From: Lacticaseibacillus yichunensis
Lineage (GTDB): Bacteria; Bacillota; Bacilli; Lactobacillales; Lactobacillaceae
NCBI RefSeq assembly: GCF_003946405.1
Contig: NZ_RHOG01000021.1
Coordinates: 1-45,215 of the forward strand
Direction of reading: 5' to 3'
Length of the DNA stretch: 45,215 nucleotides
A program made the position numbers and the translations under genes. Below, in pieces: positions 1-45,215 of the stretch. Position 1 is the first letter of the stretch; the number at the start of each line of letters is the position of its first letter. The notes below the pieces were generated by a model, which worked only from the letters and a program-made list of their open reading frames with translations, made no database searches and was not told where the DNA came from.

Positions 1-95
1 CTCGACGGCCCTCTGCTTCTCTTTTAGTGAGTACATTTAATATCATACCTGAAGTCCAACTTTTTGTCCGCACGCCCCGGTGGGCGTGCGGATTG

Positions 96-157
96 GTGTG
101 ATGGTGTCACATTATTTGCGCGGGGGGCCCGCAGGAACTAATGTGACGGCATCACAC
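96..157. promoter_or_regulatory. Paired inverted repeats, operator-like (TGTGA-N5-TCACA twice)
   Basis: Two near-identical 19-bp arms at 96-114 and 139-157 are inverted relative to each other. Each arm itself contains the short palindrome TGTGA-N5-TCACA. The whole could fold as a hairpin or serve as two binding sites for a dimeric regulator. It lies downstream of the HAD gene and beside whatever gene lies left of the window, so the target is unknown. The half-sites resemble CRP/FNR-type half-sites but the spacer is 5, not 6; the regulator is not identifiable. Confidence 0.45.
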
Positions 158-201
158 CCAGCCACCCAGCTACCCAGCCGACCCGCACGGCCCCGCACAA
201 C

Positions 202-229
202 AAAAAAAGCCGCGGACACACCCCGCGGC
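202..229 (-). terminator. Intrinsic terminator of the HAD phosphatase gene
   Basis: On the minus strand a 7-bp GC stem (209-215 with 223-229, GCCGCGG/CCGCGGC) is followed directly by seven T. It sits just beyond the stop codon of the minus-strand HAD gene. Confidence 0.85.
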
Positions 230-245
230 CAACACACAAGCAGTA

Positions 246-1055
246 TTACTTAAAGAACGCATTCAGATAACTTGCCACGCCGTCATGCGCAACGTCGGTG
301 GTGCGGTATGGTGCCTTTTCCAAGACGTTTGGAGCGGCGTTGCCCATTGCGACGCCGTATTTGACATACATCAGCATTTCCAGATCATTGTTGCCATCAC
401 CGAACGCCATGGTGCGGTCCAGGGGATGGTCGAGTTGCGCGCACACACGGCGGATGGCGTCTGCCTTATTCACGCCATGTTTGGTCAATTCGATATTGTC
501 GATGAAGGAGCTGGAGGTATCGAGGCCCGCCACATTTTTTAGCCGGGCGCGCCCGGCTTCAAGCAAGGCGGCGTCGTGGGGCTCGATCACGATGCCGTTG
601 GTGATCTCCTGCTGGTGGGCGCGCAGGTGCTCGGCGGAGTCGATGCGGATGTAGCGGTCGGGGGCTTCGCCGGCGACGCGCCGCTTACCGTCCTCGGTGT
701 AATCCGCGGGCAGCTGATCGAGGTACAGCACGCGGTCCTTGGAGAAGAAAAAGGTCGGCAGGTGGAGGTCATGGGTGATGTTGTAGATGTCGGTCAGGGT
801 CTGGGCGTCAAAGTGTACGCTGGTCACCTTGCCATCGACTTTGGTGACGGAACCGTTGGAAGCGATGACGTTCAAGTCGGGGCCCACCATGTTCGCGATC
901 TGCTGGGCGGAAAACAGGGCGCGGCCGCTAGCGATAAAAAAGCGGTGGCCGGCTTGGCTCAGGCGGTGGATCGCGTCGAGGTTGGCAGGGGATGGTTTCA
1001 AACTGGGGCCGATCAATGTGTTGTCGACGTCCATGAAGATCAGATAGGGAGACAT
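246..1055 (-). CDS. HAD-superfamily (Cof-type, subclass IIB) sugar-phosphate phosphatase
   Basis: A 269-residue cytosolic HAD hydrolase of the Cof/YidA type, which normally dephosphorylates small phosphometabolites such as sugar phosphates or flavin nucleotides. Motif I DVDNT (residues 9-13) supplies the nucleophilic Asp and the acid/base Asp, motif II is in IASGR (about 41-45), and motif IV is GDGNNDLEML near residue 220. The insert between motifs II and III is large, as expected for a C2 cap. Length is normal for the family. The ATG at 1053-1055 is preceded by AAAGGA at a suitable distance. It is monocistronic, ending at a strong terminator. The substrate cannot be told from sequence. Confidence 0.93.
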   Translation of the reverse strand: MSPYLIFMDVDNTLIGPSLKPSPANLDAIHRLSQAGHRFFIASGRALFSAQQIANMVGPDLNVIASNGSVTKVDGKVTSVHFDAQTLTDIYNITHDLHLPTFFFSKDRVLYLDQLPADYTEDGKRRVAGEAPDRYIRIDSAEHLRAHQQEITNGIVIEPHDAALLEAGRARLKNVAGLDTSSSFIDNIELTKHGVNKADAIRRVCAQLDHPLDRTMAFGDGNNDLEMLMYVKYGVAMGNAAPNVLEKAPYRTTDVAHDGVASYLNAFFK

Positions 1056-1256
1056 GACGAGACATCCTTTATTATTTATTTTTCCGCATCAATCTTAACG
1101 TTTCAGGCGGTGGGGTGCAAGCGCTGCCGCGGTCTTGGGAAAATTCTCATATTCTTCACAGCATTCACAGATTAATCCTATTTTGTGCATGAGTTAGCCA
1201 ACTCTCTTCGCTATTTTAAAACTAGTCCCCAGACGGACAGAGAAGGGAGTCTCAAT

Positions 1257-2783
1257 ATGAATTTTGTCAAACGCGCCTGGCTCAACTTGTGGGCGAGAAA
1301 GGGTCGGTCTGCCCTACTTATTCTTGTTACCGCAGCCATTATGCTTTTCGTGCTGGCCGGCCTTTTGTTGCGCTCAGCGGCCAACACCGCAGTCGCCAAC
1401 GCGAAAAGTAGCGTCGGCGCTACGCTCACGCTCAGTGCCAACCGGGAAGCCGCGTTCAAGAAGATGCGCGAGCAGATGGAAGACCAGAGCCAAGATAGCG
1501 ATTCGGATAGCGACACCACGCCGACACGGCCAAGTCTAACGATGACGCCGGTCAAGCTCAGCGATGCCGAGAAGATCGCGAAGCTCAGCGGCATCGAAAG
1601 TTACAATGTGTCGGTGTCGACGTCTGCCAATGCCAGCGGGTTTGACGTGATCGAAACGTCGACCGGCACCAGCATCATGCAGGGCGGCGGCGGTTTTGGC
1701 GGCCGGGGCGGCTTTGAGGACAATTCCGGCGACATCACGATCAGTGGCGTTTCCAGTACGGCCGGCGCCACCGCTTTTTCCGATGGAACGAACACGATCA
1801 CAAAGGGTCGCGGCCTGACGTCGGATGATATCGGGACGAAAAATGTCGTGGTAGAGACCGAGCTTGCCAAGCAAAATGATCTGGCGGTCGGCGATACCAT
1901 CAAGCTGAAGTCCCTGAAGACGGATGATGCGGCGGCCAAGAGCTACACGGTCACGATCGTTGGCATTTACAAGGCCAAGTCCAGCAGCACCGCCCAAATG
2001 GGACCTGGCGCAAGCGACCCCGCCAACACAATTTTCACCAGCTACTCGTTTGCCAACACCTTGAAGGGGAGCGATGCGAAAAACACGGCAGACTCCGTTA
2101 TTTTCACCGTGTCCACGCCAAGCAAGGTCGATAGTGTGCAAAAAGCGGCGAAGAAGCTGATCAACACCAGCAAATTCTCCATCGACAGCAATGATGCCAG
2201 CTACCAAATGGTGAAGGCCTCGATGTCGTCGGTCACAAGCTTTGCGGATAAGATCGTCTGGCTGGTCGCGATCGCCGGCACGATCATTCTCGCCTTGATC
2301 GTCATCTTGATGATTCGCGAGCGGCGCTTTGAGATCGGCGTTCTTCTGGCGCTTGGCGAACGGCGCGGCAAGATCATCGCGCAATTCTTCTGCGAACTGC
2401 TGGTGGTGTTGCTCGTTGCGATCGGCCTGGCGAGTGCCGGCGGTCAGTTCGTCGGGGATAAACTCGGCGAGCAAGTCGTCGCTTCGGCGCAAACGTCGAC
2501 CACGAACAACGCGCAAGGCGGCTTCACCCGAGGCGGCGGCCAGGCCCCGAGCGGCGATCAAGGCCAAGGCGCCCCGAGCGGCCAAATGCCTGGTAATATG
2601 GGCGGGCGCGCGTCTGCAAATCAAGCAGCAATGCAAAAACAGGCGAAACTCTCCACGCGCATCACGCTCAAGGATGTCGGCTTGCTCACCGTCTTGGGCC
2701 TTGCCATCATCTTGATCGCGATCACAGCGGGCGCCGCTGGCATCTTGCGTCTGCAGCCGAAAAAAGTGCTGATCGGTAGCTGA
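1257..2783 (+). CDS. ABC transporter permease, FtsX/MacB-like
   Basis: A 508-residue integral membrane protein, permease partner of the ATPase encoded 13 bp downstream. A first membrane helix lies at about residues 21-40, then a long extracytoplasmic domain, then three helices at about 332-352, 376-396 and 474-496, the four-helix FtsX/MacB layout. The segment after helix 2 (RERRFEIGVLLALGERR) is the cytoplasmic coupling element typical of FtsX permeases. Residues about 415-460 form a Gly/Gln/Ser-rich low-complexity loop between helices 3 and 4, which is unusual. The ATG at 1257 was chosen because GAAGGGAG precedes it; an upstream in-frame start at 1185 adds only a non-membrane leader. Probable roles are export of a peptide or drug or envelope stress resistance; the substrate is unknown. 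Confidence 0.92.
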   Translation: MNFVKRAWLNLWARKGRSALLILVTAAIMLFVLAGLLLRSAANTAVANAKSSVGATLTLSANREAAFKKMREQMEDQSQDSDSDSDTTPTRPSLTMTPVKLSDAEKIAKLSGIESYNVSVSTSANASGFDVIETSTGTSIMQGGGGFGGRGGFEDNSGDITISGVSSTAGATAFSDGTNTITKGRGLTSDDIGTKNVVVETELAKQNDLAVGDTIKLKSLKTDDAAAKSYTVTIVGIYKAKSSSTAQMGPGASDPANTIFTSYSFANTLKGSDAKNTADSVIFTVSTPSKVDSVQKAAKKLINTSKFSIDSNDASYQMVKASMSSVTSFADKIVWLVAIAGTIILALIVILMIRERRFEIGVLLALGERRGKIIAQFFCELLVVLLVAIGLASAGGQFVGDKLGEQVVASAQTSTTNNAQGGFTRGGGQAPSGDQGQGAPSGQMPGNMGGRASANQAAMQKQAKLSTRITLKDVGLLTVLGLAIILIAITAGAAGILRLQPKKVLIGS

Positions 2784-2796
2784 AAGGAGCCCCCTC

Positions 2797-3483
2797 ATGT
2801 TAGAGACAAAAGATCTATCCTATTGGTACACAAACAAAGAGGATTATTTGTTCAAGGACCTCGATTTGACGTTTGACGCTGGCATCAGCTATGCGATCGT
2901 CGGCGAAAGCGGGACGGGGAAGACCACGCTGATCTCGCTGCTTGCCGGCCTCGACAAACCTCGGGCAGGCAAGATCTTGTTCCGCGGCGAAGATATTCAG
3001 GCAAGCGGCCTCAGCAACTTCCGCCGCCACCATGTCAGCATTGTTTTCCAAGCCTACAACCTATTCACCTATATGTCCGCCTTGGAAAATCTGATGACGG
3101 CGCTGTCCATCACCCACTCCAGCCACAATGGTGATCGCCAATACGCGATGCAGATGCTGAGCAAGCTCGGTTTGACCGAGGAGCAGATGAAGCAAAACGT
3201 CCAGCGTTTATCCGGCGGCCAGCAGCAGCGTGTCGCGATCGCGCGCGCCATGGTTTGCGATGCCCCGCTGGTCGTCGCGGATGAGCCGACCGGGAACCTC
3301 GATGAGGCCAATTCCGATGAGGTGATGGCGCTGTTCAATCAGCTGGCGCATGATCAGGGCAAATGCGTGATCATCGTCACCCATGATGCGGCCGGCGCGG
3401 CCAAATGCGACGCGGTCTTGCGCTTGAAGCACCGCGAGCTGACTTGGCAAAAACAGCCCCCTGTTCCGGCGATGGTGGATTAA
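2797..3483 (+). CDS. ABC transporter ATP-binding protein (MacB/LolD type)
   Basis: A 228-residue ATPase that powers the FtsX-type permease upstream. Walker A is GESGTGKTT (residues 36-44), the signature LSGGQQQR lies near 138-145, Walker B and catalytic Glu are in [11 protein letters not shown], and the switch His is in IIVTHD. All are intact. The EPTGNLD form is characteristic of the MacB/LolD/FtsE branch. The RBS AAAGGAGC precedes ATG 2797 and the gap to the permease is 13 bp, so the two are almost certainly co-transcribed. The operon ends at the hairpin around 3506-3545. Confidence 0.95.
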
Positions 3484-3505
3484 GCAGATTTTTCAAAGGA
3501 TTCGA

Positions 3506-3546
3506 AAAACCCCGCCACGACTGAAGAAAGTCGTGGCGGGGTTTTG
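3506..3546. terminator. Bidirectional intrinsic terminator between convergent operons
   Basis: A long perfect stem (AACCCCGCCACGACT paired with AGTCGTGGCGGGGTT) with an A run before it and a T run after it. It can end both the plus-strand ABC operon and the minus-strand DUF4811/MFS operon. Confidence 0.93.
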
Positions 3547-3568
3547 CTGTTCTGTTGCGCAGTCGCGC

Positions 3569-4069
3569 TTATTTTGCGTTGACGACTTGCCAATCGCTGG
3601 GCACAACGAAGGTCACATCAGTCGATGCAATCGAATTTTCCTGGCCGGACCAGCAAAATAGGAATGCGGACCAGGTGCCGCTGTAGCGCCAGCGGGTGAC
3701 TGAACTGCGGACCTGCGCCTTTTGCCCATCGACAACGGCGGTGGTGGCGTGCAGGCCCGGTTTTGCGACTAGGACTTTGGTGCTCAGCGGATTGGTGCGA
3801 TACAGATACGCATTTTCCTTGCCGGCTGTGCCGAGTGGTTGGGCCAGCAACACTTTCTCCTGCTTCGCGCCAACCAGTGGGGCGGTGGTCAAGGTTGTTT
3901 TCTGCACCATGCCGAAATGATTGACGTCATTGGCGGCGATACCCGCGGCGGACAAAATGATCAAGGCGCCGAACAGCAGTGTCATGATGCGGCGCAAGGC
4001 CCCACGCTGGGAAAGCACGGCGAAAAGGAAGAAGCACAGCGCCGAAACGGAAAGAATGGCTAAGATCAT
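3569..4069 (-). CDS. DUF4811-family membrane protein
   Basis: A 166-residue protein with two N-terminal membrane helices (about 1-18 and 29-47) followed by a soluble domain that should lie outside. I recognise it as the DUF4811 type common in lactobacilli, where it accompanies an MFS drug exporter. Its start codon overlaps the stop of the upstream MFS gene by 4 bp (ATGA), which indicates translational coupling and a shared function. The biochemical role is unknown. Confidence 0.85.
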   Translation of the reverse strand: MILAILSVSALCFFLFAVLSQRGALRRIMTLLFGALIILSAAGIAANDVNHFGMVQKTTLTTAPLVGAKQEKVLLAQPLGTAGKENAYLYRTNPLSTKVLVAKPGLHATTAVVDGQKAQVRSSVTRWRYSGTWSAFLFCWSGQENSIASTDVTFVVPSDWQVVNAK

Positions 4070-5526
4070 CGCGCGGCACCTCCTTTATCGGCTGGATCTT
4101 TTTTCAAGAAGAAACTGAGGGCAAAGCCGAGTGTCGCCAAGATCACGGAAACGATGAAGGCCGCGCGGTAGCCGGCAACGGTTGCGTTTTGCGCGCCCAG
4201 CGCGTATCGCATCGGCTCAGCGAGCTTCAGCGCGCCGGTCGGCATCTGGCCCTTGGTGACGGTCGACAAGACGGAGACCAGGATGGCGGTGCCAATTGAG
4301 GCGGCCACCTGGCGAACGGTGTTGTTGACGGCGGTGCCGTGGTTGATCAGGTTGGCGGGCAGCGCGTTCATCCCGGCTGTGGTGACAGGCATCGTAACCA
4401 TGGTGATGCCAAACATCCGGACCGTGTACAAAACGGTGACGAAAATGATCGGTGTCTCAGCCGTCAGCGTCATCAGTGGTACTGTCCCGACCAGCAGGAG
4501 GAACAACCCGGTGTTGGCCAGCCGGCGCGCGCCGATGCGGTCAAAGATGTTGCCGGTGATGGGACTCATGATGCCCATCATGATGGCGCCGGGCAACAGA
4601 ATCAGGCCGGAGTTGAAGGCGCTTTGGCCGCGAATCGTCTGAATGTACATCGGCAGGACCATTTCGACGCCGACCATGGACATGAAAGCCACCGCGGTCA
4701 AAATGACGGACAGCGTGAACAGCGGACTCTTGAAGACGCGCAGCTCCAGCAGTGGCGTTTCCATGTGCAGCTGGCGCCAAACGAAGAGGCCGACGAATAG
4801 CACGCCGATGAGCAGGGCCGCGATGACGATCGGGCTACCCCAGCCTTCATCGCCGACCGTTGAAAAGCCGTACAGCAGGGAGCCAAACCCAAGCGTCGAT
4901 TCGATGACCGACAGCACATCGATCTTCGGATTCGTCGTCGGCAGAACTTTGCGCATGCTATAGCTGGCCAAGATCAAGACCAGCGCGGCGATCGGCAGAA
5001 TGACGGAAAATAGCGAGCGCCAGGAATGGTTGAGCAGGACCCAACCAGACAAGGTAGGACCGATCGCAGGCGCCAGGCCGATGACGATGCCGGCCAGTCC
5101 CATCGCCGAGCCGCGCTTGTTCGGCGGAAAAATGGAGTACATGACGGTTTGGAACGTGGGGGCGGACATGCCGACGCCCATTGCTTGAATCAAACGCCCG
5201 GCAAGTAGCGCTTGAAAACTCGGCGCGAACCGCGACAGTAGCGTGCCCAAAAAGAAAATGGACATGGCAGTCATGTAGAGATACTTAACATTGAATTTGC
5301 TCAGGAGCCAGGCGGACACCGGAATCATGATGCCCATCACCAGCATGAAGCCGGTGGTCAGCCACTGCACCGCAGAGGCGTTGATGTGAAAATCCTTCAT
5401 CAGCGTCGGAAACGCGGTGGTCAAGATCGTTTGCGTCAGGAAGGTCGTGAACGTGCCGATCAAAAGCGTGGCGACCATCAGCCCACGATGATACGGCTTA
5501 CCGTTAACATCAACGGGAGAATTCAC
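4066..5526 (-). CDS. DHA2-family MFS multidrug transporter
   Basis: A 486-residue proton-coupled drug exporter of the DHA2 (14-helix, EmrB/LmrB-like) family in the plasma membrane. Many hydrophobic helices are visible, and the motif A region after helix 2 reads SAWLLSKFNVKYLY. The motif C-like GLAPAIGPTLSGWVL is typical of drug/proton antiporters. I chose GTG 5524-5526, preceded by GAAAGGATC; the longer open frame upstream to 5697 merely reads through repeat copy A and is not protein-like. The 3' end overlaps the DUF4811 start by 4 bp. The leader contains the repeat element at 5554-5670 only about 27 bp from the start codon, so any transcript begins upstream of it and carries it in the 5' UTR. 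Confidence 0.92.
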   Translation of the reverse strand: MNSPVDVNGKPYHRGLMVATLLIGTFTTFLTQTILTTAFPTLMKDFHINASAVQWLTTGFMLVMGIMIPVSAWLLSKFNVKYLYMTAMSIFFLGTLLSRFAPSFQALLAGRLIQAMGVGMSAPTFQTVMYSIFPPNKRGSAMGLAGIVIGLAPAIGPTLSGWVLLNHSWRSLFSVILPIAALVLILASYSMRKVLPTTNPKIDVLSVIESTLGFGSLLYGFSTVGDEGWGSPIVIAALLIGVLFVGLFVWRQLHMETPLLELRVFKSPLFTLSVILTAVAFMSMVGVEMVLPMYIQTIRGQSAFNSGLILLPGAIMMGIMSPITGNIFDRIGARRLANTGLFLLLVGTVPLMTLTAETPIIFVTVLYTVRMFGITMVTMPVTTAGMNALPANLINHGTAVNNTVRQVAASIGTAILVSVLSTVTKGQMPTGALKLAEPMRYALGAQNATVAGYRAAFIVSVILATLGFALSFFLKKDPADKGGAAR

Positions 5527-5553
5527 GTGAATCAGATCCTTTCTATTTGAAAA

Positions 5554-5670
5554 GGGTGCGGAAGCTCGCGGGATGTCCGGGCGGCTAGTTTGGCCCAGTG
5601 CGTATGGCGCATTTCGCCTCGAGTGCACGTGACAGTTAGACGCTCTAGCCCTAGCCCGCGAAGCCCAACT
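5554..5670 (-). repeat. Structured intergenic repeat, copy A (full length)
   Basis: A 117-bp unit bounded on the plus strand by GGGTGCG (5554) and AGCCCAACT (5662-5670). Stems: CGCGGG 5567-5572 with CCCGCG 5655-5660, and GGCTAG 5583-5588 with CTAGCC 5645-5650; the apical part is degenerate. It lies in the likely 5' UTR of the MFS gene, in the same orientation. Confidence 0.8.
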
Positions 5671-5674
5671 GTGA

Positions 5675-5718
5675 GGGTGCGGAGACCCGCGGGACACTGG
5701 ACCAATTAGACGGGCCTC
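5675..5718 (-). repeat. Partial copy A2 of the structured repeat
   Basis: Begins with GGGTGCG four bases after copy A and keeps CCCGCGGGA, then degenerates; only one half of the palindrome is present. Confidence 0.6.
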
Positions 5719-5956
5719 AACTTCGACCCCAACACCCAGCGAGGCTCACCCGAGTTCTATTTTCATTCCCGCACTCATTTTTAATGAAAATTGCAATTAA
5801 TAATGATAGCACTTTTTTGCAAATCTGTATATTAAAACGACTCGGCGGAAAATGCGAGAGTCCTTGTTGCTGTTGCGCCGAACCGTCATTCAAAAAAATA
5901 AGTCAGCACGCATCTCGGCGTCCTGACTCAATTTTTACAACTTGATTTTCAAGGTC
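5719..5956. other. AT-rich intergenic leader with inverted repeat and terminator
   Basis: An AT-rich stretch upstream of the MFS gene. An 8-bp inverted repeat, ATTTTCAT at 5759-5766 and ATGAAAAT at 5784-5791, could be an operator for the drug exporter. No clear -35/-10 pair was found. The right part holds the terminator of the next gene. Confidence 0.4.
5893..5938 (-). terminator. Terminator of the CNNM/HlyC gene
   Basis: AAGTCAG pairs with CTGACT around a roughly 18-base loop; on the minus strand the stem is followed by TTATTTTTTTG. It lies just past the stop of the minus-strand CNNM gene. Confidence 0.7.
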
Positions 5957-7330
5957 TTACTCGTCGTCATCCGTGGCGTCTTCGTCGTCATCGGGGATGA
6001 TCTCTGGGCCAACCGTGACGTTGAACCAGTTGGCAAAGCCGCGCGAGAAATCGGCGACGGTGAAGGTGTAGCGGTCGACTTGAACGCTGTCGTGCAGCTT
6101 GAGCTCAGGATGATCTTCCATCAAAAAGCCGGCGACGGTGATGATCTCTGAATCCTGGAACTCGCGGAGCTTGGTGTGGAAGAACCGTTCGAAATCATAC
6201 AGCGTGGTTTTCCCGCTGACCTTGTAGACATCTGGGTCCTCTGTTTTGATGATGTATTCATCGGAGACGTCATCGATCTCGTCTTTGACAGTTCCGAATA
6301 ACTCTTCATAAATATCTTTGTCAGTGACGATGCCCGAGGTGCCGCCATATTCATCCACGACGACCACGATCGGTGCCTGTTTTTGAATCATCTGCGTCAG
6401 AATCGTTGAGATCGGGGTGACTTCCGGGACGGTGATGATCGCGCGCAGAAGCTTGGAAACATGCACGCTGTCATCGACCTGGGCCTGTTTGACGAGGTCG
6501 TAGATGTAAACATAGCCGAGCACCTTGTCTTTGTCGCCATTTGCGACGACCGGGAAGCGGCTGTAGCCTTCTTGCAGATATTTGCGCAGGACCTCTTTGA
6601 CCGTCGCGGTGATATCGATGACGACCAAGCTGGTGCGGTCGACCATGATGTCATGCGCCTCTTTGTCGTTGAGGTCAAAGGCGCGCTGCATGTACACCAC
6701 ATCGTTTTGGTCCATTTCGCCGGTGGTCACGGCTGCCTTGGAGAGATTGAGAATCTCCGCCTGGCTAAAGGCCTCGTTGCCTTCGTCGGCAGGCTTCATG
6801 CCAAGCAGGCGCACCAGTCCGTTCGCGGACACATTGAGCAGCCAAACGAAGGGGTAGAAGACCAGGTGAAAATAGTGCAGCGGTGTGACGACCAGCATCA
6901 GGACCTTGATCGGAATGTCGATCGCGATGTTTTTCGGCACGATCTCCGTGATGACGACTTCCAGATAGGTCAACACAATGACCCCGAGCACGGCCCCCAC
7001 TGCATGGAGCCCACCGTTTGGCAACTGGAGATGCACCAGCTGCATCAGATCGATCAGAATAAATTCCATGAAATCCTCGCCGATCCAGCCGAGGATGATC
7101 CCGCAGACCGAGGTGCCGACCTGTGTGGTTGATAAATATTCATTCAGCCGGTGGACCATGCGCAAGGCGCGCTGCAATTTCTTGCGGTTGCCTTGGCCCT
7201 GGTCCAGCATTTCCTCAAGTGCACTTGGCCGGCTTTGCACCAACGCAAACTCCGCCGCAACAAAAAAAGTGGCGAAGACGAACGTGATGACTAGTATTCC
7301 TAGATTAGAGGCAACTTGGCCACTATCCAT
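5957..7330 (-). CDS. CNNM/HlyC-family (CorC-like) membrane transporter with CBS pair
   Basis: A 457-residue membrane protein. An N-terminal DUF21/CNNM domain with about four hydrophobic segments (residues 10-160) is followed by two CBS domains (about 205-335) and a C-terminal CorC_HlyC domain (about 350-440) ending in an acidic tail (DDDEDATDDDE). Characterised bacterial CNNM proteins export magnesium or sodium; older annotations call them haemolysins. The start at 7328-7330 has GAGGAATGA upstream. It is a single-gene unit with its own terminator. Confidence 0.93.
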   Translation of the reverse strand: MDSGQVASNLGILVITFVFATFFVAAEFALVQSRPSALEEMLDQGQGNRKKLQRALRMVHRLNEYLSTTQVGTSVCGIILGWIGEDFMEFILIDLMQLVHLQLPNGGLHAVGAVLGVIVLTYLEVVITEIVPKNIAIDIPIKVLMLVVTPLHYFHLVFYPFVWLLNVSANGLVRLLGMKPADEGNEAFSQAEILNLSKAAVTTGEMDQNDVVYMQRAFDLNDKEAHDIMVDRTSLVVIDITATVKEVLRKYLQEGYSRFPVVANGDKDKVLGYVYIYDLVKQAQVDDSVHVSKLLRAIITVPEVTPISTILTQMIQKQAPIVVVVDEYGGTSGIVTDKDIYEELFGTVKDEIDDVSDEYIIKTEDPDVYKVSGKTTLYDFERFFHTKLREFQDSEIITVAGFLMEDHPELKLHDSVQVDRYTFTVADFSRGFANWFNVTVGPEIIPDDDEDATDDDE

Positions 7331-7480
7331 TCATTCATTCCTCATTTCATGCATATGTGGCTCTATTTTAACATTTTTACTCGCGGTGTACACGGGGACC
7401 CGCGCGGCATCGCGTTTCCCCAAGCCGGCGGGCGGTGGTGTAGAATAGAGACGGTAATTGCCGAAATGAAGGAGACGCAG

Positions 7481-8308
7481 ATGGATCAAGTGACGATGTA
7501 CCGCGAAACGATGCGCCGCTTCGCGAAAAAACCGGAGTGGCCGATCAGCGAATTGATCACGGAACCGCTGCCCGCAACGTCTGGCAGGGCTGAAGGTCAA
7601 CGACGCCGCACGGGCGAGGGCAAAACGCCTTTCACGGCTGATGACGAAACGCTTGGCCGGCCGGTAGACGAAACCCCGTGGCGGCTGGTGAACGCGGATG
7701 TACTGACGGTGATGGCCAAGCTCCCCGGCCGCGTCGGCGTGATGAATTTTGCCAGTCCCACACGGCCAGGTGGCGGGGTGGAGCTGGGCGCACAGGCGCA
7801 GGAAGAGGCAATCGCAAAGGGCACCTACCTTGTGCCGGCGTTGGAACAATTTTGCGCAACGTATTATGAAGTCAACCGCGCTCATCCCAACCGCGGCCTC
7901 TTTTCGCCGTGGCTGATCTATTCGGCGGGGGTGCGGCAGGTGTTTTCCGGAACCGGCGCGCCTGTAGCCGACCACCAAGTTGATATCGTGACCGTGGCGG
8001 CTCCGGATCGGCGGCGCGGGCACCTGAGCGATGCCGAGGCCCTGGCGGATATCGAATTCAAAATCAGCCAGACCTTGCGCGCGATGAAAAAACATGGCGT
8101 GACCACCCCCATCTTGGGCGCGTTTGGCAGTGGGGTGTTCGGTAATCCCCCGCGGGAAGTCGGCCGCCTGTTTGCGCAGCAATTGGCCCGGCCGGAATTT
8201 GCCGGCGTGTTTGAGACGATCTGGTTCGCAGTTTATGACCGGCGTGGCACGGTTTTGCCTCTGTTTGTGGCGGGACTCGGCCGTGATCTGAAGGAGGAAA
8301 CAATATAA
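7481..8308 (+). CDS. TIGR02452-family macrodomain protein (bacterial PARG-like)
   Basis: A 275-residue protein of the TIGR02452 family, related to microbial poly(ADP-ribose) glycohydrolases. The PARG signature of three glycines followed by tandem Glu is visible as GGGVELGAQAQEEA (about residues 104-117), preceded by MNFASPTRP. FGSGVFGNPP near residue 215 matches the second loop of the fold. Known relatives hydrolyse ADP-ribose chains or bind ADP-ribose; which applies here is inference. ATG 7481 follows AAGGAG at 6 bp. The stop codon abuts the next start codon, so it forms an operon with the amidotransferase. Confidence 0.88.
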   Translation: MDQVTMYRETMRRFAKKPEWPISELITEPLPATSGRAEGQRRRTGEGKTPFTADDETLGRPVDETPWRLVNADVLTVMAKLPGRVGVMNFASPTRPGGGVELGAQAQEEAIAKGTYLVPALEQFCATYYEVNRAHPNRGLFSPWLIYSAGVRQVFSGTGAPVADHQVDIVTVAAPDRRRGHLSDAEALADIEFKISQTLRAMKKHGVTTPILGAFGSGVFGNPPREVGRLFAQQLARPEFAGVFETIWFAVYDRRGTVLPLFVAGLGRDLKEETI

Positions 8309-8944
8309 ATGGTAGAAGTTGTTGTTTTACAACATGCGGATAATTGTGGACCGGGCTTTGTCGCGGATTGGGCGGCGGCGCATGACGTGACGCTCAAGCT
8401 GCTTAGGCCGGATCAAGGTGAAAATCTGATGCCGCTGCGGGCCAGCGAGTTGAACGGTCTAATCATCCTGGGCGGACCGCAAAGCGTCAATGATGATCTG
8501 CCGTGGCTGTCGTCTGAGCGAATTTTGGTGCGGAGCCTGGATCAGCGCAATCGGCCGGTGTTTGGCATCTGCCTTGGTGCCCAGCAGATCGCCCGGGCGT
8601 TTGCGGCGGGAGTTGGCCCGCTGACGTACCCGCAATATGGCCGCACCATGGTCACGAATGCGGCGACTGGCGCGACGTTGCCGGTTTTTGAGGCGCACAC
8701 AGAAGGTATCACCGCTTTTCCGGGGATGACGCAAACGTATTCAGACGAGCTCGGCGCGGTGCAGGGCTTCAAGTATCATCGACATTTGGCGGCGGTCCAA
8801 TTTCACCCGGAGCTGGACGTTGCGGCGTTTCAGACCATCGCCAATGAAGAAGGATTTGCATCGGCCCCGGTCTTGACGGAGGCGGAAGTGGCCGCCAGCA
8901 AGCAATTACTCTTCGATGAACTGGACGCCTGCTTTGCATTTTAA
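8309..8944 (+). CDS. Class I glutamine amidotransferase-like protein
   Basis: A 211-residue stand-alone GATase1 domain. The nucleophile Cys is in GICLGAQ (about residues 87-93) and the catalytic His in QFHPEL (about 167-172), followed by a C-terminal helix. Such free GATases resemble GuaA N-terminal domains and YfeJ/GAT1-type proteins and may deglutamylate or transfer ammonia; the acceptor is unknown. GAGGAAACAATATAA precedes the ATG and the gene starts directly after the PARG-like stop codon. The C-terminal context is repeat copy B. Confidence 0.9.
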   Translation: MVEVVVLQHADNCGPGFVADWAAAHDVTLKLLRPDQGENLMPLRASELNGLIILGGPQSVNDDLPWLSSERILVRSLDQRNRPVFGICLGAQQIARAFAAGVGPLTYPQYGRTMVTNAATGATLPVFEAHTEGITAFPGMTQTYSDELGAVQGFKYHRHLAAVQFHPELDVAAFQTIANEEGFASAPVLTEAEVAASKQLLFDELDACFAF

Positions 8945-8947
8945 AAA

Positions 8948-9056
8948 GGGTGCGAAGGGCCGCGGGATGGTGGAACAGCTAACTTGGGCCTGGCGCTTGG
9001 GGCTGTCTTTAGCCCCGAGTGACAGGCACAGTTAGATGTTTCCGCCATGCGGCCCG
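8948..9056 (-). repeat. Structured intergenic repeat, copy B (one end lost)
   Basis: Starts GGGTGCG at 8948. Four stems are visible: GGGCCGC/GCGGCCC (outer), ATGGTGGAA with TTTCCGCCAT (second), CTAACT/AGTTAG (third) and GGGGCT/AGCCCC (apical). The terminal AGCCCAACT box is replaced by unrelated sequence. Lies between convergent genes. Confidence 0.8.
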
Positions 9057-9072
9057 GCGCCCGACAAAGACA

Positions 9073-9095
9073 GTGTGCGAAGCGGCGCGTTTAGG
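9073..9095 (-). repeat. Partial copy B2 of the structured repeat
   Basis: GTGCGAAGCGGCGCGTTTAG resembles the left edge of copy E. The rest of the unit is missing. Confidence 0.5.
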
Positions 9096-9133
9096 CCTGC
9101 TGCATTCCTCATTCGAGAAACGAAAACCAGTAC

Positions 9134-9187
9134 AAAAGGGCCAGCCCAAATCCTGCGCAGTTCGCACAGATCTTGGTTGGCCCTTTT
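9134..9187. terminator. Bidirectional terminator
   Basis: AAAAGGGCCA (9134-9143) pairs with TGGCCCTTTT (9178-9187); A and T runs at the two ends allow termination of both the amidotransferase operon and the methyltransferase gene. Confidence 0.85.
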
Positions 9188-9194
9188 GAACGAC

Positions 9195-9767
9195 CTATTT
9201 TGTTTTTTTCGTTCGACTCGACAAGATGAATTGAACCGTCTCCTTGAGCGGCAGGCGCTGATCGGAAACTTGGTACCATTGATCGATGGCCAGACGCGAG
9301 GTGAATAACTCGCGAATCTGGAGCCCATCGGCCGGCTTGGGGTCAAGCGGGGTGGCTACCGCGGCAATCAGGCGACCGCTTGGCTTGAGCAACCGACTCA
9401 GCTGGTGACTGGCGGCGTGCAGGTCATCTTGGCGCAGATCAAAGGTCCCGACGATCAGGTCAAACGGCCCGCTGAGCAATTTCAGATACCCATCTGGCAT
9501 GATGCGATAGCGCAGGCGATCGGAGCTGGCCGTTTCACGCGCCTCACTCATCGCCGCACCATCATTGGAAATGCCGAGGACCTCGATCGCCCCGTGGTTG
9601 ATCGCATAGCGACAAAACCAGCCATCGCCTGCATGAATCACAAGAACGCGCAGGCCGGCGAGCTTGGGCATTTTTTGCGCGAGCGCCTGCCACAGCGGCT
9701 GCTTATTACCAGTCGTGGTGGGCAGCTTCTCGGGGCTCGGGGCCATATTCGGGTAATCCTTATCCAT
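9195..9767 (-). CDS. SAM-dependent methyltransferase-like protein
   Basis: A 190-residue Rossmann-fold protein. The putative SAM-binding motif I is VLVIHAGDGWFC (about residues 40-51), an acidic motif II lies in IEVLGIS, and FDLIVGTFDLR (about 102-112) matches motif IV. A post-IV segment LLKPSGRLIAAV is typical of class I methyltransferases. The N-terminal 30 residues are low in structure. The substrate is unknown. ATG 9765-9767 has AAAGAAGTG upstream. It may be co-transcribed with the 121-residue protein gene upstream (gap 33 bp). Confidence 0.82.
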   Translation of the reverse strand: MDKDYPNMAPSPEKLPTTTGNKQPLWQALAQKMPKLAGLRVLVIHAGDGWFCRYAINHGAIEVLGISNDGAAMSEARETASSDRLRYRIMPDGYLKLLSGPFDLIVGTFDLRQDDLHAASHQLSRLLKPSGRLIAAVATPLDPKPADGLQIRELFTSRLAIDQWYQVSDQRLPLKETVQFILSSRTKKTK

Positions 9768-9800
9768 GCGGACACTTCTTTCTAGGCAGGCAACCGGTGA

Positions 9801-10166
9801 TCAATCGACAAAGAGCAGCTGGAACTCGTGCTTGGTGATGTCGATGTTGATCGAGATGTGGCGGTTCAGATCAGCCACCAGCTTGCGGGCAAAGGTCATT
9901 TTGCTTTCGAAATCTTTGAGGCCAGCAGTCAGCGGAATGCTGGCAAAATCGTAGTTCTCGCCGATGAATGCCGGGTCGGTGACGAACTTGAGATTATTTT
10001 CATCATGGCGGCTACCGGGCTTGAGCACACTATCGATGTAGTGGTACAAGTCATCGGGTGAAAAATTCAATGGCTTTTGCAGGTCGGTGGTAATGGTGAA
10101 TGCAGGGGCGTCGTCAGCCAACACGTCGTTGACCTGGACCTGAGTCAATCCTTGATACAGTTTCAT
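9801..10166 (-). CDS. Uncharacterised 121-residue protein
   Basis: A small soluble acidic protein, MKLYQGLTQVQVNDVLADDA at the N terminus. No signal peptide or membrane segment. Mixed alpha/beta character and length could fit the SecB-like DUF1149 family of lactobacilli, but I do not recognise enough to assign it. The RBS AAAGAAGGGAT precedes ATG 10166, and a good extended -10 (TATACT, 10196-10201) lies about 30 bp upstream. The mini-repeat copy C lies upstream of that promoter. Confidence 0.78.
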   Translation of the reverse strand: MKLYQGLTQVQVNDVLADDAPAFTITTDLQKPLNFSPDDLYHYIDSVLKPGSRHDENNLKFVTDPAFIGENYDFASIPLTAGLKDFESKMTFARKLVADLNRHISINIDITKHEFQLLFVD

Positions 10167-10195
10167 CGTGCGATCCCTTCTTTCTATTACCTATC

Positions 10196-10204
10196 AGTAT
10201 ACCG
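10196..10204 (-). promoter_or_regulatory. Promoter (-10 TATACT) for the 121-residue protein gene
   Basis: On the minus strand GCGGTATACT gives a near-perfect -10 box 30 bp upstream of ATG 10166. No convincing -35 hexamer at 16-18 bp was seen. Confidence 0.55.
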
Positions 10205-10239
10205 CATGCGGCCAAGATGTGGGCCGAGAATGCTTGGAA

Positions 10240-10306
10240 GGGTGTGACGCCGAGCGCTTAGGGGTGGACAACTAGATGTTCCACCCCTGCTCGGCGGAGC
10301 CCAACT
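10240..10306 (-). repeat. Structured repeat, mini copy C (apical half deleted)
   Basis: A 67-bp derivative with both end boxes (GGGTGTG at 10240, AGCCCAACT at 10298-10306). It keeps the outer stem GCCGAG/CTCGGC and second stem GGGGTGGA with TTCCACCCC, but the third and apical stems are gone. Oriented like the downstream minus-strand gene. Confidence 0.8.
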
Positions 10307-10334
10307 GTGGAAGGGGCGATGGCCTACCGGAATC

Positions 10335-10358
10335 AAAAAAGCCGCTCGAGGCGGCTTA
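10335..10358 (-). terminator. Terminator of the XRE regulator gene
   Basis: On the minus strand AAGCCGC pairs with GCGGCTT and is followed by TTTTTT, directly after the stop of the XRE gene. Confidence 0.85.
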
Positions 10359-10363
10359 AGCGC

Positions 10364-10756
10364 TCAGTCTTTGTCGGCTGAAGCGATGATCAAGCCCGCA
10401 GTAAAGGACGCGATCAAGTTCTTCTTAGAAGGCGTCAACGGCTGATCGTTATAGGTCAACACGGTGGTATCGCTGAGCAGATCCTCGACGCGAATGACGG
10501 TGCTGCCTTCAAGAACGACCTTCTTTTCTTCGGCAGGTGCGTACTTGTCTGGAAAAGCAACGGCCAAGATCTCAAGCGGTTCCGTGTTGTAATATTCTGC
10601 AAGTTTGCGAATACTGCGTTCACTTGGCACCGTTTGATCGTTTTCCCACTTGGTAAAGCTTGCTGGAGAGGTGTGCGTTGCCTTTGCGACGGTGACGATC
10701 GACTCGCCGCGATTCTTGCGAATCCGGCGGAGGGTGCTTCCTACTGTTTCTGTCAT
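10364..10756 (-). CDS. XRE-family HTH transcriptional regulator
   Basis: A 130-residue protein with an N-terminal HTH_3 DNA-binding domain (about residues 7-62, GSTLRRIRKNRGES through LAEYYNTEP) and a short C-terminal part of unknown role containing LTPSKKNLIASFTAGLI. The scaffold TSPASFTKWENDQTVPSERS is the recognition-helix region. I chose the ATG at 10754-10756; its Shine-Dalgarno is weak (GTGGTGAG). A well-placed sigma-A promoter sits about 55 bp upstream. Likely a local or autoregulatory repressor; its target cannot be told. Confidence 0.88.
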   Translation of the reverse strand: MTETVGSTLRRIRKNRGESIVTVAKATHTSPASFTKWENDQTVPSERSIRKLAEYYNTEPLEILAVAFPDKYAPAEEKKVVLEGSTVIRVEDLLSDTTVLTYNDQPLTPSKKNLIASFTAGLIIASADKD

Positions 10757-10815
10757 GTGTCTCACCACGTTTCTATAAGTTAGAGGGGACGGACAGGCGC
10801 CCCGCATCATTGATT

Positions 10816-10844
10816 AATGTAACTGTATTTAATGGAAAATGCAA
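10816..10844 (-). promoter_or_regulatory. Promoter of the XRE gene
   Basis: Minus strand: -35 TTGCAT (10839-10844), 17-bp spacer, -10 TACATT (10816-10821). Confidence 0.65.
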
Positions 10845-11050
10845 CGAAAACGCTCGTTGTTATCACTTTTTTTATTTACGTATCTTGACACTTGTTATTA
10901 ACACGCGTGCAATCGTTTGCTTTGCCTCTCGGACGTAGCTGATACCGGGAACCGGTGGATGGAATTGCGACGGAAACGGCAAGAATGGCAATTATTTTTT
11001 ACGGCTGAAGGCGTGGCGGCTGGAGGAGGCTTTTCGGAGCATAAATTTGC
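10845..11050. other. Intergenic stretch without a recognised gene
   Basis: About 200 bp between the XRE promoter and repeat cluster D. It holds an isolated TTGACA (10884-10889) without a good -10 partner, and small GC-rich palindromes. Short open frames here have no protein-like composition and overlap the repeats. Confidence 0.5.
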
Positions 11051-11103
11051 TTCAAGCGCCAGGGCCAAGTTAGCTGTTCCACCATCCCGCGGGCCTTCGC
11101 ACC
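11051..11103 (+). repeat. Partial copy D0 (3' half) of the structured repeat
   Basis: Contains the descending arm only: TTAGCTGTTCCACCAT, then CCCGCGGGCC and a CGCACC end box, without its 5' partner. Confidence 0.7.
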
Positions 11104-11105
11104 GT

Positions 11106-11226
11106 AGTTGGGCTACGCGGGGCAGAGGTGAGGCAGGTAGTCGTCCCGGCCACTCGATGGCCAAGTGCGCCATCAATCGTCCCGGCCGCCCTACCTGCTC
11201 ACCGCTGAGTGCCCCGCTTCGCACCC
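11106..11226 (+). repeat. Structured intergenic repeat, copy D1
   Basis: AGTTGGGCT (11106-11114) to CGCACCC (11220-11226). Stems: GCGGGGCA/TGCCCCGC, GGTGAG/CTCACC continued by CAGGTAG/CTACCTG, and apical GATGGC/GCCATC. Confidence 0.88.
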
Positions 11227-11227
11227 T

Positions 11228-11347
11228 AGTAGGGCTCAGGCCTGCATGGTGGAAACATCTAGGCACCTCAAGCGCTCGATGGCCAAGCGCGCCATCAATC
11301 GCTTGAGCCGACCTAGCTGTTCCACCATCTCGCGGGCCTTCGCACCC
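11228..11347 (+). repeat. Structured intergenic repeat, copy D2
   Basis: Immediately follows D1. Four clean stems: GGCCTGC with GCGGGCC (one G-T), ATGGTGGAA/TTCCACCAT, CTAGG/CCTAG plus CTCAAGCG/CGCTTGAG, and apical GATGGC/GCCATC. Ends in CGCACCC (11341-11347), 69 bp before the usp start codon. Confidence 0.88.
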
Positions 11348-11416
11348 TGTCTTTTTCTTGTTTTTCCCGGCTGGCTGGCGTAGGCTTATTGGTATAGAAG
11401 ACAAGGAAGTGATCAT

Positions 11417-11872
11417 ATGGATCAGGAGTATACCACGATCTTGGTTCCCGTTGATGGCTCTGATGAGTCAGATCTGGCTTTCCATAAAGCGGTCAAGGTC
11501 GCAACGACGAATCACGCGCATCTCGATATTCTGAACGTCCTGGACACCAAGCAGTTTGTCGGTGGCTATGGCGGCATGATCTCCGGTGACGCGATCTACC
11601 AGCTGACGCAGGATGCTGAAAAGTACCTGGATGGGCTGGCGGAGCGGGCGAAAAAAGCCGGGTTGGACGATGTTGCGATCCATATTCGTTTCGGCAATCC
11701 GAAGACGGTCATCGCGACAGATTTTCCGCATGACCATCACACCGACTTGATCATGATCGGCGCCACTGGTTTGAATGCCGTGGAGCGCGTGCTGGTCGGA
11801 TCTGTCACCGAGTATGTCAATCGCACAGCGCCTTGCGATGTGGTGATCGTCAAGACGAAGACGAACGACTAG
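11417..11872 (+). CDS. Universal stress protein (UspA family)
   Basis: A 151-residue single-domain Usp. The ATP-binding signature G-2x-G-9x-G-S is intact (GATG at about residues 115-118, then VGS), and VPVDGSDES at residues 11-19 gives the N-terminal nucleotide-contact Asp. Members dimerise in the cytosol and bind ATP; the partners are unknown. AAGGAAG precedes ATG 11417. It is monocistronic, flanked by repeat cluster D and a strong terminator. Confidence 0.94.
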   Translation: MDQEYTTILVPVDGSDESDLAFHKAVKVATTNHAHLDILNVLDTKQFVGGYGGMISGDAIYQLTQDAEKYLDGLAERAKKAGLDDVAIHIRFGNPKTVIATDFPHDHHTDLIMIGATGLNAVERVLVGSVTEYVNRTAPCDVVIVKTKTND

Positions 11873-11884
11873 GCAATTGTTGAG

Positions 11885-11912
11885 CCGTGGGGCGACCCGC
11901 GGTTTTTTTTTT
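11885..11912 (+). terminator. Terminator of usp
   Basis: Seven-bp GC stem capped by a GNRA-type GCGA loop (CCGTGGG/CCCGCGG) followed by ten T. Confidence 0.93.
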
Positions 11913-11988
11913 CGCCAATTCGCGTAATTGATAGTAAGCTGAGTCAAAACGGCAAACGACTCGCATTTTTCAACAAGGAGGAATCGGC

Positions 11989-12540
11989 ATGGCACAATAT
12001 TGGTATGACCGCGATCCTGTTTTGCGCGCGTATCACGACAATGAGTGGGGCAAGCCGCACCATGAGGATCAGGGATTGTTTGAATTAATGTCTTTAGAGA
12101 TTCTGCAAGCTGGGTTAAACTGGCAGTTGGTGCTGAAAAAGCGGGCGGCGTTCAATGCGACTTTCCACCGCTTCGACCCAAGTGCAGTGGCCGTCATGAC
12201 GGAAGCTGAGCTCGATGCGGCGATGCAAGATCCGGCGCTGATCCGCAATCGGCGAAAATTGAATGCAATCGTCCAAAATGCGCAGGCAACTTTGCGTATC
12301 CAACAGGAATTTGGCAGCCTCGACACTTATCTGTGGGGCTTTGTGAATCACCAACCGCTTGTTCATGCGCCGGCGACGCAGGCGGATGTGCCAAGTGCCA
12401 GCGATGAATCGCGGGCGTTGGCCAAAGATATGAAACAGCGCGGCTTTTCGTTCATCGGGCCAGTCACCGCCTACAGTTATATGCAGGGGGCAGGGCTGAT
12501 CGATGACCATCTTCGGGGGGAGGCGCGCGGTAAGGAGTAG
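11989..12540 (+). CDS. tag: DNA-3-methyladenine glycosylase I
   Basis: A 183-residue base-excision repair enzyme that removes N3-methyladenine from alkylated DNA. Family hallmarks: YHDNEWG (residues 15-21), LEILQAGLNW (about 32-41, with the catalytic Glu), FVNHQP and RGFSFIGPVTAYSYMQ. In E. coli Tag a zinc ion is held by Cys4, His17, His175 and Cys179. Here the two His positions are kept (AYHDN; IDDH) but both Cys positions are not (YW at the N terminus; no Cys after DDH), so zinc binding is probably lost or altered. RBS AAGGAGGAA precedes ATG 11989. Overlaps no gene; EamA starts 4 bp after its stop. Confidence 0.94.
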   Translation: MAQYWYDRDPVLRAYHDNEWGKPHHEDQGLFELMSLEILQAGLNWQLVLKKRAAFNATFHRFDPSAVAVMTEAELDAAMQDPALIRNRRKLNAIVQNAQATLRIQQEFGSLDTYLWGFVNHQPLVHAPATQADVPSASDESRALAKDMKQRGFSFIGPVTAYSYMQGAGLIDDHLRGEARGKE

Positions 12541-12544
12541 GGAC

Positions 12545-13456
12545 ATGAAGCATCAACGCGAGCTGGGCATTGGCCTTGCGACATTTGGCTCATTGCTGTG
12601 GGGCGTTTCCGGCCCAGCCAGTGAACATATTTTTGGGTATGGGGTATCGGTCTCTTGGCTGATCAGTTCAAAAATGCTGATGGCAGGGGTCGTCACGATG
12701 ATCTTGGCCCTTTTGATCGATAAACGGCATGTGCTGGATCCGTGGCGGACCAAAAAAGATGCGATTCAGATGATCATTTTCATCATCTTCGGCATGGTCA
12801 CGATGCAGTACATTTACTTCAAGGCGGTCGAGGTGGCCAATGCGGCGACGGCGACGATCTTGCAGTACCTGGCGCCGGTCTTGATCATGGTGATCATGGC
12901 GATCCGGTCCCGGTCATTGCCTAGGCGCATCGATGTGGTCGTCATCGCGATGGCGCTTTTCGGTACGGCACTCGTGGTCACCAAGGGCCACTTTACGCAG
13001 CTGGCGATCTCCCCGCGCGCCTTTTTCTGGGGAATCATGGCTGCGTGGGCCGCGGTGGCATACAACATGTTACCGGAAGGCCTGCTGGCGCGGCATTCCC
13101 CGCTGACGGTAACGGCCTGGGCGCAATTGCTGGGCGGTATTGGCATGACGGTCTACCATCCGTTTTGGGTCGGGATTCCGCACATGCCGGCGGATGGCTG
13201 GTGGAGCTACGCGTTCATCGTGGTATTCGGGACGATCGTGGCGTATCTGGTGTATTTGGCCAGCCTGCAATATATTTCCGCCGAGGCGGCCAGCTTGCTC
13301 GACGCGTTTGAGCCACTTGGGGCAACGGTGGTGGCGGTGACGCTGCTGCATTTGCACATGGGCCCGGCTGAGTTGGCAGGCGGGGCGATCATCATTGCGA
13401 CCGTTTCGCTGATGGTGATCACGACACCAAAAGCGCCGCAACTGAAAGAAAATTAA
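12545..13456 (+). CDS. EamA/DMT-family transporter
   Basis: A 303-residue membrane protein with about ten helices arranged as two EamA repeats (roughly residues 7-140 and 150-295). The GSLLWGVSGP start of repeat 1 and SAEAASLLDAFEPLGA late in repeat 2 are typical. Members export amino acids or other metabolites; substrate unknown. ATG 12545 is preceded by TAAGGAG that overlaps the end of tag, so the two genes form an operon. Whether the link to DNA repair is functional is not evident. Confidence 0.92.
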   Translation: MKHQRELGIGLATFGSLLWGVSGPASEHIFGYGVSVSWLISSKMLMAGVVTMILALLIDKRHVLDPWRTKKDAIQMIIFIIFGMVTMQYIYFKAVEVANAATATILQYLAPVLIMVIMAIRSRSLPRRIDVVVIAMALFGTALVVTKGHFTQLAISPRAFFWGIMAAWAAVAYNMLPEGLLARHSPLTVTAWAQLLGGIGMTVYHPFWVGIPHMPADGWWSYAFIVVFGTIVAYLVYLASLQYISAEAASLLDAFEPLGATVVAVTLLHLHMGPAELAGGAIIIATVSLMVITTPKAPQLKEN

Positions 13457-13462
13457 GCACGC

Positions 13463-13512
13463 AAAAGGCGTTGCAAAACCGGCTACAAAAGCCCGGCCTT
13501 GCGACGCCTTTT
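13463..13512. terminator. Bidirectional terminator after tag-EamA
   Basis: AAAAGGCGT pairs with the segment GACGCCTTTT, with inner TTGC pairing. It serves the plus-strand operon and the convergent 60-residue gene. Confidence 0.85.
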
Positions 13513-13540
13513 CGTCGCGCGATGCGTTTCTTCTATTATA

Positions 13541-13723
13541 TTAGCGTTTCTGGCAATGCGCGTGAACGGTCATCAGATTTGGCAGCCGGACCTGGTGCTG
13601 GTCGGCTCGCAGGGCTAAGATATAGCCGTTTTTAACGCGCAACTTGTACGTGATGTGCGATTGGAGCCGCAGCGGGTTGCCTTCTGCATCGACGACTGGC
13701 AAAACAGTTTGACGTGCTGGCAT
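13541..13723 (-). CDS. Small uncharacterised protein (60 residues)
   Basis: Starts MPARQTVLPVVDAEGNPLRL and is basic and beta-rich (HITYKLRVKNGYILALRA). No membrane segment. The RBS GTGAGGAGG lies at a proper distance before ATG 13721-13723, and TATAAT lies at 13746-13751 on the minus strand. A longer frame upstream to 13834 reads through repeat copy E and was rejected. Function unknown. Confidence 0.75.
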   Translation of the reverse strand: MPARQTVLPVVDAEGNPLRLQSHITYKLRVKNGYILALRADQHQVRLPNLMTVHAHCQKR

Positions 13724-13745
13724 GATGCTCGCCTCCTCACGTCTA

Positions 13746-13751
13746 TTATAG
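13746..13751 (-). promoter_or_regulatory. -10 box of the 60-residue gene, abutting repeat E
   Basis: Minus strand GCTATAATAG; 17 bp upstream, inside the end box of repeat E, lies TACGCA as a poor -35. The repeat edge may therefore form part of the promoter. Confidence 0.55.
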
Positions 13752-13763
13752 CGATTTTTGGTG

Positions 13764-13887
13764 AGGGTGCGTAGCGGGGCGTTTAGGTATGAGCAGGTAG
13801 TTCGGCCCAGACGATTGATAGCGCACTTGGCCATCGAGCGGCTGGGTCGACTTAGCTGCCCACCCTAAAACACCCCGCTCGACACCC
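13764..13887 (-). repeat. Structured intergenic repeat, copy E (symmetric ends)
   Basis: Unlike other copies both ends carry the same box (GGGTGCG left, CGACACCC right). Outer stem GCGGGG/CCCCGC continues as GTTTAGG paired with CCTAAAAC; the apex is the minus-strand form of the GATGGC/GCCATC module. It precedes the minus-strand 60-residue gene. Confidence 0.8.
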
Positions 13888-13968
13888 TTTGCGGCGCTTA
13901 TCATAGGCGTGCCGCGCAATAAATGATACAATGAAAATGATTTTGACGCTCAAGGGAGGACGAACCCC

Positions 13969-14460
13969 ATGGATCAATTCGGTATCAGTGACTTAGCAGA
14001 CTGGCTTGAAGCACACAGCACCGCGCTTTTGGAAAAGAAAGAGGCGATGCCGGTCGACCGCGTTTTTGCCGCTGTCGATCAGCTCGGTGTTTTGCAGCAG
14101 CCAGCGGCACACTATCTCAGTGTGCGGCAAGGTCAATATTTTCAAAATGAATCCGATCATAAATTAAACTTGCTGGCGGATGACCAGCCGCTTTCTGCCT
14201 TGGAAGACCGCATCATGGTCAACCATGTGGATGGCTCGCTCACGGAAGACACGCTGAACTTCACGTATAACCACGAGCCTGTTTTCGACGGGACCTATTC
14301 CCCGAAAAAAGACCTCAACATCGTGAAGTTTGGCCTGGAAGTCGTCGGCGCGGCCGCAAGCACGGGCGATGACGACACGCTGGCCGATGTGCTGTCGCAC
14401 GACGCCTTGGTGACGTTCATCGTGGCGGCGCAGGCATTTGCGGATTGGCAAAAAGCCTAG
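13969..14460 (+). CDS. Uncharacterised 163-residue protein
   Basis: A soluble acidic protein (MDQFGISDLADWLEAHSTAL at the start). Alternating strands and helices, no signal peptide, no known motif seen. GGGAGGAC gives a good ribosome site before ATG 13969. A duplicated short theme, DDQPLSALEDRIMV and then a beta-rich middle, does not match a family I know. Transcribed alone, away from copy E. Confidence 0.78.
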   Translation: MDQFGISDLADWLEAHSTALLEKKEAMPVDRVFAAVDQLGVLQQPAAHYLSVRQGQYFQNESDHKLNLLADDQPLSALEDRIMVNHVDGSLTEDTLNFTYNHEPVFDGTYSPKKDLNIVKFGLEVVGAAASTGDDDTLADVLSHDALVTFIVAAQAFADWQKA

Positions 14461-14507
14461 TCTGACTGGCGCGGCCCAACCTCATGAATTTGCGCGCGGG
14501 TCGGTGC

Positions 14508-14759
14508 TCAGCTGAGTTGCGGCGCGGCCAGCCAATCTGTGTCGAGCAATTGATGGAGACGTTTGGAGACCGGCACCCACAGTTGGGCTTTCAAGATGGC
14601 GCTGATGGCCTGCCAAAATGCAGGGTCGTCGCGCTGTTTTTTGTTCGTCTCGATGAGAATCGCCTGGCCATTTTCCATGTGGCCCGTGATGTTCGGGTAG
14701 GAGATCTGATCGAGCTTGGCGGTGTATACATCTTGTTGGTCGCGTAACATAAGCATCAT
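14508..14759 (-). CDS. Small protein resembling an SseB N-terminal domain
   Basis: An 83-residue protein. The segment FWQAISAILKAQLWVPVSKR resembles the SseB N-terminal domain core, but the protein is shorter than SseB (about 250). GAAAGGA sits immediately before several candidate ATGs (14757-14759, 14754-14756, 14748-14750); spacing favours one of the latter two. Function unknown. Confidence 0.6.
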   Translation of the reverse strand: MMLMLRDQQDVYTAKLDQISYPNITGHMENGQAILIETNKKQRDDPAFWQAISAILKAQLWVPVSKRLHQLLDTDWLAAPQLS

Positions 14760-14833
14760 TCCTTTCGACTGTCTCTATCATCGCAGTTGAATGTGGTCGG
14801 CGGCCGATGAGTTTGTGATGATTTTGTGAATAG

Positions 14834-14843
14834 CGCTTACATT
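14834..14843 (-). promoter_or_regulatory. TGTAAGCGC (cre-like half site) in the Eis promoter region
   Basis: The minus strand reads TGTAAGCGCTATTCAC, matching the left half of a catabolite response element. It lies about 35 bp upstream of the Eis-like start codon. Confidence 0.4.
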
Positions 14844-14874
14844 TTTATTAAGACAAAGGAGTCGATGAGCCGAT

Positions 14875-16041
14875 ATGGCAGATGTGTATCAGATGCAGGA
14901 ACAGGACCTGCCCGCTTTTTACGCGTTGGCGCGGTATGCCTTCAACAAGCCGCAAAGTCCAGAGCGCGATGCGACCTTCAAAAACTTATTTGCCCATAGC
15001 AGCGGCTGGGCGACAGGGGAGCCGCTGAGCTCCGGCCTGCTGGGGACGCATTTTACCGTTGACCTGGCGGGGACTGCCTTCAAGATGAGCGGCGTGGGCT
15101 ATGTCGCCAGCTATCCGGAAGCCAGCGGCCACGGTGGTATCGGCGCAATCATGCGGCAAGCGTTTGCCGACATGCGGGAAAACGGCGAGACACTGTCCTA
15201 CCTGGCGCCGTTTTCCGCAACATTCTACCGGCGCTTCGGGTATGAAAATGCGTTCGAACACGCCATTCATTCGATCGCGGCCCGCGACCTACCCAAGGTA
15301 CCAGTGCGCGAAAGCGAGACGACCGTGACACGGCTGTCTTATGGTGCGGCGATTCCGGCCATGGCCGAGGTATACAGCCGCAACCGCAATGCCACGCGCG
15401 GAGGCTTGCGGCGTGAGGACTGGTGGTGGCTGAATGTGGCCAGCCATTATCCGACGCGGCAGGTGGCCGTGGCGGCGTTGGGCGATCATCCGGTCGGCTA
15501 TGTCGTCTTTGAGAAAATGGGGACGACTTTCCGCGTTCACGAACTGTTTTACGACGACCTGGACGCGCTGTTGGCACTGGGCCGGTTCGTGACCGCGCAC
15601 CGCAGCGCGTTTTCCCATTTCGAGTATGAGGCAGGGGATGCGGCTGGGTTGCACGACCTGTTGCCGGAGCCTGGCGTGTTGACGACGCAGCTGGTGCCGT
15701 TCATGATGGCGCGCATCGTCGACGTGGCGGATTTCTTGCAGCGCTACCCATACCAAGTATCTGACCTCGCGCCAGTCGTGATTGGCATCAAGGATGATTA
15801 CGTGCCGGAAAATAATGCCAGTTGGGAGTTGGCGATCGATGATGGCCGTGTCCATTTGGCGAAAACTGATCAACAGCCGGCTGTGGTGATGACGGAACAA
15901 CAGCTCGTCAAAGCCAGTTTCGGCGTTCGCCCGCTGCGCGAGGCGTATCAGCTCGGCTTGGTGGATGGCGATGCATTCGCCGCGGCCAATCTGTCTGACG
16001 TGTTCATGCAGAAGCAGGGGCAACTGTACGATTACTTTTAA
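14875..16041 (+). CDS. Eis-like GNAT N-acetyltransferase with SCP2-type C-terminal domain
   Basis: A 388-residue protein of the Eis family. The first GNAT domain (about residues 1-150) holds YVASYPEASGHGGIGAIMRQ, the acetyl-CoA pyrophosphate loop. A second GNAT-like domain and a sterol-carrier-like C-terminal domain (about 290-388) follow, and the chain ends in Tyr-Phe as do Eis enzymes, whose C-terminal carboxylate takes part in catalysis. Eis enzymes acetylate aminoglycosides or protein lysines. RBS AAAGGAG precedes ATG 14875. Ends at the large bidirectional hairpin at 16062. Confidence 0.9.
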   Translation: MADVYQMQEQDLPAFYALARYAFNKPQSPERDATFKNLFAHSSGWATGEPLSSGLLGTHFTVDLAGTAFKMSGVGYVASYPEASGHGGIGAIMRQAFADMRENGETLSYLAPFSATFYRRFGYENAFEHAIHSIAARDLPKVPVRESETTVTRLSYGAAIPAMAEVYSRNRNATRGGLRREDWWWLNVASHYPTRQVAVAALGDHPVGYVVFEKMGTTFRVHELFYDDLDALLALGRFVTAHRSAFSHFEYEAGDAAGLHDLLPEPGVLTTQLVPFMMARIVDVADFLQRYPYQVSDLAPVVIGIKDDYVPENNASWELAIDDGRVHLAKTDQQPAVVMTEQQLVKASFGVRPLREAYQLGLVDGDAFAAANLSDVFMQKQGQLYDYF

Positions 16042-16061
16042 TAGAAGAAAAGCGTCAAGAC

Positions 16062-16122
16062 AAAAAAATCGGGATCTGAGCGGCAGGGGTAGTTGACCCT
16101 GCACGTACAGATCCCGATTTTT
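16062..16122. terminator. Long bidirectional terminator
   Basis: AAAAAAATCGGGATCTG pairs with CAGATCCCGATTTTTT; an inner second hairpin GCAGGG/CCCTGC forms its tip, and outer GCGTCA/TGACGC can extend it. It ends both the Eis-like gene and the minus-strand RNA. Confidence 0.93.
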
Positions 16123-16476
16123 TGGTGACGCGTTGGCGTGAATGGCAAAGCAAACAGGCCGCCGAGGTCCAAATTTTTCGCCAGCTTGTTTGGTGCTGGT
16201 GCGGCGCGGTTCTCCCCCTTCCCCTTGGGTACAGGAAAGAACCCCGTCTCATCACTATTCAATTACCATCGCGCGGTATGTACCCCGGCCGCTGGCTTAG
16301 TACTCCGGACTTCCCGACTCACGTGCATTGATGGTAGGAGGCAGCCCATGCTCCCTAATGTCTGATCTAGAACACCATCAATGGTTGCGAGCCGCAAAGG
16401 AGCCGGCCGTTCGTCGCTTTTGCCTGGCAGATCAATGACATGCCTGCCGCCAAGTTTGAGCTTCTAAACTTTTAGT
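16062..16476 (-). ncRNA. Candidate structured non-coding RNA (about 410 nt)
   Basis: No coding frame of quality exists between Eis and add. On the minus strand a consensus-like promoter at 16483-16512 faces the terminator at 16062-16122. Between them the sequence can fold into many helices: 16144-16151 with 16416-16424 (closing stem, one bulge), 16157-16161 with 16404-16408, 16326-16335 with 16374-16383 (ten perfect pairs), 16208-16213 with 16238-16243, 16181-16185 with 16195-16199, 16426-16430 with 16444-16448, and 16452-16457 with 16466-16471. The hallmark sequences of RNase P RNA, tmRNA and SRP RNA are not found. Family unknown. Confidence 0.6.
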
Positions 16477-16482
16477 AAGTGA

Positions 16483-16525
16483 AGTATAGATCCGGTTCGC
16501 AATTTTTGTCAAGGATGCGCTTACA
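16483..16525 (-). promoter_or_regulatory. Promoter of the minus-strand RNA with adjacent TGTAAGCGC site
   Basis: -35 TTGACA (16507-16512), 18-bp spacer, -10 TATACT (16483-16488). TGTAAGCGCA, a cre-like half site, lies just upstream of the -35 box (16516-16525). Confidence 0.8.
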
Positions 16526-16585
16526 TCTTTTTTGAACTTTTTTCGTGGCCGCGCTGATGGCCCTGTTTTGCCTCGACTCAGTGGC

Positions 16586-17614
16586 TCAGTCTGCAAGCAG
16601 TGGCCGGTAATCCTCAGTCAGGCGGGCTTGCAGTTGTGCTTTTTCCTCGTCAGCCAAAAATGCGGCATCAGCGGCCTGATGGTTGATGCGGGCGAAATCC
16701 GCGGCGGTCAAGCCGAAGTGTTCCTGGAACAACGCGTACTCGCGCGTCAACGTGGTATTGGAGACGGTGCGATTGTCGGTGTTGATGGATAGCGACACGC
16801 CTGCCTGAGCAAGTGCGGGATATGGAAATTCGGCATAAGAGGCGGCGGCCTTGGTCTGCAGATTAGAGGTCAGGCAGAGCTCAACGGCGACATTTTCGCT
16901 GGCAAGTTGCTGGACCATGGCGGGCTCGTCAAACAGTGCGGTGCCGTGGCCAATGCGGGTGGCGCCTGCCGAGATCGCTTGGTAGACGTTTGCCGCGCAG
17001 TGACATTCGCCAGCGTGAAAGGTCAGTGGCAAACCGGCTTTTTTGGCGGCCTCACTGGCGATGGTCAACACATCAGGCGGAAAATCCGCTTCGTTCCCAG
17101 CGAAGTCTGCCCCTGCCACGCCTTGGCCGCGAAATGGGCCGGCTACCTGAAAAATTGCGGCGGAAAGTTCGGGGCGACTTTGGCGCATGCCGCAGATCAG
17201 GGCCTGGGCCTGAATATCAAACGCGGCCATGCCATCTTGAAGGCCGGCAATCACCGCCAAGATCGTGTCGGTGGCAGTCAGACCCTGATCCATCGAAAGC
17301 TCCGGGGCGAAGCGGACCTCGATATAGCGCACATTTTCAGCGGCTGCTTGGGCCAAGACGTCATACGCGGCCAGGCGCAACGCTTCTTTTGTCTGCAATA
17401 ATGGACGCACAAAATCAAAGGGCCGCAGATAATCCATCAGGGTCTTTGCATCGGCGGGCGCCTGGACCAGCTGGCGAAGTGCCTCGTCCGATGAGGGAAC
17501 GGTGATGGCCGCCATTTGGGCCAATCGCCGCACCAGCGGCAGTGACAGCGACCCATCCAGATGACAATGCAACTCGACTTTTCCCAGTTGGTGCAACGCC
17601 TTTTCACTCAACAT
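16586..17614 (-). CDS. add: Adenosine deaminase
   Basis: A 342-residue cytosolic metallo-dependent deaminase converting adenosine to inosine for purine salvage. Zinc ligands: HCHLDGS near residue 16-22, HAGE (about 196-199, with catalytic Glu) and SINTDNR (about 270-276, catalytic Asp). Length fits the family. I chose ATG 17612-17614 because AGGAGGC precedes it; the longer frame upstream has no RBS. It lies back to back with the nucleoside phosphorylase, a sensible salvage pair. Confidence 0.94.
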   Translation of the reverse strand: MLSEKALHQLGKVELHCHLDGSLSLPLVRRLAQMAAITVPSSDEALRQLVQAPADAKTLMDYLRPFDFVRPLLQTKEALRLAAYDVLAQAAAENVRYIEVRFAPELSMDQGLTATDTILAVIAGLQDGMAAFDIQAQALICGMRQSRPELSAAIFQVAGPFRGQGVAGADFAGNEADFPPDVLTIASEAAKKAGLPLTFHAGECHCAANVYQAISAGATRIGHGTALFDEPAMVQQLASENVAVELCLTSNLQTKAAASYAEFPYPALAQAGVSLSINTDNRTVSNTTLTREYALFQEHFGLTAADFARINHQAADAAFLADEEKAQLQARLTEDYRPLLAD

Positions 17615-17711
17615 AATGTCGCCTCCTGTTAGTAGTTTACCATATTCGGATTTGCCCCAACCGCGCGGGTCAATGCGGTACAATACAATTAAGAAGAAAG
17701 GCGGCGATTTC

Positions 17712-19022
17712 ATGCGGATGGTCGATCTGATCACCAAGAAACGCGATGGCAAAACACTCACCAAAGAAGAGATCACCTGGCTCATTGGCCAGTATGTGGC
17801 AGGGGAAGTTCCGGATTATCAAATGAGCGCTTTTTTGATGGCCACTTATTTTCAGGGGATGACCGACGAGGAGCAGTCCCAGCTCGCGTTTGCGATGCTT
17901 GATTCCGGCGACCGCTTGGATCTGTCCAGTATTCCGGGCATCAAGGTCGATAAACATAGCACGGGTGGTGTCGGCGACAAGATCAGCATTCCGCTCACGC
18001 CACTCGTGGCGGCGCTGGGCGTATCGGTACCGATGATCTCGGGCCGCGGCTTGGGTCACACAGGCGGGACGCTGGACAAACTGGAGAGTATTCACGGCTT
18101 CAAGGTCGACTTGACGGAGAACCAGTTCATCGACCAGGTTCAAGACGTGGGCGCGGCGATCGTCTCGGCCAGCGGGGATCTTGCCCCGGCCGACCGGCGC
18201 ATTTACGCCCTGCGCGATGTGACCGGCACCGTGGAGTCGATTCCGCTGATTGCCAGTTCGATCATGAGCAAAAAAATCGCCAGTGGCACCAACGCCTTAG
18301 TCTTTGATGTCAAAGTTGGGGAAGGGGCCTTCATGAAGACCCGCGCCCAGGCGGAAAAATTGGCCAAGGCCCTGGTGGCGATCGCCAAGGCAGCCGGGGT
18401 GGCCAGCGTCGCGCTTTTGACTGCGATGGATCAGCCGCTGGGCGTGACGATCGGCAACAGTCTGGAGATCGCCGAATCCGTGGCAATTATGCGTAACCAA
18501 GGGCCGGCCGATGTGCGGCAGCTGACGATCGCGCTGGCCGCTCAGATGCTGGTTCTGGCAGGCAAAACAGACAGTCTAGAAGTTGCGACAAACCTCGCTG
18601 AGGACGCGTTGCGTGATGGGCGCGCGCTGCGCAAGTTCAAACAGCTGATCACCGCACAAGGCGGCGATGCCTCGATCGTGGATCAGCCGCAAACACTGCC
18701 GCAAGCAAAACTGAAGGTGCCAGTCAAAGCAACAACCAGTGGGTACATCACCGGCATCGACGCCGAGGCATTGGGCACGGCGGTGATGCAACTGGGCGGC
18801 GGTCGCGCCAAGCAGGACGATGTGCTGGATCTTGCTGTGGGGCTGGTGCTTCACAAAAAAGTCGGCACGCCCGTCCATGAAGGTGACACGCTGGCAATGG
18901 TCCACGCCGACAGCGAGCCTCAGGAAGCGCTGCTTGATGCGGTGCGTCAGGCCTTTGTGATTGGCGAGGCCGCACCGGAAAAGACGCCACTGATTCTGCA
19001 GGTCGTGCGGCCGGAAGCGTAA
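17712..19022 (+). CDS. pdp: Pyrimidine-nucleoside (thymidine) phosphorylase
   Basis: A 436-residue enzyme that phosphorolyses uridine or thymidine to the base and (deoxy)ribose-1-phosphate. The glycosyltransferase family 3 signature KHSTGGVGDKISIPL (about residues 81-95) gives the phosphate site, SGRGLGHTGGTLDKLES (about 112-128) the second. The C-terminal alpha/beta domain is complete. Bacillus-type Pdp accepts both uridine and thymidine; which applies is inference. ATG 17712 has AGAAAGGCGG upstream. A longer in-frame start was rejected. Followed by repeat cluster F; no clear terminator seen. Confidence 0.94.
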   Translation: MRMVDLITKKRDGKTLTKEEITWLIGQYVAGEVPDYQMSAFLMATYFQGMTDEEQSQLAFAMLDSGDRLDLSSIPGIKVDKHSTGGVGDKISIPLTPLVAALGVSVPMISGRGLGHTGGTLDKLESIHGFKVDLTENQFIDQVQDVGAAIVSASGDLAPADRRIYALRDVTGTVESIPLIASSIMSKKIASGTNALVFDVKVGEGAFMKTRAQAEKLAKALVAIAKAAGVASVALLTAMDQPLGVTIGNSLEIAESVAIMRNQGPADVRQLTIALAAQMLVLAGKTDSLEVATNLAEDALRDGRALRKFKQLITAQGGDASIVDQPQTLPQAKLKVPVKATTSGYITGIDAEALGTAVMQLGGGRAKQDDVLDLAVGLVLHKKVGTPVHEGDTLAMVHADSEPQEALLDAVRQAFVIGEAAPEKTPLILQVVRPEA

Positions 19023-19036
19023 GGCGAGGCTGGAAA

Positions 19037-19096
19037 GCTTAGGTCAACGGATTGAGCAGACCGAGCTGTTCCACAATCCCGCGGGCCTGCGCCCCC
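19037..19096 (+). repeat. Partial copy F0 (3' half) of the structured repeat
   Basis: Descending arm only, with GAGCTGTTCCACAATCCCG and a degenerate end box (CGCCCCC). Begins 14 bp after the pdp stop codon. Confidence 0.65.
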
Positions 19097-19104
19097 TGTT
19101 TCAT

Positions 19105-19215
19105 AGTTGGGCTCCGCCGAGCAGGGGTGGGACATGTAGTCGGCCTGGTCACTAGGTGGCAAGGTGCGCCACCAAGCGCCCAGGCCGAACTACCTGCCCA
19201 CCCCTAAACGCTCGG
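19105..19215 (+). repeat. Structured intergenic repeat, copy F1
   Basis: Starts AGTTGGGCT. Stems: GCCGAGC/GCTCGGC, AGGGGTGGG/CCCACCCCT, GTAGT/ACTAC plus CGGCCTGG/CCAGGCCG, apical GGTGGC/GCCACC. All differ from those of H copies yet pair. The 3' box is lost by fusion to F2. Confidence 0.85.
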
Positions 19216-19302
19216 CTCCGGCCCGCATGATCGAGGTATCTAGTTGTCTCGTGCACTCGAGGCAAACTAGCTACTCGACCATCCCGCGGGCCTGCGCACC
19301 CT
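19216..19302 (+). repeat. Structured repeat, shortened copy F2
   Basis: Fused to F1 without a 5' box. Keeps GGCCCGC with GCGGGCC and ATGATCGAG with CTCGACCAT; the apical stems are reduced to a short loop. Ends CGCACCC. Confidence 0.75.
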
Positions 19303-19309
19303 TTTTCAT

Positions 19310-19426
19310 AGTTGGGCTCCGCGGGGCAGGTCTGAGGCATCTAGGTCGCCCGTCACTCGGGGCGAAGACCGCCCCAAGCGCCAGGCTAGCCTAGCTGCTC
19401 AGACCAAAGCGCCCCGCTCCGCACCC
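19310..19426 (+). repeat. Structured intergenic repeat, copy F3
   Basis: AGTTGGGCT to CGCACCC. Stems GCGGGGC/GCCCCGC, GGTCTGAG/CTCAGACC, CTAGG/CCTAG, apical GGGGC/GCCCC. Nearly identical to H2. Confidence 0.9.
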
Positions 19427-19432
19427 TTCCGC

Positions 19433-19550
19433 AGTTGGGCTCCGGCCCGCATGGTCGAGGTATCTAGTTGTCTCGTGCACTCGAGGCGAAGACCGCCTCA
19501 AGCACCCGAGCCAAACTAGCTACTCGACCATCCCGCGGGCCTGCGCACCC
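19433..19550 (+). repeat. Structured intergenic repeat, copy F4
   Basis: AGTTGGGCT to CGCACCC. Stems GGCCCGC/GCGGGCC, ATGGTCGAG/CTCGACCAT, CTAGTT with AACTAG, apical GAGGCG/CGCCTC. Nearest unit to the cydA leader. Confidence 0.9.
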
Positions 19551-19599
19551 TTCAGTTCAATTCCCGCTATTTATTTTTACTGAGGTCAAATCCCTTTTT

Positions 19600-19644
19600 A
19601 TGGCGCAAGCGTGTATCATTAAGTTGAACGCTTGCGCCATTTTT
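19600..19644 (+). terminator. Intrinsic terminator or attenuator in the cydA leader
   Basis: Twelve perfect pairs (ATGGCGCAAGCG at 19600-19611 with CGCTTGCGCCAT at 19629-19640) followed by TTTTT. It lies 84 bp upstream of cydA, so it either ends read-through from upstream or attenuates cyd transcription. A cre-like GTCAACCGCTTTCA (19650-19663) follows it. Confidence 0.75.
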
Positions 19645-19728
19645 GTCTGGTCAACCGCTTTCATTCTTTTCGCGCAAGTGAGATGACTTCCCGGCTCGCA
19701 GAAAGCCTGGGAGAAGGAGGAAAAGGGT

Positions 19729-21153
19729 ATGCTATTTGCGATAGATGTGCTTGATCTGGCACGCTTCCAGTTCGCCATGACCACTGTCTTTCACTTCTTT
19801 TTCGTCCCGTTCTCGATCGGCATGGCCTTGGTCACCGCGATCATGGAGACCTTGTTCGTGTTCAAAAAAGACGAGATGTACAAGAAGATGGCCAAGTTCT
19901 GGGGCAAGATCTTCCTACTTAGTTTTGCGGTCGGCGTCGTCACAGGGATCATCCAGGAATTTCAATTTGGAATGAACTGGTCTGATTATTCGCGCTTCAT
20001 GGGCGATATCTTCGGGGCCCCTCTGGCGATTGAGGCGCTGCTGGCATTTTTCCTGGAATCGACGTTCATCGGGTTGTGGATGTTCACCTGGGATCGATTT
20101 AAGCCGGCGCTTCATGCGGTGATGATCTGGTTGGTGTGGCTCGGGACAACGCTGTCGGCGATCTGGATTCTCGCGGCCAACGCGTTCATGCAGCATCCCA
20201 CTGGGTTTGCCATCAATTCGGAGACCGGCCGGGTGAAGCTGGTCGATTTTATGGCGGTGATCACCAATCCGCAGCTGTGGGTCGAGTTCCCGCATGTGAT
20301 CTTTGGCGCGTTCACCACGGCCGGATTTGCGGTCGCGGGGATGGCCGCCTGGCAGTTATGGAAAAAACGTGACGCGGTGTTTTACACGAAGTCGCTGCGC
20401 ATTGGGCTGTGGGTCGGCCTGGTCGCCGTTGTCGCGGCGATGGGGATGGGCGATCTGCAGACGCGCTTCATCATCAAGGATCAGCCGATGAAGTTTGCGG
20501 CGACGGAAGGCATCTACAAGGATACCGGTGACCCGGCGGCGTGGAGTCTGGTCGAGTTGATCGATACGGAAGATCACACCACCAAGGCCGACATCGAGGT
20601 GCCGTATTTGCTGAGTATTCTCTCCTATCACAAGCTTCATGGCTCGGTGAAGGGGATGGACACGGTGAATAAGGAGCTCGAGGCAAAATACGGCAAGGAT
20701 AAGAATTATTATGTCCCGGTCAAGACGCTGTTTTGGTCCTTCCGTGTGATGGCAGGCGGCGGGATGCTGCTGGCGCTGGTCGCCGTGCTCGGCCTGTTTT
20801 TCTCGCGAGCCAAAAATAATTCGCTGGCGCGCAAACGCTGGCTCCTGGTCACGCTTGGGCTGACGCTGTGGCTGCCGTTCATCATTAATACATGTGGCTG
20901 GCTGATCACGGAGCTTGGCCGGTATCCATGGACGGTCTATGGGCTGTACACGATCGCCGATTCGATCTCGCCAACGACCACGGCGGGCCAGCTGTGGTTC
21001 ACCGACATCACGTACTTCCTGATCTTCAGCCTGCTTGGCGGGGTGATGATCTATTACTGCCGGCGGGTCCTGTTCCACGGGCCGGATGCCGATCTTGACA
21101 CGAATTACGGCGTGTCGGCGGATCCTTTTGCAAAGGAGGCGTTCGTCAAATGA
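19729..21153 (+). CDS. cydA: Cytochrome bd ubiquinol/menaquinol oxidase subunit I
   Basis: A 474-residue membrane subunit carrying the three haems of cytochrome bd, which oxidises menaquinol and reduces oxygen to water. Haem ligands can be placed: His22 (TVFHFFF), His189 (EFPHVIF) and Met341 (FRVMAG). Glu102 and Glu110, eight residues apart in APLAIEALLAFFLES, match the conserved proton-channel acids. The Q-loop is short, the type usual in Firmicutes. RBS AAGGAGG precedes ATG 19729. First gene of cydABCD; its stop overlaps cydB by 4 bp. Confidence 0.97.
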   Translation: MLFAIDVLDLARFQFAMTTVFHFFFVPFSIGMALVTAIMETLFVFKKDEMYKKMAKFWGKIFLLSFAVGVVTGIIQEFQFGMNWSDYSRFMGDIFGAPLAIEALLAFFLESTFIGLWMFTWDRFKPALHAVMIWLVWLGTTLSAIWILAANAFMQHPTGFAINSETGRVKLVDFMAVITNPQLWVEFPHVIFGAFTTAGFAVAGMAAWQLWKKRDAVFYTKSLRIGLWVGLVAVVAAMGMGDLQTRFIIKDQPMKFAATEGIYKDTGDPAAWSLVELIDTEDHTTKADIEVPYLLSILSYHKLHGSVKGMDTVNKELEAKYGKDKNYYVPVKTLFWSFRVMAGGGMLLALVAVLGLFFSRAKNNSLARKRWLLVTLGLTLWLPFIINTCGWLITELGRYPWTVYGLYTIADSISPTTTAGQLWFTDITYFLIFSLLGGVMIYYCRRVLFHGPDADLDTNYGVSADPFAKEAFVK

Positions 21154-22163
21154 GCGGATTACAATTATTATGGTTCATCCTGCTGGCTGTTTTATTCATC
21201 GGCTTTTTCTTCCTGGAGGGCTTTGACTTCGGCGTCGGTATGGCCACGCGGGTCCTTGCACGCGATGAAAATGAGCGCACGCAACTGGTGGCGACGATCG
21301 GGCCGCACTGGGATGGCAACGAGGTGTGGCTGATCACGGCTGGCGGGGCGATGTTCGCCTCGTATCCGCTGTGGTACGCGAGCCTGTTTTCCGGCTTTTA
21401 CATCCTCTTTTTCCTAGTGTTGTTGGGCTTGATCGTCCGCGGGGTGTCGTTTGAATTTGCCGCGCATGCGGAAACCCCGCGCGGCCGCAGTATCTGGCGC
21501 TGGGCGCTGTTTATCGGCAGTGTGGTGCCGCCGTTTGTGCTGGGCATGATCTTCACGGCGATCATGCAGCCGCTGCCGATCGCCAATGACAACGGGGCCT
21601 ACAACGTGTATGCGACGTTTGGCGACCAGGTCAACTTGTTGACGGTGGTCGGCGGCGTGGCGGTGACCCTGCTGTGCCTGATGCACGGACTGAATTTTAT
21701 TCGGCTGAAAACGACTGGGCCGCTTCGTGACCGCGCGCGCCGGCTGAATGCGAAACTCGCGTGGGTGCTGTATGCCGGCGAGGCGGTGTTTGCGGTGTTG
21801 GTCTTCGTCTTCACAGACTTTTTCCAAAAACGGCCGGTGTCCACGAGCTTGATCGTAATTCTGATCGTCTGCGCTGCGGTGGTCATGCATGTCGGGGCCT
21901 TGAAAAATAAGGAGCTCCTGTCGTTCATCGGCAGCGGGCTCAGTTTGGCGCTGGTGGTCGGATTGATCTTCAATGGGCTGTTCCCGCGGGTACTGATTGG
22001 CGTGGATCCGGCGAATTCGCTCCTGCTCAAAAACGCATCGGCCAGTCCGCTCACCCTGTCGATCATGACCGGGGTGACCTGTGTGCTGCTGCCGATCGCG
22101 CTGGCTTACTTCATCTGGGCGTATGTCGTGTTCCATAAACGCATCGCACCGCTCAATTCATAG
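21150..22163 (+). CDS. cydB: Cytochrome bd oxidase subunit II
   Basis: A 337-residue membrane subunit that stabilises CydA in cytochrome bd. The family opening is FFFLEGFDFGVGMATRVLA (about residues 19-37) and IGPHWDGNEVWLI (about 50-62) is the signature loop. About eight or nine helices are visible. It overlaps cydA (ATGA), with AAAGGAGG inside the end of cydA. Confidence 0.97.
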   Translation: MSGLQLLWFILLAVLFIGFFFLEGFDFGVGMATRVLARDENERTQLVATIGPHWDGNEVWLITAGGAMFASYPLWYASLFSGFYILFFLVLLGLIVRGVSFEFAAHAETPRGRSIWRWALFIGSVVPPFVLGMIFTAIMQPLPIANDNGAYNVYATFGDQVNLLTVVGGVAVTLLCLMHGLNFIRLKTTGPLRDRARRLNAKLAWVLYAGEAVFAVLVFVFTDFFQKRPVSTSLIVILIVCAAVVMHVGALKNKELLSFIGSGLSLALVVGLIFNGLFPRVLIGVDPANSLLLKNASASPLTLSIMTGVTCVLLPIALAYFIWAYVVFHKRIAPLNS

Positions 22164-22173
22164 GAGGCGTCGC

Positions 22174-23955
22174 ATGATCGATAAACGCTTGATGCGTTTG
22201 CCGGGAATGCGCGCGGTGATGATGATGCTTGCCGGGCTGACGCTCGTGCAAGCATTTGTCATTTTAGGGCAAGGCCACTTTTTGGCACTTGGCATCGTGC
22301 ATTCTTGGCAGTTGAAAACACTGGCTGGGCTGTGGCCTTTGATCGGCTGGTTTGCGGCGGCGTATGCGCTGCGGCAGGGGCTGACCTGGCTGAAAAATCG
22401 GCTGGCGGGTCATTTTGCGGCGAAGACGGCCGGCCAGTTGCAGGAAGACTTGATGGCGCATTTGTTCGCGCTTGGCCCGCGGGCGGTGGCGGATGCGGGC
22501 ACCGGCAATGTGGTCACCATGGCGCTGGATGGCATTCCCGAAACGCAAAATTATATAGAGCTGATCTTGATCAAGATCTTGAATATGATGATTATTCCAA
22601 TCGTGCTTTTAGTGTACATCTGGGTGCAACATCCCGTGGCGGGCATTGCGCTACTGCTCATGTTTCCTGTGATTATTTTATTCATGATCATCCTCGGTTA
22701 CGCCGCGCGCGACAAGTCCGAGACTCAATACGCCGGCTTTCAGCAGATGAGCAACCACTTCATCGATTCGCTGCGCGGGCTGAAGACCCTGCAGCTGATG
22801 GGCATTTCCCGGCAATATGCCGATAACGTCTATCAGGTCTCCGAAAGTTATCGCAAGCAGACCATGGGCGTTTTGAAGATCGCGATGCTGTCGAGTTTTG
22901 CGATGGACTTTTTTGCGACGCTGTCGATCGCGGTGATCGCGGTGTTCATGGGGGTCGACTTGCTGGCCGGCAAGCTTGCCTTGTACCCAGCAATGGTCGC
23001 GTTGATCCTGGCGCCGGAATACTTCATGCCGATTCGCGAATTCGGCAGTGACTACCACGCGACCCTGAATGGGAAAAATGCATTGACGGCGATCTTAGCG
23101 GTGCTCGCGGCGCCGCTGCCGACGCAAACGGATGCCCTAACAGCGCTGCCGGCATGGACAAGCACGAGCACCATTTCCGCGCAGGACCTGTCGTTTCAGT
23201 ATTCGGGCAAACGTGCAGGGGTCACGCGCGCGACCTTCCGTTTTCAAGGGTTTGAGAAAGTGGCCATCATCGGCGCAAGCGGGGCGGGCAAATCCACTTT
23301 GTTGAATCTGCTGGGCGGTTTTTTGCAGCCTGGCAACGCAGACTCTGACCAAGTGAATGGCGAGGACGCGACCGCTATGCCGTTTGCCATCAACGGCCAA
23401 CCCTTGCCGCATTTGGCGCAGGAGAACTGGCAGGCCCATCTTTCGTATATCCCGCAAGATCCATATATTTTTGCGGCGTCGATCGCGGCTAACATCCGCT
23501 TTTATCGGCCGGATGCCGATGATGAAGCGGTGCAGCAGGCGGCCGATGCGGCGGGGATCCTCACGTGGATCCAGACGCTGCCGACCGGTTTTGCGACGCG
23601 TATCGGCGAAGGCGGCAGGGGAATCTCTGGCGGCCAGGCGCAGCGCATTGCCCTGGCCCGCACGCTGCTTGATACGGACCGCTCGATCTGGCTGTTCGAT
23701 GAGCCGACCGCGCATCTGGATATCGAGACTGAGGCCGCGCTCAAAGATACCATGGTGCCGCTATTTGCCGGCCACTTGGTGATCTTCGCGACGCACCGCT
23801 TGCACTGGCTGAATCAGATGGACTGGGTGCTCGTGATGCAGGCGGGGCAGGTGGTCGCACAAGGCCGGCCTGCCGACTTGGCGCAAACGTCTGACGCGTA
23901 TCACCAATTGGTCCATGAAATGCGAGGTGACTTCGATGCATTGGCTGAAAAATGA
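22174..23955 (+). CDS. cydD: Heterodimeric ABC exporter for cytochrome bd assembly, first subunit (CydD-type)
   Basis: A 593-residue fused permease-ATPase. Six membrane helices occupy about residues 15-310; the nucleotide-binding domain has Walker A GASGAGKST, signature ISGGQAQR and Walker B WLFDEPTAHLD. With its partner it exports cysteine/glutathione or handles haem so that cytochrome bd can be assembled. ATG 22174 has GGAGGCG upstream; the longer upstream frame overlaps cydB in another register. In Gram-positive operons the two subunits are also called CydC and CydD in gene order, so the symbol depends on nomenclature. Confidence 0.92.
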   Translation: MIDKRLMRLPGMRAVMMMLAGLTLVQAFVILGQGHFLALGIVHSWQLKTLAGLWPLIGWFAAAYALRQGLTWLKNRLAGHFAAKTAGQLQEDLMAHLFALGPRAVADAGTGNVVTMALDGIPETQNYIELILIKILNMMIIPIVLLVYIWVQHPVAGIALLLMFPVIILFMIILGYAARDKSETQYAGFQQMSNHFIDSLRGLKTLQLMGISRQYADNVYQVSESYRKQTMGVLKIAMLSSFAMDFFATLSIAVIAVFMGVDLLAGKLALYPAMVALILAPEYFMPIREFGSDYHATLNGKNALTAILAVLAAPLPTQTDALTALPAWTSTSTISAQDLSFQYSGKRAGVTRATFRFQGFEKVAIIGASGAGKSTLLNLLGGFLQPGNADSDQVNGEDATAMPFAINGQPLPHLAQENWQAHLSYIPQDPYIFAASIAANIRFYRPDADDEAVQQAADAAGILTWIQTLPTGFATRIGEGGRGISGGQAQRIALARTLLDTDRSIWLFDEPTAHLDIETEAALKDTMVPLFAGHLVIFATHRLHWLNQMDWVLVMQAGQVVAQGRPADLAQTSDAYHQLVHEMRGDFDALAEK

Positions 23956-25663
23956 TCACTGGGTCAAGCCAGATCTCAAGCGCTATCGCTGGCTCCTGTT
24001 TTGGTCCCTGGCGCTGGGCATTTTAACGTTCATGGCCGCCGGGGCGTTGATGTTCACGTCGGGCTACCTGATCGACTTTTCCGCGCGGATGCCGTTGTTT
24101 GCGGCGATCTATGTGCCGGTGGTGCTGACGCGGGCGTTTGGCATCGGGCGGCCTGTGTTTCAATATCTGGAGCGCCTGACCAGCCATAATTGGGTGCTCA
24201 AGGTGACGAGCCACATGCGGCGAAAATTGTACCAGGTGCTGGAAGGGGATGCCGCCTTCTTGCAAGCGCATCATCAAACCGGGGACCTGTTGAGTCTGCT
24301 GGCGGATGATATTGGCCACATCCAGAATCTGTATCTGCGCACCGTTTTTCCCGCGGTCGTCGCCGGGGGTCTGACGCTGATTGCGACGCTGCTCTTGGGC
24401 TGGTTCGACTGGCTGTTTGCCCTCTGGATCGCGCTCCTTCTGTTGGTGCAGATTCTCTTGTTGCCGTGGTGGAGCCTGCTGGTGGAAAAACGGCGCAAGT
24501 CCGCTCAAAAACGGCTCAATCAGGAAGCCTATGTCGCACTGACGGACAGCGTGATGGGCCTGAGCGACTGGGTGATCACGCATCGGCAGGCGGCTTTTGT
24601 CGACGGGGCGGTTGCCAAACCCCGACAGCTGGCAGCCTCGATGCAGCGCTCAAAGCAATTCCAGTGGGTGCGTGACCTGATCGGCGAACTATTTTTCGGC
24701 CTGATCGCGGTGTCGTTTCTGGTGTGGACCAGCAAGTATTGGACCGGCGGAAAGCTCATTGCCGATTGGGTCGGCAGTTTCGTGCTCGTGGTCTTTCCGC
24801 TGAACCAGGCTTTTTCCGGGGTCGCGCAAGGCGTCAGTGAGTGGCCGACGTCGCGCGATTCCCTGGCGCACTTGAACGCGTTGACGCCGGTCACCCGACC
24901 GCTGCCACAGCAGCTCCCGGCTCCGACTGAGGTGGGGACGCTGACGCTGGCGCATCTGAATTTTCGCTATGACCAGGACAGTGAGCCCCTGATCACGGAT
25001 CTCTCGTTGACCATCCACCGCGGGGAAAAATTGGCGATTCTGGGTCCCAGTGGGATGGGTAAGACGACCTTGCTGCAACTGGTCCTCGGCGATCTCACGC
25101 CCACCCATGGCCAGGTCGCGCTCGACGGGGTCAATGTGCTGGCTTATCAGGATCAGCGCAGCTCGTTGTTTGCGGTGCTCGACCAAAGCCCTTTTCTATT
25201 TAATACCTCGATCTTAAACAACATTCGGCTCGGCAATGAGCAGGCCAGCGACGAAGACGTGGCGGCGGCATTGCAGGCCGTTCAGCTGACCGACCTGATC
25301 GCCCGGCTGCCGCAAGGGGTCAACACGCCGATGGCCGAAAGCGGCTTTGATTTTTCCGGCGGCGAGCGGCAGCGCATGGCCTTGGCCAGAATCCTGCTGC
25401 AGGACGCGCCAATCGTGCTGCTGGACGAACCCACGGTCGGCCTCGATCCGCTGACTGAACAGGCACTGCTTGAGACGATGTTTACGGTGCTGCAGGATAA
25501 AACAGTGCTGTGGGTGACACATCATTTGCAGGGCGTTTCGCGCTGTGATCAGGTGATCTTCCTTGAAGATGGCGCGCTGACGATGACCGGCGCGCCGCGT
25601 GAGCTTGCGGCCACCAATGCACGTTACCGGCGGCTGTATGCGCTGGATGCAGGGGAAGCCTAG
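23936..25663 (+). CDS. cydC: Heterodimeric ABC exporter for cytochrome bd assembly, second subunit (CydC-type)
   Basis: A 575-residue permease-ATPase partner of the preceding gene. Walker A is GPSGMGKTT, signature FSGGERQRM and Walker B VLLDEPTVGLD. It starts inside the end of the previous gene (20-bp overlap) behind GAGGTGA, consistent with stoichiometric heterodimer synthesis. The last gene of the cyd operon; a hairpin follows. Confidence 0.92.
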   Translation: MHWLKNDHWVKPDLKRYRWLLFWSLALGILTFMAAGALMFTSGYLIDFSARMPLFAAIYVPVVLTRAFGIGRPVFQYLERLTSHNWVLKVTSHMRRKLYQVLEGDAAFLQAHHQTGDLLSLLADDIGHIQNLYLRTVFPAVVAGGLTLIATLLLGWFDWLFALWIALLLLVQILLLPWWSLLVEKRRKSAQKRLNQEAYVALTDSVMGLSDWVITHRQAAFVDGAVAKPRQLAASMQRSKQFQWVRDLIGELFFGLIAVSFLVWTSKYWTGGKLIADWVGSFVLVVFPLNQAFSGVAQGVSEWPTSRDSLAHLNALTPVTRPLPQQLPAPTEVGTLTLAHLNFRYDQDSEPLITDLSLTIHRGEKLAILGPSGMGKTTLLQLVLGDLTPTHGQVALDGVNVLAYQDQRSSLFAVLDQSPFLFNTSILNNIRLGNEQASDEDVAAALQAVQLTDLIARLPQGVNTPMAESGFDFSGGERQRMALARILLQDAPIVLLDEPTVGLDPLTEQALLETMFTVLQDKTVLWVTHHLQGVSRCDQVIFLEDGALTMTGAPRELAATNARYRRLYALDAGEA

Positions 25664-25676
25664 CAAACACAAACAA

Positions 25677-25735
25677 AAGCCAGCCCCGAGTCGCTTGCGA
25701 TGTGCAACGCTTGGGGCTGACTTATTTTGGCTTAT
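25677..25735. terminator. Terminator between cydC and the prenyl synthase gene
   Basis: CAGCCCC pairs with GGGGCTG across about 30 bases, flanked by A-rich and T-rich ends; it serves both convergent units. Confidence 0.7.
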
Positions 25736-25746
25736 TGGGCAATGGC

Positions 25747-26715
25747 CTATTGCTGGCGTGCGAGCAGGCCCTGGGTCAAAACCAGGAGCTCGTGCTTGGC
25801 GGCTGTGTCTGGGAAAATGGTGAGGGCGGCCAATGCTTTTTGCGTATACCGAGCGGCGAGCTCAGCGGCTTGCGGCACGCCGGTCTCAATGATGCGTGCC
25901 GCGGCCTGGGTTCGCGCCTGGGCATCTGTCTGAGCCTGAACCAACAGGGGCAATAGGCTCGGGTCGGCTTGCAGCGCATAAATCGCGGGCAAGGTCGCCA
26001 CGCCATTTTGCAAGTCCTCGCGCTTGGGTTTTTGCAGGCGGTCGTCGCCAGTCAGATCCAGCAGGTCATCCGTCATTTGAAAGGCCATGCCCAGCAGGCG
26101 GCCATAGCGTTTTGCGGCTTGCTGTTCGGCGCGTGTGGCCCCAGAAAGCAGGGCGCCTTCGTAGCAGGCCAAGGCGAACAGGGCCGCGGTCTTGCCACTG
26201 ATCTGACGCAAATAGCGGTGGACGGTTGGCATCCTGAGCGGTTCAGGCGGTTGCGCATTTTGGTCAAGCTCGCCAAGGAAAATGCGGTGCATGCTACGGG
26301 CATTCACGCCCACTGTTCGAACGTCGGGTGCGGCCTGGGCCAGGAGTTCAAAGTAAACGGAAAACAGCAGGTCGCCGGCATAGATCGCGTTGCGGTCGCC
26401 CACGGTTGGCTGCAGGGTGGCCTGGCCTCGGCGCGTGGCGGCCCCGTCCAGCACATCATCGTGAATCAAGGTGGCCAGGTGCAGCGCCTCGATCGCGGCC
26501 GCAGCCGTGACCAACTCGGGATTGTCAGCATCATGGAAACGCGCTAGCATGAACATAAGGCCGCTGCGCAACATTTTTCCACCAGCGGCGATCTGGGTCT
26601 GAACGATCGTTTCGACCGCCGGCACACGCAAATGCGCCCGCGCGGCAAGCAGGCGCTGGGCGGCTTCAAGATGCGGGGCAATGTCTGGGTAACGGGACCA
26701 AAGACGATGAATCAT
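25747..26715 (-). CDS. Trans-polyprenyl diphosphate synthase, long-chain (quinone side chain)
   Basis: A 322-residue all-helical enzyme that elongates allylic diphosphates with isopentenyl diphosphate to make the tail of (demethyl)menaquinone. The two aspartate-rich motifs are LIHDDVLDGAATRRGQ (about residues 85-100) and DDLLD (about 214-218); GGKMLRSGL is the conserved early motif. No bulky residue pattern of short-chain FPP synthases precedes the first motif, so a long product is inferred. ATG 26713-26715 has AAGAGG upstream. It lies back to back with a MenA-like gene and next to cydABCD; a paralogue (dmkB) lies in the EET locus. Confidence 0.9.
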   Translation of the reverse strand: MIHRLWSRYPDIAPHLEAAQRLLAARAHLRVPAVETIVQTQIAAGGKMLRSGLMFMLARFHDADNPELVTAAAAIEALHLATLIHDDVLDGAATRRGQATLQPTVGDRNAIYAGDLLFSVYFELLAQAAPDVRTVGVNARSMHRIFLGELDQNAQPPEPLRMPTVHRYLRQISGKTAALFALACYEGALLSGATRAEQQAAKRYGRLLGMAFQMTDDLLDLTGDDRLQKPKREDLQNGVATLPAIYALQADPSLLPLLVQAQTDAQARTQAAARIIETGVPQAAELAARYTQKALAALTIFPDTAAKHELLVLTQGLLARQQ

Positions 26716-26777
26716 CAGACTGAACCTCTTTCGTAGGAATTGGGTAACGGCGCGGGCAAGGTGAGGGAGGAACCAAC

Positions 26778-27692
26778 GTGACACCAAGACTCTTTTTTGA
26801 GCTTGTCGAGATCAAGGCAAAAACCGCCTCGGTCTTTCCTTTTTTGATGGGCACCCTTTATGCATGGTATCATTATCGCATGTTACACCTGCCTGAGTTG
26901 GTGATTTTTTTCATTGCGATGCTTCTTTTCAACATGGCGGTCGATGCAAACGACAACTATCAAGATTATAAGCGTTCTCAGCGCACGCAGGCCCATCAGT
27001 TTCGGGAAAAGACAAATATTATCGGGACCAATCATCTGGACCCCGGGCGCATCTTGGCGCTGATCATCGGCATGATGACCGTGTCGGCGGCGCTGGGGCT
27101 GTGGATGGTTAGCCGGACGGGGTGGCCGTTGTTATGGCTGGGACTGTTCAGCTTTGCGGTGGGCTACTTCTACGCCGGCGGGCCGCGACCGATCTCGACG
27201 ACCCCGCTGGGCGAATTTTTCTCCGGCTTCACGATGGGGTTTGTCATCTTCTTGATCGCCGTGTACGTCAACGTGTTTTCAGTGGCGGCCTTCGACTGGG
27301 CGCTGATCGGCCGTGTCTTTTTAGCCAGCGGACTGGCGCAAGGGGCGATCGCGGCCTTGATGCTCGCAAACAACATTTGCGATGAGGTCGAGGACCGGGA
27401 GCTGCAGCGCCGCACGATCGTCTTTTATCTGGGCAAGCAAAACAGTCTGCGCTTTTTCACCTTGCTGTATGTGGGCGGCTTTGCGATGTTGACGGTGGCC
27501 AGTGTGCTGGGCCTCTTGCCACGGCTGACGCTGTTGGCGCTGCTGACCGTGCCGCTGGTCTGGCGCAATATCGCGCGTTTTTGGCAAAAGCAGGTCAAAA
27601 AAGAGACCTTCATTCTGGCTGTTAAAAATCTGTTTCTTACGACGCTTGCACAGGTGCTCGCCATGGCCTTGGGCGTTTGGGTCAATATCTAA
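26778..27692 (+). CDS. menA: UbiA-family prenyltransferase (MenA-like)
   Basis: A 304-residue membrane enzyme that attaches the polyprenyl tail to 1,4-dihydroxy-2-naphthoate, giving demethylmenaquinone. First Asp-rich motif: NDNYQDYKR (about residues 59-67); second: NNICDEVEDRELQRR (about 200-214). Nine or so helices. GTG 26778 is preceded by GGGAGG. It lies next to the bd oxidase and a tail synthase, so probably the respiratory enzyme. Two paralogues occur in the EET locus. Confidence 0.88.
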   Translation: MTPRLFFELVEIKAKTASVFPFLMGTLYAWYHYRMLHLPELVIFFIAMLLFNMAVDANDNYQDYKRSQRTQAHQFREKTNIIGTNHLDPGRILALIIGMMTVSAALGLWMVSRTGWPLLWLGLFSFAVGYFYAGGPRPISTTPLGEFFSGFTMGFVIFLIAVYVNVFSVAAFDWALIGRVFLASGLAQGAIAALMLANNICDEVEDRELQRRTIVFYLGKQNSLRFFTLLYVGGFAMLTVASVLGLLPRLTLLALLTVPLVWRNIARFWQKQVKKETFILAVKNLFLTTLAQVLAMALGVWVNI

Positions 27693-27700
27693 GGAGAAAA

Positions 27701-28798
27701 ATGATGGCACTTCATCCTCGTAATATCACGATTCGCCGCTTTGCCAAACGTGACCTCGGCGCGTTTGCACAGTGGGTGCGCCCGCAGATCACCGGCGCGA
27801 CGCTGAATCTGGCGCTGATCACCGACACGCATGACCGCACCCAGTTCAGCCGGACGTTTTACGGGCCGAACGGGTTTTGGCATGTGCAGGAGCAGCACTG
27901 GCTTGCCGGCGAGCTGCCGATCGATTGGCGCGTGCATCTCGGTGATCTGGTCGATGGCTCCGAGCCGTCTTTTCTCACCCTGTGGCGCTTAAAGAATATC
28001 ATGAATGACTACAAGGCGGATAGTTTGCCGTTTGTGATCGCGAAGGGCAACCATGATGATAATGATAAATACGCGGAAAAGAACCGCCGTTTTTCCGGCA
28101 GCTTCCATCCGTGGGTCTTCAACGAGAATGTCTTTTTGCCGATGAAGGCGCAAGTGGGCGGGCCGTTCGTGTCCCTGCATGGTCTATCCGTGTTCGATCA
28201 GGGCACACTGCGGGTGATCACCCTCAACACTAGCGATATTCCGGTGCGCTGGGTCGGCGGGCGGAAAAATTATGACCTGAAGAAGACGCTGGGCGTCACG
28301 GCCGGGCAGTTGCAGGAGCTCGCCGATGCGCTGGCAGGGGCGGGGAGCCGCAATGTGCTGATCATGGCGCATGCGCCGGCGATGACCCGTAGCGGCAAGG
28401 TCGGGCTGCGCTTCAACGCCCGGCAGCTGCATGAGTTGCTGCGGGCCTACAACGAAAAATTGAGCGGCCGTTTGAACTGCGGGAGTGATCCGGATTTTGG
28501 CGGGCAGGTGCGGTTTGATTTTGCCGAGACTAGCGGCCAGGTGATCGCGTATCTTGCCGGTCACTGGCACACCGAAGAGGATTTTGCCGTCAACGGCATT
28601 CATTACAGTCTGCAAAATGTGTCGGCGTTGATGGGCCGTAACCACGCGTTGACGACGCGCTTTAACCGCCGCCAGAACCGGGTGATCGCCACGCCAAGCG
28701 AGTACGCTGGGTATGTGGTCAGCATCGATGATCAAGCGCGACTGCTCAGTATTTTTGGCTATGGGGCGGCCGCGAAAACACGGCGCTTCCGGTATTGA
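27701..28798 (+). CDS. Calcineurin-like metallophosphoesterase
   Basis: A 365-residue phosphoesterase. Metal-binding motifs in order: DTHD (about residue 44), GDLVDG (about 82-87), GNHDDN (about 117-122), MAHAPA (about 226) and GHWHTE (about 292). No signal peptide, so cytosolic. Substrate unknown. Stop of menA overlaps the ribosome site AAGGAG; either ATG 27701 or 27704 may be used. It is co-transcribed with menA, but no functional link is known. Confidence 0.88.
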   Translation: MMALHPRNITIRRFAKRDLGAFAQWVRPQITGATLNLALITDTHDRTQFSRTFYGPNGFWHVQEQHWLAGELPIDWRVHLGDLVDGSEPSFLTLWRLKNIMNDYKADSLPFVIAKGNHDDNDKYAEKNRRFSGSFHPWVFNENVFLPMKAQVGGPFVSLHGLSVFDQGTLRVITLNTSDIPVRWVGGRKNYDLKKTLGVTAGQLQELADALAGAGSRNVLIMAHAPAMTRSGKVGLRFNARQLHELLRAYNEKLSGRLNCGSDPDFGGQVRFDFAETSGQVIAYLAGHWHTEEDFAVNGIHYSLQNVSALMGRNHALTTRFNRRQNRVIATPSEYAGYVVSIDDQARLLSIFGYGAAAKTRRFRY

Positions 28799-28893
28799 GG
28801 GGGCGCGTTCGACGCGGAGCCTGTGTGGGCGGTTGGCTTTGAGGATTGCGTTGGGCTGGAAAAAGATTGACCTGGTCAACCAAAAAAATAACG
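28799..28893. other. Short intergenic stretch before the large RNA
   Basis: About 95 bp with no gene and no terminator recognised. Its end merges with the promoter of the RNA at 28938. Confidence 0.5.
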
Positions 28894-28931
28894 TGTAAGC
28901 GCTTGCTAAAACGGTGGGTGCCTGCTATACT
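28894..28931 (+). promoter_or_regulatory. Promoter of the large RNA, overlapped by a TGTAAGCGC site
   Basis: -35 TTGCTA (28903-28908), 17-bp spacer, -10 TATACT (28926-28931) with an extended TGC. The palindromic TGTAAGCGCTTGCT (28894-28907), a cre-like site, covers the -35 box. Confidence 0.85.
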
Positions 28932-28937
28932 AAAGTC

Positions 28938-29537
28938 AGAGTTAAGGAAGCAATACTCGGTAAGAACCACAGCAAGCGCGTGAATTCTCGACAGTCGTTC
29001 AACACGGTACCACATGACCCGAGGATGGTTCTCACGCAGTAGCCAACGGTACGATCTTGGCCCGCGGCTCCTCAAAGCTAAGCACCATTTAACGCCTGCT
29101 GAGAAGTAGCCGCGATGGTCGGGCGTAGTGTAAGCGCCTCGTTCCAAGAATGTTGCTCATGCATCAGTTACAAGATCTGGGGTTACAGATCCACGTCAGT
29201 AGCTCTGAGTACAAAGTTCTAGTTTCAAAGCTCCGAGTTCCAAGAAACAAGTGCCATAACCGTTTCATCTAACCAAATTGGAGGTGTGAGTCTAATAACA
29301 AGGCTCATTGATCCAAGCGCAACGGCAGAACGTCATTAGATGGCTAAATAGGGTGGCGCAACCGGTCCACCAAACAACGCGAAGTTATCTCGCAACATCA
29401 ACTGCAACGTCCGCCCACGCGTAAAAGTGAATATAGAGGTGTCGTCGAATCACATTATCAATGATTTTATCAGCGCCGAGCGCATCCTTAACTTAGGGCC
29501 TAACTTGCTAAGTACGCAAGTTGGGTCTGTTTTTTTG
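28938..29537 (+). ncRNA. Candidate large structured non-coding RNA (about 600 nt)
   Basis: A gene-free 860-bp gap holds a promoter, about 550 bases of helix-rich sequence and a strong terminator. The two ends of the RNA pair: 28941-28951 with 29482-29492 (ten pairs, one mismatch), continued by CTCGG 28956-28960 with CCGAG 29476-29480. Internal helices: 28963-28969 with 29026-29032, 29042-29046 with 29057-29061, 29063-29069 with 29108-29114, 29174-29179 with 29186-29191, 29266-29272 with 29336-29342 and 29352-29356 with 29367-29371. No open frame has an RBS. Size and end pairing recall the ornate large RNAs (ROOL, GOLLD, OLE) but sequence assignment cannot be made by eye. Confidence 0.7.
29496..29536 (+). 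terminator. Terminator of the large RNA
   Basis: Thirteen-pair stem 29496-29508 with 29516-29528 (three G-T), then seven T at 29530-29536. An upstream ACTTAG (29491-29496) can alternatively pair with CTAAGT (29508-29513), which would disrupt it. Confidence 0.88.
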
Positions 29538-29656
29538 CCGTCTGACTCAGGCGGCGCCACTCGCCGCGCGGAGCTGGCCAGCCAAAGCGGGTTGGGCCGG
29601 TCGGGGCGCAAGTGATCGTCTCGTAGTTTTGTCATCGATGATTGGGGGAATCGGAG

Positions 29657-30907
29657 ATGAATCGACGTCTTTTTCAAGTGTTTATGGCGTGGTTGCTTGT
29701 GAGCAGCTGGCCGCTGGCGGGGATGCAGCCTGTCAGCGCGGCGGCCGGCGCTCCTGTCAGTGGGGCGGTGTTGCCCCAAGCGGCTGTCACAGCGCCCATC
29801 GTGAATGAAAGTGTGATCGGGAAGGATACCCGCACGGTGGTCGCCAATACGACGCAATTTCCGTATCGGGCAATCGCGTTTTTGAAAGTGTATTTTCCAA
29901 AATTAGGTGGCGGGATGTATGTGCAAGGAACGGGTACGTTGATCGGCGCGGAGACCGTCCTGACAGCCGGACATGTCCTGTATGATGCCCGCTATGGCGG
30001 CTGGGCCCAGCGCGTCGAGGTGATTCCCGGCTACGACCGCGGCAAGGCCCCTTATGGCATTGCACGAAGTAGCCGGCTGTTCGTGCCGGCCGCTTATGTG
30101 ACAAATCCAAATGATGGGGCCAGCGATTATGGCCTCGTCAAATTGACGACGCAGATTGGGAACCAGACGGGGACGCTGACATTTGGTACCGGCGCGTCCG
30201 TGGGTCAGCGCGTCACCTTGGCCGGCTATTCGCAGGATCTGAAAGGTCAGCTGGGAGTCGCCACGGGGCCGATCGCCTCGATGTGGTCGCCGACGCTGGC
30301 GCAATATCAGTTGCCGACCAGCCCTAGTGCCAGTGGGAGCGGTCTTTTTACGGCGCAAAATCGCGTGGTGATCGTCCACACGTCCGCCGGGGTCGGCTAT
30401 AACCAAGGGGTAGTTATCACGGCCGCCGTTTACAAGGCCCTGGTGGCTTGGCGCAACACGTTGGCAAGTACCGCCGTGGGGAAGACCGGCGTCGCAACCA
30501 AAGCTGGCTGGACCATTTGGCAGGACCTGAAATTTTCAAAGAAGGTGCGTGTCACAACGCTCGGTTTGCGCGTTCGGCTGGTCAGCCAGACGCTTCACCC
30601 AAATGGGGCGACGTATTATCGCCTTAATACCGCCGCCGGGCAATTTCTCGGCTATGTCAACGCTGGCGCGATACGGGTGGTCACGCCGACCACGATCGCG
30701 CGGACCATGGTGGTGGTCAGCCGCAACGCGTCTCGCTGGCAGAATCTGTTTTATACCAAAGCGCTGGGGTCTACGGCGAGTTATTATGGGCGCACCGTTT
30801 ATGTGGCCACGCGGTACAACAATGGTGTGGCCAAGTATTACTCGGTGTACACCAAACGCGGCGGCACCTGGTTGGGCTATCTCAATACGGTCGCGCTACG
30901 GGGATGA
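29657..30907 (+). CDS. Secreted trypsin-like (V8-type) serine protease with cell-wall-binding repeats
   Basis: A 416-residue exported protein. A signal peptide (MNRRLFQVFMAWLLVSSWPL, cut near Ala30) is followed by a propeptide-like part. The catalytic triad is His in LTAGHVLYD, Asp in GASDYGLVKL and Ser in SASGSGLF, the last an atypical form of the usual G-D/N-S-G-S. The C-terminal 130 residues contain two GW/SH3-like modules with FLGYVNAGAI and WLGYLNTVAL, expected to bind lipoteichoic acid or wall. ATG 29657 was chosen after GGGGGAATCGGAG. The gene follows the large RNA terminator by 120 bp. Confidence 0.85.
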   Translation: MNRRLFQVFMAWLLVSSWPLAGMQPVSAAAGAPVSGAVLPQAAVTAPIVNESVIGKDTRTVVANTTQFPYRAIAFLKVYFPKLGGGMYVQGTGTLIGAETVLTAGHVLYDARYGGWAQRVEVIPGYDRGKAPYGIARSSRLFVPAAYVTNPNDGASDYGLVKLTTQIGNQTGTLTFGTGASVGQRVTLAGYSQDLKGQLGVATGPIASMWSPTLAQYQLPTSPSASGSGLFTAQNRVVIVHTSAGVGYNQGVVITAAVYKALVAWRNTLASTAVGKTGVATKAGWTIWQDLKFSKKVRVTTLGLRVRLVSQTLHPNGATYYRLNTAAGQFLGYVNAGAIRVVTPTTIARTMVVVSRNASRWQNLFYTKALGSTASYYGRTVYVATRYNNGVAKYYSVYTKRGGTWLGYLNTVALRG

Positions 30908-30977
30908 GGAGGCGCGCCTTTTGTGAAAGTGTCTTGAAAATGTAACCGATTTCATCAAACCGTAAAATTTGTTACGC

Positions 30978-31026
30978 AACATTTGCACAGAGAACGCCGT
31001 CTCATCAAGCCGGCGAAACAAATGTT
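30978..31026. promoter_or_regulatory. Two-step hairpin/inverted repeat upstream of the sigma factor gene
   Basis: AACATTTG (30978-30985) pairs with CAAATGTT (31019-31026) and inside it CGCCG (30995-30999) with CGGCG (31011-31015). It lies about 28 bp upstream of a TATACT -10 box (31054-31059) that lacks a good -35, so it may be an operator for an activator or repressor. GTAAC/GTTAC farther left may extend the structure. Confidence 0.5.
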
Positions 31027-31090
31027 CGGTAGTCAATTTTCACCTGCCTCGTTTATACTGTGGGCACCAAATAGGAAAGGGGGTGAGGCA

Positions 31091-31627
31091 GTGGATCAAA
31101 GGCAACTCGAATTAGTGCAACGCGCCGTTTCTGACTCGGATGCATTCAGCGAATTGTTCGAGCAATACAAGCCGATGGTGCTCGGAGTGCTTAAGGGGTA
31201 TCGCTTGCAGGGGATGACGCAAGAGGACTGGTTGCAGGAGGCACGCATCGCGATGCTCAAAGCCGCTCGCCATTTTAACGGGCGCGCGGGCTCGCAGTTT
31301 GGCCCGTTTTACAAACTCGTCTTGGTGTCGGACATTCGCTCGCAGCTCCGGTATTATTTTGCCCAAAAGCGCAAGGCGGATGCCAATGCGGTGCTGATCG
31401 GGGACACGCCGGCGCTTGATGTGATCACAGCGCGCCCGACGCCAAGGCAGATCGAGGACCGGATGCTGATCAGGGTCACAATGAACGGCTTCTTGCTGAC
31501 ACTGAATGAAGCTGAGGTGCGCGCATTACTCGACGCAATCTCCGTGCGCGATGCGAAAAAAGATCGTGTACTGCGCCGGACGCGCGAGAAACTGAGCAAC
31601 TATCTGCAAGAAGATGGGCCGCCGTGA
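31091..31627 (+). CDS. Sigma-70-family alternative sigma factor (ComX/SigH-like)
   Basis: A 178-residue protein. Region 2 (about residues 18-90) holds the DWLQEARIAMLKAARHFNG helix that recognises the -10 element and core polymerase. The C-terminal region 4 is short and weakly conserved. Size and layout match the SigH/ComX factors that lactic acid bacteria use for late competence genes. GTG 31091 is preceded by GGGGGTGAGG. The class is clear; the regulon is inference. Confidence 0.8.
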   Translation: MDQRQLELVQRAVSDSDAFSELFEQYKPMVLGVLKGYRLQGMTQEDWLQEARIAMLKAARHFNGRAGSQFGPFYKLVLVSDIRSQLRYYFAQKRKADANAVLIGDTPALDVITARPTPRQIEDRMLIRVTMNGFLLTLNEAEVRALLDAISVRDAKKDRVLRRTREKLSNYLQEDGPP

Positions 31628-31647
31628 CTGATTCGGTGGGACACAAA

Positions 31648-31677
31648 AAGGGGAAGCATGTCGCCTCCCCTTACATA
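31648..31677. terminator. Terminator between the sigma factor and dmkB
   Basis: AAGGGGA pairs with TCCCCTT (31648-31672); the minus strand has TTTTTGTG after the stem, fitting dmkB termination. Confidence 0.75.
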
Positions 31678-31678
31678 A

Positions 31679-32656
31679 TCAATTTTGGCGGTTCAACAGC
31701 TGCTGGGTCAGTTGCACCAAGGTGTCTTTTGCGGCGCCGGCGGGCAATTTTGCGAGGCCGGCCAGTGCCTTGTCGGTATAGGTCTGCGCCATGGCCTGCG
31801 CCTTTGCCACCCCGTCATGGGCGGACATTAATGTGGCAATCTGACGCATGTCCTCAGGCTGCATCGTCTGCTTTTTCGAAAGAAGCGGTCGAAATGCGGC
31901 GCGGTCGTCGTTCATGGCGAGAATCAGCGGGGCGGAGTAGACCCCCTGCTTGATGTCCTCGTGCACCGGTTTGCCAAAACTGGTGGCGTCGCTGGTGTAA
32001 TCGAGGATGTCGTCGCGTAGCTGGAAGGCAATGCCGATGTTTAGGCCGATCGTCTCGGCGCGTTTCGCGAAGGCTAGGCTATTGCCGCCTTCATAGGCCC
32101 CGATGAAGCAACTCAAGGCAAAAAGTTGCCCAGTTTTGCCCGAGACCTGATGTAAGTATTGATCGATCGTGATGTCGTAGTTATAGCGTGTGGCCATTTG
32201 TGCGAGCTCACCGTTGAGGATGCGCTCCATGCTGGTGCCATCCTTTTGGACACTGCGCAGCGAGCTGGCGTATTGGGCCAGCAGTTTGAAACACACGACA
32301 AACAGATAATCACCTGCGTAAACTGCGACGTCGGGGCCGAATTGGGCCGCGACCGTTTTTTGATTCCGGCGGGTCGCGGCGCGGTCGATGATATCGTCAT
32401 GCACCAACGTTGCCGTGTGTAAGGTCTCAACGGCAGCCGCCAGCGCGATCATTTTCTCGCGATCCGTCTCCTTGAACTGGGAAAAAAGCAGGCAGTAGGC
32501 GGGCCGCAATAGCTTGCCGCCTGCATTGATCATTTGGAGCAATGCCTCTTTCACCGGCACGCTGTCGGGGGCGATCTTGGTCTCGATCAGGTCGAGCGTT
32601 GCGACCAATTCCGGTGCCAGGGTTGGATAGTCCGCCCACATTGGGTGAATCTGCAT
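31679..32656 (-). CDS. dmkB: Polyprenyl diphosphate synthase of the EET locus
   Basis: A 325-residue long-chain prenyl synthase that supplies the tail of the demethylmenaquinone used in extracellular electron transfer. Asp-rich motifs: LVHDDIIDRAATRRNQ (about residues 88-103) and LRDDILD (about 216-222); GGKLLRPAY is the early motif. It lies 2 bp after eetB on the same strand, in the expected dmkB-eetB-eetA cluster. Paralogous to the synthase at 25747-26715, but clearly diverged. Confidence 0.92.
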   Translation of the reverse strand: MQIHPMWADYPTLAPELVATLDLIETKIAPDSVPVKEALLQMINAGGKLLRPAYCLLFSQFKETDREKMIALAAAVETLHTATLVHDDIIDRAATRRNQKTVAAQFGPDVAVYAGDYLFVVCFKLLAQYASSLRSVQKDGTSMERILNGELAQMATRYNYDITIDQYLHQVSGKTGQLFALSCFIGAYEGGNSLAFAKRAETIGLNIGIAFQLRDDILDYTSDATSFGKPVHEDIKQGVYSAPLILAMNDDRAAFRPLLSKKQTMQPEDMRQIATLMSAHDGVAKAQAMAQTYTDKALAGLAKLPAGAAKDTLVQLTQQLLNRQN

Positions 32657-32658
32657 GA

Positions 32659-33222
32659 CTAAGTCTCCTTCTTCTTGCGACGGCCGCGATCAAAACGCAG
32701 CCGCTGCAGTGTGTCGACATGTTCGAATAAAAAGTTTGCGGCAACGCCGACTGCCAGCCCAGCGAGGATGCCCATAAAGGAAAGCACTGGCAGATAAAGC
32801 ATGACCGTCCAGCTCTGAGCGATCCAACTGGCCACAGTCAGCTGCCCGACGTTGTGCAAGATCCCGCCGGCCGTGGAGATGCCGATCATGCTGACGCGTT
32901 TTGGCCCGAGCTGTTTGATCAGGAGCATTCCGCACCAACTCAGCAGGGCCCCAGCGCCGCTGTATAAAAAGGTCGAGAGCGTGCCGCCAAGTAGCGTGGT
33001 CAAGACCAGGCGAAGCACCATCAGTAAAAAACTGTCCGGGACCGACATGGTAAACAGCGAGACGATCGTGATCAGATTGGCGAGGCCCAGTTTTGCCCCA
33101 GGCGCAAACGCAAACGGAAACGGAATCATGCGCTCGAGCAGGCCGATGATGACGCCTTGCGCGCACAGCAGGGCGATGTAGATCACCTGCCTGGTGCGTT
33201 CGGGCCGATACTCACGTGTCAT
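32659..33222 (-). CDS. eetB: EetB, Gx transporter-family membrane protein
   Basis: A 187-residue integral membrane protein with about five helices, of the Gx (heptaprenyl synthase component I-like) family. FAPGAKLGLANLITIV (about residues 39-54) is the family signature. In Listeria and lactobacilli eetA and eetB are required for extracellular electron transfer; they are thought to pass electrons or assemble the flavin system in the membrane. Start overlaps eetA stop. Confidence 0.9.
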   Translation of the reverse strand: MTREYRPERTRQVIYIALLCAQGVIIGLLERMIPFPFAFAPGAKLGLANLITIVSLFTMSVPDSFLLMVLRLVLTTLLGGTLSTFLYSGAGALLSWCGMLLIKQLGPKRVSMIGISTAGGILHNVGQLTVASWIAQSWTVMLYLPVLSFMGILAGLAVGVAANFLFEHVDTLQRLRFDRGRRKKKET

Positions 33223-33662
33223 TCTGTCACCATCCCGCCTGTGTTGTTGCCGCTGCTGGCCGTGGTGCTCTTGATCTCGATCAGCAGTTTATGCGGCAAG
33301 CAGACGATGGTTTGACCCGGGCGACTGATCTGCCCCTCGCGCACGCAGACCTGGTCCTTGCAGTTGGCCTCTTTGATCGCGATCTTCGAGCCGGTCGCGA
33401 CGATCTCGTTCCATTCGTCGCCATCGTTGTAGCGAAAACGCGTCGTGCCCTTGTGGCCGGTGAGCTTTAGCCGGTAGACTTCTTTGCCGTCATGCGTGAC
33501 CACGGCGGTGTAAACGGCGGGTTCTGTGCGGGTCGCTTTTTCCTGCGCCTGCTGCCGGGCAAACACAACATAGGGAATAAATGCGGCAAGCATGAGGGCG
33601 ACGACAATGATCACGTCGAAGGGGCGGATCATGTGCAAATATTTTCGAATGCCACGGTCCAT
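33219..33662 (-). CDS. eetA: EetA, NusG-domain-II extracellular protein
   Basis: A 147-residue membrane-anchored protein: one helix (about residues 16-34), then an extracytoplasmic NusG domain II with the paired Cys motif CKDQVCVREGQISRPGQT and CLPHKLLI. ATG 33660-33662 has AAGGAGGGA upstream; a TTG 8 codons earlier was rejected because it lies before the RBS. It is the first of the eetA-eetB-dmkB group; a terminator hairpin separates it from ndh2. Confidence 0.9.
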   Translation of the reverse strand: MDRGIRKYLHMIRPFDVIIVVALMLAAFIPYVVFARQQAQEKATRTEPAVYTAVVTHDGKEVYRLKLTGHKGTTRFRYNDGDEWNEIVATGSKIAIKEANCKDQVCVREGQISRPGQTIVCLPHKLLIEIKSTTASSGNNTGGMVTE

Positions 33663-33689
33663 CCTGCGTCCCTCCTTTTTTGCCAATGA

Positions 33690-33724
33690 AAAAGTCCTGA
33701 GGCCAGTCTACCTCAGGACCTTTC
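33690..33724. terminator. Terminator between ndh2 and eetA
   Basis: GTCCTGAGG pairs with CCTCAGGAC. On the minus strand it is followed by TTTTTC, so it should cut ndh2 transcription before eetA. Confidence 0.8.
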
Positions 33725-33769
33725 TAGCGGGCAAGGGGCATCGAGGCCACTTGCTTGCTGGCAGCTGAC

Positions 33770-35674
33770 TTACTTCATGACCGAGCTGCCATAAAGTGCT
33801 TTAGGTTTCCCATACCGCCACTTGCCAAAGACCTTCTGCAGGTAAGGCACGACCCATTTGTCGAGCCCGAAGCTGCGGCCTGAACCGTTCATGACGGCGA
33901 TGGCCATTGGGATCATCCAAATGTTGACCCAGTAGAACATCCCACTCAGGCAGAAGATCGCGGTGAAGGCAACGGACACGGCACCGCTCAGCCAGGTGAA
34001 GAGGCCGGCGACAAGTGCCAAGCCGATCAGCACTTCGATGACCGTCATCGACTTTTGCATGAAGAAGGCGACTTGTTGGTTTGGAATCAGTGTCTTGGTG
34101 ATGCTGTACATCCAGTTTGGCATTTGATCAAAAACCATCATCGGATCCTTGCCATATTGATAGGAAAGGGAGAAGACAGCCTTGGCCGCTTCCTTGGTGG
34201 CATCCGCCGCTGCGCCAGACGCCGCGCTTGTGGCATCAGCACCGGCTGCGGACGCACCACTGGTTGCCGCTGGCTGGAGCCAGGAAAATGGCAAGCGCAG
34301 TTTATCAACGAACCAGGATTCGCTGGAGCTGAAGATCTTCGGCCAGCAATCCACCAACCACATCAGACCCAAGAAGATCCGTGCGGGCACTGCCCACAGC
34401 ACATTGCCTTGACGGGAAATGTGGCCACGCATCAGGTTGCGATCGTTGCGGGTACGGAAGAATTCGTGCATGAAGTATTGGAACAGATAGTAGCCAGAGA
34501 AGATCTGGATGAAGTAAAGCATGTTGACAAGATGCTTCATCAACATCGCGAAGAACCCGGACAGATGCAGCCAGCCCATGATGTTGGCCACGCCGTAACG
34601 GGAGCCGAGGGAGACCATGAAGCCGGAGTAGGATGCTTTGTAATCCGTGTCACCGGCTTGGCCAGCCATCTTCTTTTCGATGTTGGTCAACGCGGTCTGG
34701 GCACTGGCTTCGGCGCCTTGAACGATCTGAGGTTCGCCGCGATCGGAATTGCCAGCGAAGAAGGAAACGTCACCGACAACATAGACGTTCGGGTCGTCTT
34801 GGCTCTCCATGTGAGAGTTGACCACGATCCGGCCGGCGCGGCCCTGAGTCAGGCCAAAATTCTTGGCTTGGTCGGTGGCCTTGACGCCAGCGGTCCAGAT
34901 CAAAGTCGAAGTCGGGAAGGTCGAGCCGTCTTTGAGATCAACATAGTCTTCATGAACGCCGATCACGCCGGTATTCTTCATGACCTTGATGCCGCGCTTG
35001 ATCATGTAGCGTTCGGCCTTATCAGCATCGCTGCGGTCGAGCATGTTCATGATCGTTGGGGCCATTTCCATCAAAGAGAAGGTGATCTCTTCGGGGTCGA
35101 TCTTATTTTCCTTGGCCAGCACATCGCGCCAATCGCGAAGCTCGCCAATCGTTTCGGTCCCGGTGAACCCGGAGCCAACGACAACGATGGAAAGCAGAGC
35201 CTTGCGCTTGTCGGGATCTTGTTCGACCGCCCCGCGGCGAACAACATCTTCGATATGCGCCTTGAGCTGAATGGCCTGTTCCCAGGAACCCAATGTGAAG
35301 CCGTTCTCTTTGACCCCAGGGGTGCCAAAATCATTTGGCTCCGAGCCGATGCCGAGCATCACATAGTCGTAGGGATAAGCACCGTGTTTGGTCTTGACGA
35401 CCTTATTTTCGCGATCAATGTTGGTGACCGTGTCGGTGACCAAGTTGACGTTCTTACGGCGGCAGAAGAGACGCTGCAGATCGTATTGAATCGCATCTTC
35501 AGGTGTTCGATCGGCTGCAATCTCATGTAGCTCGGTCATATAGGTGAAATACGAGTGACGGTCGATCAAGGTGATGGTGACATCTTGGTCTCGCTTAAAA
35601 TGTTTTGCGAGTCGCTTCGTTGCGTAAACGCCGGCAAACCCCGCGCCGACAACAACGATATTTTTTTGCGCCAT
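33770..35674 (-). CDS. ndh2: Type II NADH dehydrogenase of the EET locus (with C-terminal membrane domain)
   Basis: A 634-residue flavoprotein that passes electrons from NADH to demethylmenaquinone. The FAD-binding GAGFAG lies at about residues 9-14 and the NADH site GSGFTGTE at about 167-174. Beyond residue about 400 it has a DoxX-like domain of about four helices, with an Ala/Ser-rich linker (about 510-535), so it is far longer than ordinary NDH-2 (about 400); this extension marks the EET-specific form. ATG 35672-35674 follows AAGGAGTG. Divergent from pplA. Confidence 0.94.
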   Translation of the reverse strand: MAQKNIVVVGAGFAGVYATKRLAKHFKRDQDVTITLIDRHSYFTYMTELHEIAADRTPEDAIQYDLQRLFCRRKNVNLVTDTVTNIDRENKVVKTKHGAYPYDYVMLGIGSEPNDFGTPGVKENGFTLGSWEQAIQLKAHIEDVVRRGAVEQDPDKRKALLSIVVVGSGFTGTETIGELRDWRDVLAKENKIDPEEITFSLMEMAPTIMNMLDRSDADKAERYMIKRGIKVMKNTGVIGVHEDYVDLKDGSTFPTSTLIWTAGVKATDQAKNFGLTQGRAGRIVVNSHMESQDDPNVYVVGDVSFFAGNSDRGEPQIVQGAEASAQTALTNIEKKMAGQAGDTDYKASYSGFMVSLGSRYGVANIMGWLHLSGFFAMLMKHLVNMLYFIQIFSGYYLFQYFMHEFFRTRNDRNLMRGHISRQGNVLWAVPARIFLGLMWLVDCWPKIFSSSESWFVDKLRLPFSWLQPAATSGASAAGADATSAASGAAADATKEAAKAVFSLSYQYGKDPMMVFDQMPNWMYSITKTLIPNQQVAFFMQKSMTVIEVLIGLALVAGLFTWLSGAVSVAFTAIFCLSGMFYWVNIWMIPMAIAVMNGSGRSFGLDKWVVPYLQKVFGKWRYGKPKALYGSSVMK

Positions 35675-35728
35675 GGATACACACTCCTTAGTGTAGATGA
35701 TGCCAGATAATGGCTGATTGCATGACAA

Positions 35729-35758
35729 ATTATACCCTCTAATTGCGTTCATTGTCCA
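35729..35758 (-). promoter_or_regulatory. Promoter of ndh2
   Basis: Minus strand: -35 TGGACA (35753-35758), 18-bp spacer, perfect -10 TATAAT (35729-35734). Confidence 0.75.
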
Positions 35759-35797
35759 CGCCTTCACGAGGATTGATACCGTTTTCTGTGAAATTGA

Positions 35798-35867
35798 TGT
35801 AAGCGTGTCAAAAGCGCGCGCTTATCGCAACCGCAAACGGTGCCATAAAAATGAGAAAGCGCTCATA
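35798..35867. promoter_or_regulatory. cre-like and palindromic sites between ndh2 and pplA
   Basis: TGTAAGCGTGTCA (35798-35810), AAGCGCGCGCTT (35812-35823) and ATGAG-N6-CTCAT with AAAGCGCT in it (35851-35866) cluster in the divergent promoter region. They fit CcpA-type half sites, suggesting carbon control of both EET arms. Confidence 0.4.
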
Positions 35868-35882
35868 ATCGAATGGTCATTG

Positions 35883-35911
35883 TTGCTTTTTGCACATGCT
35901 GTGAGTACACT
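35883..35911 (+). promoter_or_regulatory. Promoter of pplA
   Basis: -35 TTGCTT (35883-35888), 17-bp spacer, -10 TACACT (35906-35911). Confidence 0.65.
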
Positions 35912-35978
35912 TGGTTTGTGTGAAATGTAACACAAGGGGCAACAAGTGTTGCAAAAAAGGCGCAAAGGGGAAAACACC

Positions 35979-36905
35979 ATGAAGTTAAGTAAAGTATTCG
36001 CGACTGTCTCCGTACTCGCAGTGTCTGTTTTGACATTGTCCGCATGTGGGAGCAGCTCATCCAGTGACTCGAGCTCCAAAGCAAGTAGCTCGAAAGTTGA
36101 AAAGTCCTCGTCAAGCAAGACCGAGGAATCCTCAGAAGCCAAGCAGACTGCTGGCGGGGCGCTGAAGGACGGAACATACAAGCTTGAAGAAGCTGACTTC
36201 TCTCACGGCTATAAAGTGGAGATGTCGATCACTGTCGCAGACGGCAAGATCTCTGATTCGACCTATGACTATGTCGACAAAGATGGCAAGTCCAAGCAAG
36301 ACGATGCCGACTACGAAAAGCAGATGAAGAAAGTCAACAACGTCGGCCCGAAGGAATACATTCCTGAACTCAAGGAATCCCTCGACAAGAATGGCACGAA
36401 TGTTGGCGCCATCGACGTTGTTTCCGGTGCGACCGATTCATCCTTGACCTTCAAGAACTATGTCCAGCAACTGATCCAGGCTGCCCAAGCAGGGAGCACG
36501 GACACGATCAAGATCGACAACACCGCGAAGATGAAAGACGGCACCTACACGCTTGAGGAAAAGAACTATTCTCACGGCTACCGTGTCCACTTTGAGATTG
36601 TGGTTGCTGGCGGAAAGATCACCGAAAGCAAGTACGACAACATCGACAAGGATGGCAAGTCCAAGACCGATGATGCGGCTTACGAAAAGCAAATGAAGAA
36701 GGTCAACAACGTCGGTCCTAAGGAATACACCAAGGCCCTCAACGAATCCTTGGTCAAGAACCAGGAACCAGCCAAGGTCGAAGTTGTTTCCGGTGCGACG
36801 AGCTCCTCTGACTCCTTCATCCTTTATGCACAGCAGTTGATCAACGCTGCTCAGGCTGGCAACACCAACACGATCGAGATCGACAACATCGTTTACGGCG
36901 AATAA
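35979..36905 (+). CDS. pplA: PplA, flavinylated extracellular electron-transfer lipoprotein
   Basis: A 308-residue surface lipoprotein carrying covalent FMN and passing electrons to outside acceptors. The lipobox LSAC ends at Cys23, then a Ser-rich linker (about 24-60). Two FMN-binding domains follow (about 62-185 and 188-308), so alike that they look duplicated. Each has the flavinylation motif: VSGATDSS and VSGATSSS. The Thr in S-G-A-T is the expected FMN site, modified by FmnB. ATG 35979 follows AAAGGGG; upstream MLQ start was rejected. Confidence 0.95.
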   Translation: MKLSKVFATVSVLAVSVLTLSACGSSSSSDSSSKASSSKVEKSSSSKTEESSEAKQTAGGALKDGTYKLEEADFSHGYKVEMSITVADGKISDSTYDYVDKDGKSKQDDADYEKQMKKVNNVGPKEYIPELKESLDKNGTNVGAIDVVSGATDSSLTFKNYVQQLIQAAQAGSTDTIKIDNTAKMKDGTYTLEEKNYSHGYRVHFEIVVAGGKITESKYDNIDKDGKSKTDDAAYEKQMKKVNNVGPKEYTKALNESLVKNQEPAKVEVVSGATSSSDSFILYAQQLINAAQAGNTNTIEIDNIVYGE

Positions 36906-36936
36906 CAGTCGAAACGCGCAACTCATAGTTTGACGA

Positions 36937-36968
36937 AGCAGGGACAAAACCTCGGTTTTGTCCCTGTT
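36937..36968 (+). terminator. Terminator of pplA
   Basis: CAGGGACAAAAC pairs with GTTTTGTCCCTG (12 pairs, short loop CTCG). The T tract is weak. Confidence 0.75.
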
Positions 36969-37016
36969 CCTATGTCTAGGGAAAAAATGATGCGGCGAAC
37001 GGGGCCTGTTGGGCGA

Positions 37017-37061
37017 CGGGCTAGCCTACCTGATCGACCATAAACGTGCACCTTCGCACCC
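37017..37061 (+). repeat. Partial copy G0 (3' half) of the structured repeat
   Basis: Only the descending arm: CTAGCCTACCTGATCGACCA and a GTGCACCTTCGCACCC end. Confidence 0.7.
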
Positions 37062-37066
37062 TTTGC

Positions 37067-37184
37067 AGTTGGGCTACGGTGCGCATGGTCGAGACAGCTA
37101 GGTACGCCCGTCACTCGGGGCTAAGAGCGCCCCAAGCGCCAGGCTAGCCTAGCCGCTCGACCATAAACGCGCACCTTCGCACCC
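37067..37184 (+). repeat. Structured intergenic repeat, copy G1
   Basis: AGTTGGGCT to CGCACCC. Stems GGTGCGC/GCGCACC, ATGGTCGAG/CTCGACCAT, CTAGG/CCTAG, apical GGGGC/GCCCC. Outer stem sequence differs from all other copies but pairs perfectly. Confidence 0.9.
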
Positions 37185-37246
37185 TTTTCTTTTTGGTCAA
37201 ACGCCGGTATATTTAAATCGATAACACGCGTGGGAGGCGCACTCGA

Positions 37247-38320
37247 GTGAAAAAAAGATGGCTCAAACAAGCAGCACTGGCGCTTATCGCGCTAGTCATT
37301 TTACCGCTGGCGGCCTGCAACCAGGCAAAACCGGCGACCAAGGCACCGGAGTTGGTGAAGACCCCGTATCAGGATACCCAGTTTCTGATGGGGACCGTGG
37401 TGACCTTACGCATTTATGACAAAGGCAAACAGCCCGTTCTTGAAAAAGCGTTCGATCGCATCAAGGAACTCGCCGATGCGATCACCGTCAACCAAAAGGG
37501 CTCGCAGGTCGATGCGGTCAACGCCGCAGCCGGCAAGCACGCGGTGAAAGTCGATCAGGACGTTTTTGACCTGATCACTTACGCCAAATCGTACAGTGAA
37601 CAGTCCAACGGGAGCTTTGACCTCGCAATCGGCCCAATCACCAGCCTGTGGCACATTGGGTTTGCCGATGCCAAGAAGCCGACACAAAGCGAGATCGACG
37701 CCCGCCTGCCGCTGGTGCACTACCAGGATGTGACCCTGAACGCCGCAAAGCGCACGGTCTATCTGCAAAAAAAGGGGATGGCGATCGACCTGGGCGGCAT
37801 CGCCAAGGGCTACATCACCGATCAAGTGGTCAAGGTCCTCAAGAAAAATGGGGTGACCACCGCGATTGTTGACCTCGGCGGCAATATTTATGTGCTCGGC
37901 CACAGTCCCAAAGCAAAAGACGCAGATTGGACGGTCGGCATTCAAGATCCCAAGCAGACTCGAGGCAGCTCGCTTGGCACGATTCCGGCCAGCAACAAGA
38001 CCATCGTCACTTCGGGCATCTACGAACGGTATCTGAAGGTCGACGGCAAGATCTACATGCATTTGATGAACCCCAAGACCGGTTATCCGTTCGACAACAA
38101 CTTGATGGGCGTGTCGATCATCACCAAGCACTCCGTCGACGGGGATGCGCTCTCGACGGCCACATTCGACAAGGGGCTCAAGGATGGCTTGGCCTTCATT
38201 GAAAAACGCAAGGACACCGAGGCAATTTTCATCACCAAAGACAAAAAAGTTTATATCAGTAGCGGCCTGAAAAAGACGTTCAAGCTGATCACAGGCCTTG
38301 GCTACACGATGGGCAATTGA
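37247..38320 (+). CDS. fmnB: FmnB, ApbE-family FMN transferase lipoprotein
   Basis: A 357-residue lipoprotein (lipobox LAAC, Cys24) that covalently attaches FMN from FAD to PplA outside the cell. ApbE motifs: FLMGTVVTLRIY (about 46-57), GGIAKGYITDQV (about 183-194), VDLGGNIYVLG (about 207-217) and DGDALSTATFDKG (about 300-312), the last with the Mg-binding residues. GTG 37247 has GGGAGG upstream. Downstream of pplA across repeat cluster G. Confidence 0.94.
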   Translation: MKKRWLKQAALALIALVILPLAACNQAKPATKAPELVKTPYQDTQFLMGTVVTLRIYDKGKQPVLEKAFDRIKELADAITVNQKGSQVDAVNAAAGKHAVKVDQDVFDLITYAKSYSEQSNGSFDLAIGPITSLWHIGFADAKKPTQSEIDARLPLVHYQDVTLNAAKRTVYLQKKGMAIDLGGIAKGYITDQVVKVLKKNGVTTAIVDLGGNIYVLGHSPKAKDADWTVGIQDPKQTRGSSLGTIPASNKTIVTSGIYERYLKVDGKIYMHLMNPKTGYPFDNNLMGVSIITKHSVDGDALSTATFDKGLKDGLAFIEKRKDTEAIFITKDKKVYISSGLKKTFKLITGLGYTMGN

Positions 38321-38420
38321 TCGGCTGTCATTTTTCTGACGCACATAATATAGAAGAAAATCATTTGTCGGCTTGGTCGGCAAATGCTGGAGGCAACGCG
38401 ACAACAAGTTGGGGGTCAAC

Positions 38421-39374
38421 ATGAGTATTCGTGCATTTTGGGAGTTAGTCGAGGGACCGACGAAATTGGCAAGTGTCTTGCCTTTTTGTGTGGGGACCTT
38501 GTTTGCGGCCGTGGTGTTAGGGCAGGTCAATTGGGTCAACAGCACCCTGTTTTTCGTGGCGATGCTGTTGTTTGACATGACCACCACCGCGATCAATAAC
38601 TGGATGGATTATCGTAAGGCAAAAGACGACCAGTATCGGCAAACGGTGAACGTGATCGGGCGCAGGCAGTTGCCGACTGCCTTGGTGCGCGCCGTCATCT
38701 GGGGGATGTTGGCGGTGTCCACCGCGCTGAGCCTGGTGTTGGTCTGGCGCACGGACTGGCTGTTGCTGCTGGCAGGCGGGGCGTGTTTTGTGGTCGGCAT
38801 TTTCTACACATTTGGGCCGCTGCCGTTGTCTCGCATGCCGCTGGGCGAACTGTTTTCCGGGGTGGTGATGGGCCTTGGCATTCCCGGTATAGCCGCCTAT
38901 GTGGCCGCGCGCACAACGCCATTTTTGCGGTTGACATTTGCCTGGCCAAACCTGGCGCTGGCAGGGGATTGGCCGGCGCTGGTCGCTTTAGCCTTCGTCT
39001 GCGTCACGCCAATGGCCACGATCGCCAATGTGATGCTGGCCAACAACATGTCCGATCTCGCAGAGGACACCGCCAACAAGCGCATGACCCTGCCGATGTA
39101 TCTGGGCCCGGCCCACAGTCGCCTGCTGTACACGCTACTGGCATATGGCGGCTATGTGGCGGTGGTGCTGGCAGTCGCAGTTGGCCTGCTGCCGTGGCCA
39201 ACGCTGGTGGCACTGCTGACGCTGCCCTGGGCGATGCGCAACACCAACCGCTTCCGCCATCGCCAGGACAAGCGCCTGACGTTCAAGACCTCGCTGTACA
39301 ACTTGCTCCTTGAAAATGGCGGGCTGATCGCCGGTCTTTTGCTCAGTCTGCTAGTGAAGGGAGGGGTGCGCTGA
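38421..39374 (+). CDS. dmkA: UbiA-family prenyltransferase, first of a tandem pair (DmkA-like)
   Basis: A 317-residue membrane enzyme that prenylates dihydroxynaphthoate for the EET quinone. First motif NNWMDYRKAKDD (about residues 56-67), second ANNMSDLAEDTANKRM (about 207-222). ATG 38421 has a weak ribosome site (GGGGG). It shares a 1-bp overlap (TGATG) with the next gene. Its second Asp motif differs from that of its neighbour (SDLAED against CDIDQD), so the two may not be redundant. Confidence 0.88.
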   Translation: MSIRAFWELVEGPTKLASVLPFCVGTLFAAVVLGQVNWVNSTLFFVAMLLFDMTTTAINNWMDYRKAKDDQYRQTVNVIGRRQLPTALVRAVIWGMLAVSTALSLVLVWRTDWLLLLAGGACFVVGIFYTFGPLPLSRMPLGELFSGVVMGLGIPGIAAYVAARTTPFLRLTFAWPNLALAGDWPALVALAFVCVTPMATIANVMLANNMSDLAEDTANKRMTLPMYLGPAHSRLLYTLLAYGGYVAVVLAVAVGLLPWPTLVALLTLPWAMRNTNRFRHRQDKRLTFKTSLYNLLLENGGLIAGLLLSLLVKGGVR

Positions 39375-40336
39375 TGGACACGGAAAAAACCTATCGCCCA
39401 CTGACCTGGCCACTTTTTCTGGAGTTGATTCGGTTGCCTGCAAAAGCAGCGAGCCTGCTGCCATTTTTGCTCGGGGTGGCATATGCAAAACTCGCATTCG
39501 GCCAGCTGGATTGGGTCAACACCTCTCTGTATTTTGTCGGGCAAATGAGCATCGCGCTGTTTGTCACCGGCTTCAACAACGTTCAGGATTACTACAAGGC
39601 AAAAGACTTACAGTACCGGGCGACCCAGAATATCATTGGCCGCGAGCATCTGTCCCCGCGGCGGATGCTCGCGTTGATGGGGGCGTTTCTCGCGTTGGCG
39701 GTGGTGATGGGCTTGGCGCTCGTCTGGCGAACCAATTTGAGCCTGCTTTTGATCGGCGGCGCCGGGATCTTCGTGGCGATCTTCTACACCTTTGGCCCAG
39801 TGCCATTGTCGCGGATTCCTTGCGGGGAGCTGCTGGCGGGGCTGTGCGAAGGCTTTGGCACGATCTTCATCGCGTGCTTTGTGAATATCACGCCGCGACC
39901 GGTCGATCTGACTTTCACAGCGAGCCATTTCGCTTTGTCCGCTGACTTGAGTGTGATCCTGCAACTGCTGCTGGTCGCCCTGCCGATCGTGATCCTGGAT
40001 GGCACGGTGATGTTTGCGGACAATATCTGCGACATCGACCAGGACATCCGCAACCAGCGCTTCACCTTGCCCTATTACCTGAGCAAGGAAAAAGCACTCC
40101 GCATTTACCCATGGTTGCCGCGCCTGGCTTTTGCCTGTGTGGTGCTGGCTGTGCTACTTCGGCTTCTCCCGTGGCCGCTTTTGGCCGTATTGCTGCTGTG
40201 GCCTCTGGTGCGGCGCAATACGCAGCGCTTCTTGGCAAAACAGAGCAAGCAGGAAACGTTCAATACCGCGATCTCCTCGCTATTGTTGGTGGCGAGCGGG
40301 GAAGTGGTGCTGATAGTGGTGGCCATTTGGTTGTGA
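39374..40336 (+). CDS. dmkA: UbiA-family prenyltransferase, second of a tandem pair (DmkA-like)
   Basis: A 320-residue membrane protein of the same family. First motif FNNVQDYYKAKDLQYR (about residues 57-72), then NIIGREHLSP; second motif ADNICDIDQDIRNQRF (about 215-230). These are closer to the menA gene product at 26778 (NIIGTNHLDP; NNICDEVED) than those of the gene before it. ATG 39374 overlaps the preceding TGA by 1 bp. Repeat cluster H follows 8 bp after the stop. Confidence 0.88.
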   Translation: MDTEKTYRPLTWPLFLELIRLPAKAASLLPFLLGVAYAKLAFGQLDWVNTSLYFVGQMSIALFVTGFNNVQDYYKAKDLQYRATQNIIGREHLSPRRMLALMGAFLALAVVMGLALVWRTNLSLLLIGGAGIFVAIFYTFGPVPLSRIPCGELLAGLCEGFGTIFIACFVNITPRPVDLTFTASHFALSADLSVILQLLLVALPIVILDGTVMFADNICDIDQDIRNQRFTLPYYLSKEKALRIYPWLPRLAFACVVLAVLLRLLPWPLLAVLLLWPLVRRNTQRFLAKQSKQETFNTAISSLLLVASGEVVLIVVAIWL

Positions 40337-40343
40337 GCCTCCG

Positions 40344-40366
40344 CTATCCCGCGGGCTTGCGCACCC
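40344..40366 (+). repeat. Partial copy H0 of the structured repeat
   Basis: TATCCCGCGGGC and CGCACCC only, the last part of a descending arm. Confidence 0.6.
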
Positions 40367-40369
40367 TTC

Positions 40370-40487
40370 AGTTGGGCTTCGGCTCGCATGGTCGAGGTAT
40401 CTAGTTGGCTCGGACGCTCGAGGCGAAGTGCGCCTCAAGCATCCAAGCCAAACTAGCTACTCGACCATCCCGCGGGCCTCCGCACCC
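40370..40487 (+). repeat. Structured intergenic repeat, copy H1
   Basis: 118 bp. Stems GGCTCGC with GCGGGCC (one G-T), ATGGTCGAG/CTCGACCAT, CTAGTTGGCT with AGCCAAACTAG, apical GAGGCG/CGCCTC. Confidence 0.9.
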
Positions 40488-40490
40488 TGC

Positions 40491-40608
40491 AGTTGGGCTA
40501 CGCGGGGCAGGTCTGAGGCATCTAGGTACGCCCGTCACTCGGGGCTGAGAACGCCCCAAGCGCCAGGCTAGCCTAGCTGCTCAGACCTAAGCGCCCCGCT
40601 TCGCACCC
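40491..40608 (+). repeat. Structured intergenic repeat, copy H2
   Basis: 118 bp. Stems GCGGGGC/GCCCCGC, AGGTCTGAG/CTCAGACCT, CTAGG/CCTAG, apical GGGGC/GCCCC. Separated from H1 by three bases. Confidence 0.9.
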
Positions 40609-40611
40609 TGC

Positions 40612-40729
40612 AGTTGGGCTACGCGAGGCAGGTCTGAGGCAGCTAGGTTCGCCCGTCACTCGGGGCTAAGAACGCCCCAAGCGCCAGGCTAGCCTAGCTG
40701 CTCAGACCTAAGCGCCCCGCTTCGCACCC
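40612..40729 (+). repeat. Structured intergenic repeat, copy H3
   Basis: 118 bp and nearly identical to H2; one outer-stem change (GCGAGGC against GCCCCGC) gives an A-C mismatch. Confidence 0.9.
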
Positions 40730-40745
40730 TTCAAAGACTTCACAG

Positions 40746-40774
40746 TTGTTTCACTCGCCTTTTTTTGATATGCT
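40746..40774 (+). promoter_or_regulatory. Promoter of rpmG-secE
   Basis: -35 TTGTTT (40746-40751), 17-bp spacer, -10 TATGCT (40769-40774). Confidence 0.7.
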
Positions 40775-40798
40775 GAAGTGCGAGTATGGAGGTTCAAC

Positions 40799-40948
40799 AT
40801 GTCTGTAAAAAAAGTAGCGATGGCGTGCAGCGTCTGCGGCCGGCGTAATTACTATGTGCCGGAGAACAAACGACGCACCGAGCGTCTAACCTTGAATAAA
40901 TTCTGCAAGTACTGCGGAAAAGTGACCGAACATAAAGAAACGAAGTAA
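40799..40948 (+). CDS. rpmG: 50S ribosomal protein L33
   Basis: A 49-residue ribosomal protein. It keeps four Cys in two CxxC pairs ([10 protein letters not shown] and CKYCGK), so it is the zinc-binding form. ATG 40799 is preceded by TGGAGG. Lies 13 bp before secE, the usual place for this copy in lactobacilli. Confidence 0.95.
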
Positions 40949-40961
40949 ACGGAGGGTCATC

Positions 40962-41132
40962 ATGAAGTTTATTAAAAGTGTTGTTGCTGAAATGAAAGCT
41001 GTCACCTGGCCGACAGCAAGTGAGACCCGCCGCGATACGACGACGGTGGTCATCACGTCCTTGCTTTTTGCAATCTATTTTGCGCTGGCCGACTGGGCGA
41101 TCTTGGCCTTGCTCAACGCATTTGTCTTTTAG
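40962..41132 (+). CDS. secE: Preprotein translocase subunit SecE
   Basis: A 56-residue membrane protein of the SecYEG channel. The cytoplasmic helix FIKSVVAEMKAVTWPTASE and one membrane helix (about residues 28-52) match Gram-positive SecE. ATG 40962 is preceded by GGAGGGT. Confidence 0.95.
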   Translation: MKFIKSVVAEMKAVTWPTASETRRDTTTVVITSLLFAIYFALADWAILALLNAFVF

Positions 41133-41160
41133 TTGAAAAATCGGGCGAGTCTGCTATACT
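41133..41160 (+). promoter_or_regulatory. Promoter between secE and nusG
   Basis: -35 TTGAAA (41133-41138, starting at the base after the secE stop), 16-bp spacer, extended -10 TGCTATACT (41152-41160). Confidence 0.75.
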
Positions 41161-41170
41161 TGCCTTAGCG

Positions 41171-41203
41171 AAAAAACCGCTGCACATGCGCAACGGTTTT
41201 TTT
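41171..41203. terminator. Terminator-like hairpin in the nusG leader
   Basis: AAAAAACCG pairs with CGGTTTTTT around a small loop, followed by TTTA. It lies between the promoter at 41133-41160 and nusG, so nusG is reached only by read-through. Confidence 0.8.
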
Positions 41204-41231
41204 ATTTGCAACTAAACAAAGGAGCTTAACG

Positions 41232-41777
41232 ATGGCTGAATCAGCAGAGAAACAATGGTATGTGCTGCATACCTATTCCGGTTACGAAAATAAGGTCAAG
41301 ACGAACCTCGAGAGTCGCGCCACTTCGATGGGCATGGACAACAACATTTTCCGTGTGATCGTGCCTGAAGAAGAAGAGCACGAAATGAAAAATGGCAAGG
41401 ACAACGTCAAGATGGAAAAGACGTTCCCGGGCTATGTGCTGGTCGAAATGGTCATGACCGACGAAAGCTGGTTTGTGGTTCGAAACACGCCGGGCGTCAC
41501 CGGGTTTGTTGGCTCTCACGGGGCAGGCTCCAAGCCAGCCCCGCTGTTGCCGGAAGAAGTCTCCTCGGTGCTGCACAGCATGGGGATGGCCACCGCCCGC
41601 ACCAATGTTTCCTATGAAGTGGGCGAAACAGTCACAATCATCGCCGGCGCATTTTCCAGCATGACCGGCAAAATCACCGCCAACGACGCCGACAAGCAAA
41701 AACTGCGCGTCACCATCAATATGTTTGATCGCGAAGTCGCCGCCGAGCTCGACTACGACCAAGTGGACAAACTGTAA
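41232..41777 (+). CDS. nusG: Transcription termination/antitermination factor NusG
   Basis: A 181-residue factor that binds RNA polymerase. NGN domain about residues 8-115 (WYVLHTYSGYENKVKTNLE), KOW motif about 130-160 (VGETVTIIAGAFSSMTGKI). AAAGGAG precedes ATG 41232. Next gene starts 2 bp after the stop. Confidence 0.96.
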   Translation: MAESAEKQWYVLHTYSGYENKVKTNLESRATSMGMDNNIFRVIVPEEEEHEMKNGKDNVKMEKTFPGYVLVEMVMTDESWFVVRNTPGVTGFVGSHGAGSKPAPLLPEEVSSVLHSMGMATARTNVSYEVGETVTIIAGAFSSMTGKITANDADKQKLRVTINMFDREVAAELDYDQVDKL

Positions 41778-41778
41778 A

Positions 41779-42612
41779 ATGGCTTGGCTCATTCTGATCG
41801 GGTGTCTCGCGTTCGGCGCGGCACTCGATTTTTATATGCTTGGACAGCCGCAAAAGCAGCGCGGCGCTGAGGTCGGCGATCACACGCCAACTATATTTGT
41901 GCCAGGGTATCTCGGCAACCGTTTGTCGTTTGGCCATATGCTGCGGCGCCTGCCGATCGACAAACAGGTGGTGGCGATCGTGACGCGCAGCGGGCGGGTG
42001 CGGCTTCGCGGCCATCTTCAGCTCGGCCCGCACGCCGGGGTCCAGGTGCTGTTTGCCGACAAGCGCACCCGGCCCCGGGCGCAGCGCGAGGGTTTGATGC
42101 GGGTGGTGGCCGCCTTGCAGAAGCAGGCAGCTTTTTCCGAGATCAATCTCGTCGCGCATTCCATGGGCGGGGTGACGGCGCTGCTTTACACCATCAGTCG
42201 GCCGGCCGTGCCCGTGGCGGCGCTGGTGTCGATCGCCGCGCCGTACAATGATCTGGAAGTCGCAAAGAACACGCCGATCTTGGATTGGCATCTGACTGGT
42301 ACCGGCCCCGAGCAGACGGCGCCGGTGTATGATTATTTCCAGGCCCACCGCGCGGATCTGCCGGCGCAGTTGCGCTGGCTGAACATCGCAGGGGACCTGT
42401 TTACTGGCAACCTGGCCCATGATGGCGTCGTCGGCGTGAATTCAAGTTTTGCGGTCCGTTTTTTAGCTGAAAATACGGTGGCGGATTACCGCGAGGCGGT
42501 GGTGCGCGGCCCCAGAGCGGCACACAGCTTATTGCATGAAAATCCGGTGGTGGATCAGGATATCACCACCTTTCTTTGGGGGTCTGCGCAGCCTGCTGCA
42601 GAGACGCGCTGA
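41779..42612 (+). CDS. DUF915-like alpha/beta hydrolase, membrane-anchored
   Basis: A 277-residue protein. N-terminal helix (MAWLILIGCLAFGAALDFYM) then an alpha/beta hydrolase domain: FVPGYLGN (oxyanion loop), nucleophile elbow AHSMGG (about residues 125-130), and a final HSLLHENPVV with the likely catalytic His. These mark the DUF915/cell-surface hydrolase family of lactobacilli, of unknown substrate (lipase or esterase-like). ATG 41779 overlaps the end of nusG by spacing only 1 bp; the longer upstream frame lies inside nusG. Its placement between nusG and rplK is unusual. Confidence 0.88.
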   Translation: MAWLILIGCLAFGAALDFYMLGQPQKQRGAEVGDHTPTIFVPGYLGNRLSFGHMLRRLPIDKQVVAIVTRSGRVRLRGHLQLGPHAGVQVLFADKRTRPRAQREGLMRVVAALQKQAAFSEINLVAHSMGGVTALLYTISRPAVPVAALVSIAAPYNDLEVAKNTPILDWHLTGTGPEQTAPVYDYFQAHRADLPAQLRWLNIAGDLFTGNLAHDGVVGVNSSFAVRFLAENTVADYREAVVRGPRAAHSLLHENPVVDQDITTFLWGSAQPAAETR

Positions 42613-42652
42613 CCGATTTTTCCGTCAGAGCGTGCCCCGCCTTTGAATCCGC

Positions 42653-42681
42653 TTGAAGTTTGGCGGCTTTCATGGTAATCT
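42653..42681 (+). promoter_or_regulatory. Promoter of rplK-rplA
   Basis: -35 TTGAAG (42653-42658), 17-bp spacer, -10 TAATCT (42676-42681) with an upstream TGG extension. Confidence 0.7.
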
Positions 42682-42768
42682 ACTCAGGTATGTTTTTGCA
42701 TACGCGTGGGAGGTCAAAATCAACTTGGCCATCATCACCACATCACGGACTTAAGGAGGTTATGTTTC

Positions 42769-43194
42769 GTGGCTAAAAAAGTAGCAAACATCGTTAAACT
42801 CCAGATCCCTGCTGGTAAGGCAACTCCGGCCCCGCCAGTTGGCCCAGCACTGGGCCAGGCTGGGATCAACATCATGGGCTTCACCAAGGACTTCAATGCG
42901 CGGACCGCAGATCAGGTCGGCATGATCATCCCTGTTGTGATCACCGTGTACGAAGATCGTTCCTTCGAATTCATCACCAAGACACCGCCTGCAGCAACCC
43001 TGCTGAAGAAGGCCGCTGGTGTTGAACACGGCTCCGGTGAACCGAACACCAAGAAGGTCGCCAAAGTGACCAAGGATCAGGTTCGCCAGATCGCGGAAAC
43101 GAAGATGCAAGACCTTAACGCCGCAGACGTCGAAGCTGCGATGCGCATGGTTGAAGGGACTGCACGCTCGATGGGCTTTGAAGTCGAGGGCTAA
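42769..43194 (+). CDS. rplK: 50S ribosomal protein L11
   Basis: A 141-residue protein of the GTPase-associated centre. Typical opening [20 protein letters not shown] and the [17 protein letters not shown] motif. GTG 42769 is chosen because AAGGAGG lies 8 bp upstream; a GTG start is rare for L11. Confidence 0.96.
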
Positions 43195-43228
43195 TGTCCG
43201 GATCATCGGCGAAAGCTGAATGAATCAA

Positions 43229-43255
43229 GTGGAAGGGCTCCGGCCCGTTGACCAC
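43229..43255 (+). promoter_or_regulatory. L1-binding RNA site (autoregulation of rplA)
   Basis: GTGG (43229-43232) pairs with CCAC (43252-43255); GGGC (43235-43238) with GCCC (43243-43246), leaving an asymmetric internal loop AA against GTTGA. This is the known L1 recognition geometry that mimics 23S rRNA. It lies between rplK and rplA. Confidence 0.85.
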
Positions 43256-43278
43256 ATTTGCAAGGAGGAAAATCCAGA

Positions 43279-43968
43279 ATGGCTAAAAAAGCAAAGAAGT
43301 ATCTCGAAGCGTCCAAACAGGTCGACGCGACTAAGACTTACACGCCGGAAGAAGCAGTTGATCTCGTGAAGAAGATCGATTTTGCCAAGTTCGACGCAAC
43401 CGTTGAAGTTGCTTACAACCTGAACATCGATGTCAAGCAGGCGGACCAGCAGATCCGTGGCGCCGTTGTCCTGCCAAACGGGACCGGTAAGACTCAAAAG
43501 GTCATCGTGTTTGCGGAAGGCCCGCAGGCACAACAGGCAAAGGATGCCGGTGCTGATGAAGTTGGCGGCGACGACTTGGTTCAAAAGATCCAAGACGGCT
43601 GGCTCGACTTTGATGTTGCCGTTGCGACCCCGCCAATGATGGCTAAGGTTGGTCGTTTGGGCCGTGTTCTCGGCCCGAAAGGCTTGATGCCTAACCCGAA
43701 GACCGGCACCGTGACCATGGATGTCACCAAGGCAGTCAACGACGTCAAGGCAGGCCAAGTGGCATACCGTGCTGACAAGGCTGGTATCGTTCACGCCCCG
43801 ATCGGCAAGGTCTCCTTTGACACCGCAAAGTTGCTGGAAAACTTCAAGACGATGAACGACGTGATCACCCGTGCACGTCCTGCCTCTGCGAAGGGCCAGT
43901 ACATCAAGAGCTTGACCGTGACCTCGACCTTTGGCCCTGGCGTCACAGTCGACAGCAACGCCTTCTAA
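43279..43968 (+). CDS. rplA: 50S ribosomal protein L1
   Basis: A 229-residue protein of the L1 stalk. Begins [30 protein letters not shown] is the L1 signature (about residues 131-145). ATG 43279 follows CAAGGAGGA; an upstream TTG was rejected. Likely repressed by its own product at the preceding hairpin. Confidence 0.97.
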
Positions 43969-43977
43969 GGTTGTTTG

Positions 43978-44018
43978 CAAAAAAAGTCGTCGCCACGTGC
44001 GACGGCTTTTTTATTTTC
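43978..44018 (+). terminator. Terminator after rplA
   Basis: AAAAAGTCGTCGCCA with TGCGACGGCTTTTTT; GTCGTCGC pairs with GCGACGGC and a T run follows. Confidence 0.85.
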
Positions 44019-44023
44019 TCCGG

Positions 44024-44052
44024 TTGACGCGTCTGACTTGGAATGTTACACT
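44024..44052 (+). promoter_or_regulatory. Promoter of rplJ-rplL
   Basis: -35 TTGACG (44024-44029), 17-bp spacer, -10 TACACT (44047-44052). Confidence 0.8.
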
Positions 44053-44059
44053 CGTTTTT

Positions 44060-44169
44060 GTGTTAATTCACTCTGCCTAAGACTCAGGTGGCGCAAGCCT
44101 TAATTATCCTGCCGAGGTGGTATCGGTTCAACAGATACCTCTATGTCTTGGTAGACATGGAGTTTTTTT
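44060..44169 (+). promoter_or_regulatory. L10 leader (ribosomal protein L10/L12 autoregulation)
   Basis: The leader contains several hairpins and ends with a terminator: CTCTATGTCT (44139-44148) paired with AGACATGGAG (44153-44162) then seven T. Position and form match the L10 leader, where excess L10-L12 promotes termination. Confidence 0.85.
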
Positions 44170-44211
44170 ATACTTAAAAGAACTTCGATCAACTAACAGG
44201 AGGTGAATCAA

Positions 44212-44718
44212 ATGAGTGAAGCGATTCAAGCACAAAAAGCCGAGATCGTCAAAGGTGTTTCCGAGCAGTTCAAAGCCGCATCCAGTGTTGTTGTTGTCAA
44301 CTACCGCGGCTTGACGGTTGCTCAGGTCACCGACCTGCGCAAGGAGTTGCGTGATGCAGGGGTCAAGATGGAAGTCATCAAGAATACCTATCTGCGTCGT
44401 GCAGCTGACGCCAACGGTTACGAAGATCTCGACGAGGTTTTCACTGGCCCGACTGCCGTTGCCTTTTCCAACGACGATGTTGTCGCTCCTGCCCGCATCA
44501 TGAAGAAGTTCGCGGACAAAATCGAGGCATTGGAGATCAAAGGCGGCATCATCGAAGGTAAGGTTGCCACGCTTGACCAGATCAATGAACTGGCCAGCTT
44601 GCCAGATCGCGATGGGCTGCTTTCCATGCTGCTCTCCGTTCTGCAGGCTCCGGTACGCAATGTCGCATACGCGATCAAAGCGGTTGCCGAAAGCAAGGAC
44701 GAACAGCCTGCTGCCTAA
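44212..44718 (+). CDS. rplJ: 50S ribosomal protein L10
   Basis: A 168-residue stalk base protein. Starts [20 protein letters not shown]; the motif [13 protein letters not shown] is typical. ATG 44212 was chosen since AGGAGGT lies just before; an in-frame GTG at 44203 lies within the ribosome site. Confidence 0.97.
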
Positions 44719-44781
44719 GCGTTACGTTTTCTATTCCCGCCGCATTGCGGCATAATTTCATTTTAATTGGAGGAAACAAAC

Positions 44782-45150
44782 ATGGCTTTAGATAATGAAG
44801 CAATCATCAGCCAGCTCAAAGAAGCTTCCATTCTTGAACTGAATGATCTTGTAAAAGCAATCGAAGAAGAATTTGGTGTCTCCGCTGCTGCCCCTGTTGC
44901 AGCTGCAGCTGCTGGCGCCGGCGATGCCGCTGCTGAAAAAGACAGCTACACCGTTGAACTGACCGAAGCAGGCCAGGAAAAGGTCAAGGTCATCAAGGCC
45001 GTTCGTGAGATCACTGGTCTCGGCCTGAAGGATGCGAAGGGTCTTGTTGATGCTGCGCCTTCCGCTATCAAGGAAGACATCACCGAAGACGAAGCAAACA
45101 AGATCAAGGCTCAGCTTGAAGAAGTTGGCGCAACGATCACCCTCAAGTAA
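44782..45150 (+). CDS. rplL: 50S ribosomal protein L7/L12
   Basis: A 122-residue stalk protein. N-terminal dimer domain, an Ala-rich hinge (about residues 38-55) and the C-terminal factor-binding domain ([20 protein letters not shown]). ATG 44782 follows TGGAGGAAAC. Beyond it 65 bp remain without a recognisable feature. Confidence 0.98.
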
Positions 45151-45215
45151 CAAGTTAGAAATTCAATCGAACACGCTCGATGCTAAAGCCAGTAATGGCG
45201 GCGGTGTCGGGCGCG

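What the first reader, a model, noticed from the sequence alone, without database searches (positions are those of the whole stretch)
5554..40729. Modular, covarying palindromic repeats at eight intergenic loci
Twenty copies (12 full or nearly full, two shortened, six partial) of a roughly 118-bp unit occupy eight intergenic loci. Each unit runs from AGTTGGGCT to CGCACCC and folds as four stacked stems. The stem sequences differ but stay paired: outer GCGGGGC/GCCCCGC, GGTGCGC/GCGCACC, GCCGAGC/GCTCGGC, GGCCCGC/GCGGGCC; second AGGTCTGAG/CTCAGACCT, ATGGTCGAG/CTCGACCAT, ATGGTGGAA/TTCCACCAT, AGGGGTGGG/CCCACCCCT; apical GAGGCG/CGCCTC, GATGGC/GCCATC, GGTGGC/GCCACC, GGGGC/GCCCC. Such compensation implies selection on, or copying through, the folded form. 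Stems also recombine as modules (same second stem with different outer stems). I know no named family of this type in lactobacilli.
Basis: partly seen in the sequence, partly recalled or inferred. Interest (0 to 1): 0.88.

Follow-up and report, generated by a model that had tools for sequence, protein, structure and literature searches.

The report
Strand-specific hairpin repeats across Bacilli
Hundreds of copies of a roughly 125-base hairpin, whose letters keep changing while its pairing is kept, sit between the genes of a Lacticaseibacillus, and relatives with different stem letters but the same architecture occur in many other Bacilli, so this looks like an old, uncatalogued family of structured repeats.

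Summary
The repeat is one ~125-nt hairpin with bulges. The window's genome, a Lacticaseibacillus near L. mingshuiensis, holds at least 240 copies in 110 arrays. In 129 copies 96% of paired cells stay paired although 28 of 40 pairs change on both sides; a tree-aware null leaves 18 of 40 pairs (this genome) and 29 of 40 (many species) above all 200 simulations. Relatives occur in seven families of Lactobacillales and four more of Bacilli; no Rfam family reached its threshold. Arrays have an exact start and usually a ragged end; units and stems turn over fast at old loci. Orientation to genes is random, and IS200-type transposase or reverse transcriptase genes do not track copy number. Best reading: a non-autonomous hairpin repeat kept and spread through its folded single strand, working like REP, ERIC or MITE repeats, but failing the REP tests I could make. 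The copying enzyme is unknown.

The parts
5551..5673 (+). one decayed full-span unit (strand = favoured strand, AGGGTGCG to AGCCCAACT)
   Evidence: nhmmer; fold -44 kcal/mol
8944..9070 (+). one full unit directly after the stop codon of the gene at 8309-8944
   Evidence: 113 bits; stop-codon offset
10238..10310 (+). deletion derivative: both ends of a unit, most of the hairpin missing; the L. mingshuiensis orthologue has lost still more
   Evidence: locus 63
11035..11351 (-). array: units 11227-11351 and 11104-11228, then a partial unit 11105-11035
13761..13894 (+). one shortened unit
   Evidence: 43 bits
19101..19554 (-). array of four units (19430-19554, 19306-19430, 19214-19305 with internal deletion, 19101-19228) between a pyrimidine nucleoside phosphorylase gene and the cytochrome bd subunit I gene; further debris at 19026-19095
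37017..37188 (-). one full unit 37063-37188 followed by a partial unit 37064-37017
40367..40733 (-). array of three full units (40608-40733, 40487-40612, 40367-40489) ending in a short stub

Best explanation
A family of non-autonomous, hairpin-forming intergenic repeats whose folded single strand (RNA or single-stranded DNA) is the thing recognised. Shown here: one ~125-nt hairpin; covariation; constraint on one strand; hundreds of copies; head-to-tail arrays with an exact 5' end (AGGG) and a usually ragged 3' end; short spacers that tend to match the flank; fast turnover of copy number and of whole stems at mostly old, shared loci; presence on plasmids; no match in one of 25 congeners. Inferred: an unidentified enzyme or replication-linked process copies or converts units through the folded strand, starting at the AGGGTGCG end and often breaking off inside the hairpin. 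Because only well-folded units are copied onward, stems drift in sequence but stay paired. Not shown: that the element moves today, which molecule (RNA or ssDNA) is the intermediate, and which enzyme acts.
For: Covariation and its controls. Strand asymmetry 207 of 208 in this genome and 230 of 238 matches elsewhere (6 both-strand calls and the rows of five G000 or L. mingshuiensis loci left out, at least one G006 copy counted twice). Polarity: 109 of 110 arrays here and 83 of 85 in L. mingshuiensis start with an intact 5' end, while 87 of 110 and 68 of 85 end in a 5' fragment of a unit 9-110 nt long; shuffled flanks gave such a stub in 0 of 82 and 1 of 65. Spacers resemble the sequence left of the first unit: mean common suffix 2.08 against 1.42 shuffled (maximum 1.71 of 500), and 2.24 against 1.25 (maximum 1.63); adjacent spacers identical in 29 of 104 and 11 of 41 against ~3% expected (the pattern also caught false 'spacers' inside units, which adds noise). 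No preferred context in unbiased L. mingshuiensis DNA: 23, 21, 19, 16 arrays in the four gene arrangements (79 of 85; 6 overlap a predicted gene). Plasmid copies in L. paracasei, L. rhamnosus and Pediococcus. Congener G012 has no match, 84 candidates scored. Counts of units and parts differ at 42 of 57 orthologous loci.
Against: Loci themselves are old: 51 of 57 arrays compared still have a unit or part in the sister species, and 50 of 52 in the reverse comparison, which is biased because most DNA held from this genome was fetched around hits. Of the six loci without one, two (30, 45) show stumps where the hairpin was lost, others keep end remnants, and only one (102) is a clean empty site, with no outgroup to tell gain from loss. 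No mobiliser was found: G006 and G011 are rich in copies yet have no Y1_Tnp and no RVT_1 match; other transposases were not searched. Constraint inside orthologous copies (63 against 25; paired sites change less than unpaired) suggests some function or conversion in place beyond past mobility. Arrays do not simply grow at one end: units without an orthologue are found on either side. The G021 excess of spacers fully equal to the flank, 10 of 54, was reached by the best of 500 shuffles.
Confidence: 0.55

Rival explanations
1. A functional RNA element: each copy acts in cis in transcripts (RNase III site, mRNA 3'-end protection, terminator or attenuator) and is kept by selection on that role.
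For: Purifying pattern within orthologous copies: G.U-keeping changes 63 against A.C-making 25; 116 of 1198 unpaired sites changed against 164 of 3612 paired ones (sum of the classes). Very stable single hairpin with pyrimidines at the apex. On the less stable strand, 39% of 85 arrays have an A-rich flank that would give a U-tract after the hairpin, against 13% at a control position.
Against: Orientation and gene arrangement match background; the favoured strand is the same whichever way the neighbouring genes run; no promoter-like excess before the favoured strand (1 of 85 at 9 or more of 12 consensus bases); one congener gave no match.
Confidence: 0.22
2. Arm-to-arm correction: replication or repair uses one arm of the hairpin as template for the other, so pairing is kept by mutation alone, without selection.
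For: Arms are separated by recombination: 12 of 129 copies were flagged with three or more mismatches in the outer or second stem (5 of the 12 only or partly through an arm of different length), and in one array the arms of two neighbours are exchanged relative to the sister species, yet most copies are well paired.
Against: Templated correction would erase one-sided bulges, fixed mismatches and recurrent G.U pairs, and it has no strand preference; these persist in most copies across species. Only 5 fully compensated double changes against 137 one-sided changes between a Watson-Crick pair and another state in 38 orthologous copies.
Confidence: 0.1
3. A MITE or REP-type repeat of an ordinary transposon: ends recognised by a known transposase (IS200/RAYT, IS630 or similar).
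For: Length, intergenic location, copy number and flank-matching spacers resemble MITEs; two Y1_Tnp genes exist in this genome.
Against: Y1_Tnp has no match in several copy-rich congeners and one in the copy-free G012. Stems differ entirely between species, unlike inverted repeats tied to one transposase. Other transposase families were not tested.
Confidence: 0.1
4. Double-stranded DNA structure (cruciform, gyrase or nucleoid-protein site).
For: The outer stem is almost free of G.U in all four sets counted, as a structure needed on both strands would be.
Against: A cruciform is symmetric; 437 of 446 copies folded favour the same strand (207 of 208 plus 230 of 238).
Confidence: 0.03

Closest known systems
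ERIC repeats of enterobacteria (length and behaviour recalled; named among MITEs in a passage of PMC3733652)
   Same: About the same length, an imperfect palindrome, intergenic, many copies.
   Different: ERIC is one sequence family (recalled); here stems differ completely between copies and species, units form tandem arrays, and the hosts are Bacilli. No sequence comparison with ERIC was made.
REP/BIME elements with RAYT transposases (passages of PMC3733652)
   Same: Palindromic, intergenic, arrays, proposed single-strand recognition.
   Different: REPs are 20-40 bp with a GTAG end and are associated with RAYT genes; these units are ~125 nt, lack such an end and do not follow Y1_Tnp genes.
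bcr1 of the Bacillus cereus group and EFAR of enterococci (named in PMC3733652 and, bcr1, in the reference list of PMC2267715; passages only)
   Same: Bacilli, repeated, classed with MITEs.
   Different: The title cited for bcr1 calls it specific to the B. cereus group. Their sequences were not held here, so overlap with the present family was not tested. The survey PMC2267715 also tabulates stem-loop clusters in L. johnsonii, E. faecalis and B. halodurans; whether any is this family was not tested.
Integron attC sites (recalled)
   Same: Function as one folded strand, stem sequence variable, architecture conserved; one end resembles RYYYAAC.
   Different: No matching GTTRRRY at the other end, and copies in other families have neither box as read by eye.

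Membership tests
Any Rfam 15 family | covariance-model match at gathering score | tested here: not met
   No match on the repeats in the window at gathering score. Below it, only hairpin models such as microRNAs: on a 381-base array and on copies in 36 loci of other species, the best being MIR1888 on L284 with 46.7 bits against a threshold of 72 (listed up to E = 0.05).
REP/RAYT | 20-40 nt palindrome with GTAG at one end | tested here: not met
   Units ~125 nt, ends AGGGTGCG and AGCCCAACT.
REP/RAYT | presence of a Y1 (IS200-like) transposase in carriers | tested here: not met
   G001, G006, G011 and G014 carry many copies without a Y1_Tnp match; G012 has one Y1_Tnp match and no copies.
MITE | terminal inverted repeats shared with an autonomous transposon | not tested
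   Only Y1_Tnp and RVT_1 were searched; other transposases were not.
MITE | target-site duplication | tested here: inconclusive
   Spacers match the left flank beyond shuffles, but only one clean empty site was found and it is ambiguous.
Retroelement (target-primed copying) | reverse transcriptase in carrier genomes | tested here: not met
   No RVT_1 match in this genome, G021, G006 or G011, despite the polar truncation such copying would leave. Only this one Pfam family was searched.
Integron attC | paired core boxes RYYYAAC and GTTRRRY at the two ends | tested here: not met
   Only one end resembles a box, in copies of this genome (read by eye). An integron integrase was not searched for.
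CRISPR array | near-identical short repeats separated by unique spacers of similar length | tested here: not met
   Units are ~125 nt, neighbours in an array often carry different stems, spacers are a few nt.
EFAR / bcr1 / ERIC | sequence match to the published consensus | not tested

The most novel reading that the evidence does not exclude
A Bacilli-wide lineage of ~125-nt hairpin elements that has spread and persisted with almost no sequence conservation in its stems, propagated by polar copying of one folded strand (exact AGGGTGCG start, break-off inside the hairpin) by a process that needs neither an IS200-type transposase nor a reverse transcriptase, perhaps RNA- or ssDNA-templated copying by host polymerases. 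That would be a kind of mobile or self-maintaining repeat not described before, as far as the eight literature searches made here can tell.
Probability: 0.25. Interest if true: 0.9.

Novelty: new variant of a known kind. Interest (0 to 1): 0.72.

Why it matters
If right, a structured repeat making up about 1.4% of some genomes (122 full and 25 partial copies in 1.2 Mb) and found in at least eleven families of Bacilli, food and probiotic species among them, is missing from the RNA-family catalogue, probably because its stems have no conserved sequence. It gives a natural experiment on how a folded strand is copied or kept: hundreds of paralogues per genome, sister species with turned-over arrays, and recombinants with mismatched arms. 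A model is now in hand that finds it, so expression, array dynamics and the acting enzyme become directly testable in ordinary laboratory lactobacilli.

Tried and rejected
Known RNA families: Rfam searches gave no match at gathering score on the repeats; below it, hairpin models such as microRNAs.

IS200/RAYT or reverse transcriptase as mobiliser: no association seen across 41 genomes. Other transposases were not tested.

Replication-strand dependence as in IS200/IS605: in G051, a one-contig genome whose first gene I read as dnaA from recall, the 150 scored matches form 119 arrays, 52 with and 67 against the replication direction with the terminus set at 1.5 Mb; no clear bias.

Own promoter: no excess of sigma-70-like sites before the favoured strand.

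Orientation to genes: a first count on 43 arrays chosen by similarity hinted at 20 against 10; the unbiased count in L. mingshuiensis gave 23 against 21, so I dropped it.

Array growth at one end only, as in CRISPR: not supported, units without an orthologue lie on either side.

Stop-codon targeting: in this genome and L. mingshuiensis the exact start often completes or abuts a stop codon (offset -1 or -2 in 25 of the 69 genes found ending within 60 bases, from 188 arrays with a defined start), while at the other end 25 genes end within 60 bases and 2 within 10. In G006 and G051 the effect was weak (3 of 32 and 1 of 43 arrays within 6 bases; the codon scores were trained on this genome). I do not build on it. 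The gene caller was a simple codon-score script of mine.

Conserved letters: loose patterns found the GnTTA-type bulge in 271 of 359 rows of six alignments but in only 15 of 39 of G006, and the 5' GCGnA pattern in none of 64 rows of G051, so the letters outside the stems are not universal either.

Naming the more distant hosts through plasmid records: four searches without a match; phage records: none for one G051 unit; one window unit has no plasmid match.

Literature: eight searches listed no paper that I recognised as being on this family; only passages of PMC2267715 and PMC3733652 were read, the rest were seen as listings.

Rows left out or mixed in: A4 holds the 129 copies above an E-value cut of 1e-17, weaker ones and some tandem neighbours are missing. 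One row of A5 (L013:1500-1622), one of A7 (L283:1499-1622) and a few of A6 and A10 are wrong-strand matches.
Full report
What is there. In the window, profile searches find 16 repeat units or large parts at eight loci, 12 of them spanning the whole model. The unit is ~125 bases with a few bases of spacer and folds as one long hairpin (86 of 90 full copies).

How many. The window's genome (G000, 2.56 Mb in 73 contigs; the window is contig C14) gave 150 matches of 150 scored candidates. In 433 kb fetched mostly around hits I count 208 full-span and 32 partial copies in 110 arrays of one to six units. It has 147 copies, 122 of them full-span, in 1.2 Mb of DNA not chosen by hits, 85 arrays. G006 gave 39 matches in 400 kb of contiguous DNA. 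G051, a one-contig 2.99-Mb genome, gave 150 of 150 scored.

Covariation. In 129 copies of this genome 96.0% of cells pair, 28 of 40 pairs have a change on both sides, and no shuffle of 500 reaches any of the five measures; sliding the partners by 1-3 columns drops pairing to 32-40%. In 74 copies, most of them from other species, 91.8% pair and all 40 pairs have double changes. The same holds for 25 rows mostly of other Lactobacillales (89.5%) and 28 rows of other Bacilli (85.9%). These alignments were fitted to the model, which helps the percentages, but the shuffles use the same alignment. Against a null that replays the same number of substitutions on a tree, 18 of 40 pairs (this genome) and 29 of 40 (many species) exceed all 200 simulations; the summed statistic is 2842 against a maximum of 577, and 3577 against 592. 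Recombination between copies violates the single tree, so this is a strong but not perfect correction.

Not a few fixed subfamilies. There are 24 outer-stem and 33 second-stem 5'-arm types among 129 copies; 76 copies with both stems fully paired show 33 combinations, for example one second stem with three different outer stems. Across species, 71 of 74 copies have a fully Watson-Crick outer stem, in 35 versions.

Strand. A palindrome should not care about strand, but this one does. The strand read here is more stable in 207 of 208 copies (mean -74.6 against -61.9 kcal/mol) and in 230 of 238 matches in other species (6 both-strand calls and five loci of G000 and L. mingshuiensis left out, at least one G006 copy counted twice). 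The reason is wobble pairs: G.U on this strand is A.C on the other. In 38 orthologous unit pairs between G000 and G021, those at least 88% identical, one-sided differences from a Watson-Crick pair were G.U 63 times, A.C 25 times and another mismatch 49 times; five were compensated double changes; unpaired sites differed in 116 of 1198 cases. A strand-symmetric mutation process would give equal G.U and A.C. So a single-stranded form has been constrained, RNA or ssDNA; the data do not say which. The outer stem is nearly free of G.U in the four sets counted, which I cannot explain.

Distribution. With model R1, 71 of 397 genomes of the family match, in 14 of 40 genera, eight candidates scored per genome. 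With the broader R2, 24 of 25 genomes of the window's genus match (not G012), one with only 7 matches; 37 of 295 genomes of the order, in 21 of 74 genera and seven families; 21 of 299 genomes of the class, with four further families and one marginal single match in a fifth; and 4 of 398 genomes of the phylum, all in Bacilli. The large searches scored only 8 to 11 candidates per genome with strict filters, so these are lower bounds and absences are weak. Named carriers, 13 of 80 loci of at most ~21 kb around CydA, include L. mingshuiensis, L. saniviri, L. zeae, L. hegangensis, Loigolactobacillus, Companilactobacillus, Secundilactobacillus and Lentilactobacillus; plasmids of L. paracasei, L. rhamnosus and Pediococcus carry it (14 records). 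Distant copies share the architecture and often the bulge and the pyrimidines at the apex, but not the stem letters. No Rfam family reached its gathering score on the repeats.

Arrays. Nearly all arrays begin at an intact AGGG end (109 of 110 and 83 of 85) and most end in a 5' fragment of a further unit, 9 to 110 bases long (87 of 110 and 68 of 85); shuffled flanks gave 0 of 82 and 1 of 65. Spacers inside an array tend to be alike and to match the flank before the first unit. This polarity, exact start and ragged end, is what copying from a folded template that breaks off in the hairpin would leave. It is also compatible with old, partly deleted last units.

Turnover. Of 110 arrays, 57 have both flanks in the G021 DNA held. 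Counts of units and parts differ at 42 of 57, and six have none in G021. Among those six, two (30, 45) show stumps where the hairpin is missing between AGGGTGCG and AGCCCAACT, others keep end remnants, and one (C36, locus 102) is a clean empty site. Orthologous arrays can hold quite different units with the same flanks, and neighbours can have exchanged arms. Loci are thus mostly old while their contents change quickly.

Context. In G021 the arrays fall in the four gene arrangements much as background would predict (23, 21, 19, 16 of 79; six of 85 overlap a predicted gene). There is no clear replication-strand bias in G051 and no promoter signal. In G000 and G021 the exact start often abuts or completes a stop codon, an effect weak in G006 and G051.

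Reading. The simplest account that fits strand constraint, random context, plasmid carriage, arrays and turnover is a non-autonomous repeat kept and spread through its folded single strand, with gene conversion between copies. It works like REP, ERIC or MITE repeats but fails the tests for REP/RAYT that I could make, and no RNA family in Rfam covers it. A cis-acting RNA role remains the main rival because static copies still show constraint. I rate the family as real with high confidence, the mobile-hairpin account at 0.55, and the copying mechanism as unknown.

Noticed in passing
window 31679-40336: A cluster resembling a flavin-based extracellular electron transfer locus (name recalled): polyprenyl synthetase, Hpre_diP_synt_I, NusG_II, Pyr_redox_2, a protein with two FMN_bind stretches, ApbE and two UbiA proteins. 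Two repeat arrays lie inside or next to it.
   Followed up: partly
window 36234-36891: The direct repeats D7 and D8 lie in the gene with two FMN_bind stretches (35946-36905) and look like that domain duplication, unrelated to the hairpin repeats.
   Followed up: partly
G000 C31, C73, C25 (two arrays), C5, C17, C19; similar in G021: Several arrays start right after a terminator-like U-tract followed by the same letters (TTTTTGATTC), at different genes. Either a variant element end or a target preference.
   Followed up: no
G000 C73 and C34; G021 orthologues of loci 30 and 45: Stumps of about 22 bases (AGGGTGCG joined to AGCCCAACT), in C73 two in a row, where the hairpin is missing. Looks like precise hairpin loss.
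   Followed up: partly
genome G006 (same genus): The most first-look candidates of the genus sample (1833 with R2, 2315 with R1; G011 is close) and no Y1_Tnp or RVT_1 match: a good genome for seeking the acting enzyme.
   Followed up: partly
Pediococcus acidilactici plasmids, e.g. NZ_CP021485.1 12751-12867: Eight P. acidilactici plasmids and one P. inopinatus plasmid carry a unit about 78-80% identical to one of G051, which suggests transfer between genera.
   Followed up: partly
all four alignments counted, outer stem: The 7-bp outer stem is almost free of G.U pairs although inner stems tolerate them. Unexplained.
   Followed up: no
L311 1707-1773: A Bacillaceae-1 RNA (RF01690, 76 bits) lies 83 bases after a hairpin unit at 1501-1624 on the same strand.
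   Followed up: no
window 44058-44177: Ribosomal protein L10 leader (RF00557), the only Rfam match in the window at gathering score.
   Followed up: no
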